A DNA stretch of 64,000 bases from Symbiodinium natans (taxonomy: Eukaryota > Sar > Dinophyceae > Suessiales > Symbiodiniaceae): NCBI GenBank assembly GCA_905221605.1, contig CAJNDS010000262.1:92001-156000 (forward strand), given 5' to 3'. Every line of letters starts with the position of its first letter. Position 1 is the first letter of the stretch. Below, piece after piece: positions 1 through 64,000 of the stretch. Both the position numbers and the translations under genes were made by a program. The notes under the pieces were generated by a model that saw only the letters and a list, made by a program, of their open reading frames with translations, was not told the origin of the DNA and ran no database searches.

Positions 1-83
1 ACAGGTAGAAGACTGTCTGAGCTTGACGAAAATCTTGGCCACGGGGCCCCGCTTGGCTAGTCTATCAGCCAAGTAGAGCCTGC

Positions 84-748
84 TTACCACTGAAGCTCCT
101 TTGGCAACTCGCAGGAAGATGAGCAGTCGGAGTTGCCCTTGGGGTCCTGGCGGGCAAGCGCCTTGTCCAAGACGTCGTCCGGAGGGAGGTGCAGGAGCAC
201 GCGGCCACTCTCCAACTTGACGTCGAAGGTGGCCAGGTTCAGGCCCGCGTTGCTGATGCCCTTCCCGGTCTCCAGGTTGTAGGTGTTCTTGTGGATGGGG
301 CAAGCCACCTTGGGCACATCGCCTTGAAAGCCGATCATTCCGCGGGAGAGCACTTGCAGCTGCTTGTGGGGGCAGGAGTTCTGAGTAGCGTACCACTTGC
401 CAATGGCGATGTGGTTGTACACCGCCAGCTCCGAGTTGCCCACCTTGACCGCAAAGCCAGCATTGGCCGGGAAGAGGCCCTCCTCACCGACGTCGACCCA
501 TCGCCAGGAGGCGTCAGCCTTGTCTTTGCCGATCTTTGCTGGTCCAATGACAGTGGGCAGGTCTTCCACTGCAATCTTCTTCTGCTTACGTTGCTGGCTC
601 CACTCCAAATCCCCGTACTTCTTGTCCTCGACGTTGGCAAACTGCCGGAACTTCTTGCGCAGCTCCGGGGTGTCAACCACGCGCTTCCACTCGCACTCGT
701 AGCTGCCGACCTGGGACTCCATGCGCGCGTCCAGCTCCGCACAGATGC
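84..748 (-). CDS. nirD: Nitrite reductase gene, last exon: NirD-like Rieske [2Fe-2S] domain
   Basis: This is the fourth and last exon of the nitrite reductase gene that continues at 1289-3578. It carries a NirD-type Rieske domain that binds a [2Fe-2S] cluster for electron transfer during nitrite reduction. The cluster ligands are visible as CPH near 373 and CPIH near 295. The exon starts just after an AG at 749-750, so the split glycine codon is completed and the protein reads DKLGICAELDARMESQ. This matches the usual join between the siroheme domain and the stretch ending in CEWK in fungal-type fused reductases, so I do not take the ATG at 722 as a separate gene start. The exon ends in a stop codon at 84-86. 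The fusion is inferred from splice borders and reading-frame continuity. Confidence 0.8.
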
Positions 749-1288
749 CTTATAAGCTGGGTGTTACTCTCCATAGAGGCTGGGGAATTTATTCCTGGGT
801 GTTTCTACAGAGATGTGGGAGTCTACACGCACATCATATATGGGCTCTTAAGAGCCCACGCAAACGAAAACGAAGGACCGGCTAAACCCACCAGTCTTGG
901 CTTGCGTGTGTGCGTGCGTGCGGGGGTGTGGGGGTGGGGGTGGGTTTGCATGTAGCTCCATCTGGCCCAAACCCAGGTTTTCGGCTCGAGAAAGGGGGTT
1001 TGGGCCAGAAGAGGCTTCTGGACCAAACCCCTTTCTCGAGCCAAAAACCAGGGTTTGCATAAACAATCAGACCAGCCCAAAGAGCCAACTATGCAACTAT
1101 GTGCTATGTGTGCTCTATGTGTACGTGTGTCTTCGTGTGAGGATGCGTGTGCGTGTGCGTGTGCGTGTGCGTGTGCGTGTACGTGTGGCGGCGGGACGGG
1201 GGGATTGGGCACGGCAAGAACAACAAGAACCCCACAGAGGGGGAATGAAACTGCATCAACCTGTGGGCTCAAACGCGGACTCAGGCGC
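749..1288 (-). other. Intron 3 of the nitrite reductase gene (GC-AG)
   Basis: The donor is GC right after CTG-G at 1289 and the acceptor is AG at 749-750 followed by G, a border type known from dinoflagellates. The 540-bp intron contains a (GTGTGC)n microsatellite at about 1143-1186. It also holds a near-perfect inverted repeat with arms at 969-1010 and 1016-1056 around a 5-base loop. No coding potential of its own is seen. Confidence 0.75.
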
Positions 1289-3578
1289 CCAGCTTGTCGT
1301 CGACGACCACCTCCCTGAGGAACTCGATGCCGCCCTCCAAGTTCTCAAGCCACTTGGACGTCCTTGTGAGTGGGTCGGATGTGAAGGTGTAGTACATCAT
1401 CACCCGGTCGATGTACTTGATGGCCTCCTCGTCAGAGATGTCCGTCATGAAGAGCGTGGCATGCTTGGGAGAGGTTCCGTGGTTGCCGCAGATGTAGAGG
1501 TTCCAGCCGTTGCTGGTGGCAACGAGCCCGATGTCCTTGCCCTGGGCCTCGGCGCACTCGCGCATGCAGCCCGAGACGCCCATCTTCCACTTGTGCGGAG
1601 CACGGAAGCCCTTGTAGCGCTGCTCGATGCGGTTGGCCATGCCCACGGAGTCTTGCACGCCGAAGCGGCACCAGCTCGTCCCGACGCAGCTCTTCACCGC
1701 GCGCAGGGCCTTGCCGTAGGCGTGCCCGGACTCCATGCCTTCGGTTTCCACCTTGGCCATGACCTTGCCATCCGCAGAGGCGTAGGAGGTCTTTCCGTAG
1801 CAGAGCTCCTCCCAGATGTCCGGCAGCTGCCAAACGTTGGCGCCAAAGAGGCCGATGCGCTGTGCTCCGGTGACCTTGGTCCACAGGTTGTACTTCTTGG
1901 CCACGGTGCCCATGAGGATCAGCTCGTCGGGCGTCAGCTCACCCCCTGGGACACGCGGGATCACCGAGTACTGGCCGGAGCGCTGGATGTTGGCCAGGAA
2001 CCGGTCGTTGGTGTCCTGCAACATGTTCAAGCCGTCCTTCACCGGGTTCTCCTGCCACAAGGACGCCAAGATCGAAGCCACGACGGGCTTGCAGACCTCG
2101 TCGCCTCCCAGGCCCTTCTGCAAGTCGGCGATCTTGCCGACCCGTGCGCAGGTCTCCACCACCTCCTCCCAGGTCTTCAGCTCCTTCGTCTTGATGATGT
2201 CGAAGAGCTCCCTGCGCGTGAAGGGGAAGTTCGGGCTGATCCCGGTGAAGGCCTTCTTGCCGCAAGCCTCCAAGGTGGTCTTGAGGATCTTCGGCACGAA
2301 GCCCGTGGAAAGTATGCAGCCACCACAGCCTGCCCCCGCCGTGGTGCATCGCTTGATGTCTGGGATCGTCATGCAATCCTGCTCCTTGACGGCGTCGACG
2401 ATGTCCTTCTTGGTGACCTTCTGGCAGAGGCAGACGATGGCGTCGTCCTTCAAGTCATCCACGCTCTCCTCCGAGTTGCCGCCCAAGAAGAGATCCACCG
2501 GAGCCTTCTTGCCCAAGTCCTCCTGCTTGGAGAGGCCCAGCAAGCTGAAGTAGTCGTCCGCGTTGCCCACCAGGAGGCCCCCCATCAGTTTCTGGGTCTC
2601 CTCGTGGAAGACCAGCTTCCGGTATAAGCCGCTGAAGGGATCCAGCTGCATCGTGGAAGTCAAGCCCTGCTCCTTGGCCTCCTTGTCATGGCACTGCTTC
2701 TTAAACCAGAAGTCGAGGGAGCTGCCGAAGGACGCCACATCCACGCCCAAGAGCTTCAGCTTCGTGGAGAGGTCGCTACCCGTGTAGAGCGGTGGCTCGG
2801 CAGCCTTCTCGTTCTTGGACTTCATCTCCCAGGTCGCGAACTCCATGTTCTTGGCCAGGACGGAGGCCTGGTCCCAGCCAGGGGCGATGAGCCCGTAGCA
2901 AAGGTTCTTGTGACAGGCCACCTCGCCCAGGGCAAAGACCTTTGGGTCGCTGGTCTGCATGCGATCATTCACCACGACGCCTCCACGCTGGCCGATGGAC
3001 AGCCCGCTCGAGCGCGCCAGCTCGTCGCGTGGACGGATGCCGGCGCTCACCACCAACATGTCGAACTCCAGCAGGTACTCCTCGGCATTGTCTGCGTCGG
3101 TCATGCGGATACCCTTGAGCACCCCATCCTCGACCACCACCTTGTTCAGGCGGGCACCCGTGTGGACACGGATGTCCATGTCTTTGATCTTCTCTCCTAA
3201 GACCTTGCCGCCCTGAGCATCAAGCTGCGTCGGCATGAGGTATGGGGCCATCTCGAGCACGTGCGTCTCCTGGTTCAAGTCGTAGACGGCTTTTGCGGCC
3301 TCTAGGCCCAGGAGCCCGCCACCGATCACAGCTGCCTTGCGGGACTTCTTGGCAAACAAGATCATGCCTTCGAGGTCCTCAATGGTGCGGTAGACGAAGA
3401 CACCCACCGTCTTCTCACTCAAGTTCTCCAAAGGAGGCACGAAGGGATATGAGCCAGTGCAAAGAACGCATGCGTCGTACGCCATCTCTTCCACGGCATT
3501 TGTGTTCACGTCTCGCAGCGAAACCTTGCAGCTTTCGCGGTCGATCTTCTCGGCGCGGCAGTTGGTGCGGATGGCGAC
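1289..3578 (-). CDS. nirB: NAD(P)H nitrite reductase, NirB core exon
   Basis: This 2,290-bp exon encodes most of an assimilatory NAD(P)H nitrite reductase, which reduces nitrite to ammonium with six electrons. In order it shows: the FAD/NAD(P)-binding pyridine nucleotide-disulfide oxidoreductase region (GGGLLGLEAA near 3310, ALGEVA near 2930); a BFD-like [2Fe-2S] domain (CLCQKV near 2420, CGGC near 2325); the ferredoxin-like half domain; and the siroheme/[4Fe-4S] domain with Cys ligands in CVGTSWC near 1690 and SGCMREC near 1570. The exon opens with VAIRTN after an AG at 3579-3580 and ends with one base of a split Gly codon at 1289. With its other exons the protein is about 1,323 residues from the ATG at 4855. 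The location (cytosol or plastid) cannot be told from the sequence. Confidence 0.93.
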
Positions 3579-3749
3579 CTTGGGGGGAAAGCAAAAAACA
3601 TGTAAGACATGTGACTTAAGACAAGATGGACGCCCCCTCCCACACGCATGCGAGACGCAAGCCTGCGAGACAAACCCATCCTCAAACCCTATTTAACCCT
3701 AAAGTGCCCTAAAGCCCAAAATAAACCCTGGTGCCCCCACTGCCCCCAC
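3579..3749 (-). other. Intron 2 of the nitrite reductase gene (GT-AG)
   Basis: This 171-bp intron has a conventional GTGGGG donor after the codon AAG at 3750 and an acceptor CCCCAAG|G. Removing it joins HK to VAIR, which is the expected NirB sequence. It contains short CCCTAAA-like stretches. Confidence 0.8.
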
Positions 3750-3914
3750 CTTGTGGTCCTGGAACCATTTCTTGTCACAGATGGCCAACTTGGCGGGGTC
3801 GCGGTGCTCGAAGTACTCCGTGAGGTGCACGCGATCGTAGGCCATCCGCGGCTCCTCCCCGACCACGGTGATGTCCAGCGCACCGTCGCCCACCATGCCA
3901 ACCAGCTTCACGAC
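3750..3914 (-). CDS. nirB: Nitrite reductase gene, exon 2 (FAD-binding region)
   Basis: This 55-codon exon reads VVKLVGMVGDGALDITVVG and then EEPRMAYDRVHLTEYF. It is the second part of the N-terminal FAD-binding Rossmann fold of NirB; the PxAYDRVxL stretch is typical of the family. Both borders fall between codons. It links the GHGPVG dinucleotide-binding motif at the end of exon 1 to the VAIRTN strand of exon 3. The acceptor is CCTAG|G at 3915-3916. Confidence 0.85.
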
Positions 3915-4003
3915 CTAGGCGTGTTCATGTGCGTGGTCATGGGGTGGGGGGGGAAAAGTGAACATGAGCGAAACTGTGCGAAAATCCGTGCAGGTCCAGG
4001 AGC
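3915..4003 (-). other. Intron 1 of the nitrite reductase gene (GC-AG)
   Basis: This 89-bp intron starts GCTCCTGG directly after the Phe codon of GHDF and ends CCTAG|G. Like intron 3 it has a GC donor. Splicing gives GHGPVGHDF-VVKLVG, the canonical start of the NirB FAD domain. Confidence 0.78.
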
Positions 4004-4855
4004 GAAGTCGTGTCCCACCGGCCCGTGGCCGACCACCAGCACTCGCCTCCCCGTGAGCTCCACCCAGGGGCAGTCCGCGGCCACATGCGTGGGTGCATCC
4101 GAGCTCGGCGCAGCGCCAGGTTTGCAGGCGCCTGCAGCATCCAACGCGGCCACGAGGCCGGCCGAGGGCTTCGTTGGCAAGGCAGTGAGGCGCTCAAGCT
4201 CTGCTTTCAAAGCCTTGATCTCGTCCTGGGCTTTCCTCAACTCCTCATTGGGCGCCTCCTTGCCAACAGGCCCCAGGCACCACTCCGGCTTCGTGTACTC
4301 CTTGATCCAGTCCTTCTTGTGGATCGCAGACCAGAACTTGGTGGCGTCCCTGCCGGCCCAGTCCAGAATCACCTGGTCACCTCCGGGATGGTCTGCAAGG
4401 AACTTGGTGAGGTCGTAGATGTACCCGTGGAGGACCACCCAGGCAGACTCTTTGCTGTTGTGCTTCTTCACCTCGCTCATGGGGATGCCGAGGATGCCAT
4501 CCTGCACGCCGTTCACGTGGCCGTTGACTTTTCCGTTGACGGTTTGAGCTTGCAAGGGCTCGAAGGCCGGCTGGTTCTTGGACCAAAGGCCACCGTTCGA
4601 GAACTCCAGGTACTTCTGCTGGTCGCTACGGGACGTCATTCTTGCGATCATGGGGAAGCCGCCCATCTGGATGTCCATCTCGAAGTGAGAGCCCTGTCGC
4701 ACTTTCCCGACAACCGGCTGGCCGCCGAAGCAGGATTGGACGGAACGCACCTCGTCGCCCTCCATCTTCAGTTGCACTGCGTTTTTCACGTTCTTGACGA
4801 ACCAGTCTCCGACAATCTCCTTTGCTCCATCGCTGAAGTTGACGGGCTGCGACAT
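4004..4855 (-). CDS. Nitrite reductase gene, exon 1: novel N-terminus plus cytochrome b5 domain
   Basis: Exon 1 encodes 284 residues from the ATG at 4853-4855. Residues 1-120 match no family I recognise. Residues about 126-195 form a cytochrome b5 heme domain with HPGG at 156-159 and the second heme-ligand His at about 179. A short charged helical linker (about 200-225) and an Ala/Pro-rich linker follow, then the start of the NirB FAD domain with GHGPVG near 276-281. Cytochrome b5 domains are standard in eukaryotic nitrate reductase but not in NirB-type nitrite reductases. The open frame continues upstream to 5029 and could add 58 residues with a hydrophobic, Arg-rich start. I prefer the ATG at 4855 because a spliced-leader-like sequence and an acceptor-like CCGCAG lie between the two starts. 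Confidence 0.82.
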
Positions 4856-4927
4856 GGCACGGCGTGCGCGGCCTGCAACTGCGGGATATGGGTGGCCTCC
4901 GAAGCTTATATAAGTCTCCGACGATCG

Positions 4928-4946
4928 CTTAGCCGAAATGGCTGAG
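4928..4946 (-). promoter_or_regulatory. Spliced-leader-like relic upstream of the nitrite reductase start
   Basis: The minus strand reads CTCAGCCATTTCGGCTAAG, close to the 3' part of the dinoflagellate spliced leader (TAGCCATTTTGGCTCAAG), with two substitutions and one missing base. It lies about 75 bp before the ATG at 4855. Between the two lies TTATATAAG (near 4900-4910) and an AG-ending acceptor-like site. It may mark a gene copied back from a trans-spliced mRNA, but because part of the leader is palindromic a chance match is possible. Confidence 0.35.
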
Positions 4947-5378
4947 CACGGCAGCCAGTGGCGGCGAGACTGCCCCGATCGTGGCAGAGAGAACAGCGCA
5001 CAAAGGCTTCGAAGAGTTACCAACTTCAATTACAAAGCGTTGCGCGTATTTGCACATGCCATGCCAGTGAGGATGGCTATAGACAATCTGGATCGAATGT
5101 GAACAGAACAACATCGTAACCATGCATCATCGCAGGGTCTGGAATGTCCTAACGCAAAAAAACACAGGATGTTTTGCGGACTTCCACGTTTGGGGTGCTC
5201 GTTCAGGCACATAATCAGACTTCAAATTAGCCGCGGGTTTCCCGCGACTCTACATGGCAACTTCGCCGTTACCGTGCATAGAGGCGTCCCGTTACATGTA
5301 TTTTATGCTGGGACGGCACGGGCAGCTACAGAGGACTCCATCCGTCCAAAGCTGCGTCCATAATCAAAACCTGGGCCG
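4947..5378. other. Intergenic spacer between two minus-strand genes
   Basis: This stretch separates the GAF-like gene (upstream in transcription) from the nitrite reductase gene. I see no ORF with protein-like composition, no RNA gene and no repeat of note. The 3' end of the GAF gene transcript must lie here. Confidence 0.5.
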
Positions 5379-6359
5379 TCACTTGGCAAGGGCGCATGGG
5401 GCCTCTTCGATGGCTTTCATGGTCGAGTCTGTGAGCAGCGCTGCCATGCTCTTGAGCTGCTTCATCGACCCAAGCTCCAAGACCCCGGATTTGAGGGGCA
5501 CGAAGGCGGCGGAGCGGATGTTGAAGGTCTTCGCCATGTCCGCGCGCAGGAAGTGCACCTGGTTGCCGCTGAACATATCATCGCGGACGCCTTCCTCGGT
5601 TATCTCCTGCGCGTCCTGGATGAAGAGCTCCTTCTGAGCCTGGAACACCTGGCCGACAACTCCCTCGCCTGGCTGGAAGGTCAAAGCCCTGGAGGAGCTG
5701 GTGTACAAACCTGGCAAGCCCGCCTGAGCTGCATACTGGACGCGCCATGCTGGATTGTAGCTCTCGTTCACCTGCAGCGTGCCGGCGCTCATGGTCCACT
5801 CGATTGCATAGCACAGCTCAGGGCAGCTCTCGGCGATCTTCTGCAGCCACGGAGCACAGGGCGCGAGCTTCACGGGAGCCGGCTTCACCTCTGGGATCGG
5901 GCCGCCCTCTTGGATGGCCTTCACCAAGGCCGGCGCAATCAGGTCATCAGGGGACACAACGAGCATGGCGCCGACCTCGAGGACGCCACTCTTCGTGGGG
6001 ACGAAGAGGCAGGAGTGGATGCCATACTCAGCCGCCAGAGCGGTGCGCTTGTAAACGAAGGCGGCACCACCGAACATTGCGGCACGGTTTTCTTCCTCAG
6101 TAAGCTGCTGGAGGTCTTTTGCAAAGGTCGGCTGCTGCTGAAGAAAGACTTGGCCCACAAGACCCTCACCAGGTGTAAAGGTGTGACGGGTCGACTCGGT
6201 GGTGAAAAGGCTCTTGAGACCAGCACGGGCCGCATACTCGATGCGCCAGGAAGGGTTGTAGACTTCTTTCGCCACGAGAACTCCGTCAGTAAGCTGCCAC
6301 TCGATGCCGTAGCATGCGTGCTGGCCGCTCTCCACTATGGAGCTGAGCTGGCTCGCCAT
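5379..6359 (-). CDS. Tandem GAF-like domain protein
   Basis: This intronless ORF of 326 residues from the ATG at 6357-6359 consists of two homologous repeats of about 140 residues. Each contains a (C)Y(G/A)IEW opening, YNP(S/A)WR(I/V)(E/Q)YAA(R/Q)AGL, FxPGEG(L/V)VGQVF and (F/L)VPxKSGVLE(V/L)G(A/S)M. The PGEGxxGQVF and SGVLELGS elements are typical of GAF-like sensor domains, including the GAF-like fold at the N-terminus of plant MYC factors. The ligand cannot be inferred and no output domain is present. An ATG six codons further upstream (6377) is also possible. It is co-oriented with, and upstream of, the nitrite reductase gene; a shared role in nitrogen metabolism would be speculation. Confidence 0.75.
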   Translation of the reverse strand: MASQLSSIVESGQHACYGIEWQLTDGVLVAKEVYNPSWRIEYAARAGLKSLFTTESTRHTFTPGEGLVGQVFLQQQPTFAKDLQQLTEEENRAAMFGGAAFVYKRTALAAEYGIHSCLFVPTKSGVLEVGAMLVVSPDDLIAPALVKAIQEGGPIPEVKPAPVKLAPCAPWLQKIAESCPELCYAIEWTMSAGTLQVNESYNPAWRVQYAAQAGLPGLYTSSSRALTFQPGEGVVGQVFQAQKELFIQDAQEITEEGVRDDMFSGNQVHFLRADMAKTFNIRSAAFVPLKSGVLELGSMKQLKSMAALLTDSTMKAIEEAPCALAK

Positions 6360-6384
6360 CTTGTTCCGCTGGTGCAAGCTTCGT

Positions 6385-6406
6385 GCTTCTGGGCCAAGCG
6401 GCTATG
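6385..6406 (-). promoter_or_regulatory. Spliced-leader-like sequence before the GAF-like gene
   Basis: The minus strand reads CCATAGCCGCTTGGCCCAGAAG, alignable to the whole dinoflagellate spliced leader with several substitutions and single-base gaps. It ends about 25 bp before the start codon. Its position in the 5' leader fits a degraded relict leader from a reinserted mRNA. Confidence 0.3.
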
Positions 6407-6600
6407 GACATTCAGACAAACCCCTCGCGTTGCTGTCCAAGCATTAAGAGAGGAAACCCTGCGCAATCCCACTCCAAAGCTGAGTTCGGAGTCCCCCGGC
6501 CTTTCCAGTGGCCTTTGCATACTTCATCGGCCGCAGCAACAGTGAACATTTGTCCTGTTTGAGAAAGCCGACATGCGCGGAGAGAGACGAGAAGACTTGT

Positions 6601-6891
6601 TGGGGGGGGGGGGGGGCCCGGTACCAGACAGACATTCTGTTTTCTGTACTCATTTTGGCTGCACTTAGGAGGGTAGTAAAAAATTAAACGTTTAGCTGCC
6701 TGATTAAGAAACCCAATAAACCCAAAAAAGCTAAAGATCTAAAGTTACAGTAAAGCACCACAAAGTCATCGTCATGACTACATGCTAACCTAGGATGGCC
6801 CCTCAAACCCTCTGAAGATAAGTATTTCCTAAAGGGCCTCCCTTCTTGCCAGCCATCAAACGTTTGATTTCGCAAGCGCCTGGGGTTTTGG
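6601..6891. other. Non-coding spacer with a G homopolymer
   Basis: It begins with a run of about 15 G at 6602-6616 and then becomes AT-rich. On the plus strand CATTTTGGCT at 6651-6660 is a partial spliced-leader match with no gene behind it. Nothing else is recognised. Confidence 0.5.
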
Positions 6892-7240
6892 GCTTAGGGC
6901 TTAGGGTTTAGGGTTTAGGGTTAGGGGTTAGGGTTTAGGGTTTAGGGTTTAGGGTTTAGGGTTTAGGGTTTAGGGTTTAGGGTTTAGGGTTTAGGGTTTA
7001 GGGTTTAGGGTTTAAGGGTTAGGGTTTAGGGTTTAGGGTTTAGGGTTTAGGGTTTAGGGTTTAGGGTTTAGGGTTTAGGGTTTAGGGTTTAGGGTTTCGG
7101 GTTTAGGGTTTTTAGGGTTTAGGGTTTAGGGGGTTTAGGGTTAGGGTTTAGGGTTTAGGGTTTAGGGTTTAGGGTTTAGGGTTTAGGGTTTAGGGTTTAG
7201 GGTTTAGGGTTTAGGGTTTAGGGTTTAGGGTTTAGGGTTT
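6892..7240 (+). repeat. Interstitial telomere-type array (TTTAGGG)n
   Basis: About 45 head-to-tail copies of TTTAGGG, with a few variants (TTAGGG, TTTAAGGG, TTTCGGG, TTTTTAGGG). This heptamer is the telomere repeat reported for dinoflagellates. Single-copy-like DNA lies on both sides, so the array is internal. Shorter CCCTAAA stretches in the opposite orientation follow at 7325-7400. Confidence 0.9.
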
Positions 7241-7937
7241 ACGGGAGCTTCGGAGGGCTGGACATCTTGGAGGGCCCGACTCAGCCGGTAAACCTTCAAG
7301 CGTCAACCAAACCGAACCTAACTCCTGAACCCCAACCCTAAACCCTAAACCGTTATCACCCTAAACCCGAAACCCTAAACCATAAACCCTTCTAACCCTA
7401 AACCACAGAAAACGCGAACTGCCAGGCGTTGCCTGGGTCAACGTGCCCCGAGTCGGCTTTCCGCGCCTGTGGTAGCGCCGCTTGGAGGTCGGGCTTGGCG
7501 TTTCAGGGCCTGTAGGGTTTAAAGTGTTCAGGCCCTTAGGATTTCTGAGTTTAGGGCTTGGGGGTTTAGGGCTTTCGGGTTTTAGGGCTTTTAGGTATGT
7601 TAGGACTTCTGGGTTGAGGGCTTGGGGGTTTAGGGCTTTCAGGGTCTTAGGCAATAATCCTTTAGGATGGCTAAGGATGTAGGACTCCTTGTGTTCTGGG
7701 GTTTACGGTTCTCAAGGCTTATCCCCCCCAAAGCTGTAAACCCTCGGCCCAAAACCCTAAACCTCAACCCCAACCCGGGTCGGGGTCCCGCTACCGCTAT
7801 TCCCAGGAGGGCTTTGGTGTACATGTATAATAACGTTCAGCACTTGTTTGATGTAATCCACACAAACCGCAGGATCCACAATTACCGATGGATAAATCCT
7901 CATTCAGAGTGATGTGTTTGCGGGTTTGGCATTTAGG
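7241..7937. repeat. Degenerate telomere-like DNA
   Basis: Scattered TTTAGGG/CCCTAAA-related words in both orientations (for example CCTAAACCC at 7330-7400 and TTTAGGGCTT at 7500-7640) sit among non-coding sequence. No gene is seen. Confidence 0.6.
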
Positions 7938-8445
7938 TGTCCGTGCTGCAACTGAGGACGTTGTGGTCTAAGGCGGCAAGCAAAGGCCCAGAGTCCGTAC
8001 TACAGCTGAGGATTGGGTGACGGCGAGAAGCAGAAGCCCATGCAGAGTCCGTACTGCAGCTGAGGACTTTTCTGGGTGACGGCGAACAGCAAAAGCGCAC
8101 AGTCCGTACTGCAGGTGAAGATTCGTGACGGCGGGGTACTGCTGCTGAGGATTTCGTGGGCTGAGGCAGGAGGCGAAGGCGCACAGTCCGTACTGCAGCC
8201 GAGGATTTTTGGGCTACGGCGACAAGCAAAGGCCAGTGTCTGTACTGCAGCTGAGGCGGGAGGCAAAGGCGCACAGTCCGCATACTGCAGCTAAGGATTT
8301 TTCGATGACAGCAGGAAGCAAAGGCCTAGAGTCCGTACAGCTGGGGATCTTGTGGGCTAAGGCGAAAAGCAAAGGCCCAGAGTCCGTACTGCAGCTTAGG
8401 GTTATTGCGGTGACGGCGGAGTCCGTACTGCAGCTGAGCCATGCT
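7938..8445 (+). repeat. Degenerate tandem repeat, GTCCGTACTGCAGCTGAGGA units
   Basis: About ten units of 38-55 bp share the core GTCCGTACTGCAGCTGAGGA followed by a variable GTGACGGCGAGAAGCAAAGGC-like part. Cores are at about 7939, 7993, 8047, 8101, 8187, 8239, 8277, 8330, 8382 and 8420. Each core has CTGCAG at its centre. The ORFs here are products of the repeat and are not called. Confidence 0.8.
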
Positions 8446-9464
8446 CGCTGTCGCTTTTCGCGCAGGGAGGGGCAAGCTCCCTGGATGCCTCGTCAAAATG
8501 AAAAGGGCCTATACCTTTGCAAGCACTCATGGCGTGTCGTCATGTGTTCTCCCTTGAGCAAATGAGATGCAAATGAGCATCAGAACACTTTCTACGTAGG
8601 GTATTTGGGATTCGGGTGTCCTCAATGCCGACTACGAGTATTAAAGACCGCGATTTGGTCTCCCGGTGCCGCTTGCCGGGGGGGGTGCCCACCCGTTTTT
8701 GACAAAATAACCTGTTACGAATTACGGCATTGAGTTGAGGAGTTGAGGACAATTTTTTGTATCTAGTTACAGTAGAGCCCCCCCTGCCCAGGCCGAAGTA
8801 GATGAAGGACGCTGGATGAAGTTACGAGATGGCAAAACACAAGTACAACATGATGGCCTGGGCTAGAGGGAACCCCAGGCCCAGGTGTGAGCCCCTGTTG
8901 GGACCCGACGCCCTTCCACGGGCCGGCCCCCTTTTCAAAACGATATACATAAAAACCTAATCCGGGGTTTGGGCTCGGGAAACACATACCGGGGCAATTT
9001 CTAGAAGAAGCAATGCATCGTGTTTCTTGGGCGCCGGCAACATGAGCATCCAGCATCATCGGCTTCATTACATCCCCCTCCCCTGTCATGGCCTGGAAGG
9101 TGTGCTTGCTCAAGGCCAATATCTGTATGGGCGAAAAATCTGAAACTTGGAAACGTCTCCACAAAGGGCCCCCTCAAGCGCTCACAGTAGAAAGGGCGCC
9201 TACCTGGGTTCGTAGGACAGACATTTTCCGTTCCCATCCCCAAGAATTGCATCGAAATCTCAAGCAACCGAGCCTTCCACGCCCTGCTTACACTTTGAGC
9301 TAGGGTGTGAGGTGCGGGGTTGAGGGTGTAGGATTTGGGGTTTTGGGGTTTAGGGTGATCTTGGGCTGCAGGGGCTGCTCAAAGGCACCTGGCAGTTTGC
9401 TGGCAATTTCTGCCTCTGCCCTGGTCCCAACCACGCGCCGCACTCGCGCCTCCAGCTCATGGCT
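8446..9464. other. Stretch without recognisable gene
   Basis: Open frames exist on both strands, but none has a recognisable motif or protein-like composition. Isolated TTTAGGG-like words occur near 9340. Confidence 0.4.
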
Positions 9465-9690
9465 AGTTTAGGGTTTAGGGTTTAGGGTTTAGGGTTTAGG
9501 GTTTAGGGTTGAGGGTTGAGGGTTGAGGGTTGAGGGTTTATAGGGTTTAGGCATATTTGGAATCAGCACTTGAAGTGTCAAGTGCCGGTGTAGATTTGGG
9601 CTTTGGGCGGGTCTTGAGGGATTGGTGCTTTTGTCGATTTCGTGTTGTTGGCTTTTTTTTCTTTGGGGGGGGGGGGGGGGGGGGGGGGGT
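9465..9690 (+). repeat. Short telomere-type array and long G homopolymer
   Basis: Six TTTAGGG copies followed by TTGAGGG variants occupy 9468-9550. A run of about 24 G lies at 9666-9689. Confidence 0.85.
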
Positions 9691-10476
9691 AGGGCTCACT
9701 TACGCATGGTCGTATGAGAAGAGGTTCGCGTTTAGCCTACCCCCGTCCCCCCCCCCCAAGTCCTGCATCCGGAGCCCCCATCCAAATCCCCCCGTACCAG
9801 GAGTCAAAGCCTTAAACCCAAAACTGCAGACCCCGAACCTCAAACCAACTTCCAACCCTCCCACCCCTCCATTCGCCTCACAGTTTCATTCCCCGACAGC
9901 CAAAGGCGCAAGTCTCTCCATGAGGGACGGCCACCTGCCAGGCATATTGCAAGTTGAGATTGATGGTCTAGCATTCGGGCTTACAAAATACTTGGTAGCC
10001 CAGTAAGCATATCGTAATACGGGTACCCTTGTTGGATTTGGCTACAAGGAACCTTGAACAGAAAAAACGTGCAACAAAAAGCGGTACCACAGGGCTACCC
10101 TCAAATACACCCTAAACCCTACCTTGGGTTTTGCTTATGGGTTCAAAAGTGGGGCTTAGAATTGCTTTGGGGGCCTTAGGCGTCCTCTTCACCTACTCGC
10201 TCTTTGCAGATGATGCCTATACGTAGCCCTTTGAAGGTGTTTAGGGTTTGGGCCGGTTTGGGATTCAGGGTGCTTCTCAGCCAGCGCAAAAGCCCTACTG
10301 TAAACCCGAAACGAAACCCGAAACCCAAACCCCAAACCCTAACCCTAAACCCGAATAGAAACTCAAGGCATTCGCATTGATTTCGCTTCAGGGCTCGCTG
10401 TTCTGGTTTAGACCAGACGTGTGAACAACAACGTATAAGTCCATAGCTTCAAAGCACGCAAGCCCACGCAGCAAGG
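9691..10476. other. Non-coding stretch with telomere-like words
   Basis: C-rich and CCCTAAA-like words recur (9770-9870, 10,100-10,120, 10,300-10,350). No coding region can be supported. Confidence 0.4.
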
Positions 10477-10620
10477 AAGGACTGCAAGCTGCCAAGCGAG
10501 GCCACATTATCCAAGCTCTGTTCAAAAGCGTCTCCAACACTCAAGGACTGCAAGCTGCCAAGGCAAGGCCACATTCTTGCAAGCTGCCAGGCAAGGCCAC
10601 ATTCTCCAAGCTTTGGTTGC
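10477..10620 (+). repeat. Three degenerate repeats with GCAAGCTGCCAAG core
   Basis: Near-copies of (AAGGACT)GCAAGCTGCCAAGGCAAGGCCACATT start at about 10,483, 10,543 and 10,578, with spacing of about 60 and 35 bp. Confidence 0.6.
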
Positions 10621-11630
10621 CGCCAGCCACCAAGACAAGCATGCCACCTGGCTGCAAGCCGATCCTTCTTGCGACGCTCTTGCGCAAGTCTTTCACGGTC
10701 ATGTTGTCTTCAAAGGATATCTGCACTCCGAACCATCGAGACTACAGACGGTCGAAGCACACGCTTTGGCTTGCGTGACCTTGTGGACGACATGAACTTG
10801 GACCTGAATAAGAGTTTTGAAAGTTGGTAGTCGAGGGTATGTACAGAGTACCAGTAGCTAATCCCAATGTTCGGCGAATTTTGTTTTAGAAAGGAGTGAA
10901 CTGCTTGCGGCTCACAGTTCTAGATGAAGACATCTGCCACCCTAAGCCATATTAACCCTAAAATCCAAACCATACAAACTCCAGACTCACGGACTTGCAG
11001 AGTCTTTCAGCAAGAAAGCGCGAAAGGGCCGACTTAGCAATACGTGGACTAAGTTAGCAGAACCCAAAGCCTCAAATGTTCCAGGCTCTATAAAGAGCCT
11101 TCGTCCAAAGGCTCCAAATCCAGAAACAAATAGGCGACAAAGAGAAGCAAATGCGACATTCCTCCCACACTCAAAGGGTCCGAAGGGCCCGAAGGGCCTT
11201 AAATGTTCAGAGTTTGGGGTTCAAACTGCCATGGCGCAAGAAGCAGCTACCTGCCAGTCTTGCCTAAAAGCCATTAATAGAAAACGAAAACACAGCGCGT
11301 GAAAAGCTAGGTGTTCGCACTGCAGCCCTTGCAAGCAGTGTGGCAAGAAGAGTTGCAAGCACTGATAAGGCAGCAACTTGCTTTTAACATCCACGCAGCC
11401 CAGTTCGGAGTCACTATTCTAGGCACTTCTTAAGCAGATGCATTGTCTTGTCATTAAGATGCTCAAGAATATTGGTAGCAATGCGTTCATCAAGAAAACA
11501 GGCCATTCACTTAAGGATGATGGCATCGGTTTGGAAACCGCTTTAGAGACTGCTTGCGAGAGCAGAGCGGCTCAACTGTCCGTAAGCTGCCAAGCTGAAA
11601 ATATTTCAAGGTGCTAAAAAGAATAGCACC
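10621..11630. other. Mostly anonymous DNA; possible ubiquitin-like fragment on minus strand
   Basis: The minus strand of 10,620-10,726 reads VQISFEDNMTVKDLRKSVAR and then RIGLQPGGMLVLVAGG, which resembles the N-terminal half of a ubiquitin-like domain. It then runs into repeats and stops, and no flanking exon is seen. The rest has no recognisable feature. Confidence 0.3.
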
Positions 11631-12697
11631 GTGCCCAATCATTGTTGCCACCTCCGTGCCAAAGCTAACATCCCGCCCTGGCTGCGCTTGCCAAGACCGC
11701 CAGGGATGCTATACGGCAGCTTCACGCATGGAACGCGGACTGCCTGCCAGCGCAGCAAGACGCCTCTGACATTACGCAGGCTTTGGAGACTGATCAGAAC
11801 TTCCCTCTGCGGGCGGCCGTGGGTACGGTCACTGGCAAGCCACCGGACCCGCAGAGGTGGCACCCAGCGGTCGATTACGTAGCGTTGAACACACGGGTGC
11901 CCACGTCCTTCTTGGTCACGGACAGTCGCAATTGTTCTTAGGTTCTGGCCAGGAGCTGTTCTAATGTTGCTGGATCATGACACCCTCTTCACGCCAGATG
12001 GGAAGCCGAGGAGCTACGACGCTTTGCAGTTCTGGGCCTCTTGCCAAACTTCCTGTTGGTGGAGCCTTTAGGTAAAATGGACGAGACACAGCCCTGTGGC
12101 TCGCTTCCATCCTCGCCTTGGAGCTGTTCGCCGGATGGATACATCCCGTCTGGAGCCCCGTCGCCTAACTTCATCGGCGTGGTTTGTGCGTTGGAGGATC
12201 AGCTTAAAGCCAATGGGGGATTGGTGATCTTCTACCCAATGCTTCTGATGCATCGTGCCCGCGACCTCCTGCCTTCTGCATTCCACACACTGCAGTTGAA
12301 GCTGTGGACATCGTGCGTGGCCCGCGCGTTTACGCAAATCATCCTTCCTAGTGGAGTGCCCACTCCATTGCCTAGCATGCCTGTTAAGTGACACTGGACA
12401 GAATCCACCATTTGCAGTGCCTTTGAAACACTCCCTCTGGCACGAATGCCAACAGGCACTCCGACTTTGTGTTTGCTTGGGCGCTGCTCGGCAGATATGT
12501 GCATAAGCCAGCATGGAAACGGGCCAACCTTGAGGATAGCCGCCCGGAGCCACAGATTGCCCTTGGCTCCTCTTCGTGGGCAGTGAAAGAAGTCAAAACT
12601 TGGGAACAAGGTTCCTATAAGCAGGGCTTTCTTCCTCTTCTGTTAGGCTATGGCAGTTCACAAACTCGAATGGCGATTTTGCCAGGGCCAGACTTGT
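11631..12697. other. Coding-like but broken sequence
   Basis: On the plus strand a peptide reading LLDHDTLFTPDGKPRSYDAL (about 11,965-12,025), and in a neighbouring frame a 116-residue ORF at 12,041-12,391, have protein-like composition. They do not join in one frame. Overlapping minus-strand ORFs are equally long, so the coding strand is uncertain. Probably decayed coding sequence of unknown origin. Confidence 0.25.
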
Positions 12698-12973
12698 TCA
12701 TGGCGCTCCAGTCGGGAACAGACGGGGCGTGTGGCCCTGAGACTTACTTGAAGAGTCCCTATCGACCTTGACTACATCTGCGCTAGTGTCTGTGGGGATT
12801 GGCACTTGGTCATCTTTTACCAAACACTGAAGGGGGAGAACCCTACGTGCAATATGGCCAGTGGACTCGACGTCAGGCCAATCAAGGGTAGCTGCCCCCA
12901 GAAGTGTTCGATCTAAGATATGTTCCATCCCAGAGGCACCAAGGCGTGACGATTGGCGCACGGACGAAGGCAT
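12698..12973 (-). pseudogene. Fragment of an unrecognised dispersed gene family (copy 1)
   Basis: A 91-residue minus-strand ORF contains GMEHILDRTLLG, LDWPDV and RRVLPLQCL. A related block (NIEHFWSVF, LEWPDT, QRVLPLECL) occurs at 59,089-59,370, also on the minus strand. Two diverged copies with the same order of conserved words suggest a real protein family, but I do not recognise it, and both copies lie in broken reading frames. Confidence 0.3.
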
Positions 12974-14160
12974 TAATTTTGTGAAAGTCCCGCCGTTGTT
13001 CCACTGTCCATCGCGTGTCTAAGTAATCCTGCCAGCCAGTAGTCTGGGTCACAGTAGCAGGCCATACCAGGGACAGTGGCGGCTGTTAAGAATCCATAGC
13101 CAATGATGGACTTCTGCAAACTTTCAAGCGCAAGGCCTTGGCAGCTTGGGAGTGTGTGCAGCGGGAACGGCGCATGCAGAGGTTAATTATGGGCGTATGG
13201 ATAAGGAGATACGATGCCGTGGCCCTAGCAAAGCCAGCCTTGTTGAATTCGAGCAAGTCCCACCAACACGATCGCCAGAAGGGCAGTCATTGGCTTCTCT
13301 ACATGCCTCTAGCAATGTCATCTCCGGGGTGCCCAAATTCTCGACATGGTTCAACAGATTCAGATGTGCCTTAATTTGCGTGATAACCTTTTCATACTGG
13401 GAAACAAAGCGAATTTGGGCATTCTTTCGGATTTTATGCCCGAATGTCAGCACAACATCGGCAAGGGGTAAGTGAGCTTGTAGCTTTAACTGATGAGTGT
13501 GCGGTCCTCCGGCCGCTCTGGCACGCTAACTCACCTGCAGGTTTCCAACCATCTTCCAGCCCTGCTGCGTAGCGGCCTAATCAGGAGGTGCTTCAGTGTA
13601 GGCCCGGTAGAAAAGACCAGACTTGGTCTGTCCTGTTGCATGACAAAGGTGCATGACAAGCATAGACTATGCGTGAAAGTTTGGCTAAGTTCCAGCATTG
13701 AGCAGAGGATGCCCAGCGCTGGAGCTTCGCCAGGCGTTAGCGCTGCCGCCGCAGCGGGCGCGCTTCGACCCCACACACAAAATTGGAAACCTCGAAGAGG
13801 ACAAACGTTGAAAATTTGCTTCTGCGCAAGGCACAAGCACGCAGATACCCTCCCGTCTTCCAAGGGCGGAGCGATGACAAAAGAATACACAGGGGAGTGC
13901 AACACGTAAAAAGACATGCTCGTAAGCATCCCCTGGCACAAACAAGCGTGTGCGTATGCGCCCTTGCGGAACTCTGCGAAATAGCTCCTACCCAACTTCT
14001 GAGGGTGGCGCGAGAACAATCCAAACACTTTAGGGGTGTAACTGGCGCAGGCATGCGCAGAGACAAGAAGGAGCGCAATTAGTTGGGCGGACGCACGGAG
14101 GAAAGACTGCAGTGCCGACCACCGACTGACTGCATTGCAGCGTCATGCGGCTGGCAACTT
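12974..14160. other. Pre-insertion flank of the copia element
   Basis: A minus-strand ORF at 13,187-13,453 (with IRKNAQIRFVSQYEKV) and one at 13,531-14,028 have no recognised domain. TGCATGACAAA-like words near 13,640 recur at 55,857 and 59,820. Before the copia insertion this DNA was joined to 55,261 onwards. Confidence 0.35.
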
Positions 14161-14165
14161 GCAAC
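14161..14165 (-). repeat. 3' target-site duplication of the copia element
   Basis: The plus strand reads GCAAC (GTTGC in element sense), directly after the LTR end CACA at 14,166. The same five bases precede the 5' LTR at 55,256-55,260. This shows that the two LTR pieces belong to one insertion. Confidence 0.85.
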
Positions 14166-14754
14166 TGTGAAAAGCAGAGCTTGCGCAGCAGTCTCTTTTT
14201 CACTTTGCACTTGAGCCAAACACCAAAGTGTTCAGCAAGCTTCAGTTCTTGCAGCAAGCTCTCTCCAAGAGCTAAGGGCTCCAAAAAGCTACGAATTCCA
14301 TCTCAACTTTGTTCTACAAAGGAGGTAAAGCAAAAGAGCAATGCAACTGCTTTGGTCTACACCTCGGGGACTTCAGGTCACTTCCGAACAGCAAAACAGC
14401 GAAGCTTCAGAGTCCACTCTGCACTCCTACTCCCATCCTACACGTCCAACGGCAACGAACGAAGTGGCGGGGACACGGAGTGAGTTGCAACAAGACAGAA
14501 CCTCAGAGTTCTGACACGCACTTCTTCACTACTGCTCTCAAGCAGTTTCAAGTGCTTCAAAACTCATCCTAGGCCATGCCAACAAGACAAGAACATGCCA
14601 AAGTCAAGCAAGACATGCCACACACGCTTAAGGGCTTTGGGACAAACCAAACATGCTCACGCCAAGTCATGCAGCAGAAAAACTCTCATGCTTCTCTCTG
14701 TATGGTCAAACACCACATGGCACCAACTGGGCAAACACTACAGGTGAATTTTAC
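14166..14754 (-). repeat. Copia 3' LTR, distal 589 bp
   Basis: It is colinear with the 5' LTR at 54,664-55,255, from base 4 of the LTR to its CACA end. I noticed one substitution between them (near 14,618 versus 55,122). The missing first bases TGT, with a duplicate of the target sequence, lie 31.9 kb away at 46,655-46,671. The near identity of the LTRs means the copia insertion is young and the nested insertions are younger still. Confidence 0.9.
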
Positions 14755-15020
14755 TTCAGCAAGCGCGAGAGCGTTACCCAGTGGGTGTCCTGCATGCAAA
14801 ACGAATTCGCCCGGAGCCCCTTTGGGGCGAGACACAGTCTCTCGGGCAGTCGGTCACCCTGCTACGGCAAAAACCACAGCTTACAAGCTGGGAATGTGGT
14901 GCACCCACAGGCCATCTACAGGGAACTATGTTACAGCTACTCATCAGGAAGAGGTTGCGACCGCAGCCCTAAGGCTGGGAAAGGATGCCCCCAGAGAAGC
15001 AGCCCAGATTCCACAGCCTC

Positions 15021-16402
15021 CTAGGCCGGGGTAGTGCATAGCCAGCGAACTTCTTCCCCCAAAGGTCCAAGGGTGTTGCAGATCTGGTCAAAACACGCTT
15101 GAGGTGGACCCCTGGAAACTTGCCGAAAGTAGCCCACATCATTTGGGCAGTATTTGGCAACTACCCTCCAAAAGCCAGTCCATTCCGGCCTCCCTTGGGA
15201 GGGGCCCCAGTTGTTGGCATCGATGAAGGCCGGAAGGGGAACCACCCTCGTGCCCAGCGGCCTGTGGCTCAGGTTTGAAATGCCCACATCCTTGGCATCA
15301 ACCCCACAGGCATACAAGTGCAACAAGGTGGCCAACGTGGCCAGGAGGTAGGAGTGAACACGGAGACCATTGGCAGCATTTTCCTGGAGCCACTCACGGG
15401 CCTGGCAGCGATGCTCTTGCACGTGGTACAGGAAACGATGCAGGCCCGCACCTGGCTCTCCTTCAGGCCCTAGTCCAATCCACATGGAGCCACTGGTAAG
15501 GATGGGAGCCATGAGCCGGGGAAAACGCCGCGCCATATCAATCTCCGGACCGTTTAAGGATGCATCATCCGTGAGCTTCAAGACCAACGCCTGAGACAGC
15601 TGGTAGCCTACACGGCTTTGTCCCCAGCCCAGGCGCGTGAGAACTCGGGCTTCCACCACGACCTGGCGAATCGGGTCCCACGTAAGTGTGAGATCTGGAG
15701 GGAGGAAGTGCCGAGGCGAGGTGGGCCGCTTGATGTAGCTTGCTGCTTCACCAGCCGCGTGCACACCCGGGGTAAAGTCCTGAGCTTCTCTACGCATGCG
15801 TTGCCGCCGGCCCAGGGGGACTCCTCAGATTCAGGGGCCGGGTCTGCAGGGGGCCCCCGGGCCCTGGACTCCGAGGGGGATCTAGGCCGTGCATGCTGGT
15901 TGGGAAGGTCACGGCTGGACGTAGCCCTTTCTGACCGCCTCCCAGGTGGAGGGGAACGGGTTGAATCACGCGGAACCGAACGCAAATCCACACCGGACCC
16001 TGCTACCTGAGGCCGCCTCCTTCGCGGAGGGGTGGGAGGGGTAGGGCTTCTGTCCACTGAGCGCAGGACCAAACGAGGAGAAGGAGAGCGCCGACGGTCG
16101 CGCCGAGGAGCCGGAGGGGGGGGAGGCGGCCAAGCCTTCGCCGCCGGTTGGGCCGATGAGCTGGAACCTTTAGGTGCCGCCTCCTCAGGGAGGGGTGCCC
16201 CTTCCTGCTGGTCGTCTCCTACAGGAAGGCCCTGGTCTATGCGTTGTTGCCTGCGGATGTGGGGTGGAGGTCGTCGCTTCGAATGCTGGAGGGTCGCCGT
16301 AGAGCGCCACGACTTCCCCTCTGCCATTCGTTGGCGCTGCTCGCGCCAGAAGGGGCCACGACCCCTGCCCTGCGAGCCCCCCATCACTGCTTCTTGAAGC
16401 AA
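15021..16402 (-). pseudogene. E0 ORF3: kinase-fold-like protein, frameshifted
   Basis: Two overlapping frames (16,402 to 15,608 and 15,797 to 15,021) make up one gene. The first codes for a Pro/Arg/Ser-rich basic region. The second codes for a domain with a Gly-rich loop-like LGWGQSRVGYQL, VLKL, a catalytic-loop-like GVDAKDVGISN and FIDANNW, in the order of a protein kinase fold. The same elements occur in ORF3 of L1-L3. The frame change falls near 15,800-15,815, where a C5 run suggests a one-base indel. Whether it ever phosphorylated anything is unknown: the Lys of the usual DxKxxN loop is replaced by Gly. Confidence 0.55.
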
Positions 16403-16589
16403 AGGGTCTGCTGACCAGAGGGAAGCTCTTTCTTCTTTTTGCCACGGCTGGCCGGCTTCGGGGCAGGCTCCCTTGCAAGCCCGGCTACGCGTGCACTTGC
16501 CCCAGGAAGGGAAACCACTTCCTTTGTTTTGCCAGACCCGACCTCAGACACGTGCGACTCTGCAGCCTTAGGAAGGGAAGCCGCTTCCT

Positions 16590-19574
16590 TCAGAGTTGAA
16601 GAAGAACCTGGAGAGTCCGGCCGGAAACAGAGGCCTGGGCATGAAAGGACAGGGTTTGGTTGTTGTGAAGTTTTTTACAGGGTTTCTGGAGACCTAAACA
16701 AGGCTGAGAGTGGCCTGGAAGGAGGGTAAGATGGCACCCGGAGCACAGCCATCTACGTCCCTCATTTTCGAGCCGGTGCGTCGGGTGAAGGGTAGGCCAG
16801 AACTGGGGGCCATTGCGGGGCATGTCAATGCACGGCTGAGCAAGCAAACGTTCTAGCCTATCCATCTCATGAACCTGCTGGAGGTAAAGCTTACACTTCA
16901 CACAAGTGATTGACAGATTATTTGTTTTTAACCCCCCTACTTGCCAGACATGGCCACCTACTGCTTCCGGGACGTCCACTTTCGCCAACAAAAGCTGGCG
17001 CTTGTTAGGCCCTTTGGGTGGTTGGGGTTCCTGCCTTTGGCTTCGGGGGACAAAATCATCTTTTGAGGCATGTTTCAAAACAACCACAGCTCGCGACGCC
17101 AGGTAATCACAGATCCTGGTTACGAGCCTATCCAGGTCCTGGACTTTCCGCCCTGCTACAGGCGGTATGGTGGCAGCTCGTTTGCCTGCCAACTCGTCGG
17201 CGCACTGGTTGGCCTGGTGTCTCCAAAGCTGGGAAAAGCCAAACCTAATTTCGAACTCACGGCTAGTTAGGTGGGATTTTACCCAAGTGGGCCTTATCCT
17301 ACCACGGTCCTCCCAGACCGGGCCCCAAAAAGCCGGGGTTGTTTTTTGAAAGGATTTTTTGGTGAGGGTCCTTAGGGCTGGTTTACAGTCCCCCGTGAGG
17401 TCAACCTGACCAAGGGTGTGTTTAATCGTCTGCACAATAGCATAAGATTCACCGTGCGCGACGCTTGTGCCGGGGGGGGTGAGGCCGGACATGGTCCCTA
17501 ACTCCTGAAACAGACCATCTTGAACCCGCCCCACGACGACAGACCAGCTCACTCTTCGCAGTCGCGGATCCTTGGTGAACTTTCCCCCTGACGCGTCCGT
17601 AGCAACCACCAACCCGTCTGCTACTACCTGGGAGGACGTGAGAAACACGCCTGTCTTGACCACTTCTAGGTCCCCCGAGGGAGCGACTGGGAGGTATTTA
17701 AGGGGAAGCATACCCCGAAGCCACAGGCAGTCATCAGGGAAACGGCGCTTCTCCGCCAGAACGTACCCCGGTAACCGCATGCCACCAGGGAAGGAAGGGC
17801 ACTCATACATGAGGTGACGCAGGGTGGCCCCGGGATCGCCACAAAACTTACAGATATCCTTGCCACCATTGCCATTATGAAGAATGGACCCTTGGAAAAC
17901 AGCCCGATAGGCGTACCGGGTTGTTTTGGTGCGCACTGACTTGAGCAGGCGACGCGGGACCGTCCAATCGACCCCGCCCGCAGCACCCGCTGCCGACGAG
18001 GCCGATCCGATGCGACGAGACCTCTGGGTCTTGATGATGTCCGTGAGGAAAGACGAGGTTTGACAGACAACCGAAACCTCAGAGGGCTTGATTTCGAGAA
18101 CACGCTCCTCAAAAACCCAGCGGGAAGGATCGTGGCCGTCGACCTGGAGGTCGCGGAGGTATTGACACATGGCAGAGATGGGTCCAGTGACCACGGGCCA
18201 ACCGTGCTTCGCAGCCTCCAGCCGCTTCCAGACCACCCGCCAAGTGTCCTTTACTGCCTCCCATCCCATGCGGTTACATCTGGCCATCATCCTGAAAAGA
18301 CTTTCCACGTGCTGGGTTACCACAATAAGGTAGGGATCCTGAACCTCATGGGCCGTCATATCTAGGATGGTATCCGTGGAACCATATCGGCTCCTGCCTG
18401 CGTGTCGGGCTACCGCTGCGCGCATGGTTTTCATATGTTTAGGGGCAACCCCTTGTGCTTCATGGCCATAAAGACCCGAGGTGACCACACTAGAACGGTG
18501 CAACCGTAGCCGGACGCGGCGTGCCGGGATACGAAGCTTGCCCAACTTCAGGTTACGAAGGCTACCTACCCGAAAGCGTTTCTGGGCAGTAGTAGTCCTG
18601 CGCCGGCGGCCACTGCCACTATCAAGGCCTAAATCCTTGACCACGTCGACTATGTCAGGGTCCCCCGGCCGCAGCAGCTGTCGCAGCGCCGCGGCCGAGC
18701 GGGGTGTCCCGGCCACAAATTTTGTTTTCTCTTGGCTGAGGACGAGACCTTCAGCCTGAAGACTGGCCTTGAGCACTCGAAAGGCTTCATATGCCGCGCC
18801 CGCGGCTATATCTGGCGAGGCATGGAGGGAGTCTGCAGAGACATCATCCAACCATACGTCGCAATGATGCAAGCCTGTGACTCGTTTCAGTCTGTGTAAG
18901 GGTTCAGACATGGTGAGCTTGGCCACGGTGGGGGCGTACGGGCATCCCTGGATCATGCCCCGGCCTGGGAAAATAGTGGGGCTGGGCTGGGATTCACCCA
19001 CCACCGTGCGGCCTCCTTGGTAGAGGCGAAGGGAAAGGCACAGGGCCAAGGCTGGGAAAGACAACCGCAAGCCTTGTTCGCAAAGCCGCTGCCAAGAGAC
19101 GCTGTCGTAAAACCCATTAATGTCAACAAACAACGAGACAGTGTGCAAACCCTTGACTCTGGCGGATTCTTTGGAGCATTTCCTGGCCAGGGCAACGTCC
19201 AACGAGGTTCGACCTGGAATCGCCGAGTCAAAAGGATGATCCGGGATGTAGGAGTCCAGCCACTGGCTGACCAAGAACCGCCGAGTCTTACACCAAAGCC
19301 GCCACAGGACCGATGTAAGACCGATAGGTCTTTCCTTCAAGGCACTCTTGGCCAGAAGAACAATCTGGACCTGGGAGACTTGGAGGGGAATGGCAAGGTC
19401 CTCCTCCATTTTGTTGAAGACGTTGGCTAGGACGGCATACGCGTCCCGAGGCAGGTCTCGAAGATCATTGAAATCCCAGCCGTCCGGGCCTCCTTTTTTG
19501 GGATTCCTGGCGGCACATATCTTAGCGACAGAGCTAGCAGAATGCTTGGGCAGGGAACGGACCTGCTCCCGGGC
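16590..19574 (-). CDS. E0 ORF2, partial: reverse transcriptase and RNase H
   Basis: The frame is open from the truncated 5' end to the stop at 16,590, about 994 residues. It shows RT motifs GGPDGWDF, LFVDINGFYD (motif A), QGCPYAP (motif B) and VWLDDVS (motif C, WLDD in place of YADD). A CCHC-type zinc finger (CKFCGD ... HLMYEC) follows. The RNase H domain has TDASGG, GESYAI, GDCKPAL, a His in WVKSH and ADELAG. C-terminal CxxC pairs (CVKC, CSGC) end the protein. The endonuclease domain is missing because of the 5' truncation, so the frame alone could not support target-primed insertion. Confidence 0.88.
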   Translation of the reverse strand, partial: AREQVRSLPKHSASSVAKICAARNPKKGGPDGWDFNDLRDLPRDAYAVLANVFNKMEEDLAIPLQVSQVQIVLLAKSALKERPIGLTSVLWRLWCKTRRFLVSQWLDSYIPDHPFDSAIPGRTSLDVALARKCSKESARVKGLHTVSLFVDINGFYDSVSWQRLCEQGLRLSFPALALCLSLRLYQGGRTVVGESQPSPTIFPGRGMIQGCPYAPTVAKLTMSEPLHRLKRVTGLHHCDVWLDDVSADSLHASPDIAAGAAYEAFRVLKASLQAEGLVLSQEKTKFVAGTPRSAAALRQLLRPGDPDIVDVVKDLGLDSGSGRRRRTTTAQKRFRVGSLRNLKLGKLRIPARRVRLRLHRSSVVTSGLYGHEAQGVAPKHMKTMRAAVARHAGRSRYGSTDTILDMTAHEVQDPYLIVVTQHVESLFRMMARCNRMGWEAVKDTWRVVWKRLEAAKHGWPVVTGPISAMCQYLRDLQVDGHDPSRWVFEERVLEIKPSEVSVVCQTSSFLTDIIKTQRSRRIGSASSAAGAAGGVDWTVPRRLLKSVRTKTTRYAYRAVFQGSILHNGNGGKDICKFCGDPGATLRHLMYECPSFPGGMRLPGYVLAEKRRFPDDCLWLRGMLPLKYLPVAPSGDLEVVKTGVFLTSSQVVADGLVVATDASGGKFTKDPRLRRVSWSVVVGRVQDGLFQELGTMSGLTPPGTSVAHGESYAIVQTIKHTLGQVDLTGDCKPALRTLTKKSFQKTTPAFWGPVWEDRGRIRPTWVKSHLTSREFEIRFGFSQLWRHQANQCADELAGKRAATIPPVAGRKVQDLDRLVTRICDYLASRAVVVLKHASKDDFVPRSQRQEPQPPKGPNKRQLLLAKVDVPEAVGGHVWQVGGLKTNNLSITCVKCKLYLQQVHEMDRLERLLAQPCIDMPRNGPQFWPTLHPTHRLENEGRRWLCSGCHLTLLPGHSQPCLGLQKPCKKLHNNQTLSFHAQASVSGRTLQVLLQL

Positions 19575-19588
19575 CAGGTGAATTTTAC
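19575..19588. repeat. Nested target-site copy between L1 and E0
   Basis: CAGGTGAATTTTAC on the plus strand, identical to bases 4-17 of the copia LTR. On the minus strand it follows the L1 3' end (GCAGAC) and precedes the truncated E0 start. Confidence 0.85.
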
Positions 19589-19685
19589 GTCTGCACGCTG
19601 CTTGGCGTAGCCACCCGAAGGGGCTGGGGTATCAGGGTGAAACTTACAAACTCTGCACAGTGAGACTACCGGTACTAGCCCTCAC

Positions 19686-19850
19686 TTCCCTCAGACATTT
19701 GTCGAGGCCGAAATCCATTCCCTCAGACCGTGGTCGAGGCCGAAATTCCCTCAGGTCATGCCGAGGCCGAACTTCCCTCTCTTGCACCCCTCAGACCGAA
19801 GTCGAGGCCGAAACTCCTCAGGCAGCACGCCGAGGCGGTATTTTGATTCG
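19686..19850 (+). repeat. Hairpin-motif cluster in the L1 3' UTR
   Basis: Five consecutive copies of CCTCAGx(N)xCGAGGCCGAA lie within 165 bp (about 19,688, 19,712, 19,749, 19,790 and 19,817). Equivalent clusters occur at 27,940-28,090 (L2) and 38,460-38,610 (L3). Each copy can pair CCTC with GAGG. Confidence 0.75.
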
Positions 19851-19904
19851 GTTTGTTGGTGCCTCTCTGACCACTATCCATGTTTCTTGTCTGTTCTGCG
19901 CTGC

Positions 19905-20725
19905 TCACTCATCAGCTTCGTCATACGGCATGCCCAACGTGATTTTCTGGATCTCTGTTGCCGGAACCGAAAGTAGGGTTCCATCCCATCCTCGTTTTGC
20001 AATCCCGGCATCCAGCAGGTGCTGGGCAAATGGCCCGACATTGCCTACGCACGCCATCCAAAGCGCGCTGGCCTTGCCGTCGTACGTTCTGACCAATCCA
20101 CGTATGGTTGCCAGTAGCTCCTCATCATATTTCTCCAGGAGGCGTACAAGGCCGCATGATATCTTGTATCTCTCCTCCTGCAGCGTCGTCCACTCCGCCG
20201 TGTCAAAGAACACTGCCCGTGGTAGCGATCCTGACATTGGGTCGCGCCCAACGTTGCTCACCGTGATATCCGATAGAGCAACTCCTTGCATGGTCAGCCA
20301 TGACGTTATAGCCACCATGCACCAAAAGGTGCACAGGCTTGACTTGCCCCATGGCTTCCTTTTTCTCCTTTCCCTCAGCTTCCTGCGAGGCCATATTGTG
20401 GGCACCTGGCCCTTCCGCCAGCGTGACTGTACGAGGCTGGCTTGCCTCTTGCTCTTCATTGACACCCTCAGCTTGATGCGAGGCCGTACTGTCTTCTCCT
20501 CTCTCCCGTAGGCGTACCGGACCCACCGGAGATTCCGAAGCTCTCTCCTCTTCACTATCCCAAGGCTGCTCCGGGTGTCTGGCCTGTCGAAGCGGGGAAC
20601 GTTCACGGGGCTGATCCTTCTGCTTGTTCTTGCTTTTGCCCTTGCCTTTGTCCGGCCGATTCCTTAACCAGGATGGCAGTCGACCCTTGTCTTCTCATCG
20701 TAGCATCCGTCTTCCATTGCCTCAT
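19905..20725 (-). pseudogene. L1 ORF3: kinase-fold-like protein, internally deleted
   Basis: It is homologous to the intact 408-residue ORF3 of L2. Two lesions are visible against L2 and L3: loss of two bases near 20,689 in the Gly/Asp stretch of the N-terminal region, and a deletion of about 400 bp at about 20,320 that removes the Gly-rich loop and VMKL part. What remains codes for the basic N-terminal region and the C-terminal part with GVALSDITVSN and FFDTAEW in different frames. Confidence 0.8.
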
Positions 20726-20727
20726 TG

Positions 20728-20990
20728 CTACAGGCCCGCCTTGTGCAATTTAGAAGCCCACAGTTGCTTCCGCTCTTCACTGAGGTAGGTCTCCGCTTGG
20801 TAGACCCAATCGTTCCTTGTGCTGCAGCGAGCGAGACTGCGACACGCCGCTTTTAGGTGAGTGTAGTTTGCCCTCTTGGGGTCTGTTTCCAGGAACTGCT
20901 CCTCCAAAATTGGTTTCCACGAATCCTCCAATTTGATTCGCACCTGGAGGGTCAATTTCTCCGGCTGCTCGTCCGGCCGGTCTTTTGAGG
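20728..20990 (-). CDS. Coding-like segment present only in L1, before ORF3
   Basis: The minus-strand frame ends with a peptide containing KLTLQVRIKLEDSW, ETDPKRANYTHLKAA and TEYLSEERK-like sequence (YLSEERKQLWASK) and stops two codons before the ORF3 start. L2 and L3 lack this roughly 250-bp segment. It may be an ancestral extra ORF or the original N-terminal part of ORF3. The function is not recognised. Confidence 0.35.
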
Positions 20991-21205
20991 ATGAGGACGC
21001 CGTTGTTTCACCCTCAGCTCTGCGAGGCCGAGGCCTCCTCTCTTTACCCTCAGCGATGTCGCAAGCACGCGGCACCGCGAGGCCGAATTGCACTCCCTCA
21101 GCAAAGCGAGGCCGTAAACACCAATCGCAATTCCCCGTTGCGAGGCCCTCACCCTCAGCTACGAGGCCGAAAAACCCTGTCTCCTTGCACCAAACGGCTG
21201 CGGAA

Positions 21206-24200
21206 TTACTGCGTTCCCTCAGCTTGGCGAGGCCTAACAAACAATGACATCTTCTGCTGTGCGCTGGCTTGGGGCTTAGCTTTGGCGTGTTTCCCACCAA
21301 ACTGAACGCGAGGCTGTTGAAACTGGACGCTGCTCATACTTCCACCATTGACAAGGGTTTGCGCTTGGGTAGCCAGCTTGCCTTGAGAAGTCCGCGATTT
21401 GCACTCACCCGCCAGGCTTTTATTGCACTTCTGGCTGACCGGTGCATGTGTTCTGTCACACTTTGTGCAAACCCAACGGATTCCCAAATTCACCATATTA
21501 TGGGAGGGGTGGATACCCCACTCTTCACGCACTCGCGCCTCCGGCTGGTTGACGCAGTACTGCTCCAAGACCACCTCCAAGTTCGTGAGGGTTTGTTGTA
21601 CATACAACCCGCACAGTTGACATTTCAGTGTTAAATTCCGGGGGTGTTCGCTGCCCTTCTCCCATTGATGCCCGCGCTCCGGGTTTTTAAGCAACTGCCA
21701 AAGCCGCTGGCGTTTGTTGAGTTTGGCGCTGCCCTGCTCTTTTTTGCATCCCTCAGCTTTCTGCGAGGCTTCCATCTTCTCTTTGTAATGCGCATGGTCC
21801 AGGATGAAGGGGAAGTCTTCTTCTTTGCGCTTCCGCAATATGTGGGCTGCGCGTGCACCGTACGCCAGGGAAAGTGTGCGCACCACATTGTCCAATTCTT
21901 TGACACGCCTCTTGTGCGCTGGGCTGTAAGCAGCCGCCGCCACTGCTCCACATACTTTGTCTGCCATGTCATTCGCTGCACGTCGCCACAACGTACCCGG
22001 CCCCATCTTCGCCAGGAATTCCTCTTCAGTTTTGTGGGACGGGACCCATGTTGCCTTGATACGTTTCCTGTCATTCCACACTTTGCTCCATTCCAGGTCA
22101 TCCTCCGGCGGTTGTATTTTTTGTAGCACTTGGACTGCCGGCTTGCAATCCATAGTGACATCAATCAGATCCTCCGTGTGCTCCATTAGTCGGAAAAGTG
22201 CACGGCGCTCCATGTCCACCACCGGCTGCCACGGGTAGACCAGCTCTGTAATCCGTCCGACTTCCACCAGGACACCTTTTGTCCAGGACATAGCCACCAC
22301 TGCGAGGGCTGATGTTTGTACACGTGGGTCTATTCCTCCTGGACCTCCACTTGCGTCAGTGGCGAAGATCAAGCCTTCCGCTTCCACTTTTGCATCAGCT
22401 GCGAAGCATCCTTGGTAGCGCAGACCTAAAAGGTGTTCCGGCGGCTTCGGGTGCCACACCGCCGGCTTTGGCAGGAGTGCCCTTGTCCACAGACACTCCC
22501 ATGGGTATTTGTGACGCAAGTATTCCTGGAGCTTGGGTTCTTTGAACCCTTGTTCACGCCAGTAAGGACATTCCTTGAGGACATGCTCCAGAGTTGCTGG
22601 CATTTGGCACTTCTTGCACCATCCTGGCTTGGACTCCGTGATGACGCCCGCGTGCCACACTGACTTTATACCTTCCATAAGGCCTGGGCTTAGGCCTCCC
22701 AGCTTCGTCAGCTTGTGATGCGGCGTCCAATCCAGCCCCTCTTGGGCACCAGCGCCACCTGCCTGTCGCGCTATTGCAGCCCGTTTCTGTTCCTCCAGGA
22801 ATCCCTCAAGCCATTTGTAGGCGAGGCTACCCATGCGTGGCTGGGTCCAATCAACGTTGAGGACACTTCCTTTCTTCCATTTGCCTGGGTCACTGGCATC
22901 CACCTTCAGATCCATTAAGTACGCCATGGTTGCTGCCATCGGTCCCGTGACCAGTGGCCAGTGGTGTTTGGCCGCACTCAACCTCTTCCAAGTGGTTTTC
23001 CAGGCCAAGTCAAAGTGGGCTTTTCCGCCACCAATCCATGCACGGAAAACTTTGGCCACCACCTTGAAATGCTGCTTGTGGATTGTGCGCTTTGGATCCT
23101 GGCATTTCTTGGCTCCCATGTCCAAGATGGTTTCCAAACTCCCAAGCTTGTATTTACCCAGGTGTTTTCCTACCACTGTTCGGAGCCATTTCATTCTTTT
23201 GGGTGATACCCCCACAGAGGGGTGCCCCCACAAAGCAACGGATGTGATCGCTGCCTTGACCACGCGGAGTTTAGTGCTGGGCGGCGGCCCCAGCCTGGAC
23301 AGTTTGCTATGTCTCGCATGGGCTTTCTTGGCCCGCGTTGCCGACGTCACCAAGCGACGCTTTCGCCCCCCTGTACTGTCGACGCCCAAGTCACGCATCA
23401 CGTCGTACACCTGTGGCTCATGAGGCAACAGGAGTTCTCGCAGGTGCTTGCTCGCCTGGGTACTGCTGGCCACAAACCCTGTCTTCTTGGATGAAATCGT
23501 GAAACCATTAGCGTCCATCCCGTCCTTTAAGCTGCGGTAGACTCGTATCGCACTATCCGCCACTTGTTTAAAGGACTTATGCTGGATGTCAATTGAGACA
23601 TCATCCAACCAACAATCCACGTTTGCCACATCTCGTCGCCTTTGGATCTTATCTATCACCGGGTGCAATGCCACCTTTGCCAACGATGGCGCAGCTGGAC
23701 ACCCTGCTTGCACGCCATTCGTAGCTCTGATGCCTGCCGACAGCACCCCATCCGCCACCAAATATCTGGCACCCATGTACACTTCCAGTGCCATCTTCAG
23801 GATTAGCGGTGGATATTGCAGGGCCGTTGCTGCCGTGATCAATTGCTGAAATTGGATGGTATCGAAAAAGGACTCGAGGTCCACAAAGAGTGACACCACA
23901 TGCACACCATTTGTCTTCGCCACCTCATTTCGCAGTAGTCTGCCTACGGCCACGTCCAAGCAGCAACTGCCTGGGACTGCCTTGTCGTACGTGGCAGTTT
24001 GGGCATAGCCTGCCTGCCAAGTACTTACCAAATCCCATCGCAAACGGACCCAGGTCCTGTACAGGATGTGTAGCAAGGCGATTGGTCTTTCCCGGGTCAG
24101 ATTCTTCGGCAGCATTGCTATAAGGGAGACTGTCATTTGCTGCGGCCATGCTGCCTTGGCCTCACATTCATGGTAGAAGGACACAACGGCTTCAACTGCT

Positions 24201-26419
24201 TTGTCGTCCATGGCCTGCAAATGGTCAATCCTCCAGCCATCCGGCCCCGGGCTCTTTAGTGCCAGTTTTTTGATCCTTGCCTTGACCTCGACAGGGTTCA
24301 GCGGCTCCACGCTGGCCGCTTGTTTTTTGGCTGCATCCTCAAGCTCCGTCATGAGCGAGGCCGATTTTGCCAACGGCTGGCCCGTCGTCCACACTGCCGC
24401 CCAGTGGTCTCGGCGAATGTGTGGCCGTTCCAGCATGTCATATTCCATGTAGGGTCTTTGTACCACTTGTTCTTCTTTTCGCAAGGCATTGTATAATGGT
24501 CGCATGCCCTTTTCCATGGCCTTGCTGAGCCATTGCTTGTACTGGTGGGCTGTCTCCTCCATATCCGCCTTTCTCGCGTAGCATTGCTGTTCGTCGATGC
24601 GCTTCAGAACAAGTCTAGCGTCCGTACCCCGGCCCAGGATACTCACGAGCATATCCTCCTGGTTCTGCGCATCACCCTCGTAATACTCGCCGAGCCTGCG
24701 TTGGACCAGACGCGCCACCGGATGCGCATCGCCATGATGTCTGCCTTGTTTGACCCATTGTTGGACCCGGTTCCAAAAGGCCGCCCTCTTGCCTGTCCAG
24801 ACAACGTTCTCCGGGTTGTTGACCACCAACTTCTTCCGGACAATCTCCGATTTAACACCCATACCTTCGATTCGGCCTGTGATCGACCGCTCCACACCGG
24901 CACTCAGGTGAGCGAATGTCTCACTGAGCTCATCTTCCATCTTGGGTTCATCCAGGATGTTGATGCTCTGTGTGTTTTGAACTGGTTCGTATTCCACAGT
25001 CTCCGTCACCAGTGCTCCCGCCTTCTTCATCTGGGGAACATCAGGGCTACTGCACGGTTGGGCTACCCTCCAATGCATCGCAGCATGAGGCCGAAAAGGG
25101 GTTTCCCAATCCGTTTTCACTTGCAGGATGGGCACCAAGCATTTCGCAACCAGCCCGTAATCGATTTCGTCCGATCCTTGGGCCGTTGGTTCCCCCACTC
25201 CAACAAATGCACCACCAACTTCTGTCGCCAGAGTTGTGCCCCTCATGGTATCCTGGGCTTCATTCCAATCACCCAGCACCATATATGGCACTTTGCAGCC
25301 CTTGAGAAAGGCTATCAGTCTCGCCAGTACTTGGATATTGTTTGGAGCCTGGAATCCGACCCCGCTCTCCAAATACAGACTGACGATGATCAAATCCCAG
25401 CCTTTGTTTCTCATGGCACATGCCAGGAAGCCCGCCGGTCCTGACCCATACTCGGTAAGGTATCGCAGGTTCCTATGTCGGGGTGCCACCACTGCCAGGC
25501 CTCCTTGTACACCCTTAATTTTTGTACTGCCTGGCATGCCAATGAAGGTGTATCCCATATCTTGGCAATGGCTCATGGCTTGCTGGATACCCTCCGTCTT
25601 GAGATGGGTTTCCTGCAGCACCACCAGGTCCGGTCCTAGTTCGTGTATCCATGCCGCTATGGGTTTCCTCCAGCTGGTGATGTTAGCCGCTGTGATTTTG
25701 ATGCATTCGGCCTTATCATCTTGGCGATACCCACTTGCCACATCTGCCAAGATCCATTTGGCATATTGTGCGTCCTGCTCCACAAAGGAACGAAGCACTT
25801 CGTGGCATGCTCGTTGTTGTAGCGGGTTGAGTTCCTGCTCTTCCAGCTTCTCAATGGCTTCGAGTGCAGCAGCCTCACTGGAAGCATCATATCTACCCAC
25901 CACTTGGCATAGCGTTTGCCACTCCTGTGGCAGATCTTTTGGTGGTTCCGTGGGTTTTGCTTTCCGCTTCTTGGGCTTTTGTTTTCCTCTGCGACCCTCA
26001 GCACACGGCGAGGCCGAGAATCGTGTTTCCTCAGCTTCCTGCGAGGCCTTCATGTTCTCCCCTCTAACCGCTGCATGGTCTCTCATCTGTATTTGGCTTC
26101 CCTCAGCTTCTCGCGAGGCCGAATGCTCACATTCCTCTTCGATGTCTTCCCTTGTTATATGGAAGTATCTGGGCCCTGTGACCGCCCAACTGCTGTCCAC
26201 AGCTCGGTCAGGCTCCGGACCCCTCGTAACTGGACTCCAGCTCTCTTGGCTGTCTTCCACTGTGCTGTTTGTGCTAGGCACCTGGGTACTAAACACAGCT
26301 TGACTGCCTTCCCCATGTGCCTGTGACCATACAATGTCCCCGTAACACTGCTTCCGGCCACCATCAAAAGAGATATCAGAGTCTCCCCATTGAGACTCCT
26401 CTACTTGTCTTGCCTTCAT
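21206..26419 (-). CDS. L1 ORF2: endonuclease-reverse transcriptase-RNase H polyprotein
   Basis: This 1,737-residue frame carries out LINE target-primed reverse transcription. Domains, with rough residues: a variable N-terminus with three ASxxAEG-type insertions (1-150); an apurinic-type (EEP) endonuclease (about 240-445) with QETHLK, GDWNE, SDEIDYG and a terminal His in AMHWRV; a reverse transcriptase (about 720-1,000) with PGPDGWR, LFVDLESFFD, QAGCPAAPS and CWLDDVS; a zinc finger CxxC...HxxxxC (about 1,275); RNase H (about 1,350-1,495) with TDASGG, MERRAL, MDCKPAV, SHKTE and ANDMADK; and C-terminal CQLC, CTKC and an AEG tail. It lies 69 bases downstream of ORF1 in a different frame. No lesion is seen. 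Confidence 0.93.
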   Translation of the reverse strand: MKARQVEESQWGDSDISFDGGRKQCYGDIVWSQAHGEGSQAVFSTQVPSTNSTVEDSQESWSPVTRGPEPDRAVDSSWAVTGPRYFHITREDIEEECEHSASREAEGSQIQMRDHAAVRGENMKASQEAEETRFSASPCAEGRRGKQKPKKRKAKPTEPPKDLPQEWQTLCQVVGRYDASSEAAALEAIEKLEEQELNPLQQRACHEVLRSFVEQDAQYAKWILADVASGYRQDDKAECIKITAANITSWRKPIAAWIHELGPDLVVLQETHLKTEGIQQAMSHCQDMGYTFIGMPGSTKIKGVQGGLAVVAPRHRNLRYLTEYGSGPAGFLACAMRNKGWDLIIVSLYLESGVGFQAPNNIQVLARLIAFLKGCKVPYMVLGDWNEAQDTMRGTTLATEVGGAFVGVGEPTAQGSDEIDYGLVAKCLVPILQVKTDWETPFRPHAAMHWRVAQPCSSPDVPQMKKAGALVTETVEYEPVQNTQSINILDEPKMEDELSETFAHLSAGVERSITGRIEGMGVKSEIVRKKLVVNNPENVVWTGKRAAFWNRVQQWVKQGRHHGDAHPVARLVQRRLGEYYEGDAQNQEDMLVSILGRGTDARLVLKRIDEQQCYARKADMEETAHQYKQWLSKAMEKGMRPLYNALRKEEQVVQRPYMEYDMLERPHIRRDHWAAVWTTGQPLAKSASLMTELEDAAKKQAASVEPLNPVEVKARIKKLALKSPGPDGWRIDHLQAMDDKAVEAVVSFYHECEAKAAWPQQMTVSLIAMLPKNLTRERPIALLHILYRTWVRLRWDLVSTWQAGYAQTATYDKAVPGSCCLDVAVGRLLRNEVAKTNGVHVVSLFVDLESFFDTIQFQQLITAATALQYPPLILKMALEVYMGARYLVADGVLSAGIRATNGVQAGCPAAPSLAKVALHPVIDKIQRRRDVANVDCWLDDVSIDIQHKSFKQVADSAIRVYRSLKDGMDANGFTISSKKTGFVASSTQASKHLRELLLPHEPQVYDVMRDLGVDSTGGRKRRLVTSATRAKKAHARHSKLSRLGPPPSTKLRVVKAAITSVALWGHPSVGVSPKRMKWLRTVVGKHLGKYKLGSLETILDMGAKKCQDPKRTIHKQHFKVVAKVFRAWIGGGKAHFDLAWKTTWKRLSAAKHHWPLVTGPMAATMAYLMDLKVDASDPGKWKKGSVLNVDWTQPRMGSLAYKWLEGFLEEQKRAAIARQAGGAGAQEGLDWTPHHKLTKLGGLSPGLMEGIKSVWHAGVITESKPGWCKKCQMPATLEHVLKECPYWREQGFKEPKLQEYLRHKYPWECLWTRALLPKPAVWHPKPPEHLLGLRYQGCFAADAKVEAEGLIFATDASGGPGGIDPRVQTSALAVVAMSWTKGVLVEVGRITELVYPWQPVVDMERRALFRLMEHTEDLIDVTMDCKPAVQVLQKIQPPEDDLEWSKVWNDRKRIKATWVPSHKTEEEFLAKMGPGTLWRRAANDMADKVCGAVAAAAYSPAHKRRVKELDNVVRTLSLAYGARAAHILRKRKEEDFPFILDHAHYKEKMEASQKAEGCKKEQGSAKLNKRQRLWQLLKNPERGHQWEKGSEHPRNLTLKCQLCGLYVQQTLTNLEVVLEQYCVNQPEARVREEWGIHPSHNMVNLGIRWVCTKCDRTHAPVSQKCNKSLAGECKSRTSQGKLATQAQTLVNGGSMSSVQFQQPRVQFGGKHAKAKPQASAQQKMSLFVRPRQAEGTQ

Positions 26420-26488
26420 ATTTTGGCTGTTCGGACCAGGAGCTGCCCTGAGGTGTCGGCCCCTCCGCTCCTGTCCCAGCCTGAGGTT

Positions 26489-27460
26489 TCACTCGCCATG
26501 GGCACGCGCCGGCGAGCGTTCGCGCCCCGTCGGCGTTGCCCTGACTGACACATCTCGAGACATGCGCATCGGCCCATAGATGCCTAGTTCGGCTGGCATG
26601 CCCGGCTCTCTTTGTCCCAAGACTCCCGTCCAATCTGTCTCCACGACCTTGACCGCCATCCTCGTTTTGAGCGCCTCCGCTTGCTCCTCGGACAGGATGA
26701 TCCCTTCCTTTTCCAGGTAGGACGCGACGTCCTTGTATGGCGAGTCCTCTTCATCTTTCACACAGGCTTGTACCTTCTTCTGTGCTTCCGCTACCTCCAG
26801 CTCCGTGGCCTGGATGGCCTGGCTGACTTGCGCAAGCTGCTTCATGGCCTGCTCGAACTCACTCTTGATCTTCTCCGTTTTGTCTTGAAGCCGGACCTTC
26901 TTCTCAATGAGTGATCTCAGCTTGTTTGTCGTCCTTCTGTATGTACCAACATGGCGGCTGAGCTCCTGCTTTGGCGTCTCGTCCTCAGGCTTGTAGTCCC
27001 CTGGCGGGGGAATACCCGCTGCTCTGAGCAGCCTTTGCACTGCGGGCTCAGCTCCCTGCCACACCGTTTCAATGGCCTCGTGGTACTCCTTTTGCGTCAT
27101 GCTTTCGGTTTGCGATCCACTGCCTGGTAGTCCCGGGGGCCAAATGGGCCCCGGCTCCATCGTCCGCGGCTTCCATCCTGCTTCTTCGATGGCCTTCTTT
27201 GCCTCCATAGAAAGCGTACCCCACGCCTTCGTGAGGGCTTGGTCGGCCATCCCTTCTTTGTTCTTGGCCTGTCTTGTCCACCATGTAGCGTCGTCCTTTG
27301 GCCATTGCCACTTCTTACGCTGGCTTGACCATGCTCGCTCACGGTAGGTGGCCTTTTTCCACGCCTTTCCGCAATGCCAGCAGTTCGGGTTGTAGTACAA
27401 GTCTTCATTCCAGACCCAACCCACCTCCCCGTGGGCACACACAGTACAATGCTTCCCCAT
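26489..27460 (-). CDS. L1 ORF1: zinc-motif and coiled-coil protein
   Basis: 323 residues from the ATG at 27,460, the first Met common to all three copies (MGKHC). The N-terminus has CTVC and CWHC pairs of a likely zinc-binding module. In L1 the Cys in CAHCEVGW of L2 and L3 is Gly, which may weaken it. A Trp-rich stretch and a Pro-rich segment follow. Residues about 165-260 form a long Lys/Glu/Gln-rich coiled coil (TNKLRSLIEKKV to VQACVKDEE). The C-terminus is Arg-rich (TPTGRERSPARA). By position and shape this is the LINE ORF1 nucleic-acid chaperone and RNP protein; the sequence matches no ORF1 type I know. Confidence 0.8.
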   Translation of the reverse strand: MGKHCTVCAHGEVGWVWNEDLYYNPNCWHCGKAWKKATYRERAWSSQRKKWQWPKDDATWWTRQAKNKEGMADQALTKAWGTLSMEAKKAIEEAGWKPRTMEPGPIWPPGLPGSGSQTESMTQKEYHEAIETVWQGAEPAVQRLLRAAGIPPPGDYKPEDETPKQELSRHVGTYRRTTNKLRSLIEKKVRLQDKTEKIKSEFEQAMKQLAQVSQAIQATELEVAEAQKKVQACVKDEEDSPYKDVASYLEKEGIILSEEQAEALKTRMAVKVVETDWTGVLGQREPGMPAELGIYGPMRMSRDVSVRATPTGRERSPARAHGE

Positions 27461-27484
27461 GACTGCTGCAGCCTGATGCCAGTC

Positions 27485-27675
27485 CCACCAGCACCTCAGC
27501 AATGCGAGGCCTGAAGATCCCCTCAACCGTAGTGAGGCCGAACTTTATGTGTCCTCAGCCGGAGCGAGGCCGAAACTTGCCCCTCCCTCTGCCGAAGCGA
27601 GGCCGAAAACACACCCTCTGCCGATGCGAGGCCAAAAAGTTCCCTCAGCACTTGGCGAGGCCGTACTCAGGCAGC
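27485..27675 (+). repeat. Hairpin-motif cluster in the L1 5' UTR
   Basis: Six copies of CCTCAGC/CCTCTGC(N3-6)GCGAGGCC lie within 190 bp (about 27,494, 27,520, 27,555, 27,583, 27,608 and 27,640). The same cluster is present at 35,895-36,075 (L2) and 46,335-46,510 (L3). Confidence 0.75.
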
Positions 27676-27814
27676 TATGTTGCTGGCAGCCGACTACCAA
27701 GCAAACACAGTGGTTTCGGTTTGAGTCCTGTTGGAGCCCACCCTTAGGTACAGTCTCCAGGCAACAGCACTCCCTACCTGAGCACCCCACCGGGGTTGAG
27801 CCGAAACCTTGAGC

Positions 27815-27828
27815 CAGGTGAATTTTAC
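27815..27828. repeat. Nested target-site copy between L2 and L1
   Basis: CAGGTGAATTTTAC on the plus strand, between the L2 3' end and the L1 5' end TGGCTCAAG. Confidence 0.85.
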
Positions 27829-28150
27829 GTCTGCACGCTACGTGGCGTAGCCACCCGAAGGGGCTGAGGTTAGAGGGTGAAACATACAAACTACAAACTC
27901 TGCACAGTGAGACTACCGGTACTAGCCCTCACTTCCCTCAGACATTTGTCGAGGCCGAAATCCATGCCCTCAGACCGTGGTCGAGGCCGAAATTCCCTCA
28001 GGACTTGCCGAGGCCGAACTTCCTTCATTTGCACCCCTCAGACCAGAGTCGAGGCCGAAACTTCCTCAGGCAGCACGCCGAGGCGGTATTTCTTGAGTCG
28101 GTTGGTGCTTCTCAGACCACTAGCCGTGTTTCTTGTCTGGGCTACTCTGC

Positions 28151-29377
28151 TCACTCATCAGCTTCGTCATGTGGCATGCCCAGCGTGATTTTCTGGATCT
28201 CTGTTGCCGGAATCGAAAGTAGGGTTCCATCCCATCCTCGTTTTGCAATCCCGGCATCCAGCAGGTGCTGGGCAAATGGCCCGACATTGCCTACGCACGC
28301 CATCCAAAGCGCGCTGGCCTTGCCGTCGTACGTTCTGACCAATCCACGTATGGTTGCCAGTAGCTCCTCATCATACTTCTCCAGGAGGCGTACAAGGCCG
28401 CCTGATAGCTTGTATCTATCCTCCTGCAGCGTCGTCCACTCCGCCGTGTCAAAGAACACTGCCCGTGGTAACGATCCTGACATTGGGTCGCGCCCAACGT
28501 TGCTCACCGTGACATCCGATAGAGCAACTCCTTGCATGGTCAGCCATGACGTTATAGCCACCAGGTAAAACAGGGACTGTCTGAGGATCCCGGCCTCATG
28601 GCGATGTTCCTGCCACCATGTGTTGAACAGCTCTGCCCTGCGGATGATACTTCCATAGAAGTAGTGGTGGCAGTAACCCTCCACCGCTTCGTCGAAAAGG
28701 ACTCCAATCCATCCTGCCCACAGGGTCCTGGTGACCAGGGTGGGGAATTGTTCCCCATACCCTGCTTCGTTGCCAAAGCTCTGGGGTTCCATCGCCAGTT
28801 TCATGACCCATAGCCGATCCAGAGCATATCCTCGTCGAGTGCGCCCTGCACCTATGAAGGGAAGCACCCTAGGCTGTAAGCTTTGCCCTGTCGTTGGGTT
28901 GCGGACCAATTGGACCTCCCCAAGCCAATGGAGCGCTGTCCTTGGCCTTTGCTGGTTCTGCAGTTTGTGCACCAAAAGGTGCACAGGCTTGGCTTGCCCC
29001 ATATCTTCCTTTTTCTCCTTTCCCTCAGCTTCCTGCGAGGCCATATTGTGGGCACCTGGCCCTTCCGCCAGCGTGACTGTACGAGGCTCGCCTGCCTCTT
29101 GCTCTGTATTGACACCCTCAGCTTGGTGCGAGGCCGCTCTGTCTTCTCCTCTCTCCCGTAGGCGTACCGGACCCACCGGAGATTCCGAAGCACTCTCCTC
29201 TTCCCTATCCCAAGGCTGCTCCGGGTGTCTGGCCTGTCGAAGCGGGGAACGTTCTCGGGGCGGATCCTTCTGCTTGTTCTTGCTTTTGCCCTTGCCTTTG
29301 TCCGGCCGATTCCTTAACCAGGATGGCAATCGGGACCCTTGTCTTCTCATCGTAGCATCCGTCTTCCATTGCCTCAT
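28151..29377 (-). CDS. L2 ORF3: kinase-fold-like protein, intact
   Basis: 408 residues. The first 150 are basic and low in complexity (KGKGKSKNKQK, two ASxxAEG insertions). The C-terminal part carries, in order: a Gly-rich-loop-like IGAGRTRRGYAL followed by VMKL (possible beta-3 Lys); YGEQFP; a helical region around HHYFYGSIIRRAELFNTWW; SWLTMQGVALSDVTVSN, where Asp and Asn have the exact DxxxxN spacing of a kinase catalytic loop; and AVFFDTAEW at the DFG position. The metal-loop Gly and the loop Lys are not conserved, so it may be an atypical kinase or a pseudokinase. E0 has a homologue. The start MRQWK lies about 230 bp after the ORF2 stop. The kinase-like fold is inferred from motif order only. 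Confidence 0.6.
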   Translation of the reverse strand: MRQWKTDATMRRQGSRLPSWLRNRPDKGKGKSKNKQKDPPRERSPLRQARHPEQPWDREEESASESPVGPVRLRERGEDRAASHQAEGVNTEQEAGEPRTVTLAEGPGAHNMASQEAEGKEKKEDMGQAKPVHLLVHKLQNQQRPRTALHWLGEVQLVRNPTTGQSLQPRVLPFIGAGRTRRGYALDRLWVMKLAMEPQSFGNEAGYGEQFPTLVTRTLWAGWIGVLFDEAVEGYCHHYFYGSIIRRAELFNTWWQEHRHEAGILRQSLFYLVAITSWLTMQGVALSDVTVSNVGRDPMSGSLPRAVFFDTAEWTTLQEDRYKLSGGLVRLLEKYDEELLATIRGLVRTYDGKASALWMACVGNVGPFAQHLLDAGIAKRGWDGTLLSIPATEIQKITLGMPHDEADE

Positions 29378-29609
29378 TGCTAAAGGCCCACCTTGAGGAT
29401 GAGGACGCCTTGTTCCACCCTCAGCTCTGCGAGGCCGAGGCCTCCTCTCTTACCCTCAGCGGTGTCGCAAGCACGCGGCACCGCGAGGCCGAGCTACACT
29501 CCCTCAGCAAAGCGAGGCCGTAAACACCAATCGCAATTCCCCGTTGCGAGGCCCTCACCCTCAGCTACGAGGCCGAAACCCTGTCTCCTTGCACCAAACG
29601 GCTGCGGAT

Positions 29610-32600
29610 TTACTGCGTCCCCTCAGCTTGGCGAGGCCTAACAAACAATGACATCTTCTGCTGTGCGCTGGCTTGGGGCTTAGCTTTGGCGTGTTTCCCA
29701 CCAAACTGAACGCGAGGCTGTTGAAACTGGACGTTGCTCATACTTCCACCATTGACAAGGGTTTGCGCTTGGGTAGCCAGCTTGCCCTGAGAAGTCCGCG
29801 ATTTGCACTCCCCCGCCAGGCTTTTATTGCACTTCTGGCTGACCGGTGCATGTGTTCGGTCACACTTTGTGCAAACCCAACGGATTCCCAAATTCACCAT
29901 ATTATGGGAGGGGTGGATACCCCACTCTTCACGCACTCGCGCCTCCGGCTGGTTGACGCAGTACTGCTCCAAGACCACCTCCAAGTTCGTGAGGGTTTGT
30001 TGTACATACAACCCGCACAGTTGACATTTCAGTGTTAAATTCCGGGGGTGTTCGCTGCCCTTCTCCCATTGATGCCCGCGCTCCGGGTTTTTCAGCAACT
30101 GCCAAAGCCGCTGGCGTTTGTTGAGTTTGGCGTTGCCCTGCTCTTTTTTGCATCCCTCAGCTTTCTGCGAGGCCTCCATCTTCTCTTTGTAATGGGCATG
30201 GTCCAGGATGAAGGGGAAGTCTTCTTCTTTGCGCGTCCTCAATATGTGGGCTGCGCGTGCGCCGTACGCTAGGGAAAGTGTGCGCACCACATTGTCCAAC
30301 TCTTTGACACGCCTCTTGTGCGCTGGGCTGTAAGCAGCCGCCGCTACTGCACCACATACTTTGTCTGCCATGTCATTCGCTGCACGTCGCCACAACGTGC
30401 CCGGCCCCATCTTCGCCAGGAATTCCTCTTCAGTTTTGTGGGACGGGACCCAGGTTGCCTTGATACGTTTCCTGTCATTCCACACTTTGCTCCATTCCAG
30501 GTCATCCTCCGGCGGTTGTGTTTTTTGTAGCACTTGGACTGCCGGCTTGCAATCCATAGTGACATCAATCAGATCCTCCGTGTGCTCCATTAGTCGGAAA
30601 AGTGCACGGCGCTCCATGTCCACCACCGGCTGCCACGGGTAGACCAGCTCTGTAATCCGTCCGGCTTCCACCAGGACACCTTTTGTCCAGGACAGAGCCA
30701 CCACTGCGAGGGCTGATGTTTGTACACGTGGGTCTATTCCTCCTGGACCTCCACTTGCGTCAGTGGCGAAGATCAAGCCTTCCGCTTCCACTTTTGCATC
30801 TGCTGCAAAGCATCCTTGGTAACGTAGACCTAAAAGGTGTTCCGGTGGCTTCGGGTGCCACACCGCCGGCTTTGGCAGGAGTGCCCTTGTCCACAGACAC
30901 TCCCATGGGTATTTGTGACGCAAGTATTCCTGGAGCTTGGGTTCTTTGAACCCTTGTTCACGCCAGTAAGGACATTCTTTGAGGACATGCTCCAGAGTTG
31001 CTGGCATTTGGCACTTCTTGCACCATCCTGGCTTGGACTCCGTGATGACGCCCGCGTGCCACACTGACTTTATACCTTCCATAAGGCCTGGGCTTAGGCC
31101 TCCCAGCTTCGTCAACTTGTGATGCGGCGTCCAATCCAGCCCCTCTTGGGCACCAGCGCCACCTGCCTGTCGCGCTATCGCAGCCCGCTTCTGTTCCTCC
31201 AGGAATCCCTCAAGCCATTTGTAGGCGAGGCTACCCATGCGTGGCTGGGTCCAATCAACGTTGAGGACACTACCTCTCTTCCATTTGCCTGGGTCACTGG
31301 CATCTACCTTCAGATCCAGTAAGTACGCCATGGTTGCAGCCATCGGCCCCGTGACCAGTGGCCAGTGGTGTTTGGCCGCACTCAACCTCTTCCAAGTGGT
31401 TTTCCAGGCCAAGTCAAAGTGGGCTTTTCCGCCACCGATCCATGCACGGAAAACTTTGGCCACCACTTTGAAATGCTGCTTGTGGATTGTGCGCTTTGGA
31501 TCCTGGCATTTCTTGGCTCCCATGTCCAAGATGGTTTCCAAACTCCCAAGCTTGTATTTACCCAGGTGTTTTCCTACCACTGTCCGGAGCCATTTCATTC
31601 TTTTGGGTGAAACCCCCACAGAGGGGTGCCCCCACAAAGCAACTGATGTGATCGCTGCCTTGACCACGCGGAGTTTAGTGCTGGGCGGCGGCCCCAGCCT
31701 AGACAGTTTGCTATGTCTCGCATGGGCTTTCTTGGCCCGCGTTGCCGACGTCACCAAGCGACGCTTTCGCCCCCCTGTACTATCGACGCCCAGGTCACGC
31801 ATCACGTCGTACACCTGTGGCTCATGAGGCAGCAGGAGTTCACGCAGGTGCTTGCTCGCCTGGGTACTGCTGGCCACAAACCCTGTCTTCTTGGATGAAA
31901 TCGTGAAACCATTAGCATCCATCCCTTCCTTTAAGCTGCGGTAGACTCGTATGGCACTATCCGCCACGTGTTTAAAGGACTTATGCTGGATGTCAATTGA
32001 GACATCATCCAACCAACAGTCCACGTTTGCCACATCTCGTCGCCTTTGGATCTTTTCTATCACCGGGTGCAATGCCACCTTTGCTAACGATGGCGCCGCT
32101 GGGCAACCCGCTTGCACGCCATTTGTAGCTCTGATGCCTGCCGATAGCACCCCATCCGCCACCAAGTATCTGGCACCCATGTACACTTCCAGTGCCATCT
32201 TCAGGATTAGCGGTGGATATTGCAGGGCCGTTGCTGCCATGATCAATTGCTGAAATTGGATGGTATCGAAAAAGGACTCGAGGTCCACAAAGAGTGACAC
32301 CACATGCACTCCATTTGTCTTTGCCACCTCATTTCGCAGTAGTCTGCCGACGGCCACGTCCAAGCAGCAACTGCCTGGGACTGCCTTGTCGTACGTGGCA
32401 GCTGTGGCATAGCCTGCCTGCCAAGTACTTACCAAATCCCATCGCAGACGGACCCAAGTCCTGTACAGGATGTGTAGCAAGGCGATTGGTCTTTCCCGGG
32501 TCAGATTCTTCGGCAGCATTGCTATAAGGGAGACTGTCATTTGCTGCGGCCATGCTGCCTTGGCCTCACATTCATGGTAGAAGGACACAACGGCTTCAAC

Positions 32601-34823
32601 TGCTTTATCGTCCATGGCCTGCAAATGGTCAATCCTCCAGCCATCCGGCCCCGGGCTCTTTAGTGCCAGTTTTTTGATCCTTGCCTTGACCTCGACAGGG
32701 TTCAGCGGCTCCACGCTGGCCGCTTGTTTTTTGGCTGCATCCTCAAGCTCCGTCATGAGCGAGGCCGATTTTGCCAACGGCTGGCCCGTCGTCCACACTG
32801 CCGCCCAGTGGTCTCGGCGAATGTGTGGCCGTTCCAGCATGTCATATTCCATGTAGGGTCTTTGTACCACTTGTTCTTCTTTTCGCAAGGCATTGTATAA
32901 TGGTCGCATGCCCTTTTCCATGGCCTTACTGAGCCATTGCTTGTACTGGTGGGCTGTCTCCTCCATATCCGCCTTTCTCGCGTAGCATTGCTGTTCGTCG
33001 ATGCGCTTCAGAACAAGCCTAGCGTCCGTACCCCGGCCCAGGATACTCGCAAGCATATCCTCCTGGTTCTGCGCATCACCCTCGTAATACTCGCCGAGCC
33101 TGCGTTGGACCAGACGCGCCACCGGATGTGCATCGCCATGATGTCTGCCTTGTTTGACCCATTGTTGGACCCGGTTCCAAAAGGCCGCCCTCTTGCCCGT
33201 CCAGACAACGTTCTCCGGGTTGTTGACCACCAATTTCTTCCGCACAATCTCCGATTTAACACCCATACCATCGATTCGGCCTGTGATCGACCTCTCCACA
33301 CCGGCACTCAGGTGAGCAAATGTCTCACTGAGCTCATCTTCCATCTTGGGTTCATCCAAGATGTTGATGCTCTGTGTGTTTTGTACTGGTTCATATTCCA
33401 CAGTCTCCGTCACCAGTGCTCCCGCCTTCTTCATCTGGGGAACATCAGGGCTACTGCACGGTTGGGCCACCCTCCAATGCATTGCAGCATGAGGCCGAAA
33501 AGGGGTTTCCCAATCCGTTTTCACTTGCAGGATGGGCACCAAGCATTTCGCAACCAGCCCGCAATCGATTTCGTCCGATCCTTGGGCCGTTGGTTCCCCC
33601 ACTCCAACAAATGCACCACCAACTTCTGTCGCCAGAGTTGTGCCCCTCATGGTATCCTGGGCTTCATTCCAATCACCCAGCACCATATATGGCACTTTGC
33701 AGCCCTTGAGAAAGGCTATCAGTCTCGCCAGTACTTGGATATTGTTTGGAGCCTGGAATCCGACCCCGCTCTCCAAATACAGACTGACGATGATCAAATC
33801 CCAGCCTTTATTTCTCATGGCACATGCCAGGAAGCCCGCCGGTCCTGTCCCATACTCAATAAGGTATCGCAGGTTCCTATGTCGGGGTGCCACCACTGCC
33901 AGGCCTCCTTGTACACCCTTAGTTTTTGTACTGCCTGGCATGCCAATGAAGGTGTATCCCATATCTTGGCAATGGCTCATGGCTTGCTGGATACCCTCTG
34001 TCTTGAGATGGGTTTCCTGCAGCACCACCAGGTCCGGTCCTAGTTCGTGTATCCATGCCGCTATGGGTTTCCTCCAGCTGGTGATGTTAGCCGAGGTGAT
34101 TTTGATGCATTCGGCCTTATCATCTTGGCGATACCCACTTGCCACATCTGCCAAGATCCACTTGGCATATTGTGCGTCCTGCTCCACAAAGGAACGAAGC
34201 ACTTCGTGGCATGCTCGTTGTTGTAGCGGGTTGAGTTCCTGCTCTTCCAGTTTCTCAATGGCTTCGAGTGCGGCAGCCTCACTGGAAGCATCATATCTAC
34301 CCACCACTTGACACAACATTTGCCACTCCTGTGGTAGATCCTTAGGTGGTGCTCTTGGGTGCGCTTTCCGTTTCTTGGGCTTTTGCTTCCTTTGGTGACC
34401 CTCAGCACTTTGCGAGGCCGACAACCTTGCTTCCTCAGCTTTCTGCGAGGCCTTTAGGCTATCCCCTCTTACCGCAGTTGGGTCTCCCATCTGTGTTTGG
34501 CTTCCCTCTGCTTTTTGCGAGGCCGAATTCACACATTCATCCTCATGGTCCGCACCTCCCAGACCGAAGTATCTGGGACCTGTGACCGCCCAACTGCTAT
34601 CCACAGCACGGGCTGACTTTGGACCCCGCGTTACTGGACTCCAGCTCTCTTGGCTGTCTTCCACTGTGCTGTTTGTATTAGGCACTTGGGTACTACACAC
34701 AGCTTGACTGCCTTCCCCATGTACCTGTGGCCATACAATGTCCCCGTGACACTGCTTTCGGCCACCGTCAAAAGAGAAATCAGAGTCTCCCCATTGAGAC
34801 TCCTCTACTTGTCCTGCTTTCAT
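29610..34823 (-). CDS. L2 ORF2: endonuclease-reverse transcriptase-RNase H polyprotein
   Basis: 1,737 residues, the same length and domain order as L1 ORF2: EEP endonuclease (QETHLK, GDWNE, SDEIDCG), RT (PGPDGWR, FVDLESFFD, QAGCPAAPS, CWLDDVS), zinc finger, RNase H and C-terminal zinc motifs. One point of note is Cys in place of Tyr after SDEID in the endonuclease. The N-terminal 170 residues are the least conserved against L1. No stop or frameshift is present. Confidence 0.93.
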   Translation of the reverse strand: MKAGQVEESQWGDSDFSFDGGRKQCHGDIVWPQVHGEGSQAVCSTQVPNTNSTVEDSQESWSPVTRGPKSARAVDSSWAVTGPRYFGLGGADHEDECVNSASQKAEGSQTQMGDPTAVRGDSLKASQKAEEARLSASQSAEGHQRKQKPKKRKAHPRAPPKDLPQEWQMLCQVVGRYDASSEAAALEAIEKLEEQELNPLQQRACHEVLRSFVEQDAQYAKWILADVASGYRQDDKAECIKITSANITSWRKPIAAWIHELGPDLVVLQETHLKTEGIQQAMSHCQDMGYTFIGMPGSTKTKGVQGGLAVVAPRHRNLRYLIEYGTGPAGFLACAMRNKGWDLIIVSLYLESGVGFQAPNNIQVLARLIAFLKGCKVPYMVLGDWNEAQDTMRGTTLATEVGGAFVGVGEPTAQGSDEIDCGLVAKCLVPILQVKTDWETPFRPHAAMHWRVAQPCSSPDVPQMKKAGALVTETVEYEPVQNTQSINILDEPKMEDELSETFAHLSAGVERSITGRIDGMGVKSEIVRKKLVVNNPENVVWTGKRAAFWNRVQQWVKQGRHHGDAHPVARLVQRRLGEYYEGDAQNQEDMLASILGRGTDARLVLKRIDEQQCYARKADMEETAHQYKQWLSKAMEKGMRPLYNALRKEEQVVQRPYMEYDMLERPHIRRDHWAAVWTTGQPLAKSASLMTELEDAAKKQAASVEPLNPVEVKARIKKLALKSPGPDGWRIDHLQAMDDKAVEAVVSFYHECEAKAAWPQQMTVSLIAMLPKNLTRERPIALLHILYRTWVRLRWDLVSTWQAGYATAATYDKAVPGSCCLDVAVGRLLRNEVAKTNGVHVVSLFVDLESFFDTIQFQQLIMAATALQYPPLILKMALEVYMGARYLVADGVLSAGIRATNGVQAGCPAAPSLAKVALHPVIEKIQRRRDVANVDCWLDDVSIDIQHKSFKHVADSAIRVYRSLKEGMDANGFTISSKKTGFVASSTQASKHLRELLLPHEPQVYDVMRDLGVDSTGGRKRRLVTSATRAKKAHARHSKLSRLGPPPSTKLRVVKAAITSVALWGHPSVGVSPKRMKWLRTVVGKHLGKYKLGSLETILDMGAKKCQDPKRTIHKQHFKVVAKVFRAWIGGGKAHFDLAWKTTWKRLSAAKHHWPLVTGPMAATMAYLLDLKVDASDPGKWKRGSVLNVDWTQPRMGSLAYKWLEGFLEEQKRAAIARQAGGAGAQEGLDWTPHHKLTKLGGLSPGLMEGIKSVWHAGVITESKPGWCKKCQMPATLEHVLKECPYWREQGFKEPKLQEYLRHKYPWECLWTRALLPKPAVWHPKPPEHLLGLRYQGCFAADAKVEAEGLIFATDASGGPGGIDPRVQTSALAVVALSWTKGVLVEAGRITELVYPWQPVVDMERRALFRLMEHTEDLIDVTMDCKPAVQVLQKTQPPEDDLEWSKVWNDRKRIKATWVPSHKTEEEFLAKMGPGTLWRRAANDMADKVCGAVAAAAYSPAHKRRVKELDNVVRTLSLAYGARAAHILRTRKEEDFPFILDHAHYKEKMEASQKAEGCKKEQGNAKLNKRQRLWQLLKNPERGHQWEKGSEHPRNLTLKCQLCGLYVQQTLTNLEVVLEQYCVNQPEARVREEWGIHPSHNMVNLGIRWVCTKCDRTHAPVSQKCNKSLAGECKSRTSQGKLATQAQTLVNGGSMSNVQFQQPRVQFGGKHAKAKPQASAQQKMSLFVRPRQAEGTQ

Positions 34824-34892
34824 AGTTTGGCTGTTCGGACCAGGAGCTGCCCTGAGGTGTCGGCCCCTCCGCTCCTGTCCCAGCCTGAGGTT

Positions 34893-35864
34893 TCACTCGC
34901 CCTGGGCACGCGCCGGCGAGCGTTCGCGCCCCGTCGGCGTTGCCCTGACTGACACATCTCGAGACATGCGCATCGGCCCATATATGCCAAGTTCAACTGG
35001 CATGCTCGGCTCTCTTGGTCCCAAGACTCCCGTCCAGTCTGTCTCCACGACTTTGACTGCCATCCTTGTTTTGAGCGCCTCCGCTTGCTCCTCAGACAGG
35101 ATGATCCCTTCCTTTTCCAGGTAGTCCGCGACGTCCTTGTATGGCGAGTCCTCTTCATCCTTCACACAGGCTTGGACCTTCTTCTGTGCTTCCGCTACCT
35201 CCAGCTCCGTGGCCTGGATGGCCTGGCTGACTTGCGCAAGCTGCTTCATGGCCTGCTCGAACTCGCTCTTTATCTTCTCCGTTTTGTCTTGAAGCCGGAC
35301 CTTCTTCTCAATGAGCGTTCTCAGCTTGTTTGTCGTCCGTCTGTATGTACCAACATGGCGGCTGAGTTCCTGCTTTGGCGTCTCGTCCTCAGGCTTGTAG
35401 TCCCCCGGCGGGGGTATACCCGCCGCTCTGAGGAGCCTTTGCACTGCGGGCTCGGCTCCTTGCCACACAGTCTCAATGGCCGCATGGTACTCCTTCTGTG
35501 ACATGCTTTCTGCCTGCGATCCATTGCCAGGTAATCCCGGGGGCCAAATTGGCCCCGGCTCCATCGTCCGCGGCTTCCATCCTGCTTCTTCGATGGCCTT
35601 CTTTGCCTCCATAGAAAGCGTACCCCACGCCTTCGTGAGGGCTTGGTCGGCCATCCCTTCTTTGTTCTTGGCAGGTCTTGTCCACCAAGTAGCGTCTTCC
35701 TTTGGCCATTGCCACTTCTTCCGCTGGCTTGACCATGCTCGCTCACGGTAAGTGGCCTTTTTCCACGCCTTTCCGCAATGCCAGCAGTACGGGTTGTAGT
35801 ACAAGTCTTCATTCCAGACCCAACCCACCTCGCAGTGGGCACACACAGTACAATGCTTCCCCAT
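34893..35864 (-). CDS. L2 ORF1: zinc-motif and coiled-coil protein
   Basis: 323 residues from MGKHC. It keeps the full CTVC, CEVGW and CWHC cysteine set, unlike L1. The coiled coil runs from about TNKLRTLIEKK to CVKDEED and the C-terminus is Arg-rich. ORF2 follows 69 bases downstream. Confidence 0.8.
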   Translation of the reverse strand: MGKHCTVCAHCEVGWVWNEDLYYNPYCWHCGKAWKKATYRERAWSSQRKKWQWPKEDATWWTRPAKNKEGMADQALTKAWGTLSMEAKKAIEEAGWKPRTMEPGPIWPPGLPGNGSQAESMSQKEYHAAIETVWQGAEPAVQRLLRAAGIPPPGDYKPEDETPKQELSRHVGTYRRTTNKLRTLIEKKVRLQDKTEKIKSEFEQAMKQLAQVSQAIQATELEVAEAQKKVQACVKDEEDSPYKDVADYLEKEGIILSEEQAEALKTRMAVKVVETDWTGVLGPREPSMPVELGIYGPMRMSRDVSVRATPTGRERSPARAQGE

Positions 35865-36218
35865 GACTGCTGCAGCCTGATGCCAGTCCCACCAGCACCT
35901 CAGCAATGCGAGGCCGGAAGATCCCCTCAACCGTAGTGAGGCCGAACTTTATGTATCCTCAGCCGGAGCGAGGCCGAAACTTGGCCACTCCCTCTGCCGA
36001 AGCGAGGCCGAAAACACACCCTCTGCCGAAGCGAGGCCGAAAAGTTCCCTCAGCGCTTGGCGAGGCCGTACTCAGGCAGCTATGTTGCTGGCAGCCGACT
36101 ACCAAGCAAACACAGTGGTTGCGGTTTGAGTCCTGTTGGAGCCCACCCTTAGGTACAGTCTCCAGGCAACAGCACTCCCTACCTGAGCACCCCACCGGGG
36201 TTGAGCCGAAACTTGAGC

Positions 36219-36232
36219 CAGGTGAATTTTAC
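36219..36232. repeat. Nested target-site copy between N and L2
   Basis: CAGGTGAATTTTAC on the plus strand, between the 3' end of element N and the L2 5' end. Confidence 0.85.
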
Positions 36233-38339
36233 GTCTGCACGCTGCGAGGCGTAGCCACCCGAAGGGGCCGTTGGTCAAGGTGAAACTAAACTAAAAATTA
36301 CCTCGCTTGAGGTGTTGCGTTCTCAGCTAGGCCCTCTCTCAGCTGCAACCCTCAGCACTCGCGAGGCCGAACTTTGCCCTCCGCATGCATTGCTGTTGAG
36401 GCACTTGTTGTGGCATCAGCCTCCGTAAGTTTGGCAATCCCCACTCAGCACTGGATGTTCTGTTCGAGGCATATTTCCTCAGCGCATGCGAGGCCGCAAA
36501 GTGAAACACGTGAGGTATGAAAAACTGCTACTCCAGGTTCGTCCGCAGCTCCGGCTTTCTCGCACTTACTAACCGTGCCTTGCAGCCTCCCCCAAAGTAG
36601 CGTCACCCTGGCTTTCTCGCTCTTACTCACCAGTTGACCAATAATGCATCTCACGCGGTTGCTTCATGGTAAAACTGCAGCTCGAGGTCCCGGCGTTCTC
36701 GCTCTTACTAACCCGGACCGACACTGCAGAGAAGCATTGACTGTTGTTCCCTCAGCGGAGGCGAGGCCGAACAACCATTCCGCTGCATCAGCGCAGCCAG
36801 GCCCTCAGCTCCTCACTGAGCCAGGGCTCTCTTTAGACAGAGTTCCCTTGCTGGCAAGCCCTCTATCTCTATGTGACCCCCGCGGTGCCACGTATAAGCA
36901 GCTGCACCGCGTGTCTTAGGACCACAGTTTTCATTCGGATTTGTTGTTGTAGGCCTTCCAGTGCTTGAGGCCGAATCCAAACACCACATCTCACGTCACA
37001 AGGCTGGCAATTTGGCTCCAACATCTGAAGATAGTAACACATACTCTGCGTGGCGTCCGCGTGAGCTAGCCTGTCCTTTCTTTAGGAGTTCGGCTCCTTT
37101 CATCGCTTGTCTTACCACAGGTCTCTTTCGGTGGCCCGTACTCAGCAGCCAGCACATGTACCATCCTCAGACGCCAGAGCCGCCTTGCCCCAGCAAGTGC
37201 CCATACAAACCACTCACCAGATAGTGAGAGCCAACATCTTCAAACAACCTCCAGCGGCCGTGCCGCGAGGACCTAAACATCTGCAAGGTTCCGCCTTGTC
37301 TGTGTGCACGGACAGACCCCAGCCCTTGCAGGAGACGTGGATGTAAACAAAAGCAGGCCTGCCATGTCCAGCAGGCTGATTACCATTGGTTGCCTTCAGA
37401 TGGGAAAAGCGCGAAGATCGGGTAACCTCCATCTGAATCCTTTCCGGCCAATACCAACCCTTACAAACCCTCAGCACGGAGCGAGGCCGAAGGAGGCTTC
37501 TTGGACTATTGGTTTTCCGGGGAGCAGCCACCACCAGCTGCTCTTCAACTTGCACTGCGCCGCACCACAGTCCTACTGCAAGTTCCTTGGCAACGGTTTC
37601 TCAGTAGCACCAGTCAATGAGCTTTACGACACTGATGCCTCTGGTTATTTATGTCCAGGCAGATCCACCAGGGTTGGGCCAAATCTTTTCTACCTGATTC
37701 TACCTGCGAAGAAAATCCTGTTGTGCTCAGCTTGCAGATCCCCGAAAACCTGCAAGCTTGGGCTCGAGCACACCGCAATTGTTCGGGACACTCCTGTCGC
37801 CACTGCAAGGATGCCTCTTGCAGTGCGACGTTGGCCTGCACTGTCTGCAGCGTGCCTGGCCGTTTCCCCCCGTGTTTCGGTCTCACCTTCGTTTTCCACA
37901 CAAGTGAGCGAGGAACCCAAACTCACCTTCAGCACAGCCCTCAATCCAAATGAGGGTCGGTGGGTTTTGCTCACCCAGAGACAGCAGGAATCTCTGGTGA
38001 GCAACAGGCTTGCGTCACCCCTCAAGCAATGCGAGGCTGCAACTCTCACTGTGACCCAGAGCAGACTGTAGGCCACAAGGTTCCCTCAGCAACGCGAGGA
38101 CGAAAAGCTTCCCTCTAGCGAAGCGAGGTCGAAAACTGTGCACTCACGCCCTTCGTCGACGGCAGCAGTTGGCGGGCCGCCGCTCTATGACAGCTTAGCC
38201 GGTCAGCCGGCCTACGAGCAAACACAGTTTTGCCAGGCCTCAAAACGGAACCTACCCTTAAGCCCCAGGGCCAGCCACAACGGCACTAAAGACGCTCTCT
38301 ACCTGAGCACCCCACCGGGGTTGAGCCGAAACCTTGAGC
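36233..38339 (-). mobile_element. Element N: non-autonomous LINE derivative (about 2.1 kb)
   Basis: Its 5' end (38,339 side) shares about 55 bp with L1-L3, starting TGGCTCAAGGTTTCGGC and running through CCCCGGTGGGG. Its last 35 bp match the L1-L3 3' end including CCCTTCGGG and GCAGAC. The interior is unrelated apart from about seven hairpin motifs (near 36,355, 36,480, 36,752, 37,468, 38,022, 38,082 and 38,113). No ORF on the element strand resembles a retrotransposon protein, so it probably used L-type proteins in trans. Plus-strand ORFs here are not supported. Confidence 0.75.
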
Positions 38340-38353
38340 CAGGCGAATTTTAC
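38340..38353. repeat. Nested target-site copy between L3 and N, one mismatch
   Basis: CAGGCGAATTTTAC on the plus strand, with C in place of T at the fifth position compared with the other copies. Confidence 0.8.
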
Positions 38354-38675
38354 GTCTGCACGCTGCGAGGCGTAGCCACCCGAAGGGGCTGAGGTTAGTG
38401 GGTGAAACATACAAGCTACAAACTCTGCACAGTGAGACTACCGGTACTAGCCCTCACTTTCCTCAGACATTTGTCGAGGCCGAAATCCATTCCCTCAGAC
38501 CGTGGTCGAGGCCGAAATTCCCTCAGGTCATGCCGAGCCGAACTTCCCTCTCTTGCACCCCTCAGACCGAAGTCGAGGCCGAAACTCCTCAGGCAGCACG
38601 CCGAGGCGGTATTTTGATTCGGTTTGTTGGTGCCTCTCTGACCACTATCCATGTTTCTTGTCTGTTCTGCGCTGC

Positions 38676-39902
38676 TCACTCATCAGCTTCGTCACACGGC
38701 ATGCCCAACGTGATTTTCTGGATCTCTGTTGCCGGAACCGAATGTAGGGTTCCATCCCATCCTCGTTTTGCAATTCCGGCATCCAGCAGGTGCTGGGCAA
38801 ATGGCCCGACATTGCCTACGCACGCCATCCAAAGCGCGCTGGCCTTGCCGTCGTACGTTCTGACCAATCCACGTATGGTTGCCAGTAGCTCCTCATCATA
38901 TTTCTCCAGGAGGCGTACGAGGCCGCATGATATCTTGTATCTCTCCTCCTGCAGCGTCGTCCACTCCGCCGTGTCAAAGAACATTGCCCGTGGTAGCGAT
39001 CCTGACATTGGGTCGCGCCCAACGTTGCTCACCGTGATATCCGATAGAGCAACTCCTTGCATGGTCAGCCATGACGTTATAGCCACCAGGTAAAACAGGG
39101 ACTGTCTGAGGACCCCGGCTTCATGGCGATGTTCCTGCCACCATGTGTTGAACAGCTCTGCCCTGCGGATGATACTTCCATAGAAGTAGTGGTGGCAGTA
39201 ACCCTCCACCGCTTCGTCGAAAAGGACTCCAATCCATCCTGCCCACAGGGTCCTGGTGACCAGGGTGGGGAATTGTTCCCCATACCCTGCTTCGTTGCCA
39301 AAGCTCTGGGGTTCCATCGCTAGTTTCATGACCCATAGCCGATCCAGAGCATATCCTCGTCGAGTGCGCCCCGCACCTATAAAGGGAAGCACCCTAGGCT
39401 GTAAGCTTTGCCCTGTCGTTGGGTTGCGGACCAATTGGACCTCCCCAAGCCAATGGAGCGCTGTCCTTGGCCTTTGCTGGTTCTGCAATTTATGCACCAA
39501 AAGGTGCACAGGCTTGACTTGCCCCATGGCTTTCTTTTTCTCCTTTCCCTCAGCTTCCTGCGAGGCCATATTGTGGGCACCTGGCCCTTCCGCCAGCGTG
39601 ACTGTACGAGGCTGGCTTGCCTCTTGCTCTTCATCGACACCCTCAGCTTGAGGCGAGGCCGTACTGTCTTCTCCTCTCTCCCGTAGGCGTACCGGACCCA
39701 CCGGAGATTCCGAAGCTCTCTCCTCTTCACTATCCCAAGGCTGCTCCGGGTGTCTGGCCTGTCGAAGCGGGGAACGTTCACGGGGCTGATCCTTCTGCTT
39801 GTTCTTGCTTTTGCCCTTGCCTTTGTCCGGCCGATTCCTTAACCAGGATGGCAGTCGGGACCCTTGTCTTCTCATCGTAGCATCCGTCTTCCATTGCCTC
39901 AT
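38676..39902 (-). CDS. L3 ORF3: kinase-fold-like protein, intact
   Basis: 408 residues from MRQWK, colinear with L2 ORF3; the frame stays open 15 codons further upstream. It keeps IGAGRTRRGYAL, VMKL, GVALSDITVSN and FFDTAEW. Changes against L2 are scattered and mostly conservative (for example ISCGLVRLL versus LSGGLVRLL), as expected if the protein is under constraint, though this was judged by eye. Confidence 0.6.
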   Translation of the reverse strand: MRQWKTDATMRRQGSRLPSWLRNRPDKGKGKSKNKQKDQPRERSPLRQARHPEQPWDSEEERASESPVGPVRLRERGEDSTASPQAEGVDEEQEASQPRTVTLAEGPGAHNMASQEAEGKEKKKAMGQVKPVHLLVHKLQNQQRPRTALHWLGEVQLVRNPTTGQSLQPRVLPFIGAGRTRRGYALDRLWVMKLAMEPQSFGNEAGYGEQFPTLVTRTLWAGWIGVLFDEAVEGYCHHYFYGSIIRRAELFNTWWQEHRHEAGVLRQSLFYLVAITSWLTMQGVALSDITVSNVGRDPMSGSLPRAMFFDTAEWTTLQEERYKISCGLVRLLEKYDEELLATIRGLVRTYDGKASALWMACVGNVGPFAQHLLDAGIAKRGWDGTLHSVPATEIQKITLGMPCDEADE

Positions 39903-40077
39903 TGCTACAGGCCCGCCTTGTCCGACGATGTCGCAAGCACGCGGCACCGCGAGGCCGAATTACACACCCTCAGCAAAGCGAGGCCGTAAACACCAATCGC
40001 AAGTCCCCGTTGCGAGGCCCTCACCCTCAGCTACGAGGCCGAAAAAACCCTGCTCCTTGCACCAAACGGCTGCGGAA

Positions 40078-43000
40078 TTACTGCGTTCCCTCAGCTTGGC
40101 GAGGCCTAACAAACAATGACATCTTCTGCTGTGCGCTGGCTTGGGGCTTAGCTTTGGCGTGTTTCCCACCAAACTGAACGCGAGGCTGCTGAAACTGGAC
40201 GTTGCTCATACTTCCACCATTGACAAGGGTTTGCGCTTGGGTAGCCAGCTTGCCTTGAGAAGTCCGCGATTTGCACTCACCCGCCAGGCTTTTATTGCAC
40301 TTCTGGCTGACCGGTGCATGTGTTCTGTCACACTTTGTGCAAACCCAACGGATTCCCAAATTCACCATATTATGGGAGGGGTGGATACCCCACTCTTCAC
40401 GCACTCGCGCCTCCGGCTGGTTGACGCAGTGCTGCTCCAAGACCACCTCCAAGTTCGTGAGGGTTTGTTGTACATACAACCCGCACAGTTGACATTTCAG
40501 TGTTAAATTCCGGGGGTGTTCGCTGCCTTTCTCCCATTGATGCCCGCGCTCCGGGTTTTTAAGCAACTGCCAAAGCCGCTGGCGTTTGTTGAGTTTGGCG
40601 CTGCCCTGCTCTTTTTTGCATCCCTCAGCTTTCTGCGAGGCTTCCATCTTCTCTTTGTAGTGCGCATGGTCCAGGATGAAGGGGAAGTCTTCTTCTTTGC
40701 GCTTCCGCAATATGTGGGCTGCGCGTGCACCGTACGCCAGGGAAAGTGTGCGCACCACATTGTCCAATTCTTTGACACGCCTCTTGTGCGCTGGGCTGTA
40801 AGCAGCCGCCGCCACTGCTCCACATACTTTGTCTGCCATGTCATTCGCTGCACGTCGCCACAACGTACCCGGCCCCATCTTCGCCAGGAATTCCTCTTCA
40901 GTTTTGTGGGACGGGACCCATGTTGCCTTGATACGTTTCCTGCCATTCCACACTTTGCTCCATTCCAGGTCATCCTCCGGCGGTTGTGTTTTTTGTAGCA
41001 CTTGGACTGCCGGCTTGCAATCCATAGTGACATCAATCAGATCCTCCGTGTGCTCCATTAGTCGGAAAAGTGCACGACGCTCCATGTCCACCACCGGCTG
41101 CCACGGGTAGACCAGCTCTGTAATCCGTCCGACTTCCACCAGGACACCTTTTGTCCAGGACATAGCCACCACTGCAAGGGCTGATGTTTGTACACGTGGG
41201 TCTATTCCTCCTGGACCTCCACTTGCGTCAGTGGCGAAGATCAAGCCTTCCGCTTCCACTTTTGCATCAGCTGCGAAGCATCCTTGGTATCGCAGACCTA
41301 AAAGGTGTTCCGGCGGCTTCGGGTGCCACACCGCCGGCTTTGGCAGGAGTGCCCTTGTCCACAAACACTCCCATGGGTATTTGTGACGCAAGTATTCCTG
41401 GAGCTTGGGTTCTTTGAACCCTTGTTCACGCCAGTAAGGACATTCCTTGAGGACATGCTCCAGAGTTGCTGGCATTTGGCACTTCTTGCACCATCCTGGC
41501 TTGGTCTCCGTGATGACGCCCGCGTGCCACACTGACTTTATACCTTCCATAAGGCCTGGGCTTAGGCCTCCCAGCTTCGTCAGCTTGTGATGCGGCGTCC
41601 AATCCAGCCCCTCTTGGGCACCATCGCCACCTGCCTGTCGCGCTATTGCAGCCCGTTTTTGTTCCTCAGGAATCCCTCAAGCCATTTGTAGGCGAGGCTA
41701 CCCATGCGTGGCTGGGTCCAATCAACGTTGAGGACACTTCCTCTCTTCCATTTGCCTGGGTCACTGGCATCCACCTTCAGATCCATTAAGTACGCCATGG
41801 TTGCTGCCATCGGCCCCGTGACCAGTGGCCAGTGGTGTTTGGCCGCACTCAACCTCTTCCAAGTGGTTTTCCAGGCCAAGTCAAAGTGGGCTTTTCCGCC
41901 ACCAATCCATGCACGGAAAACCTTGGCCACCACCTTGAAATGCTGCTTGTGGATTGTGCGCTTTGGATCCTGGCATTTCTTGGCTCCCATGTCCAAGATG
42001 GTTTCCAAACTCCCAAGCTTGTATTTACCCAGGTGTTTTCCTACCACTGTTCGGCGCCATTTCATTCTTTTAGGTGATACCCCCACAGAGGGGTGCCCCC
42101 ACAAAGCAACGGATGTGATCGCTGCCTTGACCACGCGGAGTTTAGTGCTGGGCGGCGGCCCCAGCCTGGACAGTTTGCTATGTCTCGCATGGGCTTTCTT
42201 GGCCCGCGTTGCCGACGTAACCAAGCGACGCTTTCGCCCCCCTGTACTGTCGACGCCCAAGTCACGCATCACGTCGTACACCTGTGGCTCATGAGGCAAC
42301 AGGAGTTCTCGCAGGTGCTTGCTCGCCTGGGTACTGCTGGCCACAAACCCTGTCTTCTTGGATGAAATCGTGAAACCATTAGCGTCCATCCCGTCCTTTA
42401 AGCTGCGGTAGACTCGTATCGCACTATCCGCCACTTGTTTAAAGGACTTATGCTGGATGTCAATTGAGACATCATCCAACCAACAATCCACGTTTGCCAC
42501 ATCTCGTCGCCTTTGGATCTTATCTATCACCGGGTGCAATGCCACCTTTGCCAACGATGGCGCCGCTGGGCAACCCGCTTGCACGCCATTCGTAGCTCTG
42601 ATGCCTGCCGACAGCACCCCATCCGCCACCAAATATCTGGCACCCATGTACACTTCCAGTGCCATCTTCAGGATTAGCGGTGGATATTGCAGGGCCGTTG
42701 CTGCCGTGATCAATTGCTGAAATTGGATGGTATCGAAAAAGGACTCGAGGTCCACAAAGAGTGACACCACATGCACACCATTTGTCTTCGCCACCTCATT
42801 TCGCAGTAGTCTGCCTACGGCCACGTCCAAGCAGCAACTGCCTGGGACTGCCTTGTCGTACGTGGCAGTTTGGGCATAGCCTGCCTGCCAAGTACTTACC
42901 AAATCCCATCGCAAACGGACCCAGGTCCTGTACAGGATGTGTAGCAAGGCGATTGGTCTTTCCCGGGTCAGATTCTTCGGCAGCATTGCTATAAGGGAGA

Positions 43001-45428
43001 CTGTCATTTGCTGCGGCCATGCTGCCTTGGCCTCACATTCATGGTAGAAGGACACAACGGCTTCAACTGCTTTGTCGTCCATGGCCTGCAAATGGTCAAT
43101 CCTCCAGCCATCCGGCCCCGGGCTCTTTAGTGCCAGTTTTTTGATCCTTGCCTTGACCTCGACAGGGTTCAGCGGCTCCACGCTGGCCGCTTGTTTTTTG
43201 GCTGCATCCTCAAGCTCCGTCATGAGCGAGGCCGATTTTGCCAACGGCTGGCCCGTCGTCCACACTGCCGCCCAGTGGTCTCGGCGAATGTGTGGCCGTT
43301 CCAGCATGTCATATTCCATGTAGGGTCTTTGTACCACTTGTTCTTCTTTTCGCAAGGCATTGTATAATGGTCGCATGCCCTTTTCCATGGCCTTGCTGAG
43401 CCATTGCTTGTACTGGTGGGCTGTCTCTTCCATATCCGCCTTTCTCGCGTAGCATTGCTGTTCGTCGATGCGCTTCAGAACAAGTCTAGCGTCCGTACCC
43501 CGGCCCAGGATATTCTCGAGCATATCCTCCTGGTTCTGCGCATCACCCTCGTAATACTCGCCGAGCCTGCGTTGGACCAGACGCGCCACCGGATGCGCAT
43601 CGCCATGATGTCTGCCTTGTTTGACCCATTGTTGGACCCTGTTCCAAAAGGCCGCCCTCTTGCCTGTCCAGACAACGTTCTCCGGGTTGTTGACCACCAA
43701 CTTCTTCCGGACAATCTCGGATTTAACACCCATGCCTTCGATTCGGCCTGTGATCGACCTCTCCACCCCGGCACTCAGGTGAGCGAATGTCTCACTGAGC
43801 TCATCTTCCATCTTGGGTTCATCCAGGATGTTGATGCTCTGTGTGTTTTGAACTGGTTCGTATTCCACCGTCTCCGTCACCAATGCTCCCGCCTTCTTCA
43901 TCTGGGGAACATCAGGGCTACTGCTCGGTTGGGCTACCCTCCAATGCATCGCAGCATGAGGCCGAAAAGGGGTTTCCCAATCCGTTTTCACTTGCAGGAT
44001 GGGCACCAAGCATTTCGCAACCAGCCCGTAATCAATTTCGTCCGATCCTTGGGCCGTTGGTTCCCCCACTCCTACAAATGCACCACCAACTTCTGTCGCC
44101 ATAGTTGTGCCCCTCATGGTATCCTGGGCTTCATTCCAATCTCCCAGCACCATATATGGCACTTTGCAGCCCTTGAGAAAGGCTATCAGTCTCGCCAGTA
44201 CTTGGATATTGTTTGGAGCCTGGAATCCGACCCCGCTCTCCAAATACAGACTGACGATGATCAAATCCCATCCTTTGTTTCTCATGGCACATGCCAGGAA
44301 GCCCGCTGGTCCTGACCCATACTCGGTAAGGTATCGCAGATTCCTATGTCGGGGTGCCACCACTGCCAGGCCTCCTTGTACACCCTTAATTTTTGTACTG
44401 CCTGGCATGCCAATGAAGGTGTATCCCATATCTTGGCAATGGCTCATGGCTTGCTGGATACCCTCCGTCTTGAGATGGGTTTCCTGCAGCACCACCAGGT
44501 CCGGTCCTAGTTCGTGTATCCATGCCGCTATGGGTTTCCTCCAGCTGGTGATGTTAGCCGCTGTGATTTTGATACATTCGGCCTTATCATCTTGGCGATA
44601 CCCACTTGCCACATCTGCCAAGATCCATTTGGCATATTGTGCGTCATGCTCCACAAGGGAACGAAGCACTTCGTGGCATGCTCGTTGTTGTAGCGGGTTG
44701 AGTTCCTGCTCTTCCAGCTTCTCAATGGCTTCGAGTGCAGCAGCCTCACTGGAAGCATCATATCTACCCACCACTTGGCATAGCGTTTGCCACTCCTGTG
44801 GCAGATCTTTTGGTGGTTCCGTGGGTTTTGCTTTCCGCTTCTTGGGCTTTTGTTTTCCTCTGCGACCCTCAGCACACGGCGAGGCCGAGAATCGTGTTTC
44901 CTCAGCTTCCTGCGAGGCCTTCATGTTCTCCCCTCTAACCGCTGCATGGTCTCTCATCTGTATTTGGCTTCCCTCAGCTTCTCGCGAGGCCGAATGCTCA
45001 CATTCCTCTTCGATGTCTTCCCTTGTTAAATGGAAGTATCTGGGCCCTGTGACCGCCCAACTGCTGTCCACAGCTCGGACAGGCTCAGGACCCCTCGTAA
45101 CTGGACTCCAGCTCTCTTGGCTGTCTTCCACTGTGCTGTTTGTACTAGGCACATGGGTACTAGACACAGCTTGACTGCCTTCCCCATGCGCCTGTGGCCA
45201 TACAATGTCCCCGTGACACTGCTTCTCCCCATTGAGACTCCTGAGACTGTCTTGCTTGCTTCTTTTGGCTGTTCGGACCAGGAGCGACTCTGAGGTGTCG
45301 ACCCCTCCACTCCTGTCCCAGCCTGAGGCTTCATTCGCCATGGGCACGCGCCGGCGAGCGTTCGCGCCCCGTCGGCGTTGCCCTGACTGACACATCTCGA
45401 GACATGCGCATCGGCCCATACATGCCAA
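40078..45428 (-). pseudogene. L3 ORF2: endonuclease-RT-RNase H, one-base frameshift
   Basis: Two frames (45,428 to 41,643 and 41,550 to 40,078) together equal L1 ORF2. The break lies at about 41,664-41,669, where L3 has TTCCTCAGG against TTCCTCCAGG in L1 and L2: one C is lost, just after the RT and thumb region and before the zinc finger. Endonuclease and RT motifs (GDWNE, SDEIDYG, FVDLESFFD, CWLDDVS) are intact in the first part; the zinc finger, RNase H and C-terminal zinc motifs are in the second. The true start is unclear because the MKARQ region of L1 is deleted here. Confidence 0.88.
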
Positions 45429-46302
45429 GTTCGGTTGGCAGGCCTGGCTCTCGTGGTCCCAAGACTCCAGTCCAGTCTGTCTCCACGACCTTGACTGCCA
45501 TCCTTGTTTTGAGCGCTTCCGCTTGCTCGTCGGTCAGGATGATCCCTTCCTTTTCCAGGTAGGACGCGACGTCCTTGTACGGCGAATCCTCCTCATCTTT
45601 CACGCAGGCTTGTACCTTCCTCTGTGCTTCCGCAACCTCAAGCTCCGTGGTCTGGATGGCCTGGCTGACTTGCGCAAGCTGCTTCATGGCCTGCTCGAAC
45701 TCGCTCTTGATCCTTTCCGTTTTGTCTTGAAGCCGGACCTTCTTCTCAATGAGTGATCTCAGCTTGTTTGTCGTCCTTCTGTATGTACCAACATGGCGGC
45801 TGAGCTCCTGCTTTGGTGTCTCATCCTCAGGCTTGTAATCCCCTGGCGGGGGAATACCCGCTGCTCTGAGCAGCCTTTGCACTGCGGGCTCAGCTCCCTG
45901 CCACACCGTTTCAATGGCCTCGTGGTACTCCTTTTGCGTCATGCTTTCGGTTTGCGATCCACTGCCTGGTAGTCCCGGGGGCCAATTGGGCCCCGGCTCC
46001 ATCGTCTGCGGCTTCCATCCTGCTTCTTCGATGGCCTTCTTTGCCTCCATAGAAAGCGTACCCCACGCCTTCGTGAGGGCTTGGTCGGCCATCCCTTCTT
46101 TGTTCTTGGCCTGTCTTGTCCACCATGTAGCGTCGTCCTTTGGCCATTGCCACTTCTTACGCTGGCTTGACCATGCTCGCTCACGGTAGGTGGCCTTTTT
46201 CCACGCCTTTCCGCAATGCCAGCAGTTCGGGTTGTAGTACAAGTCTTCATTCCAGACCCAACCCACCTCACAGTGGGCACACACAGTACAATGCTTCCCC
46301 AT
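45331..46302 (-). CDS. L3 ORF1: zinc-motif and coiled-coil protein
   Basis: 323 residues from MGKHC, with the complete Cys set CTVC, CEVGW and CWHC and the same coiled coil as L1 and L2. Its end overlaps the upstream open part of the ORF2 frame. Confidence 0.8.
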   Translation of the reverse strand: MGKHCTVCAHCEVGWVWNEDLYYNPNCWHCGKAWKKATYRERAWSSQRKKWQWPKDDATWWTRQAKNKEGMADQALTKAWGTLSMEAKKAIEEAGWKPQTMEPGPNWPPGLPGSGSQTESMTQKEYHEAIETVWQGAEPAVQRLLRAAGIPPPGDYKPEDETPKQELSRHVGTYRRTTNKLRSLIEKKVRLQDKTERIKSEFEQAMKQLAQVSQAIQTTELEVAEAQRKVQACVKDEEDSPYKDVASYLEKEGIILTDEQAEALKTRMAVKVVETDWTGVLGPREPGLPTELGMYGPMRMSRDVSVRATPTGRERSPARAHGE

Positions 46303-46654
46303 GACTGCTGCAGCCTGATGCCAGTCCCACCAGCACCTCAGCAATGCGAGGCCTAAGATCCCCTCAACCGTAGTGAGGCCGAACTTTATGTGTCCTCAGC
46401 CGGAGCGAGGCCGAAACTAGCCCCTCCCTCTGCCGAAGCGAGGCCGAAAACACACCCTCTGCCGATGCGAGGCCAAAAAGTTCCCTCAGCACTTGGCGAG
46501 GCCGTACTCAGGCAGCTATGTTGCTGGCAGCCGACTACCAAGCAAACACAGTGGTTTCGGTTTGAGTCCTGTTGGAGCCCACCCTTAGGTACAGTCTCCA
46601 GGCAACAGCACTCCCTACCTGAGCACCCCACCGGGGTTGAGCCGAAACTTGAGC

Positions 46655-46671
46655 CAGGTGAATTTTACACA
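46655..46671 (-). repeat. Proximal start of the copia 3' LTR with target-site copy
   Basis: The minus strand reads TGTGTAAAATTCACC from 46,671, identical to the first 15 bases of the 5' LTR; the following TG is shared with the L3 start. The polypurine tract GAGGGGG (46,672-46,678) directly precedes it, as expected for a 3' LTR. L3 begins at TGGCTCAAG in place of the LTR continuation TGTAGTG. Confidence 0.88.
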
Positions 46672-46707
46672 CCCCCTCATGCACAGATGGTCCTTGGGTA
46701 TTTCCCT

Positions 46708-47487
46708 TCAGTCCTTTCTTTCCTCCTGCTTCAGGATCTTCTTTCCAATCCTGACCAGAGCCTTTCCAAGCTCTTCCGGGTAGGTCCCAGACTCCTTCAG
46801 AGACTCACTCTTCGAGTGTTCGTGGTTTCCTGCGCAAACGTACGAAGACAGTTCCCACACGCAGGTAGCACTATTAGAAGCGAACCACCATCTCTTCCAA
46901 GTCTTCTCTTTCTTCTCGAAGCAGCACCTATCTACTAGACATCCTTGCGTCAGACCAATGCTTTTAGAGACTTCTAGAAATACCGTTTCCTTCCACAAAG
47001 AGGACCTTTCAGGCCATTCGTGGGTTAACAGCAAACCCTCGTTCGAGGAATAGGGGCCGAAGAGCTTCCCTATAAGTCTCCAGCAACTCTTGTGAATCTT
47101 TAGCGTCTTCCGCCAAAGTTCCAAACCTCGTCGCTTGCGAAAACGCAGGTACCTCAAGGGGCAGCCTGAGCTACAAAACGTAGACAAATGCGCAAAGACA
47201 CGGACCTTTCCCTGCTTCAGGACTCTTAAGATCTCTTCAAGAACAAGAAAGGTGTTCTTACTCAGAAGATTGATTTCCCGAGTCACTCCGAAGTACGCTA
47301 TGCCTTTCTCTCGAGCACACGCTCTCGCTATCGCACTCGACTCTTCGCAGCAAAGCTCCAGAACGACGAGCGACACTGTTCCTCTAGCCACTGCCGTCGC
47401 GGCTTCCATCCAGGAGCTAGGAACCTCCAGCGGAGAGGACCTTACTGCGTTCGAAGATACTTCTTTTCTTCGGAGATCGACGACCAC
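46708..47487 (-). CDS. Extra 3' ORF of the copia element, unknown, possibly methyltransferase-like
   Basis: This 259-codon frame follows pol and overlaps its last 46 bases in the -1 frame; it begins with GTG in the overlap, and the first ATG is 27 codons in. The N-terminal VVLELCCEESSAIARA with later FGVTREINLL resembles the first strand and loop of a Rossmann SAM-binding fold. Further on are FCSSGCPLRYL, HEWPERSSLW, CLVDRCCF, WKRWWFASN, CAGNHEH and YPEELGKAL, which look like conserved functional blocks. Canonical Ty1/copia elements end with RNase H, so this is an added gene. It could be reached by -1 frameshifting, be translated separately, or be out of frame through an indel in this copy. 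The methyltransferase idea is tentative. Confidence 0.5.
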   Translation of the reverse strand: MVVDLRRKEVSSNAVRSSPLEVPSSWMEAATAVARGTVSLVVLELCCEESSAIARACAREKGIAYFGVTREINLLSKNTFLVLEEILRVLKQGKVRVFAHLSTFCSSGCPLRYLRFRKRRGLELWRKTLKIHKSCWRLIGKLFGPYSSNEGLLLTHEWPERSSLWKETVFLEVSKSIGLTQGCLVDRCCFEKKEKTWKRWWFASNSATCVWELSSYVCAGNHEHSKSESLKESGTYPEELGKALVRIGKKILKQEERKD

Positions 47488-50400
47488 GATTCTGGCTCGG
47501 TAATGAGGCCAGCGGCCTCACAAAGACTGACCAAATTCTCCGCAGTTGGGGACTTCGTTAGAGCATCTGCGGGGTTGAGTTTCCCCGGTATATACTCCAG
47601 CGTCAATCTTTCCTTGGCGACTAGTTGTTGGAGAAAAGCCGCTCTCAACTCTATGTGGCGGACTTTCCTAAGGAGGGTACTCATTTGCGCTATTGACAGG
47701 GCGCTTTCAGAGTCCCCGTACGCGTGCAACTGATATCGGCCTTCCTCCGAGTCAGAAGGCATCCCCTCCACCATCGTCTGCACCAACAGAGATATATACA
47801 ATCCCTCTCTTGCGATTTCAGTCAGTGCTGCTAGCTCGGCTTCTGCCGATGATAAAGCTACTGTCGTCTGTTTCCGACTGAACGTCTTCAAGCAACAGTT
47901 GTTCCAGGTCACAATTCCACCACTCACAGAGTTCAAACCCCAAGACGCGTCAACAAAACACGACACTGACTCTCGGTCCTCATCAGGGGCTAAAAGCTCT
48001 CTACGTGAGGGGAACACTTGGACCTTATGCGGTAAACCAGACACCCACCTCAGAACATCCCTCATACAAGCTTCGGCTGCTTCATTGGGGGCTGACTGGT
48101 GTCTTCCTAGAAAACCGCATACATACTGCAAATCAGGTCTTGAAAGCGACGCCCAGGCTAGGCGTCCCAAGGTACGCCTATAGCGCTCGCGCGCCTCTGG
48201 CGTAAGAGGTGTGTCCTGTCCTTTCTTGAGGAGGTCGGCATACCGCCGCTCTAATGGGGGAAGCTTCGGCGCCACCTTAGTGATTCCGTACTCCTCACAG
48301 CAAGACCTCAAGTACTTAGCGTCCAAGCCAAAGTATACGCAGGGCTCTCCGGGCTTCCTCCGGAAGATCCTACGTCCCAAGAAAGACACCTCACCTGGCT
48401 TTCCTTCCAAGAGTTCACCTGTTAGCTTAAGCTTGTAGCGTTTCTTCAGGTCTTCATACACCTTTCGAGCTTCGGCGGTGTTCTCGGCCCAAATCAACAA
48501 ATCATCAACATAAAAGAGGACAATCACCAAACCATTCTTGGTTTTCTTGCGGAAGATTGTCGGGTCCAAGATCTGTTGGAATCCTTGGTTGCCAAGGTAC
48601 GCCGATAGCTCTTTATACCAAGAAAGCGGGGCACTCCGAAGCCCGTTCATGGCACGAAACAGTTTCAAGAAGACCTTTTCGCCAGTCTTTGCGTTTCCTA
48701 TGTTACTCGGAAGCTGCACAAACTCTGGCCGCGCAATAGCGGCGTGCATGAAGGCTACCGAAACGTCACAGGACAGCACAGACCCTTTTCTACATAGAAC
48801 AGAAAGTAGGAGCCGCAACCCTTCCAGGCTGGTGGTCGGAGAATAGATCCCCTCAGCGAGCGTGGTGCCGCCCATAGCGGCAAAATCGCGGACAACAAGT
48901 CTAGAGCGGTAAAGACCAGGCTTCTTAACCGTATTGACCCAACGGCTCGAAAGAACTCTTCTTCCGCTCTCCTTAGCAAGTCGATACGCTTCTCGCTCGC
49001 TCACCACTTCTCCAACGTTGAACGACTCCAATTCTTCTAGTTCTAATTTCATGGACAGATAGAGGAGTTTGGGATCTAACAGCTCACCAGAGGTCTCTGA
49101 AACAGCTTGTTGGGGGACCTGACAACAGATTCTACTCCCTCCAAACTTAAGCTCAAAGGAAGACGCCGCTTGATTGCTCACAGCGCGGCAGTCAGGTCCT
49201 TCACCTAACTTCTGAAGATAATGATCCGTCAACCAATCAATCTCCATGTCCTCCATGTCAGGTTCAGGGAGATCGCCACCTGCTACCCCCTCATGACCTT
49301 CAGATCCCACTTCTGTGGGCTCGTAATCCGGGACATAATCAGGAAGCATTTCTTCATCCTCTGGGGCTTCAATCTCTTCTTCTTTTGGAACAATGGGTTC
49401 CGCAGGCGGTTCAAACAGCAAAGGCTTTTCGGGGTCCTGCGTATCAAGCACAAGAGGATTAGCTTTAGCTAACAGCTCCAACGTTGGGCTGTCGTACGTG
49501 GGTTCGTCCCGTTCAAAGATCCCACGACACGCTGGAAAGACCTCAATCTCTCCATCTCCTCCAATGACAGTTCCATACACACCTCCACCTCTAGGATGGA
49601 CGGGGCCCAGATAGCTCACTCGAACCGTCTTGGCTCCCCGGAACTTTTCTAGACGTCGTTTGGAACCGCCAACTTTGGCCTGCGCAGAACAGCCGAAGGG
49701 AAGCGTCCTAGTCCTTTGGACTATCTCCTCGTGCAACCTGTCTATTGCTGTGGTACTATTGTTGCTGTCAAAGTTCCACAAGTTGAAACTGCGTGCGGCG
49801 TACAGCAAACAAGTCTGCCACAACATTCCACCTAAAGGTAACTGCCAAGCAGCGCCACCTTCTTCAGCAGGTCGTCGACGCTTTATCTCCGCCTCTAGGT
49901 CGAGCCATATCGACCAAAATCCCTGCTTCATCGCAGAGACCTGCCTTTCCACAGCACCTTTAGACTGCGGACGGTATCCTGGCACAACATCTACAATCGT
50001 AGGGTTCTCGCGCCTCTGCGCCGCGACCCTCTCGCACATGGATATCAGACCCTGTTCGTTATCGCACCGAAACGTTAAAGTCTTTTGGTGCAATCCAATT
50101 TCGCGGATAAACCGATCGATATTGAATAACAAGTTCGGGTCGTGTAGTTCCATGGCGGGGATAGACATTGAGTACCGGGACGCAACATGTACAAGAAGAA
50201 GAACCCTCAGTTTCCCAAAATAATAGAAATCGACCCCAATGGTTTGATTCTCCTTCTGTAGCTGCCTCTTCAGTCTCCTGGCCGGGACTTTGCCTTTGCT
50301 AGAGCAGCAGCTTTCGCAGTTCACATCATAGGGAAAATGACCTCGGGATCGATGTACCTGGAGTGCATGGCTTCGCAAAGGAATCCTTTCTTCAATCTCC

Positions 50401-53400
50401 TCTCCTTGTGGAACTGGGGCTTCAGGAGGTTGTTCAGGGTTTTGTGGGGGACGATTCGGTTGGTTAGACGAAGACGACGGCTCCCCATCATCACGGTCCA
50501 GGATTAAGGGATCAGAGCCTGTGCCACTTCCTGGAAGGGGCAGCCCTCTGAGCATCCGCAGATGCCCAGTCAATGGCTGCTTTAAGCCTCCTTCCGGCAC
50601 TTTCTCATCATTTCCCTTCAACACACAGCATGCCACGTCAAGACACCATGCCAAAACATGCCAAACATGCCGCAAACAAGCCAACAACTTTAAGGTTTTG
50701 GGCTTTCCCTTAGTTGGGGCTTTTGGGCTTTTCCTACCAACCAACAAGATTCGTTCTACGCACACACGCTTAAAGCATTTTCGGGTGCGAATACGAATCC
50801 AACAAACCCCACGTCGGGGCTTTATTCTACTCATCTCAGGTGCTCTCTTGGAGCCTCTCTGAAACAGCTTGTCGAGCAATTTCCAAAGACCCGAAATAAC
50901 GACCCCAACCAAGGCACTGAAGATCAGGATGAGGAACACCATCGCAGACTCAACGACCACTCCTATGAATTTAACCGGGAACGAGCACGTACCTGGACGC
51001 GCCGTCGCAAGTTTGAGAGGCCTAATCCCTGCTGTCCGTCCTGTGGAGGGTCTAGGCAGCAGTGAAAGGGGCCTAATCCCTGCTGTCTTTTCTCTGGAGG
51101 GTTTAGGAAGGAGTGAGAGAAGCCTAATCCCTTCTGGCCTTTCTCCGGAGGGTTTAGGCAGCAGTGAGAGGGGCCTAATCCCTGCTGTCCTCTCTCCGGA
51201 GGGTTTAGGAAGGAGTGAGAGAGGCCTAATCCCTGCTGGCCTTTCTCCGGAGGGTTTAGGCAGCAGTGAGAGGGGCCTAATCCCTACTGCTGGCGTTTCT
51301 CCGGAGGGTTTAGGCAGGAGTGAGAAGGGCCTAATCCCTGCTGGCGTTTCTCCGGAGGGTTTAGGAAGCAGTGAGAGGGGCCTAATCCCTGCTGCTGGCG
51401 TTTCTCCGGAGGGTTTAGGCAAGAGTGAGAAGGGCCTCATCCCTTCTGGCGTTTCTCCGGAGGGTTTAGGAAGCAGTGAGAGGGGCCTAATCCCTGCTGC
51501 TGGCGTTTCTCCGGAGGGTTTAGGCAAGAGTGAGAGGGGCCTAATCCCTGCTGTCCCCTCTCTGGAGGGTTTAGGAAGGAGTGAGAGGGGCCTAATCCCT
51601 GCTGTCCTCTCTCTGGCAGGTTTAGGCAGGAGTGAGAGGGGCCTAATCCCCTCTACGCCCCCTGTGGCCAGATTTCCACAGGGACGACACAGGTCGGCTA
51701 TTTTTGAGGTCTCTTGGCCACTCCATCCCAAACAAATCAAGTCAAGCCATGTTAAGGTTCCAGGGCCATGGTTGCTGCCGCTTCTGCTTCTGGCAACAAG
51801 CAAGGGGAGCGAATCGTCATGCCATGCACAAGCACACGTGCCATGCTTAAGGGTTCTAGGGACGTCATGCCCAGCGCAAGCACAAGACAACATGCCAAAC
51901 ATGCCAGCGCTGCCTTGCGTTAAGGCTTGGGACCCTTCAAAATCATGGTAAAACATCTCCTCCTTGCTCTTTTTGGCTCGCGCGCCTAGCGCGTCATTCT
52001 TCCAACCCCCAAAACAGAGCTGCGCACCGCATGCGCCGATCCTTCCTTCTTCGAAAACAAAACTCTCATGCCAACACACCACAAAACATGCCACAAGCCA
52101 TGCCAAGAACCATGCCAAAATATGCCAGCAAGACTTTCCTAAAGACTTCTGGGCCATTTCAGGGCATTTTCGGGGTACTTTCGGGCATTTTCGGGGTGTT
52201 TCGGGGTAAGCTCTGTGCACTTCGGGCACGCTCAGGGTGCTTGCGGGGTATTCTTGAGGAACTTCAGGGACCACTTTCGGGGATACTTCGGCTCTAAGCC
52301 CTCGCAGCAAGAAAGCAAACGGCGTCTCAAGCAAAGCATGCCGGCAATCACCGCTCTCTCTTCCTTGTGGCTTCTCGACTTCCGCCTTCTTTCCTCCTGT
52401 CGTCGCTTTCTTGAGGATGCTCGGTCCTGGCTGTGGCTTAACAACAGAGTCCTGCAGGCAGGTAATCGCGTCTATTTCCATGTCCGAGCCCGAAGGCTGG
52501 CGCGGAGAACTACCTTTCCCCGCTTTCTGGCGGCGACCCCCGCTCAAAGCCCACCAAGCCCGATTAGCGGATACGAGTTTCACGTTGCGTTTGCCTTTGT
52601 ACAACCTAGACCCGGTTTTGTAGAGATACGTTCTCCACCCTTTCTCCACCGCCGCCCAGGGACTAATGGCGTTAAACGTCACTTCCGCAACGAGAACCTC
52701 AGTCAAAAGAAGGCTACAATCACCGAAAACGACCTCTAAGTCGACGACGTCCGATACGGGGATCTTCCCCCCTGAAGCGTTGTACAGAGTGACCTCTCTC
52801 TCGTGCTTCTTGACCACCCTGAATCCGCTGAGGTGTTCAGAGGAAACCACATGACACGTGGCTCCAGAATCCACTAGCCAAACGTCTCTCGGTTCTAGCT
52901 GAAAGCTGGCACAGACGCGCTCTACATCCCCTGCAGTCAAAGAATTGCTAACAGGTCCCAAACGTTGCTTGTCGAGTGAAAAACCTACCCTACGCTCATG
53001 CGACTCAGAAAGGCTCAGTTCAGGACCTTGCTGGGCAAACCTCATTGCCATCGCAGTCTGTGTCGGCGATGCTTCCGCCTCGGACTCTGGTTCTCCCATA
53101 GCCCGGGCGCGGTTCTTCTTTTTCTTGCCCTTGTCCTTGCCTTTCTCTCCCTTTTCACCCTTCTCTCCCTTGGAGTTGGGCTTTCCTTTCGGCGTCGGAG
53201 AGCGAGGCGCGCCCTTCGGAGTAGGCGACCTTTGTCCTTTAGGGCCACCAGTGCCCTTTCCACTCTTCGACTCTCCCTGGCCGCCCTTGCCGCCTTTGCC
53301 GCCTTTCTCACCAGCCTCACGCTGTCGTGACCAGCAATCCTTTGCCACATGACCATGCTTGCCGCAATGGTCGCAAAGCTTGCCATCCATTCCACGGTTT

Positions 53401-53834
53401 GCTGCAGTAGGCACGTCGCACATCCTCAGCTGTTCTTCGAAATACTTGAGGCTCTTCGTGAGCTCACTCCAGCTGTTGGCGTTGCCGTGCAGCGCCACGT
53501 ACTGTCTCGCCGCCTGTAGCAGGATGGAACAGCGATCTGCTTCGGAGAGCTTCAACTCGGGGAAGTTGCTCAACTTGATCTCCGCCTTGGCGATTTCGTC
53601 CTCCAAGTGTCTGATGATGTCCATGGGCTTTCTGAGCCCCGAACACTGTGCATGCAACTTCATGCAACCGTCTCTCACGTAGACGGCTTCCATTCGAGAC
53701 ACAATGGAGTAGTTGAGGTGCAGTGTGCGAACTGCCTCGTAGCCAGTAGCAGACATGCCCTGCCTTTTGCTACAGCTTCGAAGCAACTCCAAACCACGCT
53801 CCCACTTCGCCAAGCTCTGGGAAAGCAGGTAAAA
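47442..53834 (-). CDS. pol: Copia pol: protease-integrase-reverse transcriptase-RNase H
   Basis: The order PR-IN-RT-RH defines Ty1/copia. In order: the end of gag with a CCHC zinc knuckle (CDHCGKHGHVAKDC, near 53,355); a Gly/Lys-rich tail; the aspartic protease DSGATCH (near 52,870); a long insert (about 52,400-50,500) with hydrophobic segments and 12-13 repeats; the integrase HHCC motif (near 50,340) and catalytic region with VDFYYFG, CDNEQG and GAVERQ (50,230-49,950); RT with SRWVNTVKKPG and LFYVDDLL (near 48,510); and RNase H with VDASWG and SSAEAELAAL (47,960-47,830). The frame is open upstream to 53,900, but the part above 53,834 is out of frame relative to gag because of one extra T in a T5 run. 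It is 2,130 codons long, unusually large for copia pol because of the insert. Confidence 0.93.
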   Translation of the reverse strand, partial: FYLLSQSLAKWERGLELLRSCSKRQGMSATGYEAVRTLHLNYSIVSRMEAVYVRDGCMKLHAQCSGLRKPMDIIRHLEDEIAKAEIKLSNFPELKLSEADRCSILLQAARQYVALHGNANSWSELTKSLKYFEEQLRMCDVPTAANRGMDGKLCDHCGKHGHVAKDCWSRQREAGEKGGKGGKGGQGESKSGKGTGGPKGQRSPTPKGAPRSPTPKGKPNSKGEKGEKGEKGKDKGKKKKNRARAMGEPESEAEASPTQTAMAMRFAQQGPELSLSESHERRVGFSLDKQRLGPVSNSLTAGDVERVCASFQLEPRDVWLVDSGATCHVVSSEHLSGFRVVKKHEREVTLYNASGGKIPVSDVVDLEVVFGDCSLLLTEVLVAEVTFNAISPWAAVEKGWRTYLYKTGSRLYKGKRNVKLVSANRAWWALSGGRRQKAGKGSSPRQPSGSDMEIDAITCLQDSVVKPQPGPSILKKATTGGKKAEVEKPQGRESGDCRHALLETPFAFLLRGLRAEVSPKVVPEVPQEYPASTLSVPEVHRAYPETPRKCPKVPRKCPEMAQKSLGKSCWHILAWFLAWLVACFVVCWHESFVFEEGRIGACGAQLCFGGWKNDALGARAKKSKEEMFYHDFEGSQALTQGSAGMFGMLSCACAGHDVPRTLKHGTCACAWHDDSLPLLVARSRSGSNHGPGTLTWLDLICLGWSGQETSKIADLCRPCGNLATGGVEGIRPLSLLPKPARERTAGIRPLSLLPKPSREGTAGIRPLSLLPKPSGETPAAGIRPLSLLPKPSGETPEGMRPFSLLPKPSGETPAAGIRPLSLLPKPSGETPAGIRPFSLLPKPSGETPAVGIRPLSLLPKPSGERPAGIRPLSLLPKPSGERTAGIRPLSLLPKPSGERPEGIRLLSLLPKPSREKTAGIRPLSLLPRPSTGRTAGIRPLKLATARPGTCSFPVKFIGVVVESAMVFLILIFSALVGVVISGLWKLLDKLFQRGSKRAPEMSRIKPRRGVCWIRIRTRKCFKRVCVERILLVGRKSPKAPTKGKPKTLKLLACLRHVWHVLAWCLDVACCVLKGNDEKVPEGGLKQPLTGHLRMLRGLPLPGSGTGSDPLILDRDDGEPSSSSNQPNRPPQNPEQPPEAPVPQGEEIEERIPLRSHALQVHRSRGHFPYDVNCESCCSSKGKVPARRLKRQLQKENQTIGVDFYYFGKLRVLLLVHVASRYSMSIPAMELHDPNLLFNIDRFIREIGLHQKTLTFRCDNEQGLISMCERVAAQRRENPTIVDVVPGYRPQSKGAVERQVSAMKQGFWSIWLDLEAEIKRRRPAEEGGAAWQLPLGGMLWQTCLLYAARSFNLWNFDSNNSTTAIDRLHEEIVQRTRTLPFGCSAQAKVGGSKRRLEKFRGAKTVRVSYLGPVHPRGGGVYGTVIGGDGEIEVFPACRGIFERDEPTYDSPTLELLAKANPLVLDTQDPEKPLLFEPPAEPIVPKEEEIEAPEDEEMLPDYVPDYEPTEVGSEGHEGVAGGDLPEPDMEDMEIDWLTDHYLQKLGEGPDCRAVSNQAASSFELKFGGSRICCQVPQQAVSETSGELLDPKLLYLSMKLELEELESFNVGEVVSEREAYRLAKESGRRVLSSRWVNTVKKPGLYRSRLVVRDFAAMGGTTLAEGIYSPTTSLEGLRLLLSVLCRKGSVLSCDVSVAFMHAAIARPEFVQLPSNIGNAKTGEKVFLKLFRAMNGLRSAPLSWYKELSAYLGNQGFQQILDPTIFRKKTKNGLVIVLFYVDDLLIWAENTAEARKVYEDLKKRYKLKLTGELLEGKPGEVSFLGRRIFRRKPGEPCVYFGLDAKYLRSCCEEYGITKVAPKLPPLERRYADLLKKGQDTPLTPEARERYRRTLGRLAWASLSRPDLQYVCGFLGRHQSAPNEAAEACMRDVLRWVSGLPHKVQVFPSRRELLAPDEDRESVSCFVDASWGLNSVSGGIVTWNNCCLKTFSRKQTTVALSSAEAELAALTEIAREGLYISLLVQTMVEGMPSDSEEGRYQLHAYGDSESALSIAQMSTLLRKVRHIELRAAFLQQLVAKERLTLEYIPGKLNPADALTKSPTAENLVSLCEAAGLITEPESWSSISEEKKYLRTQ
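50995..51660 (-). repeat. In-frame 51/54-bp tandem repeat inside copia pol
   Basis: Twelve full and one partial unit of 51 or 54 bp encode GIRPLSLLPKPSGETPA-type 17- or 18-residue peptides. Unit lengths are all multiples of three and the frame is never broken, so the repeat is translated. It lies between protease and integrase and is followed downstream by a hydrophobic segment (VFLILIFSALVGVVISGL, near 50,900). Confidence 0.9.
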
Positions 53835-54609
53835 ACAACTTCGCTGACCGAGCTGCAGTGTCATGAGGTAAACGGTCCTGTCGGATCTCGTCCTTGACAC
53901 TGATGCAGAGGCGAAGCTCGTTCACATAGGCCTCGTCCTGCAAAGCCAACCATGAACTCATCGTCTCCAGGAAGCCGTGCCAGGCCTCAATCTCTCGCAT
54001 TCTGTCTCTACCCATCTCCTGGTGGGCTATGACAGGCAGCTGTGGGAGGTACTTGTCTGCACGGTTGGAAACGTATCCACCAGATGAACTTCCAGTCTCT
54101 TTAGGCCTTGAAGAAGGAAGTGAACTTCCTGTGGACGAAGTTGCAGCGAGGAACGGGTCACTTGGTGCAGATGCCGCTGCGGCTTCCGCCTTGGCTTTAG
54201 CCTCAGCAGCTGCAAGTTCGGCATCGTTCCTCCTCTTCTCTTCGCTGTCCATGCGACGAAGCATGGTGGCCACAAGCTGTTGGTTCTGTTCCAACTGCTT
54301 CCTGTACTGGTCCATCATGGCTTCCTGCTGTCTCTGCTGTTGCTGCATTACTCGCAGCATCTCCACCACCAAACTTTCTCCAACAGAACCACCACCTGGA
54401 GCGGTGGCAGGCTGTGAACTCGTCGCTGGCGTGGAAGTCGGAACTCCTTGAGTTCCAAAGGCAGCAAAGGGGTTCGGCTGCTGTCCTACCGGATTCTCAC
54501 CGGTTCCAAACAGCACAGGGACAGGGACTTGCTCAGGAGGCAACGCCCCGTGCACTGGAGAACCCTGTGGGCTTCCATGCACACTTCCGCCTTGCTCTGG
54601 AGTCGCCAT
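53770..54609 (-). CDS. gag: Copia gag, N-terminal part, frame-shifted end
   Basis: It starts MATPEQGG at 54,609, 55 bases after the 5' LTR. It is Gln-rich, with a coiled-coil stretch (MQQQQRQQEAMMDQYRKQLE and onwards, near 54,330), Ala/Lys-rich helices and a conserved block ending SAKLF near 53,835. After that this copy reads LPAFPELGE and stops at 53,770. The second copia copy at 62,952-64,000 continues YLLSQSLAKWERG in the same frame. The difference is a run of five T here against four there, so gag and pol were one frame before a one-base insertion. Confidence 0.88.
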   Translation of the reverse strand: MATPEQGGSVHGSPQGSPVHGALPPEQVPVPVLFGTGENPVGQQPNPFAAFGTQGVPTSTPATSSQPATAPGGGSVGESLVVEMLRVMQQQQRQQEAMMDQYRKQLEQNQQLVATMLRRMDSEEKRRNDAELAAAEAKAKAEAAAASAPSDPFLAATSSTGSSLPSSRPKETGSSSGGYVSNRADKYLPQLPVIAHQEMGRDRMREIEAWHGFLETMSSWLALQDEAYVNELRLCISVKDEIRQDRLPHDTAARSAKLFLPAFPELGEVGAWFGVASKL

Positions 54610-54651
54610 GGCGTTGAGGTACTTGACACAGGCGCTGGAGTCACTCTCAGT

Positions 54652-54663
54652 GCTCCGCTACCA
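54652..54663 (-). other. Copia primer-binding site
   Basis: TGGTAGCGGAGC directly follows the LTR end CACA and is repeated at 62,898-62,909 in the second copy. It begins TGG, the complement of a tRNA CCA end. It resembles, but does not equal, the usual initiator-Met tRNA site, so the priming tRNA is only suggested. Confidence 0.65.
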
Positions 54664-55255
54664 TGTGAAAAGCAGAGCTTGCGCAGCAGTCTCTTTTTCA
54701 CTTTGCACTTGAGCCAAACACCAAAGTGTTCAGCAAGCTTCAGTTCTTGCAGCAAGCTCTCTCCAAGAGCTAAGGGCTCCAAAAAGCTACGAATTCCATC
54801 TCAACTTTGTTCTACAAAGGAGGTAAAGCAAAAGAGCAATGCAACTGCTTTGGTCTACACCTCGGGGACTTCAGGTCACTTCCGAACAGCAAAACAGCGA
54901 AGCTTCAGAGTCCACTCTGCACTCCTACTCCCATCCTACACGTCCAACGGCAACGAACGAAGTGGCGGGGACACGGAGTGAGTTGCAACAAGACAGAACC
55001 TCAGAGTTCTGACACGCACTTCTTCACTACTGCTCTCAAGCAGTTTCAAGTGCTTCAAAACTCATCCTAGGCCATGCCAACAAGACAAGAACATGCCAAA
55101 GTCAAGCAAGACATGCCACACATGCTTAAGGGCTTTGGGACAAACCAAACATGCTCACGCCAAGTCATGCAGCAGAAAAACTCTCATGCTTCTCTCTGTA
55201 TGGTCAAACACCACATGGCACCAACTGGGCAAACACTACAGGTGAATTTTACACA
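54664..55255 (-). repeat. Copia 5' LTR, complete (592 bp)
   Basis: It starts TGTGTAAAATTCACC and ends TTTTCACA (TG...CA). The same 14-bp site that received the LINEs in the 3' LTR is present and empty here at 55,239-55,252. Several CATGCC words occur in its first 200 bp. The transcription start is not visible, though the second copy's LTR begins at the equivalent of about base 226. Confidence 0.9.
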
Positions 55256-55260
55256 GCAAC
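55256..55260 (-). repeat. 5' target-site duplication of the copia element
   Basis: GCAAC on the plus strand (GTTGC in element sense), equal to 14,161-14,165. Confidence 0.85.
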
Positions 55261-55261
55261 G

Positions 55262-55580
55262 GCCTGTGTGGCCAGCGCTCGGATGCCTTCAAGATCGTTT
55301 TGTGTGGCAAACGCTCAGACGCTCTGGAGTGCTTTTTGTGTGGCCAGCGCAGCGTTCGAATGCTCTGGAGTTTGTTTTGTGTGGCCAGCGCAGCGCTCAG
55401 ATGCTTTGGAGTTTGTTTGAGCATCCGAGCACTGTACTGGCCACACTGAACGAACTCCAGAGCATCTGAGCGTTGCGCTGGCCACGCAAAACGATCTCCA
55501 GGTCATCCCAGTGCTGCGCTGGCCACAGAAAACGAACTCTAAAGTTAGAGCGTCCGAGCATTGCGCTGGCCACACAAAAA
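55262..55580. repeat. Inverted cluster of GGCCAGCGCAGCGCTCAGATG units
   Basis: About four forward units (GTGTGGCCAGCGCAGCGxTC, ATGCTyTGGAGTTTGTTTT) at 55,266-55,420 face about four inverted units (AACGAACTCCAGAGCAT and GCGCTGGCCACxC) at 55,430-55,580. Unit length is about 42 bp. The block could fold into one large imperfect hairpin and lies directly beside the copia insertion point. Confidence 0.75.
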
Positions 55581-56039
55581 GAGAGGTAAAGCTCGAACTT
55601 ACGGAGCAATGATCATGATTCATCTAAGGACACGTTGGAGCCGCCCAGGCTGCAGGCGCTGGAGCCGCGTCATGGCCAGTGGCACCAGGTCCTATTCTTT
55701 TGGACGGACCTCGCGCTTTGCGATGGGCCGTGCCCTGCAGAAGTCCTACGTGTTTCGACGGACCTTGCCCGTTGCGTTGTGACACAACTTCTTGCGTGGG
55801 ATGTGGAATGAAACATTCCCGGTGCGTTGGGCCAGCGCTCCCGTTGCGTTTGGGCTGTGCATGACAAAAGTGCTTCTTTTTTTTTGGACTGACGCCTCTT
55901 TACTACATCAGTAGCACAGTAGGCCGGTCTTGTTGGGCTCGACGTAAAGGGTGAAACAAAGTCAGCGCACACAATCCGCCAGACACAACAAGCAACCACC
56001 AAGCAAACAAACACCAAAGAAACAAAGCGAGCAATCGCG
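55581..56039. other. Non-coding stretch with short repeats
   Basis: Related words such as TTTyGACGGACCT(T/C)GC recur at about 55,698 and 55,752. GTGCATGACAAAAGTGCT at 55,857-55,874 recurs at 59,820-59,837. No gene is seen. Confidence 0.4.
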
Positions 56040-58460
56040 CTGAACTACTAGATACCCCACGGACTCAGTACTCGAGGTCGTCAATGAAGTCCCGGTTCAC
56101 AAGGAAGCACAGAGCTTGTGGGGGAATCGCAAATTGCGACATTGCCAGATTCTCAAAACCACCATCATGTAGCCACTGGTGCGACAGCGGTTATTCAAAC
56201 CGAGGTCATCAGAAGAGGTTCGGATCACGTACTCGTTGTCAAGGACAGACAACCGACACTCAATGGCGAAAGGATGTTGCAAGTCAGACTCCCTAGGGGG
56301 GATGAAAGATGTGCATATGCCCCATGGTGGTCAGCCAGTGGGGACTTAACAGCAAGAACAATCAAGGCAAGACCGGCCCAGGGCACTCCATGGTGGTCAG
56401 CCAGTGGAGTAGCTCCGAGCTCTGGGTGCTCCATTCACCTTGGCGTACAAGTGCCCACCCAGAGAGGTGTCCGCGCCCGGCACAGGGGGCATATGCCCCA
56501 TGGAGGTCAGCCAGTGGGGACTTAACAGCAAGAACAATCAAAGCAGGACCGGCCCAGGGCACTCCATGGTGGTCAGCCAGTGGAGTAGCTCCGAGCACAG
56601 GGTTCTCCAGTCAACCTGGCGTACAAGTGCCCACCCAGAGAGGTGCCCGCGCACGGCCAGAGGGGGGGCGAGAGTAGCTGCAGCTACCGATTCCACGGGG
56701 AGAGTCCACAGCGAGTTACCAAACCCTTAACGCCACAGGGTTTATAATGACAACGAGGAACCTCCCAGTCCAGGCATCTCACACAAGGCCACGCAACCTT
56801 GGCGCTGGCCTGCGCATCGGCACGCATCAGGTCCCTCCAAACCCAAACCCGCGAGGTACGTCGGTAAGGAGATGGGAGGGCTCACATCACATTGGTGCCG
56901 AAGTGCAAGGATCTCCATGGTATTGCTACTTTGGTCCAATCAGAGCCTTCAGGTAACATCCACGCGGGCGGGGAGCCCACTTGCCCTGCCGCAGGCCAAG
57001 CTCAGACGAGGGTGACCCTCTAGAGTCTCAAGAGGGCCAGGTTGTTCTACAAGTGGGGAATGGCTCCCTGCCAAGTCAGCGGGTGCATAATCTCCACGTA
57101 GAAGTGTCCACAGCCAGCGCGCCGAACTGCTAGGTCACCCTGTGCACTCAGTACTCGAAATCGTCGAAGAGGCCGGGAGCACACATGTAGCACCGAGTGC
57201 GCAGGTGCGTCGCAAAATGCGACGTTGCCAGATTCACAAAACCACCATCATGCAGCCACCGATGCGAATACATTCAGCACCAGCCAAGGCCGTTCACGAG
57301 AAGGTTCACAAGTCCGCCATCACAGGTGGGGCATAGTCGTGCCTTGGCACGGGACGTTGCAGGTGTCAACCTTCTTGATCCGAAGTATAAAGTTGCCCCA
57401 TGGTGGTCAGCCAGTGGGGACTTAACGGCAAGAACAAAGGGTAGGACCAGCCCAGAGCACTCCATGGTGGTCAGCCAGTGGAGCCTCTCCGAGCACAAGG
57501 CGCAACGTTCTTTTGACTCACAAGAGTCTCGTCCGACGGCCAAAGCAGGCTTGACTGCTTCGTTCCAATCAGAGCCATCAGGTAAACCCAAGCAGGCGGG
57601 GACCCCACCTGCCCCGCAGGAAGCGGGAGAGTCCCCCAGTCGAAACTTCGCACTTTAGGCCAAGCAACTATCTCCTTGGCCGGTGAGGGTTGAGGGTTCA
57701 ATAACCAGAATCAGACCCTCCATGCCCAAACCGACAGACGTCGGCGAGGAGATGTGAGGGCTCACATCACGCTTGGCCACCTACCGATGGGGAGGTAGTC
57801 ATGTATGGCTGCTTTGACGCAAGCAGAGATATACACCCAAGCAGGCAGGGAACCCCGCAGCAACCCAAGCACAGGCGAGAATGGCTCTCGTGAAGGCAAG
57901 GTTGTCCACAGGTGCTCGATGGCACATTGCCAGGGAAGTGGAAACCTGATCTTCGCGTAGAAGTGTCCACAGCCCAGAAGCAGCATCCCCTAGCTGGTCT
58001 CTCCCAATTGGCATGACGCCGTTGCACGACTGGGGGTGTCACCGTCCAGACGAGAGATGGTCAACACTCAAGTCCGAGGGGTTCACACACGGTCGTAGCA
58101 CATAGAAGCGGGCAACCTGCCCACCTAGAGGGGGCAGAGGAAAGGAAGATTGGCCGTTTTACCGATGACAAAGCTGGAACATCCAGGCAGGACCGGTCCA
58201 GGGTAGTCCGTGGCAGATGGCCAGTGGAGCAACCACGAAGGAAAGGCCCCCCGTTCCCACAGGCACACCGCGGGGCTGACCCAGAAGGGTGTTCACAGCT
58301 GTAAGCTGTAAGCACACAAAGACAAGCACGATCCAATCCGTGGCATTAGACCACGAGAGGGTTGCCAAACCAAGAATATCCCGAGGTAGTCTTGCGGCAT
58401 GTATCGGCGAGGAGATGTGAGGGCTCACTGGCTCACATCACGCTAGGCAGCATGCCATGA
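56040..58460 (+). repeat. Degenerate duplication of about 1.08 kb with internal short repeats
   Basis: Sequence starting at 56,040 (GAACTACTAGATA...CACTCAGTACTCGA-like) recurs diverged at 57,122 with the landmarks TTGCCAGATTC, CAAAACCACCATCATG and GATGTGAGGGCTCACATCAC. Within the copies the 20-mer CCATGGTGGTCAGCCAGTGG occurs at 56,322, 56,382, 56,562, 57,399 and 57,461, with a close variant at 56,500. A third partial copy reaches about 58,440. No coding sequence is supported. Confidence 0.65.
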
Positions 58461-58488
58461 AAGGACTCAATGGCGCGTTCGCATGGCG

Positions 58489-59370
58489 TCAGTAGGAGCC
58501 CTCAGATGACAGTTTGCTGTCTATTGCCAGGAGCCATCCCAGTCCGGACGCCGGGAGCGATGGCCAGCTGAGGTGGTATGGGAACGCGTACGGCTGGGCA
58601 TGACCTGCATTTGGAGGCAGCTCTTGCTCATCAACCCCCCACTCAGAGATGCCGTCCGGAATGGGGATACGCATGTATCTTGTCATTGAGGTTTGGGCCG
58701 CGAGCCACATCACCCGGACAGCTTCCTGGATTTGCCTGTACTGCACAACACCTTCGTCCTTATACTGAAAGGGGAAGGAGGTAACTGCAGCACGCAGGGC
58801 CGAAGGATCAGGGTCCTTGGGGGTGCCATGACAGTACATCCTAAACCAGAAGCAGTCGCTGCTTGGTTGGATGTTTGGCTCGCATGAGCCCCTTAATGGC
58901 AGCCCAATGAGCAGTGGCTGCGTCATACCACGCATTTTGGGGACGTTGGGGCCCATGCTTGGTGGGTGTGGTGCTGATCCCTTTCCAATGCGCATCAAAG
59001 ATGACTGGCAGCCGGAAAGGGGCGGAGACATCCACTTCTCGCAAAGCTGCAAGGTCAGTGGTTCGCAGCTCCGAGAAGCGCCAATCATTCACCTGTGCCT
59101 CGGGTTCGTCCTCTGCGTCCGACATGTCATCCATCGGGCAGGGAGAGCCTTCGTTAGTTTCGGAAGAGATGCTTCGTTAGTTTCGGAAGAGATGCTGACG
59201 ACCTCCGGCGAGGTTGCTGCAGTGTTCGCTTCCACAGGCGCAGCACAGGGCGAGGAGAGCAAGCACTCTAGGGGCAACACTCGCTGTAGAAAAACAGCCA
59301 TTCTGTGAGAAGTGTCAGGCCATTCCAAGTTGAAAACTGACCAAAAATGTTCAATGTTTTGGTTGGCCAC
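58489..59370 (-). pseudogene. Broken gene of an unrecognised family (copy 2)
   Basis: Three minus-strand frames with protein-like composition follow each other. The first (59,370-59,089) has NIEHFWSVF, LEWPDT and QRVLPLECL. The second (59,134-58,841) has DWRFSELRTTDLAALREVDV and VIFDAHWKG. The third (about 58,850-58,489) has FRMYCHGTPKDPDPSALRAA and IQEAVRVMWLAAQTSM. Frame changes near 59,090-59,130 and 58,850 fit frameshifts, although small introns cannot be excluded. The first block matches 12,698-12,973. I do not recognise the product. Confidence 0.35.
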
Positions 59371-61340
59371 CGAGGCCGCAAGAGCAAGCCGGATGGCGTC
59401 AAGGAAATGGGGAGGTCCGGCCTAAATTCTTGATAGTGCCTTTGCCCAAGTGTCTGTGTGCCCTGCAGCGTCATGCCTAGAAACGAATTCAGGCTGGGTT
59501 AGGCAAGCCTGGCCGTTTCCACGTCCGTGTGCTTAGCAGCTGCGGCCCATGCCTGCAAGGCTTCTTGGGAGGCTTGGCCGTAACTTGTGGCAGTCCACTG
59601 TGCGCGTCCATCACATATTTGGTGGTAGGGCACTTGGAACACCGATAAGATAAGCGCGGCCAGCCAAGAAGGCCACCATGGCTGCAGGCGGCACATTGAT
59701 CTGCAGGTCAGTAATTTTATTGTCAGATTTAGGAAAACCAACAACAATGGGCAGCCCTGCCGTGCGCTCCAGGGGACCTTTTTGGTGGAACTCGAATGCG
59801 AGCAGTAGTGCACCTATGTGTGCATGACAAAAGTGCTACAGATTTTGATACGATGCGTTTGGGTCACAACGTAGTTCGACGGAACTCGCTTCTTTTTGCC
59901 CTGGAGCTCTGCGCAGGTGTGCAGGCCTGTTGGCTAGGAGTCCCACTTCAGGCGGAATGGGCTGTGCGAGAAGCCGGACTGGAACTTGAGAAAAAAATGG
60001 CGGAGCGGAAGCAACATGATTGTAAAATAACTGCCGCAGATAACTGCGCTTTGGAAGTTTTACCTCGCACGCGCACGGCAATGCATCCACGAAGCTACGT
60101 CGCATGCGCATTTCGCAACAGTCCAGAAAAACACAGTTAGGCAGCGCTACCAGCAAGCCTCAAAAAAACATCCGACGGCCAAAAAAAGGTCGTGGCAAAA
60201 CATTGCGCAGGCGGGATGGCTTGGCATTTGTCTTGATTGAGGCATAAGTAGAGAAACACACGTGTGTAATGCACATTATGGAAGTTGAATGCGGAAGCAG
60301 CAGCAAGTGTGGCAAGGATAAGGAGACTTAGAACTTTGCAACTGCAGAGTGTGATCAGTTGGAAATGATTTCTTTAGGCAGGCTTCAGCAGCGGACAAGA
60401 GTGAGCAATTTCGTGCACCACGGCAGAAGATATTTCCATGTTATGGGTGCTCTGTGGGCGCTGGGGTGTGTCGTGCGCGAAACTGTGGGGAATGCGTGAC
60501 GTGAGGTACGCAAGCCCATCAACGATTCTGACAGCTGCATGCCCCGCATTGAAGGACTGGAGGTCTTAGACGGTGTTGTGCCAGTGAACCGTCAAGAAGA
60601 AGAAAAAGAACACATTTGTGCTGCAAGCACTTCGCAGATCCCGAGAAAGTTACGGCAGAAGGAAATAACCGTGCGGTTCTTAGGATCGAGCCAATGAGCA
60701 AGTTCTTGTTTTATCTGTGCAATGTTGACACACTTGAAACTTCGCATGATGGGCAAATATCAGCGGGGCCACCTAAATTTTAAATAAACATCTGCCGATT
60801 CTGCAGCTCCAGGCATGGTTTTGGTCGGCAAACACAAACGCTGGTTTGGAAAAGCAACTCCGGAAGGCGCCAGTCAAGCTGCAGGTCCTTGTCGGTGTTT
60901 TCTGTGGAAAGAAGGCGCCCTTCAAGCTCGGGAAGTTGACCAACGTGGCTCAACGTTTTCTGCTGTTGCGCAGAGTCGTTTGCTGGACATTGCAGAATGA
61001 AAGCTTTTGGCAGGCTTGGGCTTTGAACAGCAAGGATACCTACTGTACAGGAACGGCTTGTGCTCCTGGCGAATCAGCTGTTGCCGAGCACCCTCATTGG
61101 GGTTCTAACAATGGTCAGGTTGTGGGGCTGGTGAACGGATGCCACAAGTGCATTCGCGCATGCTTGGACATATTTTGGCGCTGTCTCCAATCTCAGTTTT
61201 TGCGGCAGTTAACGCGCCGTTGATGGGTCAGACCTGTCTATACAGCATTTTGAATTTATAGCACCATACCCTGGTCTTTGCCACAGCCAAACAGACGTAT
61301 GTTTTGGAGCAGCAAGTGCTTGCGTGTGAGAGAGTGACAG
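59371..61340. other. Stretch without a supported gene
   Basis: A minus-strand ORF at 59,499-59,813 ends in a coding-like peptide (VPYHQICDGRAQWTATSYGQ) and may be part of the same decayed gene as 58,489-59,370. The remainder has no recognisable protein, RNA or repeat. Confidence 0.35.
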
Positions 61341-61364
61341 AGTGTCTGTGAGTGTGTGAGGATG

Positions 61365-61420
61365 AGAGTGAGAGCGAGAGCGAGAGCGAGAGTGAGAGTG
61401 AGAGTGAGAATGAAAGTGAG

Positions 61421-61506
<86 letters not shown>

Positions 61507-61535
61507 AAAGAGTGAGGAAGCGAGGACGACGGAGT
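61365..61535 (+). repeat. GAGAGTGA microsatellite
   Basis: Purine-only array of GAGAGC, GAGAGT and GAAAGT hexamers. Apparent Ser/Glu or Arg/Val peptides from it are not genes. Confidence 0.9.
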
Positions 61536-61761
61536 GAGAGAAAGTGATGCAGTGACGGGCAGCGGAGGAGTGGTGAAGCCATGGGACCCCACGTGATTTC
61601 TATGTCTGCCAACTTTTCTTCGGCGCCTAACAGAGCATAGGTCGTCTTTGAACACTTGTAACAATGTTCAGTTTAGAAGATAAGCGACTTGGGAAAAACC
61701 TGGATTAAAATTCTGGTCGGTCTTCGGATCTGGCCTCATTACCCTACGTCTGCTGTGCGTG

Positions 61762-62106
61762 GGGACCCTTTCAATAGTATTATAGGGTCCCGAGTCCCCA
61801 TGGCCACAAATGCATTTTTCCGGGGAAAAATACGCCGTGAGGCGAAACAGAGTGAAGATATGAATGAATGTGAAGTGAACGCCCAAGTACTATTATTATA
61901 TTATTACTGCGGGCTTCATACTATATTAATATTAGCCCGCACTATTAGTATATTAAAGCGTGAACATAGTGAGCGCCCTAATGATTATATCCTAGATCCA
62001 GAGGTGAAAGCATAAAGTGAGTAAAAGGGCGCATGAATATACTTATTATAAGCCCTTTTGCGTACAGCATTTTGGGGGCCATTTTAGTTCTTTTTATACG
62101 GCCCCC
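61762..62106. other. Series of four GC-clamped hairpins with AT-rich loops
   Basis: Perfect inverted arms: 61,762-61,769 with 61,784-61,791 (GGGACCCT); 61,909-61,915 with 61,934-61,940 (GCGGGCT); 62,023-62,030 with 62,052-62,059 (AAAAGGGC); and 62,074-62,080 with 62,100-62,106 (GGGGGCC). Loops are 14-21 bases and AT-rich. The region is clearly more AT-rich than its surroundings. Confidence 0.7.
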
Positions 62107-62175
62107 TTGTTCCCTTAACTAAATACGAAGAGAGAGAAGCGAACGAGGGAGTGAAATGAACTAATTTCACAACAA

Positions 62176-62375
62176 GGCCACAACAGGCCACAAACGTGTG
62201 TTTTTGAGGCCACATCAGGCCACAACAGGCCACAAACGTGTGTTTTTGAGGCCACGTCAGGCCACAACAGGCCACAAACGTGTGGTTTTCAGGCCACGTC
62301 AGGCCACAACAGGCCACAAACGTGTCGCAACAAAGCAAGACCGTGTGGGTTTGAGGCCACATCAGGCCAACTTGT
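62176..62375 (+). repeat. 42-bp tandem repeat with GGCCACAACAGGCCACAAAC core
   Basis: Units start at 62,176, 62,218, 62,260 and 62,302, with a partial fifth to about 62,375. Each contains GGCCACAACAGGCCACAAAC followed by GTGTGTTTTTGAGGCCACxTCA. Confidence 0.85.
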
Positions 62376-62530
62376 TTGGTTTCGAGATTGTTTTTTGGGG
62401 CTTGATTTTCAGCAAGTCCTAGGAGACCAAGTCGTTCCTGTACTGTACACATGTTTGCCAGTTTACGCGACTCCAAATCTGGGGTCGAAAAATCTAGGCA
62501 ATTCTGGCTTCGCGTGTGTGGGCCTCCCCT

Positions 62531-62897
62531 GTAGTGAAGAAGTGCGTGTCAGAACTCTGAGGTTCTGTCTTGTTGCAACTCACTCCGTGTCCCCGCCACT
62601 TCGTTCGTTGCCGTTGGACGTGTAGGATGGGAGTAGGAGTGCAGAGTGGACTCTGAAGCTTCGCTGTTTTGCTGTTCGGAAGTGACCTGAAGTCCCCGAG
62701 GTGTAGACCAAAGCAGTTGCATTGCTCTTTTGCTTTACCTCCTTTGTAGAACAAAGTTGAGATGGAATTCGTAGCTTTTTGGAGCCCTTAGCTCTTGGAG
62801 AGAGCTTGCTGCAAGAACTGAAGCTTGCTGAACACTTTGGTGTTTGGCTCAAGTGCGAAGTGAAAAAGAGACTGCTGCGCGAGCTCTGCTTTTCACA
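62531..62897 (+). repeat. 5'-truncated LTR of the second copia copy
   Basis: It matches the 5' LTR of the first copy from about base 226 (GTAGTGAAGAAGTGCG) to the CACA end. The first 225 bases are absent, and unrelated sequence (GTGGGCCTCCCCT) precedes it. Confidence 0.85.
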
Positions 62898-62951
62898 TGG
62901 TAGCGGAGCACTGAGAGTGACTCCAGCGCCTGTGTTCAGTACCTCCACGCC

Positions 62952-64000
62952 ATGGCGGCTCCTGAGCAAAGCGGAAGTGTGCATGGAAGCCCGCAGGGTT
63001 CTCCGGTGCACGTGCCGTTGACCGCTGAAGCAGTTCCTGTCCCTGACAACACTCCCGAGGAGGAAGCCTTGCTGTTTGGAACCGGTGAGACTCCGGTAGG
63101 ACAGCAACCGAACCCCTTTGCTGCCTTTGGAACTCAAGGAGTTCCGACCTCAACGCCAGCGACGAGTTCACAGCCAGCCACCGCTCCAGGTGGTGGTTCT
63201 GTTGGAGAAAGTTTGGTGGTTGAGATGCTGCGAGTAATGCAGCAGCAGCAGAGACAGCAGGAAGCCATGATGGACCAGTACAGGAAGCAGTTGGAACAGA
63301 ACCAACAGCTTGTGGCCACCATGCTCCGTCGCATGGACAGCGAAGAGAAGAGGAGGAACGATGCCGAACTTGCAGCTGCTGAAGCTAAAGCCAAGGCGGA
63401 AGCCGCAACGGCATCTGCACCGAGTGACCCGTTCCTCGCTGCAACTTCGTCCACAGGAAGTTCCCTTCCTTCTTCAAGGCCTAAAGATACTGGAAGTTCA
63501 TCTGGTGGATACGTTTCCAACCGTGCCGACAAGTACCTTCCACAGCTGCCTGTCATAGCCCACCAGGAGATGGGTAGAGACAGAATGCGAGAGATTGAGG
63601 CCTGGCACGGCTTCCTGGAGACGATGAGTTCATGGTTGGCCCTGCAAGACGAGGCCTACGTGAACGAGCTTCGACTCTGCATCAGTGTCAAGGACGAGAT
63701 CCGACAGGACCGTTTGCCTCCTGACACTGCAGCTCGGTCGGCGAAGTTGTTTTACCTGCTTTCGCAGAGCTTGGCGAAGTGGGAGCGTGGTTTGGAGTTG
63801 CTTCGAAGCTGTAGCAAAAGGCAGAGCATGTCTGCTACCGGCTACGAGGCAGTTCGCACCTTGCACCTGAACTACTCCATTGTGTCTCGAATGGAGGCCG
63901 TCTACGTGAGAGACGGTTGCATGAAGTTGCATGCCCAGTGTTCGGGGCTCAAGAAGCCCATGGACATCATCAGACACTTGGAGGACGAGATCGCCAAGGC
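62952..64000 (+). CDS. gag: Copia gag of the second copy, partial, frame intact
   Basis: It starts MAAPEQSG and is open to the window end (about 350 codons). It has a short insertion near residues 23-38 (LTAEAVPVPDNTPEEEALLF region) compared with the first copy, the same Gln-rich coiled coil, and the block SAKLFYLLSQSLAKWERG that is broken by a one-base insertion in the first copy. The zinc knuckle and pol would lie beyond the window. Confidence 0.88.
   Translation, partial: MAAPEQSGSVHGSPQGSPVHVPLTAEAVPVPDNTPEEEALLFGTGETPVGQQPNPFAAFGTQGVPTSTPATSSQPATAPGGGSVGESLVVEMLRVMQQQQRQQEAMMDQYRKQLEQNQQLVATMLRRMDSEEKRRNDAELAAAEAKAKAEAATASAPSDPFLAATSSTGSSLPSSRPKDTGSSSGGYVSNRADKYLPQLPVIAHQEMGRDRMREIEAWHGFLETMSSWLALQDEAYVNELRLCISVKDEIRQDRLPPDTAARSAKLFYLLSQSLAKWERGLELLRSCSKRQSMSATGYEAVRTLHLNYSIVSRMEAVYVRDGCMKLHAQCSGLKKPMDIIRHLEDEIAK

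Follow-up and report, generated by a model that had tools for sequence, protein, structure and literature searches.

How do five retroelements come to stand one behind another at a single position of one LTR retrotransposon? The question is raised by a 64,000-nucleotide stretch of the Symbiodinium natans genome, here called the window (assembly GCA_905221605.1, contig CAJNDS010000262.1, positions 92,001-156,000 of the forward strand). A nest read from the assembly contains the inserts L3, N, L2, L1 and E0, all in one orientation and all located at nucleotides 4-17 of the 3′ LTR of one copia element with 592-bp LTRs (Table 1). A preliminary description of the window had placed a 14-mer at seven positions, marking every nested junction. 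All seven copies are present, that at 38,340 with one change, where 0.37 matches with up to two mismatches would be expected by chance, and six of the seven places are exact junctions. The outermost copies do lie in the two parts of a split 3′ LTR, of which the upstream part is merely 17 bp. The nesting into copia is borne out by GTTGC on both outer flanks and by LTRs of 99.5% identity. The element has LTR ends TGTG..CACA and a copia-type reverse transcriptase (RVT_2, PF07727; 92.8 bits against a Pfam cut-off of 31.6), which with the 5-bp duplication identify it as Ty1/copia; this assignment is limited to the window element, and the second and third hosts described below are named only as LTR elements. 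All five inserts had been called LINEs. Four are, and the fifth, N, is taken as a non-autonomous element, its longest own-sense ORF being at most 128 aa (the longest overall, 255 aa, is antisense).

Table 1. Features of the nest, in window coordinates, from the 5′ to the 3′ flank of the copia element.
Feature	Positions	Strand
copia target-site duplication GTTGC, 5′ side	55256..55260	-
copia 5′ LTR, 592 bp; vacant 14-mer at 55239-55252 (LTR nt 4-17)	54664..55255	-
copia internal region; ORFs 53770-54657 and 47442-53921 (latter with RVT_2); GGGGG at end	46672..54663	-
G run of polypurine tract, adjoining 3′ LTR; putative part of LINE recognition site	46672..46676	-
3′ LTR, first 17 bp: TGT and 14-bp site (upstream target-site duplication)	46655..46671	-
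L3, LINE, 8301 bp; 5′ end GCTCAAG; ORF2 in two frames (41643-45533, 40078-41676)	38354..46654	-
14-bp site copy, one change	38340..38353	-
N, non-autonomous element, 2107 bp; 5′ and 3′ tails common to N and L	36233..38339	-
14-bp site copy	36219..36232	-
L2, LINE, 8390 bp; ORF1 34893-35948; ORF2 29610-34892; ORF3 28151-29449	27829..36218	-
L2 ORF2: endonuclease-like and RT, 1760 aa open	29610-34892	-
14-bp site copy	27815..27828	-
L1, LINE, 8226 bp; ORF1 26489-27544; ORF2 21206-26488 (1760 aa open)	19589..27814	-
14-bp site copy	19575..19588	-
E0, LINE of another family, 5′-truncated, 4820 bp; RT-bearing ORF2 remnant 16590-19574; ORF3 15021-15824	14755..19574	-
14-bp site copy (downstream duplication), running on into LTR	14741..14754	-
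Remainder of copia 3′ LTR	14166..14740	-
copia target-site duplication GTTGC, 3′ side	14161..14165	-

The inserts exhibit target-site duplication, variable 5′ truncation and a constant 3′ end, the hallmarks of LINEs. With 34% identity in ORF2, L and E0 are two families. Both have a LINE-type reverse transcriptase (PF00078, 57.7 bits in L2 and 48.4 bits in E0, cut-off 29.6). Among solved structures, the matches of L2 are to ORF2 proteins of LINE-1 and to one entry for an RNA-directed DNA polymerase (best E 1e-6); E0 gives one LINE-1 match with E 0.25. An endonuclease-like match (PF03372) scores 22.9 bits, slightly under the 24.5 cut-off, and precomputed annotation assigns the domain to many relatives and to P0002, a protein with 99% identity. 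Its motifs may be read as those of an APE nuclease. E0, being 5′-truncated, does not extend back as far as this domain. A kinase-like reading of ORF3 was tried; Pfam gave nothing for it up to an E of 10. Scans of the window for tRNA (ARAGORN, bacterial code) and with Rfam gave no matches. Single-sequence folds of the 3′ ends, examined for a shared hairpin, differ between families. In types A, D and E the motif TTTCAC lies 52-54 nt from the 3′ terminus; one type-C copy has it at 68 and the L011 end at 43, and it is absent from the 3′ ends of E0, F and another type-C copy.

The other end of the elements is equally distinctive. Full-length inserts start with (T)TGGCTCAAG. These letters close the spliced leader of dinoflagellates as printed in PMC8045281. 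The 5′ ends observed are GGCTCAAG, TTGGCTCAAG and, once, CCGTAGCCATTTGGCTCAAG, and one insert carries 20 of 21 spliced-leader letters. The 5′ end is thus the 3′ part of the leader, as in DinoSL-tagged retrocopies. Because the inserts begin with the leader end, the RNA from which they were copied was probably trans-spliced mRNA. The preliminary description had not mentioned these leader ends.

Is the site used elsewhere in the genome? The type-A 3′ end occurs 473 times. We read the first 100 listed, which lie on 24 contigs and are not independent (C262 and C316 resemble copies of one stretch), and 96 of them adjoin LTR-start sequence, namely site 1, site 2 or a near variant, compared with 202 of 20,000 random 24-mers (1%). 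Most copies thus occupy one defined target, as expected for a target-specific LINE. Within an array only the first element touches the polypurine tract directly; the others have their place in the stack. The four ends with other flanks are on C379 (a probable third host family), C280 (off-target), C252 and C324. Of 187 14-mers, 99 were read from the first 100 listed, and 97 are in LTR or LINE context. Several dissimilar 3′-end types adjoin one common site, which is shared by the two LINE families, non-autonomous elements and further 3′-end types; the suggestion that the preference is common to families therefore holds. Adjacent pairs less than 12 kb apart are on the same strand in 71 of 74 cases, the lone insert L015 is flanked by both duplicates, and 5′-truncated inserts stand behind intact sites. 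Chance occurrence can be rejected on the expected 14-mer count and the background given above. We also rejected the 14-mer as the LINE's own 3′ terminus, because site 2 and other sequences replace it and empty LTRs carry it.

What, then, is recognized? Comparison of LTR starts with and without an adjoining polypurine tract is informative. In the first family (LTR1, 30 tract-bearing starts genome-wide) the 14-mer is occupied in 10 of 11 cases behind the tract and empty in 6 of 6 behind host sequence, i.e. in 5′ LTRs. A second LTR-element family (LTR2) has a different start, and hence a different duplication sequence. The count uses exact patterns and so omits inserts that are truncated or mutated and tracts that carry mutations. 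By this count LTR2 starts with the tract (GGGGG|TGT) are occupied 43 times and empty 32 times, while those lacking it are occupied 0 times and empty 52 times (Fisher 1.7e-13); leader-start inserts in LTR2 are found only where the LTR start follows a polypurine tract. For 17 of the 43 occupied cases an empty LTR start precedes the occupied one on its strand by 8.6-9.05 kb, and we take it to be the 5′ LTR belonging to that element. With 32 of the 82 LTR2 sites that bear a tract standing empty, the site is preferred without being saturated. The array starts that were read are tract/LTR junctions in 7/7 site-2 arrays looked at and at 10 LTR1 sites. The single copy in the probable third family (C379) has a different 14-bp duplication, again behind GGGGGTGT, and one off-target copy (C280, L156) lies at GGTGTGT|GGATCC beside GGTGTGTG with its own duplication. 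Because the LTR1, LTR2 and third-family sites all point to the tract, we infer that the target is the junction of polypurine tract and 3′ LTR (in its tract/LTR-start version the duplex GGGGGTGTGTAAAATTCACCTG), and that the 14 bp reflect the stagger of the cuts and are not themselves recognized. The 14-mer is the target-site duplication, as had been proposed.

We therefore consider it very probable that a group of LINEs inserts site-specifically at the tract/3′-LTR junction of at least two families of LTR retrotransposon, including the window copia, in the following way. The participants would be L, E0, the owners of at least three further 3′-end types, and non-autonomous partners with the tails of L. 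A nuclease, presumably that of the LINE, would nick the antisense strand at C^ACACCCCC, a position 3 nt into the LTR. With the LTR strand that ends in ..TTTTAC (or ..CTTTC) as primer, the element RNA would be copied from its fixed 3′ end. A cut of the second strand ~14 nt away, probably made later, would cause the LTR bases that directly follow TGT to be duplicated. The template would be trans-spliced mRNA whose 5′ spliced leader is copied too, and the leader would usually be joined to the target at the T or TG before GGCTCAAG, perhaps through microhomology. The tract and one duplicate would remain on the copia side, and therefore the landing pad would be renewed there and elements would stack in one orientation, the newest beside copia. 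The self-renewing landing pad of the preliminary description may thus be kept in a narrower form, confined to the tract-side copy, with internal site copies perhaps re-used within arrays. The junctions, duplications, occupancy bias, orientation, leader remnants and site-keeping 5′-truncated inserts are directly visible parts of this scheme.

Could the arrays instead have grown chiefly through exchange between tandem copies (unequal crossing-over or gene conversion), following one or a few insertions? Such exchange may have left traces. N2 units are exactly periodic (2854 bp) on C334 and C374, the resemblance of C262 to C316 is of the same kind, and several arrays (L025, L009, C80, C161) mix site types; in L025, GAAAAATTCACC stands at the tract and is followed first by GTAAAATTCACC and next by GAAAGTCCTGGTT. 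Insertions made in series into a single LTR do not yield such mixtures, and these arrays therefore suggest later recombination or gene conversion between arrays. Read-through from the 3′ flank of a source copy could also be imagined, but for the 14 type-A ends among the 100 that lie directly before LTR1 or LTR2 the flank fits the adjoining LTR in every case (3 site1-LTR1, 11 site2-LTR2), and for this reason we favour recombination. In the window, 400-bp tiles (20 per element) were compared with a pool of 20 loci (L009-L028). The best match lies outside the array for 13 (L3, in part from another array on the same contig), 15 (L2) and 16 (L1) of the 20 tiles, against 5, 1 and 2 for array neighbours, the remaining tiles being ties or lacking a match. 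Restricted to other contigs, L3 gives 9 outside, 7 neighbour and 4 ties, so that the earlier dismissal of local crossing-over is upheld for most tiles and is less clear for L3. Moreover unlike families and 5′-truncated copies each stand behind an intact site, and the 43 LTR2 junctions are separate and directly occupied. We thus find it unlikely that exchange was what chiefly built the arrays, and serial insertion stands as the main process in the window.

A second possibility is that the elements integrate into replicating copia DNA, where the tract/LTR boundary is nicked, with no need of a sequence-specific nuclease. This would account for leader-start insertions 3 nt from the boundary and found only there. 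Yet the polypurine-tract primer is on the strand opposite to the predicted priming nick, and the off-target copy L156, as read, is away from any LTR start. Entry at replication is accordingly improbable. Recognition of the 14-mer itself by the LINE nuclease, each copy being an equal landing pad, was the original proposal. The 14-mer is indeed found at every window junction and at most LTR1-array junctions, but the emptiness of tract-less starts, both those with the 14-mer and their LTR2 counterparts, and the other duplication sequences of other LTR families make this very improbable; a preference for the site survives, with the 14-mer no longer its basis. Finally, the region is highly repetitive and the nest is known from assembly and not reads, but collapse or chaining of repeats by the assembler is most improbable of all, given identical junctions on many contigs, different host flanks at the empty 5′ LTRs read, a copia duplication that closes round the 32-kb nest, and occupancy that depends on the tract.

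Insertion at the tract/LTR junction amounts to a replicated natural test of how LINEs choose their targets. Each host element has two like LTR starts differing in the flanking tract, of which one is used and the other was not seen used. One retroelement would be parasitizing the replication signal of another, at a site that should be hard to mutate away. An insert so close to the start of the 3′ LTR parts most of that LTR from the copia body and may thus limit copia. A broader reading is tentative and, taken whole, possible rather than probable. The LINE guild would be hyperparasites of LTR retrotransposons, reading a tract/LTR boundary that is needed for replication and hard to change, with the pad restored at each insertion; the leader 5′ end would be renewed in each cycle by trans-splicing, for which the old leader would supply its AG as acceptor; and this machinery would be the source of leader-tagged dinoflagellate retrogenes.

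How does this compare with known systems? A survey of titles and abstract openings in open-licence PMC brought up neither LINEs at a copia tract/LTR junction nor dinoflagellate LINEs whose 5′ ends are leader sequence. The Zepp and Zepp-like LINEs of green algae similarly build up tandem clusters as one copy nests in another, and their 5′ ends are frequently truncated (PMC8226300). In that account Zepp targets its own copies, whereas here the target is not the element's own copy but the copia tract/LTR junction, which persists at one end of the array. The 14-bp duplication and the several dissimilar families per stack are further differences from Zepp. The R1 and Tx1 clades are target-specific LINEs with an apurinic-type nuclease. 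The present elements resemble them in features, having a reverse transcriptase together with an endonuclease-like match just under the cut-off, and in inserting at one position of a repeated sequence; known targets of target-specific LINEs include transposons (PMC4640811). Here the host is a dinoflagellate and the target is the tract/3′-LTR junction of LTR retrotransposons. Other LINEs, named CRE and SLACS, target spliced-leader exons. These exons are listed among LINE targets in PMC4640811. Both systems link a LINE with the spliced leader; in those LINEs the leader exon is what is targeted, whereas in the present elements the leader forms the 5′ end of their RNA and copia is the target. In DinoSL-tagged retrogenes too, 5′ leader remnants mark copies of trans-spliced mRNA (PMC6050394 and PMC12014239). 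The type of element that mediates dinoflagellate retroposition is stated to be unknown in PMC6050394, which favours LTR elements. The leader tags described here connect one particular group of LINEs with the copying of trans-spliced mRNA, and so bear on the origin of these retrogenes, the question left open there (PMC6050394). In contrast to DinoSL retrogenes, the tagged copies described here are LINEs and their non-autonomous partners, inserted at a fixed target.

The copia element of the window carries five inserts in its 3′ LTR, each bounded by the 14-bp site, as the preliminary description had it. All five lie in the same orientation. Starting at the copia side these are L3 (8301 bp), N (2107 bp), L2 (8390 bp), L1 (8226 bp) and E0 (4820 bp), and both outer ends of the copia are flanked by GTTGC. 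An ORF2 of 1760 codons is kept in L1 and L2 and frameshifted in L3; one LINE ORF2 of the window is 100% identical to an S. natans protein over the part searched (residues 240–1100). N has no ORF longer than 128 aa in its own sense, while E0 is 5′-truncated, with an ORF2 34% identical to that of L. Both LINE families have a third ORF downstream of ORF2. The two are 26% identical and gave zero matches in a Pfam search; their motifs look protein-kinase-like.

Features of the window (G000:C262:92001-156000, within the 759-Mb genome searched)
Feature	Position	Strand	Remarks
Nitrite/sulphite reductase and pyridine nucleotide oxidoreductase domains	ORF 1281-3692	minus	domain match; 1281-5029 presumably as in nitrate/nitrite assimilation
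Cytochrome b5 domain	ORF 3908-5029	minus	domain match
Minisatellite	6847-7314		14 bp
Copia		minus	RVT_2, 92.8 bits
Copia 5′ LTR	55,255-54,664	minus	592 bp
Copia interior	from 5′ LTR down to 46,672	minus	then polypurine tract GGGGG
Copia 3′ LTR, upstream piece		minus	17 bp, TGT + GTAAAATTCACCTG, ahead of first insert
Copia 3′ LTR, remainder	restarts 14,754, stops 14,166	minus
Leader-like TTTGGCTCAAG / ATTTTGGCTCAAG within LTR	54708-54718, 14210-14220	minus	also at locus L148
Repeat within copia ORF	51026-51757		in-frame, 51/54 bp (IRPLSLLPKPSGE)
Third ORF of L	28151-29449	minus
Third ORF of E0	15021-15824	minus
Tandem repeat	62175-62325		42 bp; adjoins inverted copia fragment
Second copia fragment	62531-64000	inverted	same family; LTR match stops early

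How general is the site? The exact 14-mer occurs 187 times in the genome and its reversed control not once. Among the first 100 listed of these, 99 were read and 97 lie in an LTR/LINE context; those at L039 and L065 look unrelated. Since this sample was chosen by site, a second was drawn by element 3′ end. The sequence GCTACGCNNNGCAGCGTGCAGA, the 3′ end common to L, N (N1) and the 2.8-kb element N2, occurs 473 times, and the first 100 copies, on 24 contigs, were all read. It is followed by GTAAAATTCACC in 36, GAAAAATTCACC in 6, GAAAGTTCCTG in 45, a sequence within two edits in 9 and others in 4; 202 of 20,000 random 24-mers from large loci would pass the same flank test. Of the 74 neighbouring pairs in this sample that are less than 12 kb apart, 71 point the same way. 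The site is also adjoined by the 3′ end of E0 and at least three further types (C, D/E, tallied as one, and F), distinguished by their 3′ ends, the RTs examined being those of L and E0. The preference is common to unlike families, as proposed, and the observation is right and more general than claimed.

The 14-mer as a self-renewing endonuclease target is not supported as proposed. Arrays in LTR1, the family of the window's copia, start with ATGAGGGGG followed by TGT and GTAAAATTCACCTG. In the second family, LTR2, which terminates in TTTTCACA as LTR1 does and whose starts are often paired ∼9.0 kb apart, all seven site-2 array starts looked for are CAAGCGGGGG, TGT, then GAAAGTTCCTGTC (or GATAGTTCCTGTC in contig C292). 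One N2 copy stands at AGAGGGGG followed by TGT and GAAAATGTTCGACC, with GAAAATGTTCGACC on both its sides; its host is probably a third LTR family. Thus the duplication varies, while tract and TGT are constant. By exact-pattern counts, which put inserts not starting TGGCTCAAG directly after the site in neither class, 43 of 82 LTR2 starts with the tract directly adjoin a leader-start element, another 32 are empty and the remaining 7 fit neither description, versus 0 occupied and 52 empty without the exact tract (Fisher 1.7e-13). Of the 82, 20 were read: 9 hold an insert, which in one case is 5′-truncated, and 11 are empty. Upstream of 17 of the 43 occupied sites, at a distance of 8.6–9.05 kb and in the same strand, there is an empty start, which would be the 5′ LTR of the element concerned. 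LTR1 starts are occupied in 10/11 cases behind the tract versus 0/6 behind host flank (p 0.0006), where a rougher classifier had counted 5/6 of the host-flank starts. We conclude that the target is the polypurine-tract/3′-LTR junction, which each insertion would leave intact on the copia side. The occupancy bias suggests that arrays grow at the tract side, and the junction sequences would place the antisense nick at a C^ACACCCCC-like position, 3 nt inside the LTR. An off-target N2 (locus L156, C280) follows GGTGTGT with the duplication GGATCCCAAG; the DNA beside it appears by eye copia-polyprotein-like, and 49 aa of it are without a Pfam match.

Full-length elements begin GGCTCAAG after the site. 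Where this falls within 22 nt of site 1 (74 junctions), 57 are GTAAAATTCACC-T-GGCTCAAG or have GAAAAATTCACC in place of GTAAAATTCACC, and three others have TT before GGCTCAAG; at site 2 (n = 27) it is preceded by TCT in 25 and TCTT in 2. A passage of PMC8045281 gives the spliced leader as CCGTAGCCATTTTGGCTCAAG, and the 5′ end at locus L103, CCGTAGCCATTTGGCTCAAG, is the leader without one T. In several 5′ ends, such as that at L030, the leader is followed closely by another, decayed stretch resembling it, as PMC6050394 reports for recycled dinoflagellate cDNAs. The element RNA would be trans-spliced, and the usual joint may arise at a T or TG common to target and leader. In the off-target N2 a long T run stands ahead of GGCTCAAG, as if by slippage on the leader's TTTT. 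Something resembling a spliced-leader remnant, TTTGGCTCAAG / ATTTTGGCTCAAG, also occurs within the LTRs of families 1 and 2, some tens of bases short of their 3′ end.

Has the array grown by insertion? Best matches of 400-bp tiles, 20 per element against a pool of 20 loci, lie outside the array for 13 (L3), 15 (L2) and 16 (L1), and in an array neighbour for 5, 1 and 2, so local duplication was not the main way in which this array arose. This supports the earlier rejection of unequal crossing-over, less clearly for L3, where leaving aside the other same-contig array gives 9 outside versus 7 neighbour. In places serial insertion alone falls short: some arrays mix duplication sequences (L025, L009, C80, C161), N2 units are in places exactly periodic (2854 bp), and C262 and C316 resemble copies of one stretch. 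Recombination is thus needed in addition. At L024:621-745 at least 98 consecutive A residues separate one N2 3′ end from the N2 that comes next, which points either to poly(A) insertion off target or to an effect of the assembly.

The system is a variant of the target-specific LINEs with nested growth, to which it adds a leader-tagged 5′ end.
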